Origin: Bacteroidales bacterium OttesenSCG-928-M11
Lineage (GTDB): Bacteria > Bacteroidota > Bacteroidia > Bacteroidales > Azobacteroidaceae
Direction of reading: 5' to 3'
DNA: 46,433 nucleotides
Assembly: GCA_030265685.1 (NCBI GenBank)
Contig: JAJDGO010000005.1
Coordinates: 1 to 46,433, forward strand
Shown here piece after piece: positions 1 to 46,433 of the stretch. The notes below the pieces were generated by a model that was not told the origin of the DNA, did not search any database, and saw only the letters and a program-made list of their open reading frames with translations. The first letter of the stretch is position 1. Each line of letters opens with the position of its first letter. The translations under genes and the position numbers were made by a program.

Positions 1-110
1 GTTTTCTTCAGCAAGTTTACCAAATGGTATTTATCTGATTAAAATAGAATTGACAAATGGATATTCGGAAGTTAAGAAAGTGATGATAATAAAATAGTCG
101 AGTCATGAAA
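1..110 (+). repeat. Direct repeat copy 1 (paralogue 3' end plus junction)
   Basis: Bases 1-110 match 1481-1590 at 100 of 110 positions without gaps, at an offset of 1480. The match covers the last ~32 codons of each gene, the stop codon, and the 7-nt intergenic TCGAGTC with the next ATGAAA. Copies differ mostly in the last ten codons. It continues leftward out of the window. It is best explained by tandem gene duplication or by gene conversion of the secretion-signal end. Confidence 0.85.
2..97 (+). CDS. C-terminal fragment of a T9SS-sorted protein (cut by window edge)
   Basis: This is the last 31 codons of a gene that begins before the window. The fragment reads FSSASLPNGIYLIKIELTNG followed by YSEVKKVMIIK and a TAG stop at 95-97. 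It is almost identical to the end of the next gene (1482-1577) and has the typical final strands of a type A T9SS sorting domain (NGIYLIKI). The preceding gene is therefore very probably a paralogue of the delta-60 repeat protein that follows, secreted by the same route. Nothing can be said about the rest of the protein. Confidence 0.75.
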   Translation, partial: FSSASLPNGIYLIKIELTNGYSEVKKVMIIK

Positions 111-1577
111 CCAATAAAACTAATACTTGTTATTTTATTCCTTGTCTCATTTGGAATAAATGCACAGCAGGTCTACCTTGATCCTAATTTTGGAGATAAG
201 GGAACGTTTTCTTATTCTCCAATGTTTGGGCATACAGATATTAATTTTGATAAAGATGGAAATCTTTATGCAGTAGGATTTCATAATGGCCCTCACGATA
301 CTGATATATGGGGGACTTATCATGATCCAATTATTGCATTGGTTAAAATAAAATCGAATGGAATTTTGGATGAAAATTTCGGAGAAGCAGGTAAAGTCAT
401 AACCAAGATAACGGATGATAATTGTTATTCATTTGCGAATCATCGAGTTGTAGTACAGCCGGATCAGAAAATAGTCTTTAGTGGACTATTAACATATAAG
501 TTGCCAATGGGTATTCGAATAAATTTATTCCTTGTTCGATGTCTTCCGGATGGTTCTTTAGATGATTCATTTGGAGAAAATGGAATAGTAATACTTGATC
601 AACTTAACTACTCTTGTGATCAAGAATATTCTATGCTTTCTTTGTCGGATAATTCTATTCTTTTGGGTATTACTTTTTATAACGAAGAAAATAAGAATGC
701 TCCGGGAGTAATAAAGATAAAAGAAGATGGTTCTCTTGATGAGTCTTTTGGTAATGATGGAATTTTACAATTTTCATCATTGTCGTCACAAGGGAATAGT
801 AGTTTTCCTCAACTTTTGAAATCTTCAGGCGGATCTGTTTTTGGTGTAGCATGTATAGCCGGTTCATCGCCCTCTTTGGCTTGTTTTAAGTTTGATTTTG
901 ATGGTAACTTAGATATTTCTTTTGGAGACAATGGTTTGTTTAATACTAATGTTGAAAATAAATACTCAAGCATTGCATTTCTTATTGAACAACAAGATAA
1001 TAAACTAATCATTGGAGGTTCTCAGTGGGGTTGTTTTCGACTTAATTCCAATGGAATTTTGGATGGAGATTTCCCTCTTATAAAAATCAATGTATTAGAT
1101 GCTGCTTTACAAGAAGATGGAAAAATATTGCTTGCTGGCTTTTTGTCTGAATATCTTAATATCACAAGACTAAATATAGATGGATCTATTGACATACAAT
1201 GCAATAATGTTGAAATGCCAAGAGGATATATCGATTTGAAATTTATAGATCAGAAAAAATTGATTCTGAAAACCTTCTCTCAAATTAACTTTGCTAAAGT
1301 TATTTTCGATCCCGATACCACTCCCATTCCCAACATAACCAATGAAGAATCAATTTCTATTACTCAAGAATCAGAAAATATTTCTGTTCGATCCGAATCT
1401 CCTATTCAAATGATTCAGCTGATTAATATAAGTGCCCAAGTTATCAATACAATCTCTTGCGCAGGGAAATTGCAACATTCGTTTTCTTCAGCAAGTTTAC
1501 CAAATGGCGTTTATCTGATTAAAATAGAATTGACAAATGGATATTCGGAAATTAAGAAAATAATAACCACAAAATAA
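105..1577 (+). CDS. Secreted delta-60 repeat (DUF5122-type) protein with T9SS sorting domain
   Basis: A 490-residue protein with a Sec signal peptide (residues 1-20, ending GINA-QQ). It has repeated motifs of the form G-x-L-D-x-x-F-G-x-x-G at about 25-37, 86-99, 149-162, 208-221 and 266-279, with degenerate copies near 316 and 358. These are delta-60 repeats, which probably fold as a beta-propeller-like domain; family function is unknown. From about residue 415 it ends in a type A T9SS sorting domain, so it should cross the outer membrane and be released or surface-anchored. ATG 105 lies 7 nt after the stop of an upstream paralogue and the gene's own stop is 7 nt before the next start, so it is an internal operon gene. 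The substrate or ligand is unknown. Confidence 0.8.
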   Translation: MKPIKLILVILFLVSFGINAQQVYLDPNFGDKGTFSYSPMFGHTDINFDKDGNLYAVGFHNGPHDTDIWGTYHDPIIALVKIKSNGILDENFGEAGKVITKITDDNCYSFANHRVVVQPDQKIVFSGLLTYKLPMGIRINLFLVRCLPDGSLDDSFGENGIVILDQLNYSCDQEYSMLSLSDNSILLGITFYNEENKNAPGVIKIKEDGSLDESFGNDGILQFSSLSSQGNSSFPQLLKSSGGSVFGVACIAGSSPSLACFKFDFDGNLDISFGDNGLFNTNVENKYSSIAFLIEQQDNKLIIGGSQWGCFRLNSNGILDGDFPLIKINVLDAALQEDGKILLAGFLSEYLNITRLNIDGSIDIQCNNVEMPRGYIDLKFIDQKKLILKTFSQINFAKVIFDPDTTPIPNITNEESISITQESENISVRSESPIQMIQLINISAQVINTISCAGKLQHSFSSASLPNGVYLIKIELTNGYSEIKKIITTK

Positions 1578-1590
1578 TCGAGTCATGAAA
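1481..1590 (+). repeat. Direct repeat copy 2 (paralogue 3' end plus junction)
   Basis: Second copy of the 110-bp repeat at 1-110. It spans the sorting-domain end of the delta-60 repeat gene, its TAA stop (1575-1577) and the start of the following gene (ATG at 1585). The intergenic heptamer TCGAGTC is identical in both copies, so the duplication unit includes the junction and not just coding sequence. Confidence 0.85.
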
Positions 1591-2520
1591 CAAAAACTAC
1601 TTTTATTATTCTTAGCTTCATTCTTTGTTTTCCATCCGGGATATTCGGACAACAAAGTATTTCCTACTTCCGATGCTATATGGAATGTACATCTTTACAA
1701 GAATGGCTACTATCGGTTGGAGTTATTTTATGGGCTTAGTGGAGATACAATTATCAACGAAATGTTATATAATAAACTATACTTTTTAGTTGATACAACG
1801 TTGGTAGAAGACCCGCATCATTATTTAGGAGGAATTCGCCAAGAAGGAAAACAAGTATGGTTTCTTCCCGGCTGTGATGATTGGGACGAATTTTTATTGT
1901 ATGACTTCTCTAAAAAAACCGGAGATTGGGTAGAACATGGACTTATTCCAGGATTTGGCCCTTGGAATTTCCCATATCCAGATTGTAAAGGATCCCCCTA
2001 TACGAATTACACTACTTATATTTGTGACGTGGAAGATTCTAAATGGGGAAAAAAGCTTCTTATTTCGCAACACTGGGAACAGTATTGGATAGAAGGTATT
2101 GGTGATACAAATGGTCTTTTCTCCAACTTTATGGCTTTCCCTCTTGATTGTAATAGTTATACATACCGTTTAGCTTGTTTGAAAGTAGGTAATGAATTGG
2201 TGTATTTAGATAATAAATTTTGCGAAACCTGTTTTTGTTTAGTCGAAGGGCCTGATGTAAATGCCATAGACGAAATAGAGCAAGAGCCAATATATGTATT
2301 TGCCAACAAGCTTAACAAAACAATTCATGTTGTTTCTGATTTTGGTTACGACAACCTTGATTTCGTCTTATTGAACACACAAGGACAAGTAATAAAGGAA
2401 GAGAAACTGTCCTTAAGCGATGGTAATATAAGGTATGTAAATATAAATCCGGGAGTATATATTTTTCAAATCAGAGAGAGAGGAAAGGTAATTCAATCCG
2501 GAAAATTATTGCTGGAATAA
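1585..2520 (+). CDS. Hypothetical secreted protein with T9SS sorting domain
   Basis: A 311-residue protein that I do not recognise. Residues 1-21 form a signal peptide (MKQKLLLLFLASFFVFHPGY). The middle (about 25-225) is rich in Trp, Tyr, Gly and Asp and holds several cysteines (including a cluster FCETCFC near 213-219), consistent with an extracellular disulfide-stabilised beta domain. Residues from about 235 form a type A T9SS sorting domain (NINPGVYIFQIRERGKVIQS near the end). It follows the delta-60 gene by 7 nt, so the two are probably co-transcribed and both exported by T9SS. No catalytic motif is evident. Confidence 0.7.
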   Translation: MKQKLLLLFLASFFVFHPGYSDNKVFPTSDAIWNVHLYKNGYYRLELFYGLSGDTIINEMLYNKLYFLVDTTLVEDPHHYLGGIRQEGKQVWFLPGCDDWDEFLLYDFSKKTGDWVEHGLIPGFGPWNFPYPDCKGSPYTNYTTYICDVEDSKWGKKLLISQHWEQYWIEGIGDTNGLFSNFMAFPLDCNSYTYRLACLKVGNELVYLDNKFCETCFCLVEGPDVNAIDEIEQEPIYVFANKLNKTIHVVSDFGYDNLDFVLLNTQGQVIKEEKLSLSDGNIRYVNINPGVYIFQIRERGKVIQSGKLLLE

Positions 2521-2593
2521 CAATACTTCCCCATTTCTAGCAACAAAGTCTCCATAAAAAAAATTCCTAATTACTTGTGTGAAATCATACAAT

Positions 2594-2717
2594 AACTTAC
2601 CCCAAGTTTTAGTATAACTTGGGGTAAGTTATACTATCTTTTTAAACTTTTCTGTACAGAAAATATTACAAGTTCTAGTATCTTTTACCCATGTTGCACC
2701 GGAACTTTTGTAAAGTT
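2594..2717. repeat. 22-bp-period dyad array A (upstream of thrS)
   Basis: Units start at 2594, 2616, 2638, about 2660, 2682 and 2703. The first two are AACTTACCCCAAGTT and its mate AACTTGGGGTAAGTT, separated by the 7-nt linker TTAGTAT; together they form a perfect 17-bp stem (2592-2608 with 2616-2632) around a 7-nt loop. Then come a CTTTT-type unit, the palindrome TTTTCTGTACAGAAAA (2648-2663), a degenerate unit, and AACTTTTGTAAAGTT (2703-2717). Spacing is 22 nt with 1-nt slips around 2651 and 2682. The array ends about 45 nt before the thrS -7 element. Confidence 0.8.
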
Positions 2718-2762
2718 ATATGTAATTTAGGATATTCTTGTCTTATTTAAATTGTTTTTTTG

Positions 2763-2770
2763 TATCTTTG
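2763..2770 (+). promoter_or_regulatory. Bacteroidota promoter -7 element for thrS
   Basis: TATCTTTG matches TAnnTTTG. A TTG at 2738-2740 lies 22 nt upstream as a loose -33 element. The element lies inside the longer open frame that begins at 2738, so translation cannot start there; this supports ATG 2792 as the thrS start. Confidence 0.7.
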
Positions 2771-2791
2771 CTGGCTGAATTTGAAACAGAT

Positions 2792-4738
2792 ATGATAAAT
2801 ATAACATTTCCCGACGGTTCGGTCCGTCAATATCAAAAAGGGATTACAGCTTGGCAAGTAGCTGAAAGTATTAGTCCCCGCTTAGCACAAGATGTTTTAG
2901 CTGCGGGAATCAATGGAGAAACTTGGGATTTAACTCGTCCTATCAACGAAGATGCTTCTATTAAACTATACAAATGGGAAGACGAAGAAGGAAAACATGC
3001 TTTCTGGCATTCGTCGGCTCACTTGATGGCCGAAGCTCTACAAGAACTTTATCCGGGAATAAAGTTTGGCATTGGCCCGGCTATTGAAAACGGGTTTTAT
3101 TATGACGTAGAACCAAAAGAAGGAACAACGATCAAAGATGCGGACTTAGCTGCGATAGAGAAAAAAATGCAAGAATTAGCATCGACTAAAAACCCAATCT
3201 GTCGGGCTGATATAACAAAAGCCGAAGCTTTGAAGTTTTTCGGAGACAAAAACGAGCACTATAAGACCGAACTTATATCAGAACTTGAAGATGGTTCGAT
3301 CACTACTTATACACAAGGAAGCTTTACCGACCTATGTCGTGGGCCTCACCTACCCAACACATCTTATATCAAGGCAATCAAGTTAATGTCTGTTGCCGGA
3401 GCTTATTGGCGTGGAGACGAAAAGCGCCCTCAGTTGACTCGGATATACGGAATTACGTTCCCGAAGAAAAAGATGTTGGACGAATATCTTGTATTATTGG
3501 AAGAAGCCAAGAAACGAGACCATCGTAAGATCGGTAAAGAAATGGAATTGTTTGCATTTTCTCAAAACGTAGGACAAGGACTACCTCTTTGGTTACCCAA
3601 AGGGACTTCGCTTCGTTTGAAATTGGAAGAATTTTTGAAACGAATCCAACAAGAATATGGCTATCAACAAGTAATCACCCCTCACATTGGGAACAAACTA
3701 CTGTATGTAACTTCCGGACACTACGCCAAGTACGGAAAAGACTCGTTCCGTCCTATCCAAACACCGGAAGAAGGAGAAGAGTTTTTATTGAAACCGATGA
3801 ATTGCCCTCACCACTGTGAGATATTCAAAGCATTTCCCCGCTCATACAAAGAACTTCCTTTACGTTTAGCCGAGTTCGGAACAGTTTATCGCTACGAACA
3901 AAGCGGAGAATTACATGGATTAACGCGCGTAAGAGGATTTACTCAAGACGACGCACATATTTTCTGTACACCGGATCAAGTGAAAGACGAGTTTATTAAA
4001 GTAATGGAAATCATTCACATTATCTTCCGGGCACTTAATTTCACAGACTACGAAGCACAGATTTCGCTCCGCGATCCGAACAACAAAGAAAAATACATCG
4101 GATCGGAAGAAAATTGGGAACAAGCAGAATCAGCCATAATCGAAGTTTGTCAAGAAAAAGGAATCAAAGCTCGCGTTGAGTTAGGAGAAGCCGCTTTCTA
4201 TGGCCCCAAATTAGACTTCATGGTAAAAGATGCTTTAGGAAGACGCTGGCAATTAGGAACTATCCAAGTAGACTACAACCTTCCCGAACGATTCGAGTTA
4301 GAATATGTTGGAGCAGACAACCAAAAGCACCGTCCGGTTATGATTCACCGCGCGCCATTTGGTTCAATGGAACGTTTTGTTGCTGTATTAATCGAACATA
4401 CCGCCGGAAAATTTCCTTTATGGTTAGTACCGGATCAAGCAGTTATTCTTCCTATCAGTGAAAAATACAATGATTATGCCGAAAACGTAGTAAAAGAACT
4501 AAGAAAAGCTGGCGTTCGAGCAATAATTGACGATAGAAATGAAAAAATAGGTCGAAAGATTAGAGATAATGAATTAAAGAAAATACCTTATTTGCTCATT
4601 ATTGGAGAGAAAGAAATAGAAAATAATGAAATTTCTGTAAGAAAACAGGGCGAAGGTGATGTTGGTTCAATGAAAATTACTAACTTTGCCGCGCTTTTGA
4701 ACCAAGAAGTGGAAAAGCAGATGAATGAATGGCAATAA
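2792..4738 (+). CDS. thrS: Threonyl-tRNA synthetase
   Basis: Charges tRNA-Thr with threonine in the cytoplasm (class II synthetase, 648 residues from this start). Domains: TGS (about 1-60); editing domain with HSSAH at 73-77 and CRGPH with Cys182 and His186, the same numbering as E. coli ThrRS; catalytic core with zinc-ligand Cys in MNCPHHC (336-342), motif 2 with [17 protein letters not shown] from 367, and motif 3 near [10 protein letters not shown]; then the C-terminal anticodon-binding domain. The longer frame from 2738 adds 18 residues upstream of the conserved [10 protein letters not shown] start and overlaps the promoter, so I rejected it. First gene of the thrS-infC-rpmI-rplT operon; infC starts 9 nt after its stop. 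A 22-bp dyad array lies just upstream. Confidence 0.97.
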
Positions 4739-4747
4739 AAATTATAT

Positions 4748-5374
4748 ATGGCGATAGCTAAACAGAAAAAAGACTCATTAAAAGATCAGTATCGGATAAA
4801 TGAACAAATACGCGGATTAAAAGAAGTTCGCGTAGTAGGAGAAAACATCGAACAAGGCGTTTACTCTATCCATGAAGCATTAAGAATGGCTCAAGATCAA
4901 GATCTGGATTTGATAGAGATTTCTCCCAATGCTGTACCTCCTGTTTGTAGAATTGCAGATTACCAAAAATTCATCTACCAACAAAAGAAAAGGCAAAAAG
5001 AGCAAAAGGCGAAATCAGTTAAAATTGTAGTTAAAGAAATTCGTTTCGGACCTCAAACCGACGACCACGATTACAATTTCAAATTCAAGCACGCCAAGTC
5101 TTTCTTAGAAGAAGGAGCTAAAGTAAAAGCATATGTATTCTTCAAAGGACGCTCCATCTTATTCAAGGAACAAGGAGAAGTACTTTTACTTCGATTTGCC
5201 AATGACTTGGAAGACTATGCCAAAGTTGAATCACTTCCGTCGTTAGAAGGAAAAAAAATGATTATCATGCTTTCTCCTAAAAAACCGGCGCAATCTCAAA
5301 AAGTAACTCCAAAGTCTGCCGAAACAGAAAAAAAGGCAAAACCAAAGACAGAGGATAAAAAAGAAGAAAATTAA
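4748..5374 (+). CDS. infC: Translation initiation factor IF-3
   Basis: A 208-residue IF-3, which binds the 30S subunit, prevents premature 50S joining and proofreads start codon and initiator tRNA selection. N-domain begins [20 protein letters not shown] (residues 16-35); linker has [19 protein letters not shown]-domain has [22 protein letters not shown] Lys/Glu-rich tail of about 25 residues (ending KTEDKKEEN) is a lineage extension. It starts with ATG (4748-4750), unlike the AUU start of enterobacterial infC. That matters here because murI in this window appears to use AUU, and IF-3 is the factor that discriminates against such starts. Between thrS and rpmI in the classic operon. Confidence 0.96.
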
Positions 5375-5420
5375 ATGGTCGTAAGACCTGCTAAGTATAA
5401 CAATTTAAAAGTAAAGTACA

Positions 5421-5618
5421 ATGCCTAAAATGAAAACCAATTCCGGTGCAAAAAAAAGATTTACTCTTACCGGGACAGGAAAAATTAAGCGCAAACACGC
5501 TTACAAAAGTCACATTCTTACGAAGAAGACTAAAAAACAAAAGAGAAGATTAACCCATTTTTCCATTCTGAACAAGTCGAACGAGACTAGTGTGAAGGAA
5601 ATGTTGTGTATGAAGTAA
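5421..5618 (+). CDS. rpmI: 50S ribosomal protein bL35
   Basis: A 65-residue, strongly basic protein beginning [20 protein letters not shown], the diagnostic bL35 start, with the conserved [20 protein letters not shown] segment. It binds 23S rRNA in the large subunit. It follows infC by 46 nt and precedes rplT by 27 nt in the standard infC-rpmI-rplT order. Family-typical length; nothing odd. Confidence 0.96.
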
Positions 5619-5645
5619 TTGTTAAACCATTAAATTTTAATTATT

Positions 5646-5990
5646 ATGCCTAGATCGGTTAATCACGTAGCGTCGAGAGCTAAAAGAAAAAGAATCCTCA
5701 AATTAACAAGAGGTTATTATGGAGCTCGCAAGAATGTTTGGACAGTTGCAAAAAACACTTGGGAAAAAGGTTTAACATATGCATATCGCGACCGTAAGAA
5801 TAAAAAACGTACTTTCCGCGCATTATGGATCCAACGGATCAATGCAGCAGCTCGTTTGGAAGGAATGTCTTATTCTCGTTTAATGGGAGCTTTGCACAAA
5901 AACGGAATTGAAATCAACCGAAAAGTTTTGGCCGACTTAGCCATGAACAATCCGGAAGCATTCAAAGCAATCGTAGAAAAAGTTAAATAA
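5646..5990 (+). CDS. rplT: 50S ribosomal protein bL20
   Basis: A 114-residue basic protein beginning [20 protein letters not shown], with the family segment [20 protein letters not shown] and the C-terminal globular part ([20 protein letters not shown]). bL20 is an early 50S assembly protein and, in other bacteria, autoregulates its own operon by binding the mRNA. Whether such a site exists here is not visible. Last gene of the operon, followed 29 nt later by an intrinsic terminator. Confidence 0.97.
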
Positions 5991-6019
5991 AAATCCTACC
6001 TCACATCTTACAAGAGGAA

Positions 6020-6054
6020 AAAAGGAGTTGTTTCAAAAAGAAACAACTCCTTTT
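6020..6054 (+). terminator. Intrinsic terminator of the thrS-rplT operon
   Basis: A perfect 15-bp inverted repeat (6020-6034 with 6040-6054) around a 5-nt AAAAA loop. The right arm ends in a T run, as expected for rho-independent termination. It sits 29 bp after the rplT stop. Confidence 0.85.
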
Positions 6055-6075
6055 CATATTAGAAAAATCATCAAA

Positions 6076-6112
6076 AAAATAGGGAACCGAATAAAATCCG
6101 ATTCCCTATTTT
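6076..6112 (-). terminator. Terminator for the minus-strand small membrane protein
   Basis: An 11-bp stem AAAATAGGGAA (6076-6086) with TTCCCTATTTT (6102-6112), followed on the minus strand by a T-rich tract. It lies 28 bp past the stop of the gene at 6141-6440. It may act on both strands. Confidence 0.7.
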
Positions 6113-6140
6113 CTTTATTAGAAATATACTTACTCCGAAA

Positions 6141-6440
6141 CTACAACATAGCCGCAGCTCCGATAGCACCAAATACTAATATTAAAAAGATTAAACCAAT
6201 AAATGAGATCACAAGTCCTGCAATAGAAAGTCCCTTTGGTGTTTTAAGAACTCCTACAAACGAGAGGATAGCACCTAATATCCAAATAATCCAACCTAAT
6301 ACCGGAACCCAACCAAGAAACAAAGCGATCAAAGCAAGCACAAAACCTGCAGTTCCGACAGCGTTTGATTTTTTCTCAACTTGATTTACAATGATTGTTT
6401 GATTCAGTTTTTCATTTTCGTTTTGCATTTCATTAGCCAT
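6141..6440 (-). CDS. Small integral membrane protein (DUF4190-like)
   Basis: A 99-residue protein. About 27 N-terminal residues are polar (MANEMQNENEKLNQTIIVNQ), followed by two hydrophobic segments at about 28-60 and 68-98 joined by a short KTPKG loop. The Gly/Ala-rich pattern GFVLALIALFLGWVPVLGWI resembles small DUF4190-type membrane proteins, whose function is unknown. The overlapping plus-strand frame at 6028-6384 has no protein-like features. Transcribed alone from a -7 element at 6472-6479 with a -33 TTG 20 bp upstream, and bounded by a terminator. Confidence 0.75.
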   Translation of the reverse strand: MANEMQNENEKLNQTIIVNQVEKKSNAVGTAGFVLALIALFLGWVPVLGWIIWILGAILSFVGVLKTPKGLSIAGLVISFIGLIFLILVFGAIGAAAML

Positions 6441-6471
6441 AGTATAGAAATTTAATTATTAATAATCCACA

Positions 6472-6479
6472 CAAAGATA
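6472..6479 (-). promoter_or_regulatory. Bacteroidota promoter for the small membrane protein
   Basis: The minus strand reads TATCTTTG, matching TAnnTTTG. A TTG lies 20 bp upstream (plus-strand CAA at 6500-6502), giving near-ideal -33/-7 spacing. Confidence 0.75.
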
Positions 6480-6584
6480 AAGCTTCATTGTTAAAAAAAC
6501 AATAATATTCATAAATTATTTATCCGTTTTTTAAGAATACTTTCTTTTTTTATTTTATTAACATGATTCTTTAGAATGATTCCT

Positions 6585-6592
6585 TACCTTTG
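6585..6592 (+). promoter_or_regulatory. Bacteroidota promoter -7 element for the MBL-fold hydrolase
   Basis: TACCTTTG matches TAnnTTTG, 19 nt before ATG 6612. It is divergent from the minus-strand promoter at 6472-6479. Confidence 0.65.
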
Positions 6593-6611
6593 CTTGTCTA
6601 ATAGATAACTC

Positions 6612-7475
6612 ATGAGAAAAATACTATCCTTTATATTCATTTCATTTTTTATAATTACTAACTCATTTGCTCAATCCAATCCAAATATATTTACTTACAC
6701 CGTTGGAAAGTGTACTGTTTATACGCTATCAGAAGGGCAAAGTCAAGGAAATAGCAGCATCTTGACAAATGCAACAGCCACAACAATAAACAAAACAATA
6801 CCCGATGGCACTTTTCCTAACGCAACAAACTCCTTTCTCATAAAAACCGCTGAAAAATCCTATATATTAGTCGACACCGGATTAGGTAAAGAATTAATTA
6901 ATAACCTAAATCACTTAGGAGTAAAACCAGAAGAGATTGGTTTAGTGGCCCTAACTCATATTCATGGAGATCATGTTGGAGGATTAGTAAAAGATGGAAA
7001 AGCTGTTTTCCCAAATGCTCTAATCTATATTTCTCCCGAAGAAGGAAATTTTTGGATAAAACAAAAAGAGAATTCATTACGGGACGAAATATTAAAACAA
7101 TATTTGGGGAAGATACGTCTTTTAGATCATAATATCTTAAAAGACATTAAGTTTATAAATGATTTTGCGTTTAGAGCAATAGCTGCTCCCGGACATACTC
7201 CCGGACATACTATGTTTTTATTAGAATCGGAAGGAGAAAGATTACTTATTTGGGGAGACATAACACATGCTATTGCAGTTCAGATTCCCTATCCGGAAGT
7301 TTCTGTAAAATACGACACCGATCCCATAGAAGCAGCAAAGACACGTTCGCAAGTTTTAGCTTTTGCCGCAGAGCATAAAATCCCAATTGCCGGAATGCAT
7401 ATAGAATATCCCGCAATCGGGATTGTCACAAAAGGAGAAGAAACCCAATATGAGTTCAGCCCTGTCGCTTTTTAA
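6612..7475 (+). CDS. Exported metallo-beta-lactamase-fold hydrolase
   Basis: A 287-residue protein with signal peptide (residues 1-20, ITNSFA-QS), so periplasmic or exported. The zinc motif HIHGDH is at 116-121, the third metal His in GHTPGHT near 195-200, and the bridging Asp in WGDITHA near 216. The layout fits the branch of the superfamily that includes N-acyl homoserine lactonases and related esterases, but the substrate cannot be read from sequence. Monocistronic, with its own -7 element. A dedicated beta-lactamase role is unlikely given the generic architecture. Confidence 0.85.
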   Translation: MRKILSFIFISFFIITNSFAQSNPNIFTYTVGKCTVYTLSEGQSQGNSSILTNATATTINKTIPDGTFPNATNSFLIKTAEKSYILVDTGLGKELINNLNHLGVKPEEIGLVALTHIHGDHVGGLVKDGKAVFPNALIYISPEEGNFWIKQKENSLRDEILKQYLGKIRLLDHNILKDIKFINDFAFRAIAAPGHTPGHTMFLLESEGERLLIWGDITHAIAVQIPYPEVSVKYDTDPIEAAKTRSQVLAFAAEHKIPIAGMHIEYPAIGIVTKGEETQYEFSPVAF

Positions 7476-7585
7476 TAAAAGGGTAGTTTTTCCTCTTAAT
7501 CAATTAACAATCAATAGAAAAAAATTAAAATTCTCCTTGCTCTTATTTTTTCATATACTTCATTAGCTATAATAAGTTTTTTTAT

Positions 7586-7593
7586 TAATTTTG
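7586..7593 (+). promoter_or_regulatory. Bacteroidota promoter -7 element for the Na/Pi cotransporter
   Basis: TAATTTTG matches TAnnTTTG, 31 nt before ATG 7625. No clear -33 TTG is seen at the usual distance. Confidence 0.55.
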
Positions 7594-7624
7594 CACCCGA
7601 AACAACAATCTAATTTACTGCTGA

Positions 7625-9430
7625 ATGAATTATTCGCTTCTTGACTTTCTAACCTTGATCGGTTCTTTAGGGATGTTCCTTTATGGAATGAAAATGATGA
7701 GTGAAGGACTACAAAAAGTAGCCGGGGATAAAATGAGAAATATCCTTTCAGCAATGACTACAAACCGCTTTTCTGGAGTTCTTACCGGATTTTTAATCAC
7801 TGCCTTAGTTCAATCTTCTTCCGCTACCACCGTTATGGTAGTTAGTTTTGTAAACGCAGGCTTACTTACCCTGTTTCAATCCATCTCTGTTATCATGGGA
7901 GCCAATATCGGTACCACATTTACGGCATGGATCATTTCCATTTTTGGGTTTAAATTTAACATTGCAACAATAGCTCTTCCTCTCTTCGGATTAGCATTAC
8001 CATTTATGTTCTCATCCAAAAGTAAAAATAAATCATGGGGAGAATTTATCATCGGATTTTCTTTGCTTTTCATGGGATTGGAATTCCTCAAAGCAAGCGT
8101 TCCCGACTTACAAAGTAACCCGGAAATATTAGCCTTCTTAAGACAATATACCGAAATGGGCTTTGGCTCTATACTTCTTTTTCTCGGGATTGGGACACTA
8201 TTAACCATTATACTACAATCTTCTTCCGCCACAATGGCAATCACATTGGTTATGTGTAGTCAAGGATGGGTTTCTTTCGAAATAGCCTGTGCAATGATTT
8301 TGGGAGAAAACTTAGGAACAACACTCACGGCCAACTTAGCCGCACTATCTACAAATACTCAGGCCAGAAGAGCTGCTTTTTCTCATTTCTTATTTAATGG
8401 TTTTGGTCTTTTATGGGTAGTTTGTTTGTTCTATCCATTCTCTAGCTTCGTCGCCGGCATTATAGATCAAATAGGACCGGGAGATCCCTATGCTTTGAGC
8501 ATGTTCTTGGAAAACTTAGAGCAAACCGACCCGGAAACATTCAAAGCAATTACATCCGGAAGCGCAACCCTTACCGACTACCAAAAAGGAATGCAAGAAC
8601 AAATGCTTTCTTTGCAAACCTCAGTTTCATATGGCTTATCATTATTTCACACAGCCTACAATATTATAAATGTTTTTGTAATGATTTGGTTTGTTGCTTT
8701 ATACGAAAAAGTATGTCTAAAGGTTATCAAGAGCAAAGAATCTGATGAAGAATTTCAATTGCGACATATTCAATCTAATATGGTTTCAACATCCGAGCTA
8801 TCAGTATTTGAAGCAAAAAGCGAATTGACTGTATTTGCGGAACGAGCACACAGAATGATTAGCATGGTAAAAAAACTAAATACGATTACAGATGAAAGCA
8901 ACTTCTTAAAACTCTATAATCGAATTGAAAAATACGAAGATATTAGCGATAGGATGGAAATAGAAATAGCTAACTATCTAAACAAAGTATCCGAAGGAAG
9001 ATTAAGCTCCACAACTAAAGAAGAAATACGAGATATTTTACGAGCAAACACAGAGATAGAAAGCGTTGCCGATGCTGTCTGTAATATGGCAAGAACAATT
9101 AAACGCCGAAACAATACTAAATCGACCTTCAATGAAGAAATGAATAATAATCTGAACCACATGATTACTATCTGCGACAAAGCAGTAGCACGCATGATTG
9201 AGGTTCTCAAAATAAAGGAACCGAAAGATATTGACCTTGCCATTTCGATTAATCTAGAGAATGAGATCAATTTACTACGCTCTCAATTAAAGAAGAAAAA
9301 CATCGAAGATATTAACGAAGGAAAATACTCTTATCAAGACGGCGTTTATTATATGGACTTTATTGCAGAATGTGAAAAATTAGGAGACTACGTCATGAAT
9401 GTAGTTGAAGCCATCTGCTTAAAAAAATAA
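7625..9430 (+). CDS. Na+/phosphate cotransporter family protein with PhoU-like domain
   Basis: A 601-residue inner membrane transporter (NptA/YjbB type). Two inverted Na/Pi-cotransporter repeats each carry a QSSSAT motif: QSSSATTVMVVSFVNAGLL (about 63-81) and QSSSATMAITLVMCSQGW (about 198-215). They are the ion- and phosphate-binding signatures. About eight hydrophobic segments span residues 1-370. The C-terminal ~200 residues are a soluble helical PhoU-like domain (from about 400) that probably gates or senses phosphate state. purL starts 12 nt after its stop, so the two are likely co-transcribed. Direction (uptake or efflux) cannot be inferred. Confidence 0.9.
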   Translation: MNYSLLDFLTLIGSLGMFLYGMKMMSEGLQKVAGDKMRNILSAMTTNRFSGVLTGFLITALVQSSSATTVMVVSFVNAGLLTLFQSISVIMGANIGTTFTAWIISIFGFKFNIATIALPLFGLALPFMFSSKSKNKSWGEFIIGFSLLFMGLEFLKASVPDLQSNPEILAFLRQYTEMGFGSILLFLGIGTLLTIILQSSSATMAITLVMCSQGWVSFEIACAMILGENLGTTLTANLAALSTNTQARRAAFSHFLFNGFGLLWVVCLFYPFSSFVAGIIDQIGPGDPYALSMFLENLEQTDPETFKAITSGSATLTDYQKGMQEQMLSLQTSVSYGLSLFHTAYNIINVFVMIWFVALYEKVCLKVIKSKESDEEFQLRHIQSNMVSTSELSVFEAKSELTVFAERAHRMISMVKKLNTITDESNFLKLYNRIEKYEDISDRMEIEIANYLNKVSEGRLSSTTKEEIRDILRANTEIESVADAVCNMARTIKRRNNTKSTFNEEMNNNLNHMITICDKAVARMIEVLKIKEPKDIDLAISINLENEINLLRSQLKKKNIEDINEGKYSYQDGVYYMDFIAECEKLGDYVMNVVEAICLKK

Positions 9431-9442
9431 AATTAACAGAAT

Positions 9443-12400
9443 ATGATTATCTTTTTTAAGACACAAATAAATTCAATCTTAGCGGTTGAAGCTTCTGATA
9501 AACCATCAAAAGAAGACATAAAAAAATTAGTATGGTTATTTGGGAATGCAACATTTTTAGATAACCGGATAATTAACCATTATCTGCTTGGTCCGCGCAA
9601 AGAAATGATTACTCCTTGGAGTACAAATGCGGTAGAAATTACTCAGATTATGGATATTCCGGGAATAAGCCGTATCGAAGAATTTCTTATTATAGAAGAT
9701 AAAGACACTCCTTACGATCCAATGCTACAAAGAATCTATGAAAGCATAGGACAAGATATTTATACTATTAATAAAAAGCCGGACAAAATAAACAGCATCG
9801 AAGACATAGCGGCTTTTAATCAACAAGAAGGTTTGGCTTTAAGCTGGGAAGAGATTGAATACTTGAATAGTGTAAGTAAAAAATTAAATCGAAAACTAAC
9901 AGACAGTGAAGTTTTTGGCTTTTCGCAAGTCAATTCGGAACACTGCCGACACAAAATATTTAATGGAATATTTGTCATTGATGGAGAAGAAAAAGAATCA
10001 ACTCTTTTTCAATTAATCAAAAAAACCTCCAAAGACAATCCAAATGCTTTAGTATCGGCTTATAAAGATAATGTAGCTTTCAATGCTGGACCTATTGTTG
10101 AGCAATTTGCACCAAAAAGCGGAGACAAACCCGACTTCTTTGAAGTAAAAGATATTGAAACCGTTATATCCCTAAAAGCAGAAACTCATAATTTCCCTAC
10201 AACCGTAGAACCATTCAATGGAGCTTCGACAGGAACAGGAGGAGAAATCCGCGACCGTTTAGCCGGAGGTAAAGCATCTTTGCCTTTAGCCGGAACAGCT
10301 GTTTATATGACTTCTTATCCACGTACCGAATTTGATCGAGAATGGGAGAAAGCAATGTCGCCTCGTAAATGGTTGTATCAAACTCCGGAGCAAATATTGA
10401 TAAAAGCCTCAAACGGGGCATCCGATTTTGGAAATAAATTCGGCCAACCACTTATCGCCGGATCCGTATTAACTTTCGAACATGAAGAGAATAACAAGCA
10501 ATATGCCTACGACAAAGTAATTATGCTTGCGGGAGGTGTTGGATTTGCCAAAAGAGAAGACGCTCTGAAAGGAGAAGTTGAGTCTGGAGAAAAAATTGTT
10601 GTTCTTGGTGGAGATAATTACCGAATAGGAATGGGAGGAGGAGCTGTTTCTTCAGTAGATACAGGAGAATACAACAGCGGAATTGAATTAAATGCCGTAC
10701 AAAGAGCTAATCCCGAAATGCAAAAACGAGTAGCAAATGTTATTCGTACATTAGCAGAATCCGATAAAAACCCTGTTGTTTCTATTCATGACCACGGAGC
10801 TGGTGGACACTTAAACTGTTTGTCGGAACTAATAGAAACTACCGGAGGTAAAATTGACTTAGATAAACTACCGGTTGGAGATCCTACCCTATCTGCCAAA
10901 GAAATCATTGGAAACGAAAGCCAAGAGCGGATGGGAATGGTTCTGAAAGAAAAAGATTTAGACCATTTGAGAAAAATTGCCGACCGCGAACGTTCTCCAA
11001 TGTATGTTGTAGGAGAAACAACAAATGATATGCAGTTTGTATTTTGTCAAGAAGACGGACAAACTCCATTGAATATGCAGCTATCCGACTTCTTCGGAAA
11101 ACCACCTCGTACGGTAATGAATGATATGACAATCAAGGAATCATTCAAGCCGCTTGAGTATGACGTCAAAGATTTACATGGATATTTAACAGAAGTATTA
11201 CAATTAGAAGCAGTAGCTTGTAAAGACTGGTTAACAAATAAGGTAGACCGATCGGTAACAGGAAAAGTTGCCCGCCAACAATGCCAAGGAGAAATCCAAT
11301 TACCTTTAAGTGACTTAGGAGCAGTAGCTCTTGATTACAAAGGAAAAGCCGGAATTGCAACATCTATCGGTCACGCGCCGCAAGTTGCTATTATTGATGC
11401 AGGAGCAGGATCTGTAATGGCAATTGCAGAATCACTAACAAATATCGTTTTTGCCCCATTAAAAGATAAACTAAATAGTGTATCATTGAGTGCAAACTGG
11501 ATGTGGCCTTGCAAAAATCCGGGAGAAGATGCCCGATTATACCAGGCTGTTGAAGCTTGCTCAAACTTTGCCTGTGAGTTAGGAATCAATATCCCAACGG
11601 GAAAAGATTCTCTTTCTATGACACAAAAGTATGGCAGTGAAAAAGTATACTCTCCGGGAACGGTTATTATATCTGCTGCAGGAGAAGTTTCGGATATAAA
11701 GAGAATTGTATCTCCTGTTATACAGAATATTAGTAAAACTAATTTATATTATATCGATTTTTCTTTTGATTCATTCAAATTAGGAGGCTCGGCATTTGCT
11801 CAAACTCTAAATTTAATTGGGGATGAAGTACCAACTGTAAAAGATGCAGAATATTTCAAATCAGCTTTTAATACAGTACAAAGATTAATTGAAGAAGGAC
11901 TTGTAATTGCCGGCCATGACATTTCTGCCGGTGGTATGATTACAACTTTACTTGAGATGTGTTTTGCTAATGTAGATGGAGGTTTGGAAATCGGATTAGA
12001 CAAAATGAAAGAAGCTGATTTGATTAAGATTTTATTTAGCGAAAATCCGGGAGTCATTCTTCAGGTACAAAACCATAAAGAAGTTGAAGCAATATTTAAT
12101 GAAGTAGGAATTGCATTTGCAAAGATTGGACGTCCATGCAAAGAACGTCACATATTAATTTCACATAATAAAAATCAATATCACTTCGGCATTGATTATA
12201 TGCGTGATGTTTGGTACACTTCTTCTTATCTTCTTGATCGCAAACAATCGGGAGAATCTTGTGCCCGCGAACGTTTCGACAACTATAAACAACAACCCTT
12301 GTCATATAAGTTCAATAAAAGCTTTAACGGATCGTTAGATTCTTTCAACTTATCTGCCGACAGGAAACAATCGGGAATTAAAGCTGCAATTATCCGCGAA

Positions 12401-13132
12401 AAAGGAACCAACGGAGAACGAGAAATGGCCTATTCTCTTTACCTTGCCGGATTTGATGTAAAAGATGTTCACACAACCGACTTAACCAGTGGGCGAGAAA
12501 CATTAGAAGATGTAAATATGATTGTCTTCTGCGGAGGATTTTCTAATTCCGATGTGTTAGGATCAGCTAAAGGTTGGGCCGGAGCATTAAAGTATAATGA
12601 AAAGGCTCGAATTGCGTTGGAAAATTTCTACGCTCGTCCCGATACACTTAGTTTAGGAGTTTGCAATGGTTGTCAATTAATGGTCGAATTAAACTTGCTT
12701 TGTCCAAATCATTCTAAAAAACCAACCATGCTTCATAACGATTCTCATAAATTCGAATCCGAATTTGTTTCGATATCTATCCCTAAAAACCGATCGGTAA
12801 TGTTTGGTTCATTGGCCGGATCAAAGCTCGGAATTTGGGTAGCTCACGGAGAAGGTAAGTTCCATTTACCAATGGAAGAAAAGAAATACTCTATTGTTGC
12901 AAAATATATTTATGATGGTTACCCGGGCAATCCAAATGGTTCTGATTATTCAGTAGCCGGAATATCTTCAAAAGATGGTCGCCATTTGGCAATAATGCCT
13001 CACTTAGAGAGAGCAATCTTCCCTTGGCAATGGGCATACTATCCAAACAATAGGAAGAATGACGAAGTAAGTCCTTGGATCGAAGCTTTTGTTAATGCCC
13101 GCCGTTGGATAGAAGAAAAAACAGCAAAATAA
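9443..13132 (+). CDS. purL: Phosphoribosylformylglycinamidine synthase (single-chain PurL)
   Basis: A 1229-residue enzyme that converts FGAR, glutamine and ATP to FGAM in purine biosynthesis. This is the long form with synthetase and glutaminase fused. The N-terminal region and linker hold the signature FSQVNSEHCRHKIFNG. AIRS-type ATP-binding halves include KAETHNFPTTVEPFNGASTG and SIHDHGAGGHLNCLSE, then TGKDSLSM and GHDISAGGM. The C-terminal class I glutaminase has the nucleophile Cys in GVCNGCQ and His in the PHLERAIFPWQW region. Length is family-typical. Ends 37 nt before a strong bidirectional terminator. Confidence 0.97.
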   Translation: MIIFFKTQINSILAVEASDKPSKEDIKKLVWLFGNATFLDNRIINHYLLGPRKEMITPWSTNAVEITQIMDIPGISRIEEFLIIEDKDTPYDPMLQRIYESIGQDIYTINKKPDKINSIEDIAAFNQQEGLALSWEEIEYLNSVSKKLNRKLTDSEVFGFSQVNSEHCRHKIFNGIFVIDGEEKESTLFQLIKKTSKDNPNALVSAYKDNVAFNAGPIVEQFAPKSGDKPDFFEVKDIETVISLKAETHNFPTTVEPFNGASTGTGGEIRDRLAGGKASLPLAGTAVYMTSYPRTEFDREWEKAMSPRKWLYQTPEQILIKASNGASDFGNKFGQPLIAGSVLTFEHEENNKQYAYDKVIMLAGGVGFAKREDALKGEVESGEKIVVLGGDNYRIGMGGGAVSSVDTGEYNSGIELNAVQRANPEMQKRVANVIRTLAESDKNPVVSIHDHGAGGHLNCLSELIETTGGKIDLDKLPVGDPTLSAKEIIGNESQERMGMVLKEKDLDHLRKIADRERSPMYVVGETTNDMQFVFCQEDGQTPLNMQLSDFFGKPPRTVMNDMTIKESFKPLEYDVKDLHGYLTEVLQLEAVACKDWLTNKVDRSVTGKVARQQCQGEIQLPLSDLGAVALDYKGKAGIATSIGHAPQVAIIDAGAGSVMAIAESLTNIVFAPLKDKLNSVSLSANWMWPCKNPGEDARLYQAVEACSNFACELGINIPTGKDSLSMTQKYGSEKVYSPGTVIISAAGEVSDIKRIVSPVIQNISKTNLYYIDFSFDSFKLGGSAFAQTLNLIGDEVPTVKDAEYFKSAFNTVQRLIEEGLVIAGHDISAGGMITTLLEMCFANVDGGLEIGLDKMKEADLIKILFSENPGVILQVQNHKEVEAIFNEVGIAFAKIGRPCKERHILISHNKNQYHFGIDYMRDVWYTSSYLLDRKQSGESCARERFDNYKQQPLSYKFNKSFNGSLDSFNLSADRKQSGIKAAIIREKGTNGEREMAYSLYLAGFDVKDVHTTDLTSGRETLEDVNMIVFCGGFSNSDVLGSAKGWAGALKYNEKARIALENFYARPDTLSLGVCNGCQLMVELNLLCPNHSKKPTMLHNDSHKFESEFVSISIPKNRSVMFGSLAGSKLGIWVAHGEGKFHLPMEEKKYSIVAKYIYDGYPGNPNGSDYSVAGISSKDGRHLAIMPHLERAIFPWQWAYYPNNRKNDEVSPWIEAFVNARRWIEEKTAK

Positions 13133-13168
13133 CTTTTTCGAAATTATTTTATCTAAATTTCAAATACA

Positions 13169-13200
13169 AAAAAATCCTTTTTGAAAAAAAAGGATTTTTT
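13169..13200. terminator. Bidirectional terminator between purL and the PqqD-like gene
   Basis: A perfect 14-bp stem AAAAAATCCTTTTT (13169-13182) with its complement (13187-13200) around a GAAA tetraloop. T runs follow on both strands. It serves purL (+) and the grpE-dnaJ-PqqD-like operon (-). Confidence 0.85.
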
Positions 13201-13217
13201 ATTTTAGCTATTAAGAC

Positions 13218-13556
13218 TTATTCTACAGTGATAAAATCGTTTTGAATCAAACTTTGGAGGAATACAACAACCCGATCATCGAATAGATCTTGTCCTTGTG
13301 CTACTTCTTCCAAATCGGAAAGAATATCTTGAACAGAGCGTTTTCCATCAATCAAACGCCAAACAGCTGAGCCATTTGCATCAAAGTCGAGTTTGATTTC
13401 GTTTTTACGGCCTTTGGGCAAAAGAAATTTTATTTGCCACTTCTTAGTATAACGGGGATAAGTAATTGTAATAAGATTGTCATCATTAAAAATGGTTCCT
13501 ACATTTTCATTTATTGCAGGAACCATTTTTAATATATCTTGTATTTTTTCAGGCAT
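13218..13556 (-). CDS. PqqD-like (RRE-fold) small protein
   Basis: A 112-residue protein. The C-terminal part has the PqqD pattern: LDFDANGSAVWRLIDGKRSV (about 56-75) followed by DILSDL and a terminal helix FLQSLIQNDFITVE. PqqD-type domains form the RiPP recognition element that presents precursor peptides to modifying enzymes. No radical SAM enzyme or precursor is seen nearby, so peptide modification is not supported here. It starts 5 nt after the dnaJ stop, making it the last gene of grpE-dnaJ. A role linked to chaperone function or an unrelated peptide-binding job is possible; I cannot choose. Confidence 0.7.
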   Translation of the reverse strand: MPEKIQDILKMVPAINENVGTIFNDDNLITITYPRYTKKWQIKFLLPKGRKNEIKLDFDANGSAVWRLIDGKRSVQDILSDLEEVAQGQDLFDDRVVVFLQSLIQNDFITVE

Positions 13557-13561
13557 AATGC

Positions 13562-14713
13562 TTAATCAACCAAGTTACGAAATTTACTAAAGATCTGTTC
13601 TTTTACCGATTTATCCGGTTGAAAATTGTTATCATCCCCTATTGAAGAGATAATTTCTTCTTGTTCTTTCGATAGTTTTTCGGGAACATAGACAGAAACA
13701 TTAATAACTAAGTCTCCTGTTCCGTAACGATTTAGCATCGGTAATCCTTTATTTTTCAAACGTAATATTTTGCCCGGCTGAGTTCCCGGATCTATTTTGA
13801 TTTTTGCCTTTCCCTCAATCGTAGGAACTTCAACTGTTGCTCCGAGAGCAGCTTGAGGAAAAGATAATAAAAGGTTATAAATCACGTCATTTTGATCGCG
13901 AATTAGTTCCGGATGAGGTTCTTCTTCTATCAATACTAAAAGATCTCCGTTGATTCCGCCTCTACGAGCTGCATTTCCTTTTCCTTGCATGGAGAGTTGC
14001 ATGTTATCCATGACTCCGGGAGGAATATTTAATGCAATTATATCTTCTTGAATAGAAACTCCTTCGCCCGAACAATGCGAACATTTTTTTGTAATACGAG
14101 AACCTTCTCCTCCGCAATCGGGACAAACAGACTGTGTTTGCATCGTTCCTATCATTGTATTTACCGTCCGGATTACTTGTCCCGACCCATTACAAGTAGA
14201 ACATGTGGAAAGTTCGGTTCCGTTTTCCGAGCCATTACCGTTACAATGAGAGCAGGCAACGTATTTTTTCACCTTAATCTTTTTCTCAACGCCATGGGCA
14301 ATCTCTTTTAACGATAGCTTTACTTTGACACGAAGATCGGTTCCTCTATTAACTCGTTTGGATGATCCTCGTCCAAATCCTCCAAAACCTCCAAATCCAC
14401 CGAAAGCACTTCCGAAAATATCTCCGAATTGAGAGAAAATATCATCCATAGACATGTTTCCTCCATATCCACTTGAAGCAGCTCCTCCAACTCCCGCATG
14501 ACCATACTGATCATATCGTCTGCGTTTGTCTTCATTGCTTAATACTTCGTATGCTTCGGCTGCTTCTTTGAATTTATCTTCAGCTGTTTTATCTCCCGGA
14601 TTTTTATCGGGATGGTATTGAATAGCTTTTTTCCGATAAGCTTTCTTTATTTCTTCTCCGCTTGCTGTTTTAGAGATTTCTAAAACTTCGTAATAACATC
14701 GTTTAGTTGCCAT
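13562..14713 (-). CDS. dnaJ: Chaperone DnaJ (Hsp40)
   Basis: A 383-residue co-chaperone that delivers substrates to DnaK and stimulates its ATPase. J domain (1-70) with HPD at 34-36; Gly/Phe-rich linker (about 75-115, [12 protein letters not shown]); zinc domain with four CxxCxGxG repeats ([32 protein letters not shown]); then the C-terminal substrate-binding domains. Complete and typical. Lies 20 nt downstream of grpE. Confidence 0.97.
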
Positions 14714-14733
14714 TTTATTAAGGGTCTTTCCTA

Positions 14734-15264
14734 TTAGTTTGCCACTACCACTTTGGCATGACGAATCACTTTTTCATTAAGAGTATATCCGGTTTGTACG
14801 CTATCTACGACAGAACCTTTTTGTTCTTCGTTTTCGGCAGGTATCATTGCCACAGCTTCGTGCAATTCCGGATCGAAAGTTTGACCAATATCTTCAATTG
14901 GTTTTACTCCGTTTTGTTGAAGAAATGTCTGAAATTTATTATAAATCAAGTTAACTCCCTCTTTAAGAGGCTCTATATCTTTCGACTTATCAATATTTTC
15001 CAAAGCACGTTGAAAATCATCTTGTAAAGGAAGCAAACCGGATAAAACTTTTTCGCCTCCATTTTTTATCAAGTCTGCCTTTTCTTTGATTGTTCGTTTG
15101 CGGAAATTATCGTATTCTGCCATTAATCGAAGATAAGCATCTTTCATTTGTGCCAATTCATCCGCCAGATTGTCAGCATTCTCATCCTTTGGCATATCTT
15201 CTGCTAAGTTGTCAGTGATATTTTCTTCCAACTCGACTTCTTTTTTTGAATCTTTCTTGTCCAT
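14734..15264 (-). CDS. grpE: Nucleotide exchange factor GrpE
   Basis: A 176-residue ADP/ATP exchange factor for DnaK. It has an acidic, low-complexity N-terminus (1-40), a long coiled-coil with the signature [14 protein letters not shown] (about 49-62), and a C-terminal beta-wing ending in the family pattern [23 protein letters not shown]. First gene of grpE-dnaJ-PqqD-like. I see no CIRCE (HrcA) operator and no clear TAnnTTTG box right upstream; a 22-bp dyad array lies between it and truA. Confidence 0.95.
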
Positions 15265-15398
15265 AATTTAGTTGATTAATATAAATTAAACATTGTTTAT
15301 CAAGCGCTTAGAAACAAATGACAACAATCGAATGTTTTATATTCAATAGTATTGAAGCAAATAAAGTGCCAAAGTGATTGCTTGTAAAGATCAAGTAT

Positions 15399-15523
15399 CT
15401 GATAATGGAAAAGATACTATAACTTTACCCAAGTTATAGTAAAACTTGAGGGAAGTTATTGTAGAACTTGGGTAAAGTTTTATTAGAACTTTGATCAAGT
15501 TGTTGTAAAACTTTGGGCGAAGG
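15399..15523. repeat. 22-bp-period dyad array B (between grpE and truA)
   Basis: The purest array. Five 15-mers start at 15421, 15443, 15465, 15487 and 15509, exactly 22 nt apart: AACTTTACCCAAGTT, AACTTGAGGGAAGTT, AACTTGGGTAAAGTT, AACTTTGATCAAGTT and a degraded fifth copy. Linkers are ATAGTAA, ATTGTAG, TTATTAG and GTTGTAA. Units 1 and 3 are exact reverse complements. Upstream in register are an AAAAG-ended unit at 15399-15413 with linker ATACTAT, and a weaker linker CAAGTAT at 15392-15398. The rest of this 350-bp gap shows nothing else apart from the truA -7 element. Confidence 0.85.
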
Positions 15524-15599
15524 TCGTTTTTCGGGATCGATTTATTAGAAAATTCGTTCGTTCGATTTTATATTCGATCTCCTTTTCAAGTAATTTAAT

Positions 15600-15607
15600 T
15601 ACCTTTG
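15600..15607 (+). promoter_or_regulatory. Bacteroidota promoter -7 element for truA
   Basis: TACCTTTG matches TAnnTTTG and ends 7 nt before ATG 15615, so the transcript would have a very short leader or be nearly leaderless. No convincing -33 TTG is seen. Confidence 0.6.
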
Positions 15608-15614
15608 CAAGCAT

Positions 15615-16367
15615 ATGGCACGCTATTTTATCTATCTTTCTTATAATGGGAAGCCTTATTGCGGATGGCAAATCCAACCGAATGGAATAACTGTACAAGA
15701 AGAATTAGAAACTGCCTTGTCTACTTTGCTACGTTCTTCTATTTCGGTTACCGGAGCAGGGCGTACCGACTCGGGAGTTCATGCTCATTTGATGGTTGCT
15801 CACTTTGATTTCGATGAAAATAGAATCGATTGTGTTCAGTTGCAAGACAAACTTAACCGGATTCTCCCTCCGGATATAGCAGTTCATTTTATTCGCCCGG
15901 TAACATCCGAAGCGCATGCTCGTTTCGATGCTTTATCTCGAACATACAAATACTATATCATCGACCATAAAAATCCTTTTTTGAAAGAAACAGCTTATTA
16001 TATCCCCCGACAATTAGATTATGTCCGGATGAATGAAGCGGCTAAGATTTTGTTTGATTATATCGATTTTACCAGTTTCAGTAAATTGCATACGGATGTT
16101 AAGACTAATAACTGTAAAATAATGAGGGCCGAATGGATTAAGGAAAACGAAACTTGGGTATTTATCGTTCAAGCCGACCGATTTCTTAGGAATATGGTTC
16201 GGGCAATTGTAGGAACTCTCCTCGAAGTTGGGCGAAATAAACTAAGTATTGATGATTTCCGGAAAATTATCGAACTCCAAGATAGAGGAAAAGCCGGAAC
16301 TTCCGCTCCGGCTCATGCTCTTTTCCTTTATAATATAGAATATCCTGAATCGATATTCCTTACATAA
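15615..16367 (+). CDS. truA: tRNA pseudouridine(38-40) synthase
   Basis: A 250-residue TruA that isomerises uridines 38-40 of tRNA anticodon arms to pseudouridine. The catalytic motif [11 protein letters not shown] places the nucleophilic Asp at residue 52. Other family segments are [20 protein letters not shown] near the start and [18 protein letters not shown] near 195. The stop (16365-16367) overlaps the 3' end of convergent galE by 8 bp. A 22-bp dyad array lies upstream. Confidence 0.95.
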
Positions 16368-17394
16368 TTCCTCTTTCTCTTAATTTCACTTGCCACTCCC
16401 AAGCAGTACGCAATGTGTTTTCTATTGTTTCTTCGGCTGTCCATCCTAAAACTTCGTTCGAGAATGTTGGGTCTGCCCATACTTGTTCAATATCTCCTTC
16501 TCTACGTCCTACTATTTTATAGGGAACTTTAACGCCTGTTGCTTTCTCGAAAGTATTAATTAATTCCAAAACAGAAAGACCTCTTCCTGTTCCTAAGTTG
16601 AAATATTCCAGATTTTTTTCTGATTTATCTGTCAACATTCTGTCTAATGCTTTCACATGAGCTTTTGCTAAGTCAACAACATAAATATAATCGCGGATAC
16701 AAGAGCCATCAGGTGTGCTATAATCATCACCAAATACGCTAAGTTCTTGTCTGATTCCCATAGCTGTTTGTGTTAAGAATGGGATAAGATTTTGAGGAAC
16801 GCCATTAGGAAGCTCTCCAATTTCAGTACTTGGGTGAGCGCCTATCGGATTAAAGTAACGAAGGATGATACTTTTATAAGAAGTTCCTGAATAAATAGTG
16901 TCGCGAATAATTTCTTCGTCGATTTGTTTGGTATTACCATAAGGAGAAAGTGCTTCTTTTATAGGAGCATTTTCTGTAACCGGAAGAATATCCGGCTGAC
17001 CATATACTGTGCATGAGGAAGAGAATACAAATCCTTTTACACCAAATTGCGGCATCAATTCCAAAAGGTTAAGTAAAGAAACAATATTATTCCTATAATA
17101 CAACAAAGGTTTCTGAACTGATTCGCCTACGGCCTTGCTTGCTGCGAAATGAATTATACCTTTGATATTTTTATATTTACCAAAAATTTCCTTCATTTTA
17201 TCGAAATCTGTACAATCTGCTAATTCGAAAGCAGGACGAATACCTGTGATTTTTTCGATTCCGTCAATTACATTTTCGTTCGAGTTAGATAAGTTATCTA
17301 CAACAATAACTTCATAGCCTGCATTTTGTAGCTCAACTGTGGTATGAGAGCCAATATATCCGGCTCCGCCCGTTACAAGGATCTGATCTTTCAT
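16360..17394 (-). CDS. galE: UDP-glucose 4-epimerase
   Basis: A 344-residue extended short-chain dehydrogenase that interconverts UDP-glucose and UDP-galactose, feeding glycan synthesis. N-terminal NAD-binding motif [11 protein letters not shown]; catalytic SSSCTVYG and YGNTK (Tyr and Lys of YxxxK); [16 protein letters not shown] in the substrate region. Length is typical. It has its own -7 element and converges with truA with an 8-bp overlap of coding ends. Confidence 0.94.
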
Positions 17395-17421
17395 TATGGT
17401 ATTTTTATATTAATTAGGTAG

Positions 17422-17429
17422 CAAAGGTA
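17422..17429 (-). promoter_or_regulatory. Bacteroidota promoter -7 element for galE
   Basis: The minus strand reads TACCTTTG, matching TAnnTTTG, 27 nt upstream of the galE ATG. Confidence 0.6.
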
Positions 17430-17455
17430 CAAAAAACGGAAAAGATAGCAATAAA

Positions 17456-17489
17456 AAACCGGAAGATTATATTAAATAACTTCCGGTTT
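17456..17489 (-). terminator. Terminator of trxA
   Basis: A 10-bp stem AAACCGGAAG (17456-17465) with CTTCCGGTTT (17480-17489) and a 14-nt loop. On the minus strand it is followed by TTTTTTAT, just after the trxA stop and before the galE promoter. Confidence 0.75.
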
Positions 17490-17517
17490 CCAACCAAAAT
17501 TAAATTAGCCACTATGT

Positions 17518-17814
17518 CTATCTGGCTTTAATTATTTCTTCTTTTAGAACATCTTTGTTTACAACTCCCGAAACTCGCCAAACGGCTTCTCCTTTTTGAA
17601 ATATAATAAATGTAGGAACTGCTTGTATCCTATATTTCAAGGCCAAAGATTCGTTCTTATCTATATCTATTTTTAGAATACGAGCTTTATTGTCAAGTTC
17701 CTTGCCAATTTCTTCAACAATAGGATGCATCATTTTACAAGGACCGCACCAAGTAGCATAGAAATCTACCAACACGGGCTTATCTCCATTAATAATATCT
17801 TTAAAACTTTCCAT
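17518..17814 (-). CDS. trxA: Thioredoxin
   Basis: A 98-residue cytoplasmic thioredoxin with active site WCGPCK (residues 22-27) and the cis-Pro loop AVPTF. It reduces protein disulfides with electrons from thioredoxin reductase, which is encoded nearby at 19600-20541. No signal peptide. It ends at a terminator and is separated from phoA by 128 bp, so it is probably transcribed on its own; no clear -7 box is visible. Confidence 0.93.
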   Translation of the reverse strand: MESFKDIINGDKPVLVDFYATWCGPCKMMHPIVEEIGKELDNKARILKIDIDKNESLALKYRIQAVPTFIIFQKGEAVWRVSGVVNKDVLKEEIIKAR

Positions 17815-17942
17815 GACTTCTTTTTTTATGTGTAAACAATCATCTTACAATAAATGTTGTAGTGATTAATAAAAATCCGTCCGAATTAATGTTTTTTAGT
17901 CAAAATCAGTATAAGCCTCATCGATAGTTCCTAAGTTTAGGA

Positions 17943-19595
17943 TCAAATCGTTTCTGTTACATTTCTCAATGACTGAGGAAGATAGAATGTATCGTTTTTA
18001 TCTACATAAATAATAACGGTATCTAACTTATATTCTTTCCCATTCTTAAGAATAATGTTGGTATTCGGGCGAATCTCCAACTTATTTTTTTTATGTTTAA
18101 CCGTTAAGCAAGGTTGGTTGTTTTTATCTGTTTCTATCTTGTAGTTATATCCTTCAAAAACAGTTGTATGTTTGGAAAAATACTCGGCAGTCAGATCTTG
18201 CAGATTAGTTTCTAATGCCAAAGATTGACAAAGATAGTGGTTCAGTTCTACGTTAGTTTTGTGTCCCATCAAACGATTGGGAGTCGGGTCATAAACTGCC
18301 AAGAAAACTTCTTCCCCTGTATGTCCTGTAGTAGTAAAACCAAAGCAAGTGTTTTTGTCCAATATATTAGCAACTACTTTTGTTAAGCTGGAACCATACA
18401 TTCGTTCTTCGTCCGATACTGTGCTTTTATTATAGTCTTTACATTTCAATATTTCTTCATACTCTTCGTCAGACAAAGCAATTCCTGTTAAATCATAAAC
18501 AACATCTTTCATCTTATCAGGCGAAGTATCGTGTAACTTGGCAATCAATCCAGGAATACTTGTCTTGAATTGTGATATATTGGCAAACAACTGATCTTTT
18601 GTTAAAGTAGTATATCCCGGACACTTGCGCGAACCAATACTAATACCGCTATTGCCATGATCAGGAACTATTACCACAATAGTTTCTCCGTTTTCTTTGG
18701 CAAAGTCGAAAGCGACTCCACAAGCTTGATCAAATGCCAACATATCATGTATAATTGCGGCCGCATCATTGGCATGGGCAGCCCAATCTATTTTACTTCC
18801 TTCTACCATTAGAAAGAAACCATTCTCATTTTTTGATAGAAGTTCGATCGCTTTCGTTGTCATTTCTGCAATGGAAGGCTCCTTTAATGGATTTCTATCT
18901 ATTTCATAATCCATATCTTTCTCATTAAATAGAGCCCACATCTTTTCTCCTTCGTAAGATTGGAAGTTCATATCGTTAAGAAAACATTGATAGCCTTCTG
19001 CCGACAAATATTCTTTCATCGGAGTTGTAAAAAGAGAAGCTCCCCCTCCTATTACAACATCCAAACCATTGTGAACCATTTGTGGCGCAATCCAATTATA
19101 TTTGCCACGATTATAAGAATGAGCTGCACAATCGGCCGGAGTAGCGTGAGGAAACTCACAAGTAAAAACCAAACCGGTTGCTTTATTTTGAGTAAGTCGA
19201 GCCGCTTCGAGGACAGTTATCAAAGGTTGATAAGCCATCGAAGGGTCAAGAGGTATAATATCATTTTCCGAATCGGCAACCGGATAAGTAGAAACGTGTC
19301 CGGCACGGCTTGGTATTCCCGTCATAAAACAAGAAGTTGTAGGAGCCGAATCTCCGATTGGAGCATTAGAAGAAAAAGTTAATACCGTTCCGCAAAGATA
19401 AGGATCGATGTTTAGGTTTGTTATTTCCGGATTATTATAACGCTGATACCAACGAGCCGAAGAAACCGTAGCCAAAGATGTTCCGTCCGGAATCATCAAT
19501 ATTACATTCTTGATATTCTTCTCTTGTGCCCATGCTGAGCAAAAGGTAAACAAGGCCAATAATATCGCAAAAAACGACAAACTTACTTTTTTCAT
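17943..19595 (-). CDS. Periplasmic alkaline phosphatase
   Basis: A 550-residue alkaline phosphatase of the PhoA family. Signal peptide residues 1-23 (FTFCSAWA-QE). Metal Asp in IPDGTS (Asp37); nucleophilic Ser in GDSAPTTS (Ser83); metal-binding EGSKIDWAAHANDAAA (Glu, Asp, His) and VPDHGNSG; late His in TTGHTGEE. It hydrolyses phosphate monoesters in the periplasm. It starts 4 nt after the trxB stop, placing it last in ftsK-lolA-trxB-phoA. This is an unusual setting for a phosphatase normally tied to phosphate starvation; no Pho-box-like site is visible. Confidence 0.9.
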   Translation of the reverse strand: MKKVSLSFFAILLALFTFCSAWAQEKNIKNVILMIPDGTSLATVSSARWYQRYNNPEITNLNIDPYLCGTVLTFSSNAPIGDSAPTTSCFMTGIPSRAGHVSTYPVADSENDIIPLDPSMAYQPLITVLEAARLTQNKATGLVFTCEFPHATPADCAAHSYNRGKYNWIAPQMVHNGLDVVIGGGASLFTTPMKEYLSAEGYQCFLNDMNFQSYEGEKMWALFNEKDMDYEIDRNPLKEPSIAEMTTKAIELLSKNENGFFLMVEGSKIDWAAHANDAAAIIHDMLAFDQACGVAFDFAKENGETIVVIVPDHGNSGISIGSRKCPGYTTLTKDQLFANISQFKTSIPGLIAKLHDTSPDKMKDVVYDLTGIALSDEEYEEILKCKDYNKSTVSDEERMYGSSLTKVVANILDKNTCFGFTTTGHTGEEVFLAVYDPTPNRLMGHKTNVELNHYLCQSLALETNLQDLTAEYFSKHTTVFEGYNYKIETDKNNQPCLTVKHKKNKLEIRPNTNIILKNGKEYKLDTVIIYVDKNDTFYLPQSLRNVTETI

Positions 19596-19599
19596 TTTC

Positions 19600-20541
19600 T
19601 TATTCTATTGAGTTTAAATATCTTTCGGTTTCGATAGCTGCAATACATCCTGTTCCTGCTGCTACAATTGCTTGACGATAATTTGGATCAGCAACATCTC
19701 CTGCCGCAAATACTCCAGGAATACTGGTACGAGTAGTTCCCCACAGAGTTTTAATAAAACCATTTTCGTCCAAGTCTAAATAATTTTTGAAAATATTTGT
19801 ATTCGGCTTGTGTCCTATAGCTAAGAAAAAGCCATCGATAGGCAAATCAAATTTTTCTTCATCAGCTTCTCCTTGATTGCGCACAAAATGTCCTCCTTCC
19901 AAGAACTCTTCTCCGTACAATCCTAAAGTATTTGTTTTGTATAGAACCTCAATCTTCGGATGGTTTAATACACGGTCTTGCATAATTTGAGAGGCCCGCA
20001 TACAATCTTTTCTAATAACCATATACACTTTACTTGCCAAGCCAGCCAAATAAAGAGCTTCTTCGCAAGCCGAGTCTCCTCCTCCAACGATAGCAACTGT
20101 TTTTTTACGATAAAAGAAACCGTCACATGTAGCACAAGCCGAAACTCCTACTCCCATATACTTTGCTTCGTCTTTCAATCCTAAGTATTTAGCTGTTGCT
20201 CCTGTTGCGATAATCAACACATCTGTTTCTATTTCTTTTTCGCCATCTATTGTAACCTTGTATGGTTGTTTAGACAAGTCACAAGCAGTTGCAATACCTC
20301 GTCTCACTTCTGCGCCGAATCTTAGTGCTTGTTCTTTTAAGTCTTCCATCATTTGAGTTCCTGTTACTCCGGCAGGATAGCCCGGAAAATTTTCCACCTC
20401 AGTAGTTATGGTCAATTGTCCTCCCGGTTGTATCCCTTCATAAAGGATAGGATTCAAGTTAGCGCGAGAGGTATAGATAGCTGCCGTATAACCTGCCGGT
20501 CCGGAGCCTAGTATTAATACTTTTGTTTTTTCTTTATTCAT
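19600..20541 (-). CDS. trxB: Thioredoxin-disulfide reductase
   Basis: A 313-residue FAD/NADPH enzyme that reduces thioredoxin. FAD-binding GSGPAGYTAA (12-21), redox motif CATC at 136-139, NADPH-binding GGGDSACEEA, and C-terminal FAD motif AAGDVADPNYRQAIVAAGTG. Typical length. Its start overlaps the end of the LolA-like gene by 8 bp, which suggests translational coupling. Confidence 0.95.
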   Translation of the reverse strand: MNKEKTKVLILGSGPAGYTAAIYTSRANLNPILYEGIQPGGQLTITTEVENFPGYPAGVTGTQMMEDLKEQALRFGAEVRRGIATACDLSKQPYKVTIDGEKEIETDVLIIATGATAKYLGLKDEAKYMGVGVSACATCDGFFYRKKTVAIVGGGDSACEEALYLAGLASKVYMVIRKDCMRASQIMQDRVLNHPKIEVLYKTNTLGLYGEEFLEGGHFVRNQGEADEEKFDLPIDGFFLAIGHKPNTNIFKNYLDLDENGFIKTLWGTTRTSIPGVFAAGDVADPNYRQAIVAAGTGCIAAIETERYLNSIE

Positions 20542-21184
20542 TATTTCTCAAATCTATTACTTCAACATCTGGGTAATTATCGTTTTTAAATACAAAATGA
20601 TCACTCAAAAAATTTGTCTTAATGACATATTTATCTATATAAAAAATGTTTTTTACCCCATTTTTAAACTCAATTTCTATTTTGAAGATAAAGTAACTTT
20701 TAGTACTTATATCGACAAGTATACGTACAATATCTCCTTTATCATTTTTCGGATTAAGTTCTATTTCATAGACATCTCGGTTTTTTATATCCGTTTTCCG
20801 ACCAATATATTTCGCATTGCTTCCGGTTTTATATAAATCGAAGACCATGTTAGGGTTTAACATTCGGACATCTTCTTTCGAAGGATTCGAAATTGTTACT
20901 TCATCCCATTCTTTTTGTAAAGTCCATTGAGACGTTCCGTCAAACCATGATTCTAAGTCGGGCGTATCCAGATGAAATTTTTCGCCTTGCAAATCGATTT
21001 TTCCTTCAAAACTTTCGCTTGCTCCTTGATTCTTATCTTGAATATTCACAACAAAAGAGATCGAAGTATTCCCTGCATTTTGAAAAGCCTCTGCTGCTTT
21101 ATCCAAAATATCCTTTGCCTCTTGAGAGAAAGAAGAAAACACGCTCAAAGAAAGGCAAATAATTATAAAGAATAATCTTTTCAT
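20534..21184 (-). CDS. LolA-like outer membrane lipoprotein carrier
   Basis: A 216-residue periplasmic protein with signal peptide (residues 1-20, LSVFSSFS-QE). After it, a LolA-type fold pattern: ILDKAAEAFQNAGNTSISF, then VNIQDKNQGASESFEGKIDLQGEKFHLDTPDLESWFDGTSQW. LolA carries lipoproteins from the inner to the outer membrane. Lies 4 nt after ftsK, a linkage I recall from other Bacteroidales, and overlaps trxB by 8 bp. I leave the symbol blank because LolA-like paralogues exist. Confidence 0.8.
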   Translation of the reverse strand: MKRLFFIIICLSLSVFSSFSQEAKDILDKAAEAFQNAGNTSISFVVNIQDKNQGASESFEGKIDLQGEKFHLDTPDLESWFDGTSQWTLQKEWDEVTISNPSKEDVRMLNPNMVFDLYKTGSNAKYIGRKTDIKNRDVYEIELNPKNDKGDIVRILVDISTKSYFIFKIEIEFKNGVKNIFYIDKYVIKTNFLSDHFVFKNDNYPDVEVIDLRNNE

Positions 21185-21188
21185 CGAA

Positions 21189-23606
21189 TTATAATGTGTT
21201 AAATAATTGTTCCAAATGGTATTCGTCGGGGATATAAACTTCTCGAGCTTTGCTTCCTTGTGTAGGACCTACGATACCTGCGGCTTCTAATTGATCCATT
21301 AATCGGCCTGCCCTGTTGTATCCAATTTGAAACTTGCGTTGAATTAGTGAAGTAGATCCCTGTTGATGAATAACAATCAGGCGGGCTGCTTCTTCAAAAA
21401 GGGAATCTTTATTTGATAAGTCGACCGCTCCCGGAGCAGAACTTCCCCCATCTTCTCCAACATATTCGGGCAAAGGAAAGGCCGTTGGGTATCCTTGCTG
21501 GTTTCCTATGAACTTAGAAATACGTTCTACTTCCGGAGTATCAACGAAAGCGCACTGAACTCGTACCATATCTCCTCCTTGAGTAAAAAGTAAGTCGCCA
21601 CGACCAATTAGTTGATTAGCACCAGGACTGTCTAAGATTGTCCGGGAGTCTATCATTGCCATCACGCGGAAAGCAATCCGAGCCGGGAAGTTTGCTTTTA
21701 TCGTTCCGGTAATAATATTAGTTGTCGGGCGTTGTGTTGCAATTACCATATGTATTCCTACGGCACGGGCTTTTTGAGCAATCCGGGCGATAGGTAATTC
21801 TATTTCTTTTCCGGCTGTCATGATTAAGTCGCCAAACTCGTCAATTACGACTACGATATAAGGCATGAAACGATGTCCTTTATTAGGATTAAGTCGCCGG
21901 TTAATAAACTTATCGTTGTACTCTTTGACGTTTCTTACCCCTGCTTGGTTTAATAACGAGTAGCGATCGTCCATTTCTTTTGTCAAAGAATTAAGAGTAT
22001 GTACTACTTTCGTAAAGTCAGTTATAATAGCATTCCCCTCGTCCGGCAATTTTGCTAAGAAATGTTTTTCAATAACCGAGTAAATACTAAACTCAACCAT
22101 TTTCGGGTCTACCAAAACAAACTTCAACTCTGCCGGATGTTTCTTGTAAAGAAGAGAAGTTATAGCCGCATTCAGCCCGACTGACTTTCCTTGTCCGGTT
22201 GCTCCCGCAACCAGTAGGTGAGGAAGTTTTGCCAAATCGACCATAAACACTTCGTTTGTGATTGTTTTTCCCAATGCCAAGGGGAGTTCCATTTCTGATT
22301 CTTGGTATTTTTTCGAAGCAATAATGGAATGCATCGATACCATTTGCGGATCTTTGTTTGGAACCTCTATCCCAATAGTTCCTTTTCCGGGCATCGGAGC
22401 AATAATCCGGATACCTAAAGCAGCTAAACTCATGGCAATATCATCTTCTAAATTTCGAATTTTTGAGATACGGACACCATCTTCCGGTACTATTTCGTAG
22501 AGAGTGATTGTTGGGCCAACCGTTGCTTTTATTGTTTTGATACGAATACTAAACTTTTCGAGCGTTTGGATAATCTTATTTTTATTTTCATTTTGCTCTT
22601 CCATGTCGATTTGATTATCCTTTATATCATATTTCTTTAGAAGATCGAGAGAAGGAAGGTTATAGTGAGCCAAATCAAGCGTCGGATCGAACAATCCTAA
22701 TTCTTCAACCAACTCGTTTGGTTCTTCTTCTTGAACAAGATTCGGCTTTGGATTATCATTTTTTGGCTCAATATAGTCATCTTCCGGAGCGATAATCACC
22801 TCGAAAGAATCTTCGTTTTTGTTTTCTTCGACAAAAGGTTCTTTCTTGTTTTGGTCTTCAACCACAAGTATTGTCGTTTTAGTTTCGAGCGGAACAAAAT
22901 CTTCTTCTTCATCTTTCTGAACCGGTTCTTTTTTTGTTTTCGGTTTTTTGTTCGAGTTATCTCTTTTTGTCCACTTAAAAAACTTACCCCATTTCGGACT
23001 TGCTTGCAAACGGTTCAGAAAAGGAATTGTTTTGGGTGTAACCAATATCATAACCAGGATAAAAGTGATTACAAGTACGAGAAATGCACCGGGCAATCCT
23101 AACTGATTACTCAACCAATCGGAGACAATCAAACCATGTTTTCCGCCAATATATACTGCCGATTCTTCAAACGCCCAACCAAAGAAGAAAGAAAGAGCCA
23201 CCGAAGTCCATATAGTAAGCAAAGAAAAAATAATAAAACTCTTCATCAATGGCGAGTATCGGGCTTTCATCAGCCGAAGTCCTGCCATAACTAAGAAGGC
23301 AAGCAAAAAGAACATCGAAAGGCCAAAGCATTCATTCATCAGATAGTTACTAAGAATAGCTCCTCTTGCTCCTGTCCAATTTTCGGCATGTTCTATTGGA
23401 GCACCACTTTCTATGCGACTTTGGTCGGCAGCACCCGTAAAAAAGAACGAAATCATTGCGATAGTTGCATAAACTGCAAAGGCAAGTACGATTACTCCTA
23501 CAAAATAATGGGTAGAACTACTTTTTATAAAGTCTTTCCACTTGGGCAAGATACTAAGACCATCCTTTTGTTTTTCCTCTTTTACTGCTAATTTTCTTTT
23601 AACCAT
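21189..23606 (-). CDS. ftsK: DNA translocase FtsK/SpoIIIE
   Basis: An 805-residue membrane-anchored motor that clears chromosome termini from the closing septum. Four or so transmembrane segments lie in the first ~190 residues, then an acidic/Lys linker (about 200-310). The motor domain has Walker A GATGQGKSVG (near 470), Walker B VVVIDEFGDLI and ATQRPTTNIITG. The C-terminal winged-helix gamma domain (about 735-805) holds QRKFQIGYNRAGRLMDQLE. The frame extends to 23660, but that TTG is the -33 element of its promoter, so I place the start at ATG 23606 (MVKRKLAV). First gene of ftsK-lolA-trxB-phoA. Confidence 0.94.
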   Translation of the reverse strand: MVKRKLAVKEEKQKDGLSILPKWKDFIKSSSTHYFVGVIVLAFAVYATIAMISFFFTGAADQSRIESGAPIEHAENWTGARGAILSNYLMNECFGLSMFFLLAFLVMAGLRLMKARYSPLMKSFIIFSLLTIWTSVALSFFFGWAFEESAVYIGGKHGLIVSDWLSNQLGLPGAFLVLVITFILVMILVTPKTIPFLNRLQASPKWGKFFKWTKRDNSNKKPKTKKEPVQKDEEEDFVPLETKTTILVVEDQNKKEPFVEENKNEDSFEVIIAPEDDYIEPKNDNPKPNLVQEEEPNELVEELGLFDPTLDLAHYNLPSLDLLKKYDIKDNQIDMEEQNENKNKIIQTLEKFSIRIKTIKATVGPTITLYEIVPEDGVRISKIRNLEDDIAMSLAALGIRIIAPMPGKGTIGIEVPNKDPQMVSMHSIIASKKYQESEMELPLALGKTITNEVFMVDLAKLPHLLVAGATGQGKSVGLNAAITSLLYKKHPAELKFVLVDPKMVEFSIYSVIEKHFLAKLPDEGNAIITDFTKVVHTLNSLTKEMDDRYSLLNQAGVRNVKEYNDKFINRRLNPNKGHRFMPYIVVVIDEFGDLIMTAGKEIELPIARIAQKARAVGIHMVIATQRPTTNIITGTIKANFPARIAFRVMAMIDSRTILDSPGANQLIGRGDLLFTQGGDMVRVQCAFVDTPEVERISKFIGNQQGYPTAFPLPEYVGEDGGSSAPGAVDLSNKDSLFEEAARLIVIHQQGSTSLIQRKFQIGYNRAGRLMDQLEAAGIVGPTQGSKAREVYIPDEYHLEQLFNTL

Positions 23607-23630
23607 CGAATACTTTCCTTTAGAAACGTA

Positions 23631-23638
23631 CAAAGTTA
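23631..23638 (-). promoter_or_regulatory. Bacteroidota promoter for ftsK
   Basis: The minus strand reads TAACTTTG, matching TAnnTTTG, with TTG (plus-strand CAA at 23658-23660) exactly 19 bp upstream. This fits the primary sigma consensus well and shows that the longer ftsK frame cannot be fully transcribed. Confidence 0.8.
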
Positions 23639-23807
23639 CAAATAATTTATGAACCCACAAGATCGAAAAAGGAATAGCTAAACTTAAACAAGTCGCATTT
23701 TATTTACAAAAAAATACCGATATGCAAGTCGTTTCGAAGCCCGATTTCGACAAGATAAATAGAAGAGTTTTAGATCTTTCTTGGATTCTTCGTCAATGCT
23801 TCCTAAT

Positions 23808-23910
23808 TTGTTTGTCAAAAAGATTTAATAACTTGACTTATTTTCTGTACAGAAAATGAAACTTTTCTGTACAGAAAACTTTAAAAAGATTTAGTCTTTT
23901 GTTCAGAATA
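23808..23910. repeat. 22-bp-period dyad array C (between ftsK and proS)
   Basis: Two copies of the perfect palindrome TTTTCTGTACAGAAAA at 23841-23856 and 23863-23878, exactly 22 nt apart. In the register of the other arrays the 15-mers start at 23808, 23830 (AACTTGACTTATTTT), 23852 (GAAAATGAAACTTTT), 23874 (GAAAACTTTAAAAAG) and 23896, with linkers ATTTAAT, CTGTACA, CTGTACA and ATTTAGT. The flanks of this 405-bp gap (23661-23807) hold nothing else I recognise, apart from the ftsK promoter on one side and the proS promoter on the other. Confidence 0.8.
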
Positions 23911-23975
23911 GCCGGAAACCCGATTCATCTTCTTGCTTTTTTGTTTTAAAAGTTTGAATCACTTCGGTTTTTTCT

Positions 23976-23983
23976 TACTTTTG
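23976..23983 (+). promoter_or_regulatory. Bacteroidota promoter for proS
   Basis: TACTTTTG matches TAnnTTTG, with TTTG at 23953-23956 exactly 19 bp upstream as the -33 element. It lies 28 nt before ATG 24012. Confidence 0.8.
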
Positions 23984-24011
23984 TACTCTCATTAACAAAT
24001 AAATTTAGGCA

Positions 24012-25493
24012 ATGGCGAATGAAATAAAAGAATTGACAAAAAGAGAAGTCAATTACTCTCAATGGTATAATGATTTGGTAATCAAAGCTGATTTGGCAGA
24101 AAACTCGGCTGTTCGCGGATGTATGGTAATAAAACCGTATGGTTACGCTATTTGGGAAAAAATACAACGTCAACTTGACGATATGTTCAAAGAAACAGGT
24201 CACGTAAATGCTTATTTTCCACTCTTAATTCCAAAATCTTTTTTGAGCCGCGAAGCAGATCATGTGGAAGGTTTTGCGAAAGAATGTGCCGTTGTAACGC
24301 ATTATCGCCTAAAAAACGATCCCGAAGGAGGAGGAGTTATTGTTGATCCGGAAGCTAAATTAGAAGAAGAATTGATCATTCGTCCTACTTCCGAGACAAT
24401 TATTTGGAATACTTACCGCAGTTGGATACAATCGTATCGCGATTTACCTATATTAATTAATCAATGGGCCAATGTAATGCGATGGGAAATGAGGACAAGA
24501 TTGTTCCTTAGAACTGCCGAATTTTTGTGGCAAGAGGGACATACGGCTCATGCTACCAAAGAAGAAGCAGTAGAAGAAACAACAAAAATGCTGAACGTAT
24601 ACGCCGACTTTGCAGAAAATTACTTAGCCTTGCCCGTTTTAAAAGGAGTAAAAACAGCCAGCGAACGATTTGCCGGAGCATTAGATACTTATTGTATCGA
24701 AGCTTTGATGCAAGACGGAAAAGCTTTACAAGCCGGAACATCTCACTTTCTTGGACAAAATTTCGCAAAAGCTTTCGATGTTCAATTTTTAAACAACGAA
24801 GGTAAACGAGAATATGTTTGGTCTACTTCATGGGGAGTTTCGACTCGCTTAATGGGAGCTTTAATCATGGCACACTCAGACGACAATGGTTTGGTATTAC
24901 CTCCTAAGCTTGCTCCTTTCCAAGTAGTAATCGTTCCAATATATAAAAATGAAGAAGGACTTGCTTTGATCAACGAAAAAGTAGCAAGCATTACTAAAGA
25001 ACTAAAAGACTTGGGCGTAAGCGTAAAATACGACAATGCGACCAACAAAAAGCCGGGTTGGAAGTTTGCCGAATACGAATTGAAGGGAGTTCCCGTACGT
25101 TTAGCAATGGGAGCACGAGATTTGGAAAACGGCACAATAGAAGTTGCCCGCCGGGATACTTTAACAAAAGAAACAGTTTCGATAGAAGGAATTGCTCAAT
25201 ACATAAAAAATCTGCTGGAAGAAATACAACTTAATATTTTCCAAAAAGCATTGAAGTTCAGAGAAGAAAGTACTGTAGCCGTTGATACGTACGAAGAATT
25301 CAAAGAACAAATAGAAAAAGGCGGATTTGTTCTTGCTCATTGGGATGGAACAGCAGAAACCGAAGAACGTATCAAAGAAGAAACAAAAGCAACTATTCGT
25401 TGTATCCCTCTAAATAACGATAAAACTCCGGGCGTAGACATGCTTACCGGAAAACCATCCGTACAACGCGTTGTGTTTGCCCGTTCTTATTGA
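24012..25493 (+). CDS. proS: Prolyl-tRNA synthetase (short, archaeal/eukaryote-like form)
   Basis: A 493-residue class II synthetase that charges tRNA-Pro. It lacks the inserted editing domain of the E. coli-type enzyme and ends in the C-terminal zinc-like/Tyr tail (VVFARSY), as in the archaeal/eukaryote-like type. Class II features: [10 protein letters not shown] (motif 1 region), [23 protein letters not shown], motif 2 around [25 protein letters not shown], and the motif 3 region [22 protein letters not shown]. Its TGA overlaps the yigZ ATG (TGATG). A 22-bp dyad array lies upstream. Confidence 0.95.
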
Positions 25494-26086
25494 TGGATAA
25501 CTACAAAACAATAGCCTGTAAATCGGAAGGATATTTTACAGAACAACGAAGTAAATTTATATCTTTCGCTATTCCTATCGAAAAAGTAGAAGAAGTTAAG
25601 GATATTGTTGATAGTTATCGAAAAGAATATTATGATGCCCGGCACGTTTGCTGGGCATACATGATTGGACATGAACGGAATATTTTCAGAGCAAACGATG
25701 ATGGCGAGCCATCTTCAACGGCAGGAAAACCAATTCTGGGCGTTATTAACTCAAACGAATTAACGAACATCTTGATTATTGTTGTCCGTTATTTTGGCGG
25801 AGTAAAATTAGGCACAAGCGGACTAATTGTATCTTATCGAGCTGCAGCACAAGATGCGGTAGAAAAATCAAACATCATAGAAAAAACCGTTGACGAAGAG
25901 GTAACTATTCTTTTTGAATATCCCTTCCTGAATGGTATTATGAAGGTCGTGAAAGACTTTCAACCGCAGATAGTTGCCCAACAATTCGACATGGATTGTG
26001 AAATGACATTGCGTATCCGGCAAAGTAAGATGGAAGAATTGAAAAACAAATTACTAAAGATAGACTCAACAAGAATAAAAAAATAA
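25493..26086 (+). CDS. YigZ/IMPACT family protein
   Basis: A 197-residue member of the YigZ/IMPACT (UPF0029) family. The diagnostic segments are RSKFISFAIP, YYDARHVCWAYMIG, the signature DDGEPSSTAGKPILGVI and VVRYFGGVKLGTSGLIVSYR. The eukaryotic homologue IMPACT binds GCN1 in translation control; the bacterial role is unclear. The frame can be read from TTG 25490, but ATG 25493 overlaps the proS stop as TGATG and gives the natural MDNYK start. Co-translated with proS. Confidence 0.88.
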   Translation: MDNYKTIACKSEGYFTEQRSKFISFAIPIEKVEEVKDIVDSYRKEYYDARHVCWAYMIGHERNIFRANDDGEPSSTAGKPILGVINSNELTNILIIVVRYFGGVKLGTSGLIVSYRAAAQDAVEKSNIIEKTVDEEVTILFEYPFLNGIMKVVKDFQPQIVAQQFDMDCEMTLRIRQSKMEELKNKLLKIDSTRIKK

Positions 26087-26093
26087 GCAAAGC

Positions 26094-26780
26094 ATGAAAA
26101 AGTCATTACCTATAACAGCAGTCGCATTGCTTCTATTACTATTTTCCTCGTGCGAAAAGAAAAATCCCCTGTTGGATGGCGTAGAAGTAGTTTTACAAAA
26201 ATACATCGATCTCGAACTAATCGAATCGGATACTGTACAGATTGACAACATGCAGTTTTTCTTTCCTGCCAACAATCACGAAGAAGGGACCTATTATATC
26301 ATTAGCGACAACGTGCTTGCCCCTGCAGAATTATCGAACGGAATATCTATTTACCTCGACGAAAACGGAGTAAGAGGAACTATTACTGACAATCGACTCA
26401 TAATTGGGGGCAATTCGGCAAACGATGCTTATCAACAACTACGAGATAACTTACTTCCGCTAAAAATACAACTGAAAGAACTAACTTTAAACTACGAAGC
26501 CGAACGAAAAAACAAAGCCGAACCGTTTCCTTCGGAGCGAATAGTTTTCTGGGAAGGGCAATTCAAAGAAATATTCGACCAGCAAATTTATTTATGGGAA
26601 AAATATTTTGCCGAAAATCTTTGGCATCCTTTGGGAGAAGACGTATTTCTGTACGACTTTGATTATGAAACCGTACTCAAAGAAGAGCCGGATGTTATCA
26701 AACGAATTTTATCTTATGCCGAAGATACATTCCTTTCCCGTCCCGAGATTTTTGAAATCTTGTTAATCTCGGAGCAATAA
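26094..26780 (+). CDS. Hypothetical lipoprotein
   Basis: A 228-residue lipoprotein: signal peptide with lipobox LLFSSC (Cys about residue 20), then EKKN. The rest is acidic with many Glu/Asp/Tyr and no motif I recognise. It has a possible beta region (about 40-120) and a helical segment with ELTLNYEAERKNKAEPFPSERI. It starts 7 nt after yigZ, so it is the last gene of proS-yigZ-lipoprotein. It converges with the minus-strand methyltransferase 19 bp later. Confidence 0.65.
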   Translation: MKKSLPITAVALLLLLFSSCEKKNPLLDGVEVVLQKYIDLELIESDTVQIDNMQFFFPANNHEEGTYYIISDNVLAPAELSNGISIYLDENGVRGTITDNRLIIGGNSANDAYQQLRDNLLPLKIQLKELTLNYEAERKNKAEPFPSERIVFWEGQFKEIFDQQIYLWEKYFAENLWHPLGEDVFLYDFDYETVLKEEPDVIKRILSYAEDTFLSRPEIFEILLISEQ

Positions 26781-26799
26781 TAAGAAAAAAATTAAATAA

Positions 26800-27975
26800 T
26801 TATCTTTTTAAGGAAGAAGAATTAACCCGTTCTGTTGATATAATTGTTTTTTTTCCATTGACTAATGTAGTGCCAAAAAGGAAAATTTCGCCACCATCCT
26901 TAAGTTTTAATTTCTTGCGAAGTTCATCTGCGCTAAGAGGATAGTTTCGGGTAGCAATATTCGCCCGCTCTTTCGGAAAATCAGAAGTTACTTGAAATAT
27001 CCGACCAGGAAAGTCAGCGACAAGATTATCGGATGTATATAAATGACTGTCGCGATGCAATTTTTCAAGCTTGTATTTCAACGCAATCCCCTTATAATAT
27101 CCGGCTTTCAGAATAGATACATTCGGTTCGTAAAGATATTGCTTGACAGTATTAGCATAAGTTGATATGCAATCTTTCTCCTCCGAATAATAAAACCGTT
27201 CAACTTGTTCGCCATCCCGATTCAAATTAACACAAGTGATTTCGGGTTCAGACAGAGCCTCATTACTAAGAAGGAATAAAAGTTCTTTACATTCATTATC
27301 TATACTTACAACATGAACTTCCGCAACTTTATTCAACAAAGCAAGTGCTTGTTTTATATCCAACATCGGAGAAAGTTTGATCAAGATATGCTTCGACTTA
27401 CTCAGCATTGTGTCTTGCAGAAGAATAATATTTGGCTCGCAGTCAGAAATGGAAACAAGTTTCCGACCAGTAATAGAACGTCTAGCCGGATCAATAAATA
27501 AACAATCGACAGGAGACATCGTTTCCAGAAATTGTTCGGCTTCCGCATTGAAAGTTTCAACGTGACTTAAACCAAGTATTTTGAAATTATGCCGGGCAAT
27601 ATCAACAAGTTCTTTCTGCCGTTCTATATAAACCACAGACGAAAAGCATGAAGAAAGGAAAGCTGTATCGACTCCTATTCCTCCGGTAAGATCAACCAAT
27701 GTATTTCCTTTTAATAATTTTGTTTTATATTGGGCTGTCAACTCGGAAGAAGCTTGTTCGAGAGATAATTTCGGGGGATAAATCAGATCTTCGTTGTGAT
27801 ACCAGGAAGGAATTTTATCACGAACCTTTTGCCTTCCGGCTATTTGATTTATGATAAATAACTTATCAGAAGATATATTTCGAGACAACTTCTCCATTTT
27901 TAAGCTCAAAGAGGGGAGACCATCCGTAAGATGTTCTCTGATAATCTTCTTTTCGTCATCGGTTAATTTGTTCAT
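26800..27975 (-). CDS. THUMP-like domain SAM-dependent methyltransferase
   Basis: A 391-residue protein. The central Rossmann methyltransferase domain has motif I LVDLTGGIGVDTAFLS (about 89-104), YIERQKELVDIARHNF, and the catalytic-loop-like DPARRS. The N-terminal ~75 residues are helical. The C-terminal third has the THUMP-like pattern (NIATRNYPLSADELRKKLKL and GTTLVNGKKTII) seen in Bacteroidota proteins of this family. It probably methylates RNA, but the target is unknown. Its ATG overlaps the murI stop (ATGA), so it is coupled to murI and closes the envelope operon. Confidence 0.8.
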   Translation of the reverse strand: MNKLTDDEKKIIREHLTDGLPSLSLKMEKLSRNISSDKLFIINQIAGRQKVRDKIPSWYHNEDLIYPPKLSLEQASSELTAQYKTKLLKGNTLVDLTGGIGVDTAFLSSCFSSVVYIERQKELVDIARHNFKILGLSHVETFNAEAEQFLETMSPVDCLFIDPARRSITGRKLVSISDCEPNIILLQDTMLSKSKHILIKLSPMLDIKQALALLNKVAEVHVVSIDNECKELLFLLSNEALSEPEITCVNLNRDGEQVERFYYSEEKDCISTYANTVKQYLYEPNVSILKAGYYKGIALKYKLEKLHRDSHLYTSDNLVADFPGRIFQVTSDFPKERANIATRNYPLSADELRKKLKLKDGGEIFLFGTTLVNGKKTIISTERVNSSSLKR

Positions 27976-28796
27976 GACAAAACGATACGCTCTGGCTTGA
28001 TATTTTCTCGAAGAAAGACCGAAGCCATTGTTGAGAACTTATCTTCTGCTTCGGTAGTAAGGTATCGGCAAGTGCCTTCTGTTTGAGATATTCGGCTTTC
28101 AATTTCGGGATGTCGTACAAGATAGTCTTCCAAAGATTCTGCAACATATTTCCCTTGAGAAACAACTTGTATACCCGAAGGAAGAAAAGATTTTATTTTA
28201 TCTATTAATAAGGGATAATGCGTACAACCAAGTATGATAGTATCTATTTCCGAATCAACAGATAATAAACGATCTATATGCTGTTTCACAAAGTAGTCGG
28301 CTCCTAACTTATTATATTCTCTATTTTCTACCAAAGGAACCCACATCGGGCAAGCTTCTCCCGTAACCTGAATATCAGGAAAAAGTTTATTTATCTCTAT
28401 TGAATACGATTCAGAGGAAATTGTTCCGGGAGTACCAAGCACTCCAATGTGTCGGGTTGTAGTTAAAGATCCGGCTATTTCAGCTGTAGGCCGGATAACT
28501 CCAAGTACTCGTCTTCCAGAATCAAGGCGAGGCAAATCATTTTGTTGAATTGTTCTCAGTGCTTTTGCAGAAGCAGTGTTGCAAGCAAATATTACAAGAG
28601 GACAACCTTCTGCGAATAAATGCTCAACTGCTTGGAGAGAAAATTCATAAACAAGGTCAAAGGAGCGAGTTCCGTAAGGTGTACGAGCATTATCGCCCAA
28701 ATACAAATAATCGTATTTGGGCAATAGTTTACGGATCTCTTCCAATATGGTCAGTCCTCCGTATCCGGAGTCGAATATGCCTATTGGAGTTTTAAT
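27972..28796 (-). CDS. murI: Glutamate racemase with non-canonical ATT start
   Basis: Supplies D-glutamate for peptidoglycan. From ATT 28796 the product is 274 residues: I-K-T-P-I-G-I-F-DSGYGGLTILEEI, with catalytic Asp9/Ser10, then ACNTAS (Cys72) and LGCTHYP (Cys191). The frame upstream stops at 28818-28820, and between that stop and DSGYGG no ATG, GTG, CTG or TTG occurs. The first TTG (28745) would delete the catalytic DSG motif. ATT overlaps the TAA of the upstream skp gene by one base (TAATT), which mimics TAATG coupling. ATA at 28799 is the alternative. A sequencing error is possible but not suggested by the intact flanks. The gene's TGA overlaps the next ATG. Confidence 0.88.
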   Translation of the reverse strand: MKTPIGIFDSGYGGLTILEEIRKLLPKYDYLYLGDNARTPYGTRSFDLVYEFSLQAVEHLFAEGCPLVIFACNTASAKALRTIQQNDLPRLDSGRRVLGVIRPTAEIAGSLTTTRHIGVLGTPGTISSESYSIEINKLFPDIQVTGEACPMWVPLVENREYNKLGADYFVKQHIDRLLSVDSEIDTIILGCTHYPLLIDKIKSFLPSGIQVVSQGKYVAESLEDYLVRHPEIESRISQTEGTCRYLTTEAEDKFSTMASVFLRENIKPERIVLS

Positions 28797-29308
28797 TATT
28801 GTATTCCTAATTCTTTTTTAACAAGGGAAGTCGCATCAACACTATTCGGGTTTACATAAACTACAATACCCGCTTCAGAACTAACATCCAATATATAGCT
28901 GAAGTTATTTGCATCTCCTACCGAAGTTAATGCTTTTTGTATTTTCTCGCGAATAGGTAAAAACAAAGATTGTTGCAATTGAACAAGGCTTTGTTGTGAT
29001 TTTTGAGCAAAAGTCTGAGCTCTTTCTTCAATATTTTGAATTTCCTGAAGTCTTCTCTCGCGTATGCTTTCTGTCAAAGACTCACTCTCAGCCATAAAAG
29101 CTTCGTATTTTTTTGAATACTCTTCGCTCAATGTCTGCATTTCTTTTTCTACTGCAGCTTGTTCTGTCTGTATTTGGGTTTGCATTGCAGTAAATTCCGG
29201 CATCGCCTGAATGATTTCTGCCGAATTAACATAAGCAATTTTACTTTCTTGAGCCATCATTCCAACAGGAATTAATAGAAGAGCAAATAATACAATTTTC
29301 TTAATCAT
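28796..29308 (-). CDS. Skp/OmpH family periplasmic chaperone (second copy)
   Basis: A 170-residue protein with signal peptide (1-19, GMMA-QE). It then has the OmpH pattern KIAYVNSAEIIQAMPEFTAM, a long coiled coil of Gln/Glu/Lys (about 40-125), and a C-terminal strand region (NFSYILDVSSEAGIVVYVNP). Skp-type trimers hold unfolded outer membrane proteins on the way to BamA, encoded two genes upstream. It is the second of two tandem skp genes, 55 bp apart. Its stop overlaps the probable murI start. Confidence 0.9.
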   Translation of the reverse strand: MIKKIVLFALLLIPVGMMAQESKIAYVNSAEIIQAMPEFTAMQTQIQTEQAAVEKEMQTLSEEYSKKYEAFMAESESLTESIRERRLQEIQNIEERAQTFAQKSQQSLVQLQQSLFLPIREKIQKALTSVGDANNFSYILDVSSEAGIVVYVNPNSVDATSLVKKELGIQ

Positions 29309-29350
29309 GATTGTAGTTTTATTGTTATTTTATTATAATCAAATGTCGGG

Positions 29351-29358
29351 CAAAGATA
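29351..29358 (-). promoter_or_regulatory. Possible internal promoter for the second skp gene
   Basis: The minus strand reads TATCTTTG, matching TAnnTTTG, 42 nt upstream of ATG 29308. No -33 TTG is seen at 19-21 bp. It would uncouple skp2-murI from the upstream operon. Confidence 0.45.
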
Positions 29359-29363
29359 CATAA

Positions 29364-29879
29364 TTATTTCGAATATCCCAGCTTTTGTAATACTTCGTTA
29401 CTAACATCTATTGAGGGAGATGCATAAATAACACTCATCGCAGAAGCTCGATCTAATATAACTTGTAAGCTTTTTGATGTAGCAACTTCCTTAACGGCAT
29501 TATATATCTCATCTTGAATTGGCTTAATCAATGCTTCTCTTCGTTTAAAAAGCTCTCCTTCGGTTCCGAAATAAGTCCGTTTTAGTTCTTGAGCTTCTTG
29601 TTCTTTAGCAACAACCTCAGCTTCTCGTTTAGTTTTCATTTCCGGAGAAAGAAATACTAAGTCTGCTTGATAAGATTTATATAAGTTCTGAGCCTCTTGT
29701 TGTAACTCCTCTATCTCCAATTGCCATTTTTTCGACAATGTATTCAATTGTTCATTGGCCATTTCATAAGCAGGAATATTTTTTAGTATATATTCCATAT
29801 CAATTAAAGCAAACTTTTGTGCATGAGCTCCCAATGTACCCAGTACCATAATGAGAGATAAAATTAAAATCTTCTTCAT
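29364..29879 (-). CDS. Skp/OmpH family periplasmic chaperone (first copy)
   Basis: A 171-residue paralogue of the next gene: signal peptide (1-20, LGAHA-QK), KFALIDMEYILKNIPAYEMA, coiled coil (about 40-120) and a C-terminal LQVILDRASAMSVIYASPSI. It lies 58 bp downstream of bamA. The two skp copies are clearly diverged, so they probably form separate or mixed trimers rather than being a recent duplication. Confidence 0.9.
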   Translation of the reverse strand: MKKILILSLIMVLGTLGAHAQKFALIDMEYILKNIPAYEMANEQLNTLSKKWQLEIEELQQEAQNLYKSYQADLVFLSPEMKTKREAEVVAKEQEAQELKRTYFGTEGELFKRREALIKPIQDEIYNAVKEVATSKSLQVILDRASAMSVIYASPSIDVSNEVLQKLGYSK

Positions 29880-29926
29880 AATATCTAGTTTTTCTTTTTG
29901 TAAATTTGATTATTAGATTGATTTAT

Positions 29927-29934
29927 CAAATATA
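29927..29934 (-). promoter_or_regulatory. Possible internal promoter for the first skp gene
   Basis: The minus strand reads TATATTTG, matching TAnnTTTG, just after the bamA stop and 47 nt before the skp ATG. A TTG sits 17 bp upstream, inside the bamA end, slightly closer than ideal. Confidence 0.45.
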
Positions 29935-29937
29935 AGT

Positions 29938-32601
29938 TTAAAACTCTTGTCCAAGAATAAAGTGAAGCTCCGAACCATTACGAGAATTTTGATAAGGTGA
30001 AGCTTTATCAAATCCATATGCCCAATCCAATCCCATCAAACCAATCATTGGGAGCATAATACGAACACCAACTCCTGCCGAACGTTTAAGATCAAATGGA
30101 TTAAAAGATTTAATATCTGTCCAAGCATTACCTGCTTCTACAAAAGTTAACCCATAAATAGTGGCCGATTGTTCCAACATAAACGGATAACGTAACTCCA
30201 AACAAAGACGACTATAAGCATAACCTTCCATTCCATATGGTGTTAATGACCCATTAGAATACCCGCGCAATCCGATTGTTTCCGTAGCATAAGTCGAAGA
30301 ATAACCACTTGTTCCATCACCTCCCATATAAAACGTTTCGAAAGGAGAACGTTTATTGCTATTATATGAGCCTAAAAATCCATATTCTATACGACTCATG
30401 AGAACTGGAGTTCTTTTTACATGCTCAGGATTAGCTAAAGGAATGAATATTTTTCCTTTAAATTTCCATTTATGGTATTCAATCCATTTATTTACTTTCT
30501 CATCGCTGCTTGATAAGCCTGAATAATCTACTCCATCCCAAAGAGAATAAGGAGGAGTTAAATGTACTGAGAAAGAGAAAGAAGAACCTCGACGAGTATA
30601 AGTAGGATTGTCTATCGAACTACGAGAAAGTGTTAATCCTAAAGACAAATTATTACAATTTCCATTTTCGACAATAAAATAAGTCCAATTTCTTAGCCAA
30701 TAACGTTGGTAAGAAATTTCAGCCATGAAATTAAAATAAGTATCCGGCCAACTTAATCTCTTTCCATAACCGGCCGAAATACCAAAGATCTTCATCTTTG
30801 TATTATCATCATAAAGATAATCACCCGTAGTTCCATAATTATAATAGTTATTATAATAGTTTTCATAATAACGATCATCTACTCCTGTCTGTTCAACATA
30901 GTAAAGTCCTAACGAAAATGAATTTGGACGTTTTTTCCCTAACCATGGATCAAAGAAAGAAACACTATAAGATTGATAATACCGTCCATTTGTTTGTCCG
31001 CTCAAAGTTAATGTTTGTCCATCTCCTTGGGGAAGGATTCCTTTTGTCACATCCGGATTAAATAAATTCCCAATAGAGAAGTTAGTAAACTTTAAACTTA
31101 GCTTACCAATAATCCCAGTTTGCCCATATCCGGCTGAAAATTCTATTTGATCATTTGCTTTAGAAGTTAGGTTATAGTATAAGTCGACCGTTCCGGTTTC
31201 CGGATCAGGACGAACATCAGGTTGTAAAGCTTCCGGATCAAAATGTCCCATCTGTGCAATTTCCCGATAAGTTCGCATTAATATATCTTTACTGAAAAGT
31301 TGTCCTGGTTTTGTTAGTAATTCTCGGCGAATAATATCTTCGTATAAACGATCATTCCCGTTTATTACGACTTTATTAATAGTTGCTTGAATACCTTCGA
31401 AAATACGAACCTCTATATCAACCGAATCCTTTTCTATAGATACCTCAACCGGAACCATTTCCGAGAATATATATCCATTGTTATAATAAACACTTGATAC
31501 CGCATCTTCATCAACTTGGAGACGTTCGGTCATTTTCTTTCTATTATATACATCTCCCGACTTCATATCAAGGATACTTCCTAAAACGGTAGAAGAATAT
31601 AAAGTATTTCCGACCCATTTAATATCGCGGATATAATACTTATTTCCTTCGTCTATATCAATGTAAATATTTATTTTCTTATCATCAACCGATACAATGC
31701 TATCCGCAACGATAATAGCGTCGCGATAGCCTTTTTCGTAATATTTTTGAATAATATTGTCCAAATCTGTCTTATATTCTTCTTTGACAAATTTCTTTGT
31801 ACTGAAAAGTTCGCGCCAACTTAACTTAAAACGTTTTTTCAGACTGAATCCTTCATTGGTTTTACCCATGACAACTTTCAGATCGTAATCGGATATATTA
31901 TCATTACCTGATATGAAAATATTATCAATTTTTGTTTTTTCGTTTTTGTCAACAGCGATATCTAATATAACACGACCATCTTGACTCGAATCGTCTCTTT
32001 GTGAAATCTGAACTTCTGAACTATTAAATCCTTTTTCGGCGAAATAATCAACTGTTCTTTTCTTGATTCGGTTAACGATATTCGGAGTTATTTGAGAACC
32101 GACAGAAACACCAATCCGAGTATCCAAATCTTCCTTTTCTCCTTTTTTTACACCCGTATAATTAATCTGAGACACAATAGGATTCGGCTTTAAAGCTACT
32201 TCAAGCCAAATACTATCGTTTGTCATTTTTACAGGAAGGATGGAAACATCAGAAAATAGGCCATATTTCCAAAAAGCTTTTACGGCATTTGTAACTTCTT
32301 CGCCTGGTATTTCAATTTTATCTCCAATAGCTAAGCCGGATACACCTATTAAAACATAATCCTGATAGCCATAACTTTCCACTCCGGTTATTTTAATATC
32401 GGCGATTGTATATTTTTTGTTATTAGTTAGACTATATGAGATAACGGGAAGTTCAATATCTTCGTCTATGGTTTGGATAGTTTCTGTATCCTGGACTTCT
32501 ATTGCCGTAGAAACGGGTATTACATCGTCGGATACATCCTGCGCTCTTACAGGGAATAAGAGAAGAACTGCCAGGATTAGAAATAAAAATCTTTTATGCA
32601 T
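29938..32601 (-). CDS. bamA: Outer membrane protein assembly factor BamA (Omp85)
   Basis: An 887-residue outer membrane insertase. Signal peptide 1-20 (LLFPVRA-QD). Five POTRA-type repeats span about 60-460, with typical motifs such as YTIADIKITGVESYGYQDYV, TKIDNIFISGNDNISDYDLK and ATINKVVINGNDRLYEDIIR. The C-terminal 16-strand barrel (about 490-887) has the L6 loop motif GLRGYSNGSL (RGY) and a final strand ending in Phe (FILGQEF). It folds outer membrane barrels, including PorG encoded two genes upstream. Follows uppS by 24 bp. Confidence 0.96.
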   Translation of the reverse strand: MHKRFLFLILAVLLLFPVRAQDVSDDVIPVSTAIEVQDTETIQTIDEDIELPVISYSLTNNKKYTIADIKITGVESYGYQDYVLIGVSGLAIGDKIEIPGEEVTNAVKAFWKYGLFSDVSILPVKMTNDSIWLEVALKPNPIVSQINYTGVKKGEKEDLDTRIGVSVGSQITPNIVNRIKKRTVDYFAEKGFNSSEVQISQRDDSSQDGRVILDIAVDKNEKTKIDNIFISGNDNISDYDLKVVMGKTNEGFSLKKRFKLSWRELFSTKKFVKEEYKTDLDNIIQKYYEKGYRDAIIVADSIVSVDDKKINIYIDIDEGNKYYIRDIKWVGNTLYSSTVLGSILDMKSGDVYNRKKMTERLQVDEDAVSSVYYNNGYIFSEMVPVEVSIEKDSVDIEVRIFEGIQATINKVVINGNDRLYEDIIRRELLTKPGQLFSKDILMRTYREIAQMGHFDPEALQPDVRPDPETGTVDLYYNLTSKANDQIEFSAGYGQTGIIGKLSLKFTNFSIGNLFNPDVTKGILPQGDGQTLTLSGQTNGRYYQSYSVSFFDPWLGKKRPNSFSLGLYYVEQTGVDDRYYENYYNNYYNYGTTGDYLYDDNTKMKIFGISAGYGKRLSWPDTYFNFMAEISYQRYWLRNWTYFIVENGNCNNLSLGLTLSRSSIDNPTYTRRGSSFSFSVHLTPPYSLWDGVDYSGLSSSDEKVNKWIEYHKWKFKGKIFIPLANPEHVKRTPVLMSRIEYGFLGSYNSNKRSPFETFYMGGDGTSGYSSTYATETIGLRGYSNGSLTPYGMEGYAYSRLCLELRYPFMLEQSATIYGLTFVEAGNAWTDIKSFNPFDLKRSAGVGVRIMLPMIGLMGLDWAYGFDKASPYQNSRNGSELHFILGQEF

Positions 32602-32625
32602 ATTTATCTGATATTGTACATTACT

Positions 32626-33363
32626 TTATTTAACTTGCTCTCCTGTTTTTCCAAATCGTCTTTGACGGCTTTGATAGTCAAGAATTGCTTTATATAAATC
32701 ATTTTCTCTAAATTCGGGCCAATATATATCTGTAAAATAGAATTCTGTATAAGCCGTTTGCCACAAAAGATAATTACTGGTGCGGATTTCGCCTCCTGTC
32801 CTGATCAAAAGATCCGGATCGGGAATATCCTTTGTTTTTAGATAACGAGAAAATAATGTTTCGTCGATTTTATTTACATCAAGTTGTCCGGATGAAACAT
32901 CTTTTGCTATATCTTTCACAGCCTCTACTATTTCCCAACGGGAAGAATAACTAAGGGCCAAAACAAGAGTTAGTCCGGTATTATTTTTTGTTTGTTCGAT
33001 AGATTCCAAAAGATTTTTCCTGGTTGATTCCGGCAAACGGTCAACATCGCCGATAACTTGAAGGCGAACATTATTCTTCATCAAATCCGGAGTTTCTCGC
33101 CGGATTGCAATAACCATTAACTCCATCAAAGAATTAACCTCTGCTTGAGGACGATTCCAGTTTTCGATAGAAAATGTATAAACAGTTAGGTAATCAACTC
33201 CAATATCTGCAGCAGTTTCTACTACTTTACGTACAGATACAACACCTTCTTGATGTCCCATATAACGTTCCATCCCGTTTTTCTGAGCCCATCTGCCATT
33301 ACCATCCATTATAATCGCAATGTGTTTTGGAATATTTGTCTTATCTATCAACTCTTTCATCAA
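32626..33363 (-). CDS. uppS: Undecaprenyl pyrophosphate synthase (cis-prenyltransferase)
   Basis: A 245-residue enzyme that builds the C55 lipid carrier for peptidoglycan and surface glycans. The substrate-binding MDGNGRWAQ contains the catalytic Asp (about residue 19). RTGGEIRTSNYLLWQ and YTEFYFTDIYWPEF are the C-terminal signatures. Two adjacent ATGs make the exact start (MM or M) ambiguous. It starts 4 nt after the porG stop. Confidence 0.96.
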   Translation of the reverse strand: MMKELIDKTNIPKHIAIIMDGNGRWAQKNGMERYMGHQEGVVSVRKVVETAADIGVDYLTVYTFSIENWNRPQAEVNSLMELMVIAIRRETPDLMKNNVRLQVIGDVDRLPESTRKNLLESIEQTKNNTGLTLVLALSYSSRWEIVEAVKDIAKDVSSGQLDVNKIDETLFSRYLKTKDIPDPDLLIRTGGEIRTSNYLLWQTAYTEFYFTDIYWPEFRENDLYKAILDYQSRQRRFGKTGEQVK

Positions 33364-33367
33364 ACAA

Positions 33368-34063
33368 CTACATACAACGTGTATCCCTCACTCCAAATTC
33401 CCAAGTAATAGAGAACAAAAGTGTATTATACCAATCTTTATTTTTTGAAAATCCATCATCTATATTATATGGATTATCCAGATTAAATCCATCTTTATTT
33501 GGAGCATCAAGTCCATCTCCAAATAATTTATGGACTGTATATTCTAATCCTAAATTTAATTTGTTTTTTATCTTATACTTCACTCCTATTCCCATTGCCA
33601 AATTGAGATTAAAAAAAGTTTTGTTATCCGGAGCTAACGTCACTCCTCCTCCCATCAAGGCATAAGGACTTATCTTACTTGTATTCAGATAAGGATACTT
33701 GTCGCTATAAGGAAGAAAGTTGAATTCCATCTGCGCTCCCAATTCATAAAAATTTCTTTCGAATGAAGCTTCTCCTTTATTTGGGAATACATTATCTGTA
33801 TTTTTTGTATCTCCCGAGACTTTTCCCCACAACAAATCGGCTTTTAATGCCCAACGGAAGTTTATATTATTTCTAAAAATAACACCAACCGAAGGATTCC
33901 ATCCTTGAAAATAAGAATCTTGGTTTGCATCTCCCATATACATTGCACCACCACCTGCAAAACCTATCTCATATTTGTATTCCTGAGCAACCGCTGTTGA
34001 ACAGAAGTATAAGCAAAACACAATCCATATAATTTTTGAAACTTTCATACTTTTCTTTATCAT
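33368..34063 (-). CDS. porG: Type IX secretion component PorG (DUF6089 barrel)
   Basis: A 231-residue outer membrane barrel. The signal peptide ends at about residue 26 (STAVA-QE). Alternating strands follow: YKYEIGFAGGGAMYMGDANQ, then AELGAQMEFNFLPY-type segments and SPYALMGGGV, as in DUF6089/PorG. PorG is required for the T9SS, which in turn should export the sorting-domain proteins at 105-2520 and 43617-46166. Upstream of uppS and bamA, the order I recall from P. gingivalis. An inner ATG (34048, MKVSKIIW) may be the real start. I assign porG from fold, length and synteny rather than strict identity. Confidence 0.8.
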   Translation of the reverse strand: MIKKSMKVSKIIWIVFCLYFCSTAVAQEYKYEIGFAGGGAMYMGDANQDSYFQGWNPSVGVIFRNNINFRWALKADLLWGKVSGDTKNTDNVFPNKGEASFERNFYELGAQMEFNFLPYSDKYPYLNTSKISPYALMGGGVTLAPDNKTFFNLNLAMGIGVKYKIKNKLNLGLEYTVHKLFGDGLDAPNKDGFNLDNPYNIDDGFSKNKDWYNTLLFSITWEFGVRDTRCM

Positions 34064-34092
34064 CCAATAAAGGAAAAACGAGAAATTTGTTT

Positions 34093-34100
34093 CAAAATTA
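34093..34100 (-). promoter_or_regulatory. Bacteroidota promoter -7 element for porG
   Basis: The minus strand reads TAATTTTG, matching TAnnTTTG, 30 nt upstream of ATG 34063. It suggests that porG-uppS-bamA can be transcribed separately from ribD and the DUF6242 gene. Confidence 0.5.
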
Positions 34101-34116
34101 TATATTTGCTCACTTT

Positions 34117-35442
34117 CTAATTATCAAACATCAATCCGTTCCTAACTCCTCGCCAAATATCGGTGCATTTAGACACCCCTTCTCCTCCGATTACATAAAA
34201 GAATACGGCATCTTCGTCTACTATTACCGATGCATTGTATCTCCTATTGTATTCCGAAGGGAACAAATACTTGTTTGCCATTGTTTCCCAAGTAATACCT
34301 CCGTCAACAGACGAATAAACTGCGGTATTAATAACACCATTATCATTCTCTCCATTTACGGCAAATATCCGGCCATTGTATATAAAAACATTATGATTCT
34401 TTATTTTAGGAAGACTTTGGCTTTTCGAATTCATTCGAGCCCAATAATACCCGTCTTCTGTACTCCAAGTAGAAGCAAGAACTTCTTTATTTATGTCTTC
34501 GCCTCCTGTAACAGTAATCCGTTGGGTGTTCATTCGGGCATAACTAACCGATGAAAAATTATTTACCGGAAATTCTGTTGGAACTTCTTTCCCATATTTC
34601 CAGGTTGATTGATTTTGGAAGCAAGCGAAAAGAGATTGATTTTCTTTCTCTACTATCAAGGATAGACTTTGAGTTTGAATCGAACTTTTATACAGTAGAC
34701 CTAATATGGCGACAACTTTTTCGGATTCGATAAGATCCCAGCCTACTAAATCGTCCGACATATACAACTCGCCGGTTTCCGTATGAGCAAAAACGCAATT
34801 ACTACCAGCTACTATTTGTTTTATAACCAGTCCGGACGGCAAATTTTCAGTAGCAACAGCTTCCCAATTTACTAAATCTTCCGACTGATATAAAGAAAGT
34901 TCGCTACCTTTTTTGGAGAACAGATAATAATTATTTCGGAATAAAATCGTTTTAGTTAAGTCGGCATTCAAAGCATCAACATTATTGGCAATTCTGTTGT
35001 AACTAATTGAATCCGGATCGGCTTGATGGATATTAATTCTCAACTCATAATGCTTTGTTCTAAGTCCATCCGGAGCCAATACTTTTAATCCCATTAAATG
35101 ATCCGTTATCTTAATTGTATCTCCCGAAGCAATTTTAACAGTATCTTGGTCTGCCCAAGTAACTGTTGAGCTATTGTTTCCTTTTGTGAAAATAATCTTG
35201 ACCTTATCCTTAAATGAAGTTTGGTAAACTAAAGAATCTTTATTGAAAATTTTCCCATTTCGTTGGTCTATCGAGAACTTTGTATCCGACAAATACGAAA
35301 TAGAATCACTTGCTAAGTAAAAAGATAACAGATGAGCATCTTCTGAAAGTATTATTTTATCTAAATCTGTTCCGTTCTTTTCGCAGCCAAATAACAGGCC
35401 AAAAAGACTACAAAGTGCGAATATCCTTAATTTCGAGCGCAT
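34117..35442 (-). CDS. DUF6242-like lipoprotein with beta-propeller-like C-terminus
   Basis: A 441-residue lipoprotein with lipobox LLFGC (Cys20). The N-terminal part (about 25-145) looks like the beta-rich DUF6242 domain (SYLSDTKFSIDQRNGKIFNK). The rest has repeated W and G-I/Y-W motifs (STEDGYYWARM, SVDGGITWETM) like a kelch/Asp-box propeller. Function is unknown; a surface or periplasmic binding role is likely. It lies 53 bp upstream of porG and downstream of ribD. Confidence 0.7.
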   Translation of the reverse strand: MRSKLRIFALCSLFGLLFGCEKNGTDLDKIILSEDAHLLSFYLASDSISYLSDTKFSIDQRNGKIFNKDSLVYQTSFKDKVKIIFTKGNNSSTVTWADQDTVKIASGDTIKITDHLMGLKVLAPDGLRTKHYELRINIHQADPDSISYNRIANNVDALNADLTKTILFRNNYYLFSKKGSELSLYQSEDLVNWEAVATENLPSGLVIKQIVAGSNCVFAHTETGELYMSDDLVGWDLIESEKVVAILGLLYKSSIQTQSLSLIVEKENQSLFACFQNQSTWKYGKEVPTEFPVNNFSSVSYARMNTQRITVTGGEDINKEVLASTWSTEDGYYWARMNSKSQSLPKIKNHNVFIYNGRIFAVNGENDNGVINTAVYSSVDGGITWETMANKYLFPSEYNRRYNASVIVDEDAVFFYVIGGEGVSKCTDIWRGVRNGLMFDN

Positions 35443-35470
35443 TCTTTTATTTATTTAAGCGAGCTGCCTG

Positions 35471-35478
35471 CAAAAGTA
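35471..35478 (-). promoter_or_regulatory. Possible promoter -7 element for the DUF6242 lipoprotein
   Basis: The minus strand reads TACTTTTG, matching TAnnTTTG, 28 nt upstream of the ATG. The nearest upstream TTG is 23 bp away, longer than ideal. Confidence 0.5.
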
Positions 35479-35516
35479 GAACTATTTTTTACTATAGCAG
35501 CCAAGTTCGACAATAT

Positions 35517-36461
35517 TTATATATTTTTAGGTTTAATTTCGTTCCTATAATGTAAAAGAACTGAGTTTTTATACTTTTGAACATCCTCAATGATTCCGTT
35601 AATTGCCGGAGCTTTTACACCATCTTTAAGCAAAAAATCTGCAATCTCTATTCGTGCTTCGTCCCATAAGCCTTCCTTGATAAAGCTTGATAACAGGCGA
35701 CTTCCTCCTTCTACAATTAAAGATTGCCAACCTAAATCGTACATTTCTCCCATCAACTCGGATAAAGTTTTATTATTATCCAGCTCGATTTTAACCGGAT
35801 TCTTTCCATCCCAGTAGCGGGTTGTGAGCAAAGGAGAGTCTAATCGTTCGGTATTTTTGCCAACAATGATCGCATTCTCTTCTGCCCTTAGTTTATGAAC
35901 CAATATTTGTGTAAAATCGTCCGAGAACTTAACCGGAGTTTGCTTATCTCCTACTTCCCTGAGCTTATCAATGAATCCGTCGGAAGACTGAGCCCACTTT
36001 AATATAATATAAGGCCGGTGATTTGCATGGAAAACTAAGAAACGTTTGTTTAGTTCCCGGCAAGCGTCTTCAAGTACTCCGACAACAACTTCTATTCCGG
36101 CGTCTATCAAACGCTTGATTCCCCCTCCTGCAACCTTAGGAAATGGGTCTTGTATTCCTATAACAACACGAGGGATTCCTTTATTGATAATCAAATCGGC
36201 GCAAGGAGGTGTCTTTCCATAATGCGAACATGGCTCAAGATTAACATAAAGTGTAGAATCTTTTAGCAAATCAACATCTTTAACCGAAGCAATAGCATTC
36301 ACTTCTGCGTGTGACTCGCCATAAGTTCGATGATAACCCTCGCCGATAATCGAATCATTCCATACAATTACAGAACCAACCATCGGATTAGGAGCTACAC
36401 GCCCCCTTCCTTTAGCTGCTAATTGCAAGCAACGGAGCATGTATTTTTCGTTAAAAACCAT
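35517..36461 (-). CDS. ribD: Bifunctional riboflavin deaminase/reductase RibD
   Basis: A 314-residue enzyme catalysing the second and third steps of riboflavin synthesis. N-terminal deaminase: HAE (His51, Glu53) and PCSHYGKTPPC (Cys78, Cys87) bind zinc; NPMVGSVIV is at 25-33. The C-terminal reductase (about 150-310) has IILKWAQSSDGFI and IVEGGSRLLSSFI. Somewhat short but complete. Divergent from prmC, whose start is 58 bp away. No FMN riboswitch is visible. Confidence 0.93.
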   Translation of the reverse strand: MVFNEKYMLRCLQLAAKGRGRVAPNPMVGSVIVWNDSIIGEGYHRTYGESHAEVNAIASVKDVDLLKDSTLYVNLEPCSHYGKTPPCADLIINKGIPRVVIGIQDPFPKVAGGGIKRLIDAGIEVVVGVLEDACRELNKRFLVFHANHRPYIILKWAQSSDGFIDKLREVGDKQTPVKFSDDFTQILVHKLRAEENAIIVGKNTERLDSPLLTTRYWDGKNPVKIELDNNKTLSELMGEMYDLGWQSLIVEGGSRLLSSFIKEGLWDEARIEIADFLLKDGVKAPAINGIIEDVQKYKNSVLLHYRNEIKPKNI

Positions 36462-36492
36462 GTTGTTTTGCCTTTCTTTTAAGTTATCTTAC

Positions 36493-36500
36493 TACCTTTG
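36493..36500 (+). promoter_or_regulatory. Bacteroidota promoter -7 element for prmC
   Basis: TACCTTTG matches TAnnTTTG, with TTTG at 36467-36470 22 bp upstream. The apparent TTG start of the longer prmC frame (36498) lies inside this element, so it is not a start codon. Confidence 0.65.
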
Positions 36501-36518
36501 CCAATATATTCTCCTTTC

Positions 36519-37370
36519 ATGCAAGAAACAATTCAATTCATTAAGGAACAATTGAAAGACTACTATCCTGATCAGGAAATCAAAAGCTTGATTTTTTTGA
36601 TATTGGAAAGTGTTTGCCGTATCGACAAACATTCTTTTTTGCTCGGCAAAGATATAAAAATATCAGACACAGAGCAACTTCGGATAAAGGAAATTATATT
36701 TCAGCTTCAAGCCTTTCGTCCTATACAATATATATTGGGGAAATCCGAATTTTTCGACACTCCATTCATCGTAAACAACAAGGTTTTGATCCCTCGACCC
36801 GAAACAGAAGAGTTGATTGAATGGATATTATCTTCTTTCCCAAAAGGAACTTCTATCAACATATTAGACATCGGAACCGGATCGGGATGTATTGCGATTT
36901 GTTTAGCAAAACACTTGCCCAAAGCAAAAGTAAGCGCCGTTGATTTATCGCCCGAAGCATTGGCAACTGCCCGCGAGAATGCAAAATTAAATACTGTCGA
37001 CGTAGAATTTATCGAAGCCAATGTATTGGACAACTCTTTTCTTTTTTTCGAGAACGAAAACCAATGGGACATTATCGTAAGTAATCCGCCTTATATTACA
37101 CCCGAAGAGCAGGCAATTATGTCTAGTAATGTTTTGGATTACGAGCCTCATTTGGCTCTTTTTGTTCCGCAAGACCAGCCTTTACTTTTTTATGAGAAAA
37201 TTGCCGACTATGCATTAACCCATCTTTCACCAGCAGGTTACTTATTTTTCGAAACAAGTTCGATTTACGGAAAAGAAACTCAGGAAATGCTCCAAAGAAA
37301 AGGATTCAAAGAAGTTATCCTTCGGAAAGATATTTCAGGGAAAGACAGAATGATAAAGGCTCGGTTATGA
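36519..37370 (+). CDS. prmC: Peptide chain release factor N5-glutamine methyltransferase
   Basis: A 283-residue enzyme that methylates the GGQ glutamine of release factors. Motif I ILDIGTGSGCIAI (about 115-127); catalytic NPPY at 189-192; N-terminal helical domain (1-85), with RPIQYILGKSEFF typical of PrmC and IPRPETEELI at 91-100. The start ATG 36519 lies 18 nt after the -7 box; the upstream TTG frame was rejected because it overlaps the promoter. Its TGA overlaps the recX ATG (ATGA). Confidence 0.93.
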   Translation: MQETIQFIKEQLKDYYPDQEIKSLIFLILESVCRIDKHSFLLGKDIKISDTEQLRIKEIIFQLQAFRPIQYILGKSEFFDTPFIVNNKVLIPRPETEELIEWILSSFPKGTSINILDIGTGSGCIAICLAKHLPKAKVSAVDLSPEALATARENAKLNTVDVEFIEANVLDNSFLFFENENQWDIIVSNPPYITPEEQAIMSSNVLDYEPHLALFVPQDQPLLFYEKIADYALTHLSPAGYLFFETSSIYGKETQEMLQRKGFKEVILRKDISGKDRMIKARL

Positions 37371-37834
37371 AACTTTCGTACGAACAAGCACTCCATAAGT
37401 TGGCGGCATATTGTAGTCGAGGCGAACGTTGCACCGCCGACCTTCGAAAAAAGATGACAAACTGGGAACTATTGCCCGCCGATCAAAACAAGATCATCGA
37501 TTATTTAAGCAAACAAGGTTTTGTAGACGAAGTTCGTTACGCCCGCGCCTTTGTTCATGACAAAAACAAACACAATGGTTGGGGAATTTATAAAATAGCT
37601 TTCGAACTAAAGAATAAGTCGATCCCAAAATCTATTATCGACGAGGCATTAACCACAATCGATCCGACAGACAATAAGGAAAGACTCGTTGCCCTTCTCC
37701 AACAAAAACATCGTTCCGTAAAAGCAAAAAACGAATACGAACTCCGACAAAAGCTCACTCGTTTTGCCTTAGGGCGAGGTTTTACTATCAACGAGATCGA
37801 GTATGCCTTGCAAGTTTGCAACTTCTCTTTCTAG
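37367..37834 (+). CDS. recX: Regulatory protein RecX
   Basis: A 155-residue RecX that binds and modulates RecA filaments. Helical throughout, with the family start ALHKLAAYCSRGERCTADLR, then YLSKQGFVDEVRYARAFVHDK and NGWGIYKIAFELKNKSIPKS. Coupled to prmC by a 4-bp overlap rather than linked to recA. Followed by a 287-bp gap holding dyad array D and the parC promoter. Confidence 0.88.
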   Translation: MKLSYEQALHKLAAYCSRGERCTADLRKKMTNWELLPADQNKIIDYLSKQGFVDEVRYARAFVHDKNKHNGWGIYKIAFELKNKSIPKSIIDEALTTIDPTDNKERLVALLQQKHRSVKAKNEYELRQKLTRFALGRGFTINEIEYALQVCNFSF

Positions 37835-37852
37835 AACAAAAAACACAAAAAA

Positions 37853-37977
37853 AACCTCCCCAAAAAGATACTTAAACTTGGGTAAAGTTATAGTATAAGT
37901 TGATACATTTTCTGTACAGAAAAGTTTAAAAAGATAGTATCTTTTTAACGAAGTTCCAGTATCTTTTTCAACAATAG
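37853..37977. repeat. 22-bp-period dyad array D (between recX and parC)
   Basis: Six 15-mers start exactly every 22 nt at 37853, 37875, 37897, 37919, 37941 and 37963: AACCTCCCCAAAAAG, AACTTGGGTAAAGTT, AAGTTGATACATTTT, GAAAAGTTTAAAAAG, CTTTTTAACGAAGTT and a weaker CTTTT unit. Linkers are ATACTTA, ATAGTAT, CTGTACA, ATAGTAT and CCAGTAT. All three dyad classes occur in one register: AACTT/AAGTT, TTTTCTGTACAGAAAA (37908-37923) and AAAAG-ATAGTAT-CTTTT (37929-37945). The second unit is identical to one in array B. Confidence 0.85.
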
Positions 37978-38093
37978 ATTTTCTGCCGAAACAAACAATT
38001 ACTAAGACCGGCAAAAACAAATAGAAACAAACCAACAAAAGCCTGTCTATCCGCATCAACTTCTACTTGTTCTTATTATTCATTTTTTTTTCT

Positions 38094-38101
38094 TATCTTT
38101 G
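38094..38101 (+). promoter_or_regulatory. Bacteroidota promoter -7 element for parC
   Basis: TATCTTTG matches TAnnTTTG, 20 nt before ATG 38122. The nearest upstream TTG is 24 bp away, so the -33 element is uncertain. Confidence 0.6.
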
Positions 38102-38121
38102 TCCGTCTTGATTAAACGAAT

Positions 38122-40788
38122 ATGAAAGCCGAAGATACCGAAGAAATATACGAAAACGAAGAGCCAATAGATGGTCATTCAGACTATTTAATCCCCGAAA
38201 AAAGCGAAGGAAATGATCAAACTCACGTCTTATCTGGGATGTATAAGAATTGGTTTATGGATTATGCTTCATATGTTATTACCGATCGTGCCGTTCCTCA
38301 TATTATTGATGGCCTAAAACCCGTACAACGTCGAATACTTCATACTATGAAACGGTTAGATGACGGTCGGTATAATAAAGTTGCTAATATTGTTGGAGAC
38401 ACAATGAAGTTTCATCCACACGGAGATCAATCTATTGGTGGCGCTTTGGTACAATTAGGTCAGAAAGATCTCTTAATAGATTGTCAAGGAAACTGGGGAA
38501 ACATTCTCACCGGAGACGGTGCCGCTGCTCCCAGATACATAGAAGCCCGTCTTTCTAAGTTTGCACTTGAAGTACTTTATAGTCCGAAGATAACCCATTG
38601 GAAGCTTTCGTACGACGGAAGAAACAAAGAACCGATCTCTCTTCCCGTAAAATTCCCCCTTTTATTAGCACAAGGCGTAGAAGGAATCGCCGTAGGTTTG
38701 CAATCAAAAATACTTCCTCACAATTTTAATGAATTAATTGATGCAAGCATTGCTTATTTAAGGGATGAAGAATTTGCTTTATATCCCGATTTTCAAACCG
38801 GAGGTTACATTGATGTATCGCGATATAACGACGGCGAAAGAGGAGGAGCCGTAAAAGTACGCGCAAAAATCAACAAAATAGACAACAAAACCTTGAGTAT
38901 TGTAGAAATTCCTTTCGGAAAAACTACTTCTACTTTGGTAGAATCGATACTAAAAGCAAACGAAAAAGGGAAAATCAAGATCAAGAAAGTGGAAGACATG
39001 ACTGCTAAAGACGCAGAAATAATCATCCACTTAGCTTCGGGCGTTTCGTCGGACAAAACAATCGATGCCCTTTATGCTTTTACTGACTGCGAAATTAGTA
39101 TCTCTCCCAATTGTTGCGTAATTGATGAAGAAAACAGACCTCAATTCTTAAACGTATCGAGCGTACTTAGGCACGTAACCGACAACACAAAGGCTCTATT
39201 ACAAGCCGAACTTGAAATACAACGAAGCGAACTTTTCGAATCCTTACACTATGCTTCTCTCGAAAAGATATTTATCGAAGAAAGAATATATAAAGATAAA
39301 GAATTCGAAAACGCAAAAGACATAGATGCTGCTCTTTCGCACATAGATAAACGCTTAACTCCGTTCAAGCCCCAATTTGTTCGGGAAATAAACAACGACG
39401 ACTTGATCCGTTTGCTAGAGATTAAGATGGGACGTATCTTGAAATTCAATAAAGAACGCGCCGAAAATCTGATAGCATCTTACAAAGTCCAGATAGAAGA
39501 AATAAACAATCACATCGAACATATAGTCGATTTTACTATCAATTGGTTCTCTACCCTAAAAGAAAAATACGGAAAAGACCGGGATCGCAAAACCGAAATA
39601 CGAAACTTCGACACCATCGAGGCAACAAAAGTTGTCGAGGCAAACGAAAGACTTTATATTAACCGCGAAGAAGGTTTTATCGGCTACGGACTTAAAAAGG
39701 ATGAATACATCTGTAATTGCTCCGACATCGACGATGTAATTATTGTCTACAAAGACGGCAAATATAAAATAGTAAAAGTAAGCGAAAAAATGTTTGTCGG
39801 CAAAAACATTCTATATGCCAATGTGTTCAAACGCAACGACACGCGCACTATATATAATGTAATATACCGCGATGGCAAAATAGGAGCTAATTACATCAAA
39901 CGTTTTGCCGTAACAGGTATTACCCGCGACAAAGAATACGACCTGACAAAAGGCAAAGCAGGCAGCCGCATCTTATATTTCTCTGCCAACCCGAATGGAG
40001 AAGCCGAGACGGTTAAAGTAATACTAAAACCAAAACCGCGTCAAAAATTACTCGTTTTTGATAAAAGCTTCAGCGAAATTATGATTAAAGGTCGAGGTTC
40101 GATGGGAAATATTCTAACTAAAGCCGATATTCATAAAATATCGTTGAAATCAAAAGGAGGATCTACTTTGGGAGGACGCCAAGTATGGTTCGATCATGAT
40201 ATTTCTCGCATCAACTATGACGGAAGAGGAGAATACTTGGGCGAATTTTTTGCCGACGATTTGGTTCTTGTAGTACAACAGAACGGCGATTTCTATACAA
40301 CTTCTTTCGACTCAAGCAATCATTACCAAGAAGCTCTTCGCTTTGTAGAAAAGTTTACTCCCGACAAAGTATGGAGTGTTGCTTTATTCGACGCCGAACA
40401 AGGCTTCCCATATCTGAAACGTTTTACTCTTGAGCCAAGTAATAGGAAACAAAACTTCCTTGGAGAAAACCCGGATTCGAAGTTATTGTTAATGACGCAA
40501 ACCGTATATCCTCGTATCGAAGTAACATTTGGAGGACTTGACGAGTTTCGCGAACCTTTAGTAATCGATGTAGAAGAGTTTATTGCCGTAAAAAGCTTCA
40601 AAGCGAAGGGAAAACGAATATCTACTTTCGAAGTATCCGAAATAAAGGAAATAGAACCTTTACGTTTCCCGGAAATTATAGAAGAAACATCGCCCAATCA
40701 ACCGGAAATAGATATAGAACCGGAAGAAGATGATAAACCTTTGGCTGAGATATTAGACGAGATAACAGGGCAACAACGTTTGTTTTAA
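38122..40788 (+). CDS. parC: Topoisomerase IV subunit A (ParC type)
   Basis: An 888-residue type II topoisomerase A subunit that cuts and rejoins DNA during decatenation. The catalytic Arg138-Tyr139 lie in AAAPRYIEARL. The helix-turn-helix holds KFHPHGDQSIGGAL, where Gln103 and Gly107 align with E. coli GyrA Ser83 and Asp87. Coiled-coil gate residues lie about 340-490. The C-terminal beta-pinwheel (about 510-830) has no GyrA-type QRRGGKG box, which supports ParC rather than GyrA. It ends in an acidic tail. parE is not adjacent. The Bacteroidota proteins are sometimes labelled only gyrase/topo IV subunit A. Confidence 0.9.
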   Translation: MKAEDTEEIYENEEPIDGHSDYLIPEKSEGNDQTHVLSGMYKNWFMDYASYVITDRAVPHIIDGLKPVQRRILHTMKRLDDGRYNKVANIVGDTMKFHPHGDQSIGGALVQLGQKDLLIDCQGNWGNILTGDGAAAPRYIEARLSKFALEVLYSPKITHWKLSYDGRNKEPISLPVKFPLLLAQGVEGIAVGLQSKILPHNFNELIDASIAYLRDEEFALYPDFQTGGYIDVSRYNDGERGGAVKVRAKINKIDNKTLSIVEIPFGKTTSTLVESILKANEKGKIKIKKVEDMTAKDAEIIIHLASGVSSDKTIDALYAFTDCEISISPNCCVIDEENRPQFLNVSSVLRHVTDNTKALLQAELEIQRSELFESLHYASLEKIFIEERIYKDKEFENAKDIDAALSHIDKRLTPFKPQFVREINNDDLIRLLEIKMGRILKFNKERAENLIASYKVQIEEINNHIEHIVDFTINWFSTLKEKYGKDRDRKTEIRNFDTIEATKVVEANERLYINREEGFIGYGLKKDEYICNCSDIDDVIIVYKDGKYKIVKVSEKMFVGKNILYANVFKRNDTRTIYNVIYRDGKIGANYIKRFAVTGITRDKEYDLTKGKAGSRILYFSANPNGEAETVKVILKPKPRQKLLVFDKSFSEIMIKGRGSMGNILTKADIHKISLKSKGGSTLGGRQVWFDHDISRINYDGRGEYLGEFFADDLVLVVQQNGDFYTTSFDSSNHYQEALRFVEKFTPDKVWSVALFDAEQGFPYLKRFTLEPSNRKQNFLGENPDSKLLLMTQTVYPRIEVTFGGLDEFREPLVIDVEEFIAVKSFKAKGKRISTFEVSEIKEIEPLRFPEIIEETSPNQPEIDIEPEEDDKPLAEILDEITGQQRLF

Positions 40789-40810
40789 CTATCTCTATTC
40801 CACAGACAAC

Positions 40811-41662
40811 ATGAAAAAGATAGATAAAATAATAGCATCCATTATTTTGTTTTTTATTTGTTCTACTTTATCTCATGCACAAGAGTTGAAAAATTCTTTA
40901 ACTTACGACTCTTATATGGTCGGATTGGGAAACAATTCTGTTTATGATACCTATTTATCTCCACTAAAGTATAAGGGAACTAATTTTACTTTCCTTTTCG
41001 AACAAATGAAAATGACCAAATTAGCGGATGGAAAGATTGCCCGTCAGCATTTGTTTACCGTAGACTTTTCTAACTCGAAAAACGAAAGCGGAACAGCCAA
41101 TCAATACACAGGAATGTTTGAGTACGGATTTGGGTTACTTTACAAATTCAAGCCTGTAAACAAATTCACTTTCTTTGCCGGACTGAAAGCAGATGCTCTG
41201 CTTGGCTTCGTTTATAATACACGCAACGGAAATAATCCGGCAACTCCAAAAGTTAATCTTAATCTGGGATTTTCAGGAATGGCAACTTATCCATTGTCCT
41301 TTGCCAATCAGCTTATGTTTTTTCGTTATCAAGTAGATTTACCTTTCGCCGGTATAATGTATGCCCACGAATACGGACAATCGTATTATGAAATCGACAT
41401 GGAAAACTATAACGGAATCTTTCATTTCGCATCATTCCATAATCAGATATTGATGCGCAATATGCTGTCTGTCGAATTTCCGTCAAAACATGCTTATACA
41501 CTCAAAATATCTTACATGAACAATTTATATGAAACACGGATTAACGACCTAAATACACAAATATGGACGAACTCTTTTCTAATTGGGATTTCGTATAATC
41601 TACTTAAAGTTTCAAGCAAGAAAGCCTATACGGAAGGTCCATATCAATCTATTTTCAATTAA
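40811..41662 (+). CDS. DUF3316-like outer membrane beta-barrel protein
   Basis: A 283-residue protein with signal peptide (1-23, STLSHA-QE), then alternating aromatic/Gly beta strands (MFEYGFGLLYKFKPVNKFTF, AGLKADALLGFVYNTR, LFEQMKM) consistent with a barrel and with the DUF3316 family of Bacteroidota. Function is unknown. It lies 22 bp after parC and its stop is 1 nt before the S41 peptidase start, so parC-DUF3316-peptidase may be one transcript. Confidence 0.7.
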   Translation: MKKIDKIIASIILFFICSTLSHAQELKNSLTYDSYMVGLGNNSVYDTYLSPLKYKGTNFTFLFEQMKMTKLADGKIARQHLFTVDFSNSKNESGTANQYTGMFEYGFGLLYKFKPVNKFTFFAGLKADALLGFVYNTRNGNNPATPKVNLNLGFSGMATYPLSFANQLMFFRYQVDLPFAGIMYAHEYGQSYYEIDMENYNGIFHFASFHNQILMRNMLSVEFPSKHAYTLKISYMNNLYETRINDLNTQIWTNSFLIGISYNLLKVSSKKAYTEGPYQSIFN

Positions 41663-41663
41663 A

Positions 41664-42662
41664 ATGAAGCGATTTTTTCTATATTGTACCTGTATTATCA
41701 TCGGATTCTTTTCCGGTTGCGTAGAAGTAGAAGAATTTGAAAATTCGACACAAGGAAACTTCGAGGCATTATGGAAGATAATGGACGAAAATTATTGTTT
41801 TTTTGAGTACAAAGATGTTGATTGGGATCAGATATACCTTAATTATAAAGGACGATTGAACAAGAACCTAAGTCAAGAATCGCTATTTACACTACTCTGC
41901 GAAATGTTATCCGAGCTAAAAGATGGTCATGTTAATCTGTCTTCCTCGTTTGATTATGGCAGGTATTGGAGTTGGTACGAAGATTTTCCATCCAATTATA
42001 ATGAAGAAATTACTAAAAAATATCTCGGAACCGACTATTTAATTGCCGGAGGAATGCGATATAAAATACTAAACGACAATGTAGGCTATATACGTTATAC
42101 AAGTTTTTCGTCAAAAGTTGGGGAAACCAATTTGGATTATATTATAGATCGATTGAGTATTTGCTCCGGGATTATTATTGATGTAAGAGAAAACGGAGGA
42201 GGTTATTTAGATATGGCAGACAGAATTGCCTCTCGTTTCGTTAATGAAAAAACTTTAGTCGGTTATATACAGCATAAAACCGGGAAAGGACACAATGACT
42301 TTTCCGAACCAATAGCTAAATATCTCGAACCATCCAATCGACTTCGTTACCAAAAACCGGTTATCGTTATCACAAATCGGCATTGTTATAGCGCAACAAA
42401 CGACTTTGTGAATGCAATGACTTATTGTCCTAATGTAAAAATACTTGGTGATCGCACAGGAGGAGGTAGTGGTTTGCCTTTTAGTTCGGAATTACCTAAC
42501 GGTTGGGGAGTTCGTTTTTCGGCCTGTCCCATGTACAATGCCAATATGAAGCATTTAGAATTTGGGATCGAGCCGGATATTTATGTAGAACTACAAGAAA
42601 ACGACATCTTAGAGGGTAAAGATACCCTCATCGAAGAAGCCAGAAAACTTTTGAAAGAATAG
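41664..42662 (+). CDS. S41 family peptidase lipoprotein
   Basis: A 332-residue lipoprotein: lipobox FFSGC (Cys19). C-terminal-processing-peptidase fold with GYIRYTSFS (140-148), GIIIDVRENGGGYLD (169-183) and nucleophile region NRHCYSATNDF with Ser243. The usual Lys about 25 residues later is replaced by a glycine-rich DRTGGGSG (263-270), as in tricorn/retinol-binding-like S41 branches; activity is therefore not certain. No PDZ domain is clear. The start ATG 41664 lies 1 nt after the DUF3316 stop and gives a proper lipoprotein signal; the TTG at 41583 was rejected. Converges with the GntR gene. Confidence 0.85.
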   Translation: MKRFFLYCTCIIIGFFSGCVEVEEFENSTQGNFEALWKIMDENYCFFEYKDVDWDQIYLNYKGRLNKNLSQESLFTLLCEMLSELKDGHVNLSSSFDYGRYWSWYEDFPSNYNEEITKKYLGTDYLIAGGMRYKILNDNVGYIRYTSFSSKVGETNLDYIIDRLSICSGIIIDVRENGGGYLDMADRIASRFVNEKTLVGYIQHKTGKGHNDFSEPIAKYLEPSNRLRYQKPVIVITNRHCYSATNDFVNAMTYCPNVKILGDRTGGGSGLPFSSELPNGWGVRFSACPMYNANMKHLEFGIEPDIYVELQENDILEGKDTLIEEARKLLKE

Positions 42663-43361
42663 TTATTGGTTATCTATTATTTGTTTTTTAAAATAAGCGT
42701 CTAAGTATTCGTCCCGATTATCAAATTGATAAGTTAAATGAAGCCGCATCGCAGAGCGGAACAAGTCAGGGTTGCCATTCTTTAATATAGTATATAACCC
42801 TCTGTGAGTAACTATTTCCGGCCTATTCCTTGTTTGTGGATAAAAAGAGAATATTTTAGCTATTAAACTTTGAAAATCCGACAAACTCCTACTATTAGCC
42901 ATTCGATATAAAGAGGAATGGAATTCCATATCTATTTCAATCAATCGCTCTAAATCGTCTGTATTTTCTTCCTCCTCTATTAACTGCAACAAGTTGTCCA
43001 TATGTTCTTCATTTTTTCTTTCGAAAATAAAATCAGCAGAACCAACTTCCAGCATCAATCTTAACTCATATAAATCTCGAATCGAGTCATTATTCAAAGC
43101 CCCCGAGTTTATAATAAGTCCCATTATACTAAAAGGCTGGGGAGAAATCAGTACAGTTCCTTTTTTTCTTTTGGTTTCTATAAACCCTAAAGCCCTTAAA
43201 CTACTCAAAGCCTCCCTAAGTACTACCCTACTTACACCTAAAATATCGGAAAGTTCATTTTCTTTTGGTAAGACTTGATTAGGAGAGTATCCTCCTTTAG
43301 TTATATAATCTAATATTTGTTGTTGTACCGTTTTTACCAGAGTTGTCTCTTTTTTATCCAT
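42663..43361 (-). CDS. FadR/GntR-family transcriptional regulator (FCD domain)
   Basis: A 232-residue regulator. The N-terminal winged helix (about 1-80) includes LPKENELSDILGVSRVVLREALSSLRALGFIETKRKKGT, the GntR signature. The C-terminal FCD ligand domain (about 85-220) includes DLYELRLMLEVGSADFIFER and later His-containing helices that usually bind a metal and a sugar acid or similar ligand. Divergent from the sialidase gene 255 bp away, which suggests, but does not prove, a NanR-like role in sialic acid use. Its stop abuts the S41 peptidase stop. Confidence 0.88.
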   Translation of the reverse strand: MDKKETTLVKTVQQQILDYITKGGYSPNQVLPKENELSDILGVSRVVLREALSSLRALGFIETKRKKGTVLISPQPFSIMGLIINSGALNNDSIRDLYELRLMLEVGSADFIFERKNEEHMDNLLQLIEEEENTDDLERLIEIDMEFHSSLYRMANSRSLSDFQSLIAKIFSFYPQTRNRPEIVTHRGLYTILKNGNPDLFRSAMRLHLTYQFDNRDEYLDAYFKKQIIDNQ

Positions 43362-43407
43362 AATGTTTGATATTCCTTTGATCTACTCATAATACTTTTA
43401 TCAAGTG

Positions 43408-43415
43408 CAAATATA
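43408..43415 (-). promoter_or_regulatory. Possible promoter -7 element for the GntR regulator
   Basis: The minus strand reads TATATTTG, matching TAnnTTTG, 46 nt upstream of the ATG. No -33 TTG occurs at ideal spacing; the nearest is 24 bp away. Confidence 0.45.
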
Positions 43416-43536
43416 ACCTTTTTTTAGAGATAATAAAAACAACATTATATAGTATTTATTCTTGCGATAACTTATTTTTAATATTAACAATATCATATTT
43501 TATTTATTTTATACTACATATTAAAAAACATTATAT

Positions 43537-43544
43537 TATATTTG
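43537..43544 (+). promoter_or_regulatory. Possible promoter -7 element for the sialidase
   Basis: TATATTTG matches TAnnTTTG, 72 nt before the chosen ATG 43617. No -33 TTG is visible, which fits a promoter needing activation or being weak. Confidence 0.45.
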
Positions 43545-43616
43545 TACCATATTTATTTATAATAATATTTGTTTATAGAGAATAAGTTTATATATTCCGC
43601 AAATCGTACTAACTTT

Positions 43617-46166
43617 ATGAAGATGAAAACACATTTAAAAATTTACTTTACCATTTTGGTTACTTGCTTTTCTGTAAGTACAATGTTTTCCCAATCCGGC
43701 AATTCTTTGAAGCTGAATGGGATTGATCAGTTGATGTTAATTGCCTCTCATGAAGACTTTAATATCACAACAGAAGAAAGTTTTTCCATTACCTGTTGGG
43801 TAAAATTGGATCAGTTTGTTGACACTCAAAGCGCACAACGCTTTATTACCAAAAGATGCATGGATGGATCTCCCAAAAGCGGTTATGAACTTTGGGGAGG
43901 AAAGAATGGAACTAATAATTTTTATGCAAACAATGCCCCAAATACTGATGGAAATCATAACAACTCCATGTCTGTGTGGTCAACTAAAGGAGGAAAACTC
44001 GGCAATTGGTTTCATATTGCTTTTGTTGTCGACCGCAAAGAGAAGAAAATGTACTTATACCACGAAGGAGAAAAAGTGGGAGATTCGGGTTCCAAAAACA
44101 TTTCGCCTTGGTATGTAGAAAATGATTACGATGTTGTTGTAGGAGCCGGCCGACCAACAGCTTCTACTTATGGGTATTATATGAAAGGAGAAATTGATAA
44201 TCTTCGTTTTTGGAAAAAAGCATTAAGTAGTACGGAAATTTTCGACGATCAAACTTCGGCAGTAGACTCAAACACTGCAGACTTGGTAGCTGCTTATGAT
44301 TTCGAAGACGTATCTGAGTACTCAGTTCCGGATATAAGTGGAAATAATCATACCGGAACTCTTGTCAACTATCCTCTACCCGGAGTCTGCGAAATTGAAA
44401 ACATTAAACTTACTCAAGACATCAATTACACAGGAAAAGGAAACCAAAATGAAGTTATACTAAAAGCCGCTATTCAAACCAAAGGAAATGAGTCGGTTAG
44501 TTTCCAATCAATAAAATTCAATACGGAAGGAACAACTAATATCAAAGACATCAGCCGTATCAATATTTATTCTACCGGCAATATTAATAAATTTGACTGG
44601 AGAGATGTATCATCTGCTACATTATTAGGAAGTTGTCAGCCGTCGGAAGAAGAAATCACATGTCCTCTTTCAGGGGAATTAATTCCAGGAATAAACTATT
44701 TATGGATAACTTATAATATTGACGAGGATGCCAAAGAAGGTAATGCTGTAGATGCAGAAATACTTTCCCTTTCAACCGAAAATGAACGTTTCGAACTTAT
44801 CAAATCTTCAGAAGAAGGTTATCGTACAATCTTACTATCTCGACAAATGTTATACTCTCCCGGAGACTACGGTTCGAAAAACTATAGAATACCTGCTATC
44901 ATTACAGCTAAGGATGGCTCTATTGTTATAGCCACAGATAAAAGAAAAAACAACGAAGCCGATCTACCTCAAGATATTGATATTTTAATAAACCGAAGTA
45001 CCGACAACGGAAAAACATGGTCTGATCCATTAACTATTGCAACCGGGACAGGGTATGAAAAGGGGTTTGGCGATGCAGGCCTTGTTAGAACAAATGAAGA
45101 AAACGGATTATTGTGTATTTTCGTAGGAGGACCCGGATTATTCCAATCTACTCCAACCAATCCGATACGTACTTATATTTCTAAAAGTCTTGACAACGGG
45201 ATTACTTGGACTAAACCCAAAGATATAACCGATCAACTTTACGGAAGTAAGTGTTCTGATGCAGAAAGAAAGAATTGGTACGGTTCGTTCTGTGCTTCAG
45301 GTAATGGATTACTTACACGAGACGGACGTATTATGTTTGTATCCGCAGTAAGAGAAACATCCGGTGGCAGCTTATCTAACTATGTTTTCTATTCCGACGA
45401 CAATGGAGAAACCTGGAATGTTTCTAAACGAGCCATGTCGGGAGGTGATGAATCCAAAGTTGTAGAACTAAACGATGGAACAATCCTTATGAGTATCCGC
45501 AGACAAAGTAAAGGAGCTCGATATTATACAAAATCAACAGACAAAGGTATTACTTGGAGCAAAGTATCTTCGTGGTTTCAATTAATTGAACCAAATTGTA
45601 ATGGTGATATTATTCGATATACATCTACTATTGATGGATATGATAAAAATAGATTGCTTCATTCTATTCCAAATCATTCTTCCAGCCGTCAAAATGTTTC
45701 AGTATTCTTAAGTTATGACGAAGGAAAAACTTGGCCTATAAAGAAAACAATTTGTCCGGGAGGCTCGGCCTATTCTTCTTTGACAATATTACCCGACGGA
45801 ACAATTGGGGCTTATGTAGAAGAAAGCCATTTCTCCGAAGGATATTCCTTGATTTTCCTCAATTTCACATTAGATTGGTTGACAAATGGTAATGATACAT
45901 ATACAGAACCCGAAGACACTGGGATTAAAGACATATCCCAAACTTCAGGTATCGACATCTATATTAATGAAGAAAAAAACATCATTATCAAAAATGCTCC
46001 TATTGGCAGTTATGTAAGGATCTACGGTCTTTCCGGAATATTAGTTACCAAAGCTTTTATTTTATCGGAAGAATTAAAATTAAGTGTAAATGAGACTCCA
46101 GCCGTTTATATTGTACAAATAAATAACAATGAGCTGACTTTTTCTAAAAAAGTTGCTATCGGATAA
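43617..46166 (+). CDS. Exo-alpha-sialidase (GH33) with LamG-like and T9SS sorting domains
   Basis: An 849-residue secreted sialidase that removes terminal sialic acid from host or dietary glycans. Signal peptide about 1-26 (STMFS-QS). N-terminal LamG/concanavalin-like domain (about 30-255); BNR-associated N-terminal domain (about 258-405); catalytic propeller (about 410-765) with the RIP motif in NYRIPAIITA (about 422), five Asp boxes (STDNGKTW, SLDNGITW, SDDNGETW, STDKGITW, SYDEGKTW) and Arg triad candidates in RRQSKGARYY and SSRQN. T9SS type A sorting domain from about 770. The longer TTG frame (43569) was rejected because ATG 43617 precedes a proper signal peptide; ATG 43623 is the alternative. 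Divergent from a GntR/FCD regulator. Confidence 0.92.
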   Translation: MKMKTHLKIYFTILVTCFSVSTMFSQSGNSLKLNGIDQLMLIASHEDFNITTEESFSITCWVKLDQFVDTQSAQRFITKRCMDGSPKSGYELWGGKNGTNNFYANNAPNTDGNHNNSMSVWSTKGGKLGNWFHIAFVVDRKEKKMYLYHEGEKVGDSGSKNISPWYVENDYDVVVGAGRPTASTYGYYMKGEIDNLRFWKKALSSTEIFDDQTSAVDSNTADLVAAYDFEDVSEYSVPDISGNNHTGTLVNYPLPGVCEIENIKLTQDINYTGKGNQNEVILKAAIQTKGNESVSFQSIKFNTEGTTNIKDISRINIYSTGNINKFDWRDVSSATLLGSCQPSEEEITCPLSGELIPGINYLWITYNIDEDAKEGNAVDAEILSLSTENERFELIKSSEEGYRTILLSRQMLYSPGDYGSKNYRIPAIITAKDGSIVIATDKRKNNEADLPQDIDILINRSTDNGKTWSDPLTIATGTGYEKGFGDAGLVRTNEENGLLCIFVGGPGLFQSTPTNPIRTYISKSLDNGITWTKPKDITDQLYGSKCSDAERKNWYGSFCASGNGLLTRDGRIMFVSAVRETSGGSLSNYVFYSDDNGETWNVSKRAMSGGDESKVVELNDGTILMSIRRQSKGARYYTKSTDKGITWSKVSSWFQLIEPNCNGDIIRYTSTIDGYDKNRLLHSIPNHSSSRQNVSVFLSYDEGKTWPIKKTICPGGSAYSSLTILPDGTIGAYVEESHFSEGYSLIFLNFTLDWLTNGNDTYTEPEDTGIKDISQTSGIDIYINEEKNIIIKNAPIGSYVRIYGLSGILVTKAFILSEELKLSVNETPAVYIVQINNNELTFSKKVAIG

Positions 46167-46282
46167 ACCCATAATCAAGTAAAAATACATTAATAATAGA
46201 GCAAAACTGTTTTTTCGGCCAATAAATCCAGCACAAAGTAAAAAAAAAATTACTTTAATTTTGGGGATTATTATTTTTTATT

Positions 46283-46290
46283 TATCTTTG
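46283..46290 (+). promoter_or_regulatory. Bacteroidota promoter for tRNA-Leu
   Basis: TATCTTTG matches TAnnTTTG with TTTG at 46260-46263 exactly 19 bp upstream. It lies 10 nt before the tRNA, so the 5' leader is only a few bases. Confidence 0.8.
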
Positions 46291-46300
46291 CCGTCGCTTT

Positions 46301-46382
46301 GCGGCTGTGGTGTAATTGGTAGCCACGCTAGACTTAGGATCTAGTGCTGAGAGGCGTGGGGGTTCGAGTCCCTTCAGCCGCA
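46301..46382 (+). tRNA. tRNA-Leu (anticodon TAG)
   Basis: An 82-nt class II tRNA. The acceptor stem GCGGCTG (46301-46307) pairs with CAGCCGC (46375-46381), with discriminator A. The anticodon loop CTTAGGA is closed by CTAGA/TCTAG, giving anticodon TAG (reads CUA and related Leu codons). It has a long variable arm around TGCTGAGAGGCGTGG and a T-arm with GGTTCGAGTCC. The 3' CCA is not encoded. Confidence 0.95.
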
Positions 46383-46385
46383 CTT

Positions 46386-46430
46386 AAAGGGACAAATTGG
46401 AACTTCATCCGATTTGTCCTTTTTTTATTT
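46386..46430 (+). terminator. Terminator of tRNA-Leu
   Basis: The left arm AAAGGGACAAAT (46386-46397) pairs with ATTTGTCCTTTT (46412-46423), extended inward by G-C pairs, and is followed by a T-rich run. It lies 3 nt after the tRNA end. Confidence 0.8.
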
Positions 46431-46433
46431 TTG

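What the first reader, a model, noticed from the sequence alone, without database searches (positions are those of the whole stretch)
2594..37977. Family-wide logic: dyad centres every 11 bp, placed upstream of housekeeping genes
Within the 22-bp period the 15-mer centre and the linker centre are 11 bp apart, so successive dyads fall on nearly the same face of the helix. All four arrays lie upstream of plus-strand core genes (thrS, truA, proS, parC), ending about 45, 76, 65 and 116 bp before the -7 box; two also face grpE and ftsK. Cooperative binding of a dimeric or spreading protein along one DNA face (regulator, nucleoid or chromosome-segregation factor) would explain this. A selfish, REP/BIME-like repeat family is the main alternative.
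Basis: inference. Interest (0 to 1): 0.85.

Follow-up and report, generated by a model that had tools for sequence, protein, structure and literature searches.

The report
Evenly spaced palindrome arrays on chromosome
This gut bacterium carries short clusters of mirror-image DNA sites, two helix turns apart, placed at strikingly even distances between its genes, which looks more like a chromosome-organising feature than ordinary gene switches.

Summary
The four arrays are real: dyads in a 22-bp register upstream of thrS, truA, proS and parC. The 'upstream of housekeeping genes' rule fails genome-wide. In 733 of 1,479 kb of the host genome, 57 intergenic arrays were kept: 15 lie between converging genes, and 26 of 27 in same-direction gaps are nearer the upstream gene's end. 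They are evenly spaced: 38 intervals, mean 12.6 kb, none under 5 kb against 11.3 expected. Arms (AAGTT/AACTT) are nearly invariant, linkers randomised, with no tail of decayed copies, so the sites look selected. Free core positions avoid completing the palindrome and end T-runs ignore gene direction, against hairpins and terminators. The motif is absent from 37 congeners, yet two of them have their own unrelated 23-bp arrays, in one also evenly spaced. REP-type transposases were not found in the three genomes. Best reading: species-private binding arrays for an unidentified protein that wraps or anchors the chromosome, working like gyrase-binding BIME-2 elements without being REPs. Main rival: a short mobile element with self-exclusion. 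No binding protein or function is shown.

The parts
2582..2707 (.). Array 1, mixed A and B dyads, register 2590/2612/2634/2655.5/2678/2699; between a 311-aa ORF and thrS (both +)
   Evidence: 16-bp B palindrome at 2648-2663
15409..15513 (.). Array 2, end module plus four A units (15431, 15453, 15475, 15497); between grpE (-) and truA (+)
   Evidence: tandem-repeat finder row 15431-15513, period 22
23817..23901 (.). Array 3, two B palindromes (23841-23856, 23863-23878) between end modules; between ftsK (-) and proS (+)
37862..37968 (.). Array 4, end module, A unit (37885-37901), B palindrome (37908-37923), AAAAAGATAGTATCTTTTT palindrome and a last half-A unit; between recX and parC (both +)
2738..4738 (+). 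thrS
   Evidence: Pfam
14734..15264 (-). grpE
   Evidence: Pfam
15615..16367 (+). truA (tRNA pseudouridine synthase)
   Evidence: Pfam
21189..23660 (-). ftsK
   Evidence: Pfam
24012..25493 (+). proS
   Evidence: Pfam
37367..37834 (+). recX
   Evidence: Pfam
38122..40788 (+). parC (gyrase/topoisomerase IV subunit A)
   Evidence: Pfam

Best explanation
The arrays are chromosomal architectural sites. A dimeric DNA-binding protein, not identified, recognises the half-site AAGTTnTA (and the related AAAGATA and TTTTCTGTAC half-sites). About four to six dimers bind side by side every 22 bp, close to two helix turns, so roughly 100-130 bp is coated or wrapped on one face. One such complex stands in intergenic DNA about every 12.6 kb, preferably at converging gene ends and behind stop codons, where it could pin, insulate or relieve supercoils of a domain. 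The recognition sequence turns over between species. SHOWN: arrays, 22-bp register, even spacing, position bias, near-invariant arms beside randomised linkers, absence from congeners, independent 23-bp families in two congeners. INFERRED: protein binding, wrapping, and the topological or nucleoid role.
For: Even spacing: 38 intervals, CV 0.41, none under 5 kb; in 5000 gap-weighted placements CV 0.74 and 11.3 intervals under 5 kb, none as even; holds for 30 intervals without the window, C23 and C83. Replicated in congener G026 with unrelated arrays: 2 of 52 intervals under 10 kb against 21.8 (positions). Arms differ from consensus in 4 of 470 cells in 47 units chosen only by their neighbours, while linkers are near random. 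Loci by best mismatch: A 29 at 0, 2 at 1, 1 at 2, 4 at 3, then control level; B 29 at 0, 2 at 1, 1 at 2. Completing the palindrome at the free core positions is avoided: 8 of 102 against 26.1 (7 of 109 cores without G/C centre dropped). 3'-side and converging-gap bias in three species.
Against: No protein partner was found or sought beyond two families. Positions are not conserved between species, so no single site is needed long-term. In G026 whole arrays share linker order, i.e. they were copied. Adjacent linkers in one G000 array are a little more alike (0.43) than between arrays (0.34), a sign of some local duplication. Gaps without arrays exist: 20 kb of C10, a 94-kb interval in G026. In E. 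coli gyrase attraction downstream of operons is reported not to be hard-wired in the sequence (PMC6379681).
Confidence: 0.42

Rival explanations
1. Non-autonomous mobile intergenic repeat (BOX/MITE-like), moved in trans by an unknown enzyme with short-range self-exclusion such as target immunity, which would give both even spacing and species-private families.
For: Private, unrelated families in three congeners; shared left end and partly shared linker order in G026; converging-gap bias is also reported for BOX, 16 converging against 70 upstream of a CDS, P 0.0017, and read there as parasitism (PMC3049150, passages); short intervals are missing in both orientations in G026, as immunity would give.
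Against: In G000 neither shared linker order nor decayed copies are seen, and arms are nearly invariant beside saturated linkers; no RAYT-type transposase found. No enzyme is known.
Confidence: 0.33
2. Transcription terminators or mRNA 3'-end hairpins.
For: 3'-side and converging-gap bias; better predicted RNA folding than mononucleotide shuffles: mean z -4.1 over 114 strands of 57 arrays, against -0.9 in 94 array-free gaps; T-runs at some ends.
Against: In 13 same-direction arrays with one end module the T-run reads with the genes in 7 and against in 6. Free positions avoid complementarity. 12 arrays lie between diverging genes. No Rfam family hits the arrays.
Confidence: 0.06
3. Operators of a regulon (regulator of housekeeping or stress genes).
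For: In the window all four lie upstream of core genes; 12 arrays are between diverging genes.
Against: 15 arrays have no adjacent gene start, 26 of 27 same-direction arrays are nearer a stop codon; one of 11 orthologous faces keeps an array; a regulon does not predict even spacing.
Confidence: 0.06
4. DNA-uptake or partition labels: private sequences that mark self DNA and are kept evenly spaced by transfer or segregation of fragments.
For: Even spacing and species-private sequence; in H. influenzae inverted pairs of uptake sequences lie at gene ends as terminators (PMC7811141, passages).
Against: Known uptake sequences are single short words about 1 kb apart (PMC7811141), not 100-bp arrays every 12.6 kb. 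Competence and partition genes were not searched for.
Confidence: 0.07

Closest known systems
REP/BIME-2 elements
   Same: Many intergenic palindromes, several in a row at regular short spacing; BIME-2 are reported to bind DNA gyrase strongly (PMC2817692, passages)
   Different: No RAYT-type transposase found; AT-rich two-turn dyads with near-invariant arms; even spacing along the chromosome; free positions avoid hairpins
Pneumococcal BOX elements
   Same: Modular (end modules around a tandem internal unit), about 100 intergenic copies, over-represented between converging genes (PMC3049150, passages)
   Different: Internal unit here is a 22-bp dyad, not a 45-bp boxB (unit length recalled); no decayed copies and even spacing here
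Phased operators of Lrp/ArgR-type regulators and plasmid iterons or partition sites (recalled)
   Same: About 11- or 22-bp register, oligomer binding on one face
   Different: Known ones are one or a few loci per regulon or replicon, here about one array per 12.9 kb
DNA uptake sequences (Haemophilus, Neisseria)
   Same: Species-typical repeated sequence, inverted pairs at gene ends (PMC7811141, passages)
   Different: Uptake sequences are single words about 1 kb apart

Membership tests
REP/BIME (RAYT-associated) | Cognate Y1-type (RAYT) transposase in the genome | tested here: not met
   PF01797: 0 matches in G000 (51.7% complete), G024 (92%) and G026 (99%); 17 of 38 genus genomes have one. 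In the half-complete G000 alone the absence would be weak.
REP/BIME (RAYT-associated) | GTAG- or CGTC-tagged G+C-rich hairpin unit | tested here: not met
   Units are AAGTT-nTASTAn-AACTT; extended self-complementarity is avoided. G026's TCTTAGTAGA holds GTAG but was not tested as a REP.
REP/BIME (RAYT-associated) | Intergenic, many copies, several units in a row | tested here: met
   57 of 60 clusters outside called genes
BOX-like or MITE-like mobile repeat | Insertion polymorphism or target-site duplication | not tested
   No second genome of the species was at hand; flanks were not tested for duplications
BOX-like or MITE-like mobile repeat | Copies descended from shared masters, with a spectrum of decay | tested here: not met
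   G000: linker identity between arrays 0.34 (reverse-complement control 0.35), no decay tail. In G026 shared linker order is seen.
Intrinsic terminator | Hairpin and T-run oriented with the upstream gene | tested here: not met
   7 with, 6 against
Gene-regulatory operator array | Sits at promoters of a defined gene set, kept between relatives | tested here: not met
   15 of 54 between converging genes; 1 of 11 orthologous faces
Gyrase-wrapped site | About 130 bp with 10-11-bp G/C phasing, bound by gyrase | tested here: inconclusive
   G/C peaks fall at the linker and at the core centre, 11 bp apart; binding not testable here
Partition or origin-type array (ParB, iteron) | Bound by partition or initiator protein, clustered near an origin | not testable with these tools
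   Arrays are spread over 19 of 20 sampled contigs; the draft has no origin map

The most novel reading that the evidence does not exclude
A previously undescribed chromosome-organising system of a gut Bacteroidales genus: each array-bearing species has its own fast-changing recognition sequence, laid out as two-turn phased dyad arrays at even intervals of about 12-20 kb, read by a co-evolving wrapping protein that sets or insulates topological domains. A comparable 22-bp family in a Kiritimatiellae MAG (31 against 1 control) would mean that the design arose more than once.
Probability: 0.27. Interest if true: 0.93.

Novelty: new variant of a known kind. Interest (0 to 1): 0.8.

Why it matters
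Bacterial chromosomes are thought to be divided into topological domains of roughly 10 kb (recalled), but I know of no sequence-defined, regularly spaced domain sites. Here are apparently selected, evenly spaced multi-dyad arrays in two congeneric species with unrelated sequences, so a site-defined spacing could be tested directly. If they prove mobile instead, they would show a very short element with strong self-exclusion.

Tried and rejected
Rejected or weakened: promoter/operator logic; RAYT-REP; terminator/RNA hairpin. A YhcG/DUF1016 nuclease partner, suggested by L047, where an array lies upstream of an ORF that I took from memory for that family (the ORF itself was not scanned): PF06250 has no match in the half-complete G000. 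Purging of near repeats by recombination: neighbouring G000 arrays share a median exact match of 12 bp, at most 25 (38 pairs), and in G026 short intervals are missing in both orientations. Viral carriers: the two-unit A pattern hits one IMG/VR contig (L031) whose repeat has another sequence; the TCTACTAAGA pair hits one contig; TTTTCTGTACAGAAAA hits 13 contigs once each; those last 14 loci were not read. G008's 21-bp array: two loci only. Alternation of A-only and B-containing arrays: 28 of 38 neighbours differ, P 0.003 by global shuffle but 0.08 within contigs, left open. Literature: 9 of 10 searches used; no title or abstract start that was listed describes evenly spaced phased arrays, and no paper held both 'Azobacteroides' and 'repeat sequence'; full texts were not read, four papers were seen as passages only.
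Full report
OBSERVATION. The window is contig C45 of an unnamed 1.48-Mb draft genome (83 contigs, 51.7% complete). A same-genus genome has a 1,114,206-bp contig, which I recall as the chromosome length of Candidatus Azobacteroides pseudotrichonymphae, so the genus is probably Ca. Azobacteroides; this is recall, not a tool result. The four arrays are present. Each is a run of about 4 to 6 dyads in one 22-bp register. Type A is AAGTT-N7-AACTT with a 5-nt linker; type B is TTTTCTGTACAGAAAA; end modules read AAAAAGATA.

GENOME-WIDE. The two-unit A pattern with up to 2 mismatches occurs 141 times in the own genome against 1 for the reversed control, and 0 times in 37 same-genus genomes; 5 other genomes of the 117 searched have one 2-mismatch hit each (controls 0-2). 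TTTTCTGTACAGAAAA occurs 44 times in the own genome (control 0) and 0 times in 37 congeners. The motif-free scan used 733 kb in 20 contigs; 7 of these were taken in part (C10, C12-C16, C83) and C23 lacks 29 bases; C23 and C83 were picked because they had hits, the others by number, plus the window. It gives 40 places at lag 22, 23 at lag 44, and 0-3 at all other lags from 4 to 60. An exact scan of one genome for each of 84,980 species (in which the own genome may be left out) finds 5 loci: four 22-bp tandem repeats of other sequence and one plain inverted repeat.

PLACEMENT. Of 60 motif clusters, 3 lay inside called genes and were dropped: two chance-like pairs in long genes, and one real-looking array (C14:6565) inside a doubtful short ORF. 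Of the 57 left, 15 are between converging genes, 27 in same-direction gaps, 12 between diverging genes, 3 at contig edges; gaps of at least 100 bp number 22, 101 and 47 respectively. In same-direction gaps the array is nearer the upstream gene's stop in 26 of 27 (median 83 against 193 bp). Genes were called by a simple ORF script of mine. This contradicts a promoter rule; avoidance of promoters may explain part of it.

EVEN SPACING. 38 intervals: mean 12.6 kb, CV 0.41, shortest 5.2 kb. 5000 random placements into gaps of at least 100 bp, weighted by gap class (weights from the same data), give CV 0.74 (0.57-0.94) and 11.3 intervals under 5 kb; none matched the observed values. Without the window, C23 and C83: 30 intervals, CV 0.36, 0 under 5 kb against 8.9. 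In congener G026, whose array sequence is unrelated, 86 left ends are found; 2 of 52 intervals are under 10 kb against 21.8 for uniform placement on contig spans (minimum 11 in 5000). Spans were mostly taken from the last hit, which favours short intervals in the control; one array per 29 kb at random would still give about 15 (my arithmetic). One of the two is a 147-bp pair. Arrays without the left end are not in that list. Short intervals are missing for both same and opposite orientation. C10 (20 kb) has no array and one G026 interval is 94 kb, so the pattern is a floor with a tail, not a clock.

CONSTRAINT. For 47 units chosen only by their two neighbours, the ten arm positions differ from consensus in 4 of 470 cells; the core is N-T-A-S-T-A-N; linker columns carry 0.06-0.73 bits. 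Linker identity between arrays is 0.34 (0.35 for reverse complements, the control), 0.43 between adjacent linkers of one array, so some local duplication may remain. Best mismatches per locus: A 29 at 0, 2 at 1, 1 at 2, 4 at 3, 6 at 4 (control 0, 0, 1, 0, 4), then as the control; B 29 at 0, 2 at 1, 1 at 2, 16 at 3 (shuffled 0, 0, 0, 11). Old sequence with intact arms and hardly any decayed copies points to selection on the arrays, unless linkers are random at birth. The two free core positions are complementary in 8 of 102 units against 26.1 shuffled (7 of 109 cores without a G/C centre dropped), so full palindromes are avoided: duplex recognition rather than hairpins. RNA folding is still better than shuffles (mean z -4.1 against -0.9 in array-free gaps), as an inverted-repeat array must be.

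SISTER FAMILIES. G026 has 23-bp arrays of TCTACTAAGA (251+209 pair hits, control 0; 0 in the other 37 genomes searched), with a defined left end and partly shared linker order in the 14 arrays printed. G024 has 23-bp arrays of ATACTCTTCG (66+38, control 0; 0 in the other 37). Among loci held (not a random sample) their arrays also favour converging gaps: G026 10 converging, 13 same-direction (10 nearer the 3' end), 6 diverging; G024 7, 2 and 1 (30 and 13 distinct arrays, 29 and 10 with both neighbours). In 60 stretches of 37 congeners other repeats of 20-23 bp are listed in G003, G006, G008, G014, G019, G023, G028 and G032, some of them low-complexity or multiples of 7 bp; G008's 21-bp one proved to be two loci, the others were not followed. 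Array positions are not orthologous: of 11 flanking gene faces with a G000 ortholog of at least 50% identity in the sample, 1 (thrS) has an array in both; of the 3 with a gap of at least 100 bp in G000 it is 1, about the base rate (51 of 195 5' faces, 57 of 145 3' faces). A Kiritimatiellae MAG has 22-bp arrays of AGTTTGACTGAAACT in seven contigs (31 against 1 control; five loci printed).

MECHANISM. I commit to protein-coated architectural arrays (0.42). Selected dyads, two-turn phasing, 3'-side and converging placement, and even spacing together fit a topological or nucleoid role better than gene regulation. BIME-2 elements, reported to bind gyrase (PMC2817692, passages), are the closest working analogue; the E. 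coli gyrase motif shows about 10.75-bp G/C phasing over 130 bp and gyrase cleavage is enriched downstream of transcribed operons, though that enrichment is reported not to be hard-wired in the sequence (PMC6379681, abstract and passages). A self-excluding mobile repeat (0.33) explains private families and copying in G026 but not the lack of decay in G000. BOX elements show that converging-gap bias alone is compatible with parasitism (PMC3049150, passages).

LIMITS. No protein partner, no experiment, a half-complete draft, anonymous relatives, a simple gene caller. PF01797 and PF06250 were the only partner families searched.

Noticed in passing
L050 and L144-L156 (Kiritimatiellae MAG, G120): Genome-wide 22-bp arrays of AGTTTGACTGAAACT palindromes flanked in several copies by a further outer inverted repeat (AATCCAAGCCTG / AGGCTTGGATT); same design in another phylum.
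   Followed up: partly
G026 and G024 (loci L157-L206, L289-L318): Two congeners each with a private genome-wide 23-bp array family; in G026 single cores appear in both orientations (TCTACTAAGA or TCTTAGTAGA) at the same place of otherwise similar arrays, as if flipped.
   Followed up: partly
G000 sampled contigs: A-only and B-containing arrays tend to alternate along contigs (28 of 38 neighbours differ; P 0.003 global shuffle, 0.08 within contigs).
   Followed up: partly
L047:5450-5560: 22-bp array upstream of a 408-aa ORF on the minus strand that I took from memory for a YhcG/DUF1016-type nuclease; not scanned against a family library.
   Followed up: no
L031:4590-4720: Viral contig with several inverted repeats AAGTTCA-CCCTGAACTT-like at short distance, of another sequence than the window's arrays.
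   Followed up: no
L273:13162-13273, L274:7103-7200, L239:5627-5717, L251:10646-10737, L253:1-605: 7-bp (G024, G031, G023) and 8-bp (G013) tandem repeat runs in congeners, some next to the 23-bp arrays of G024.
   Followed up: no
L258:19349-19676 and 9209-9349: G008 has a 21-bp palindromic tandem array (two loci in the genome) and a 23-bp one.
   Followed up: partly
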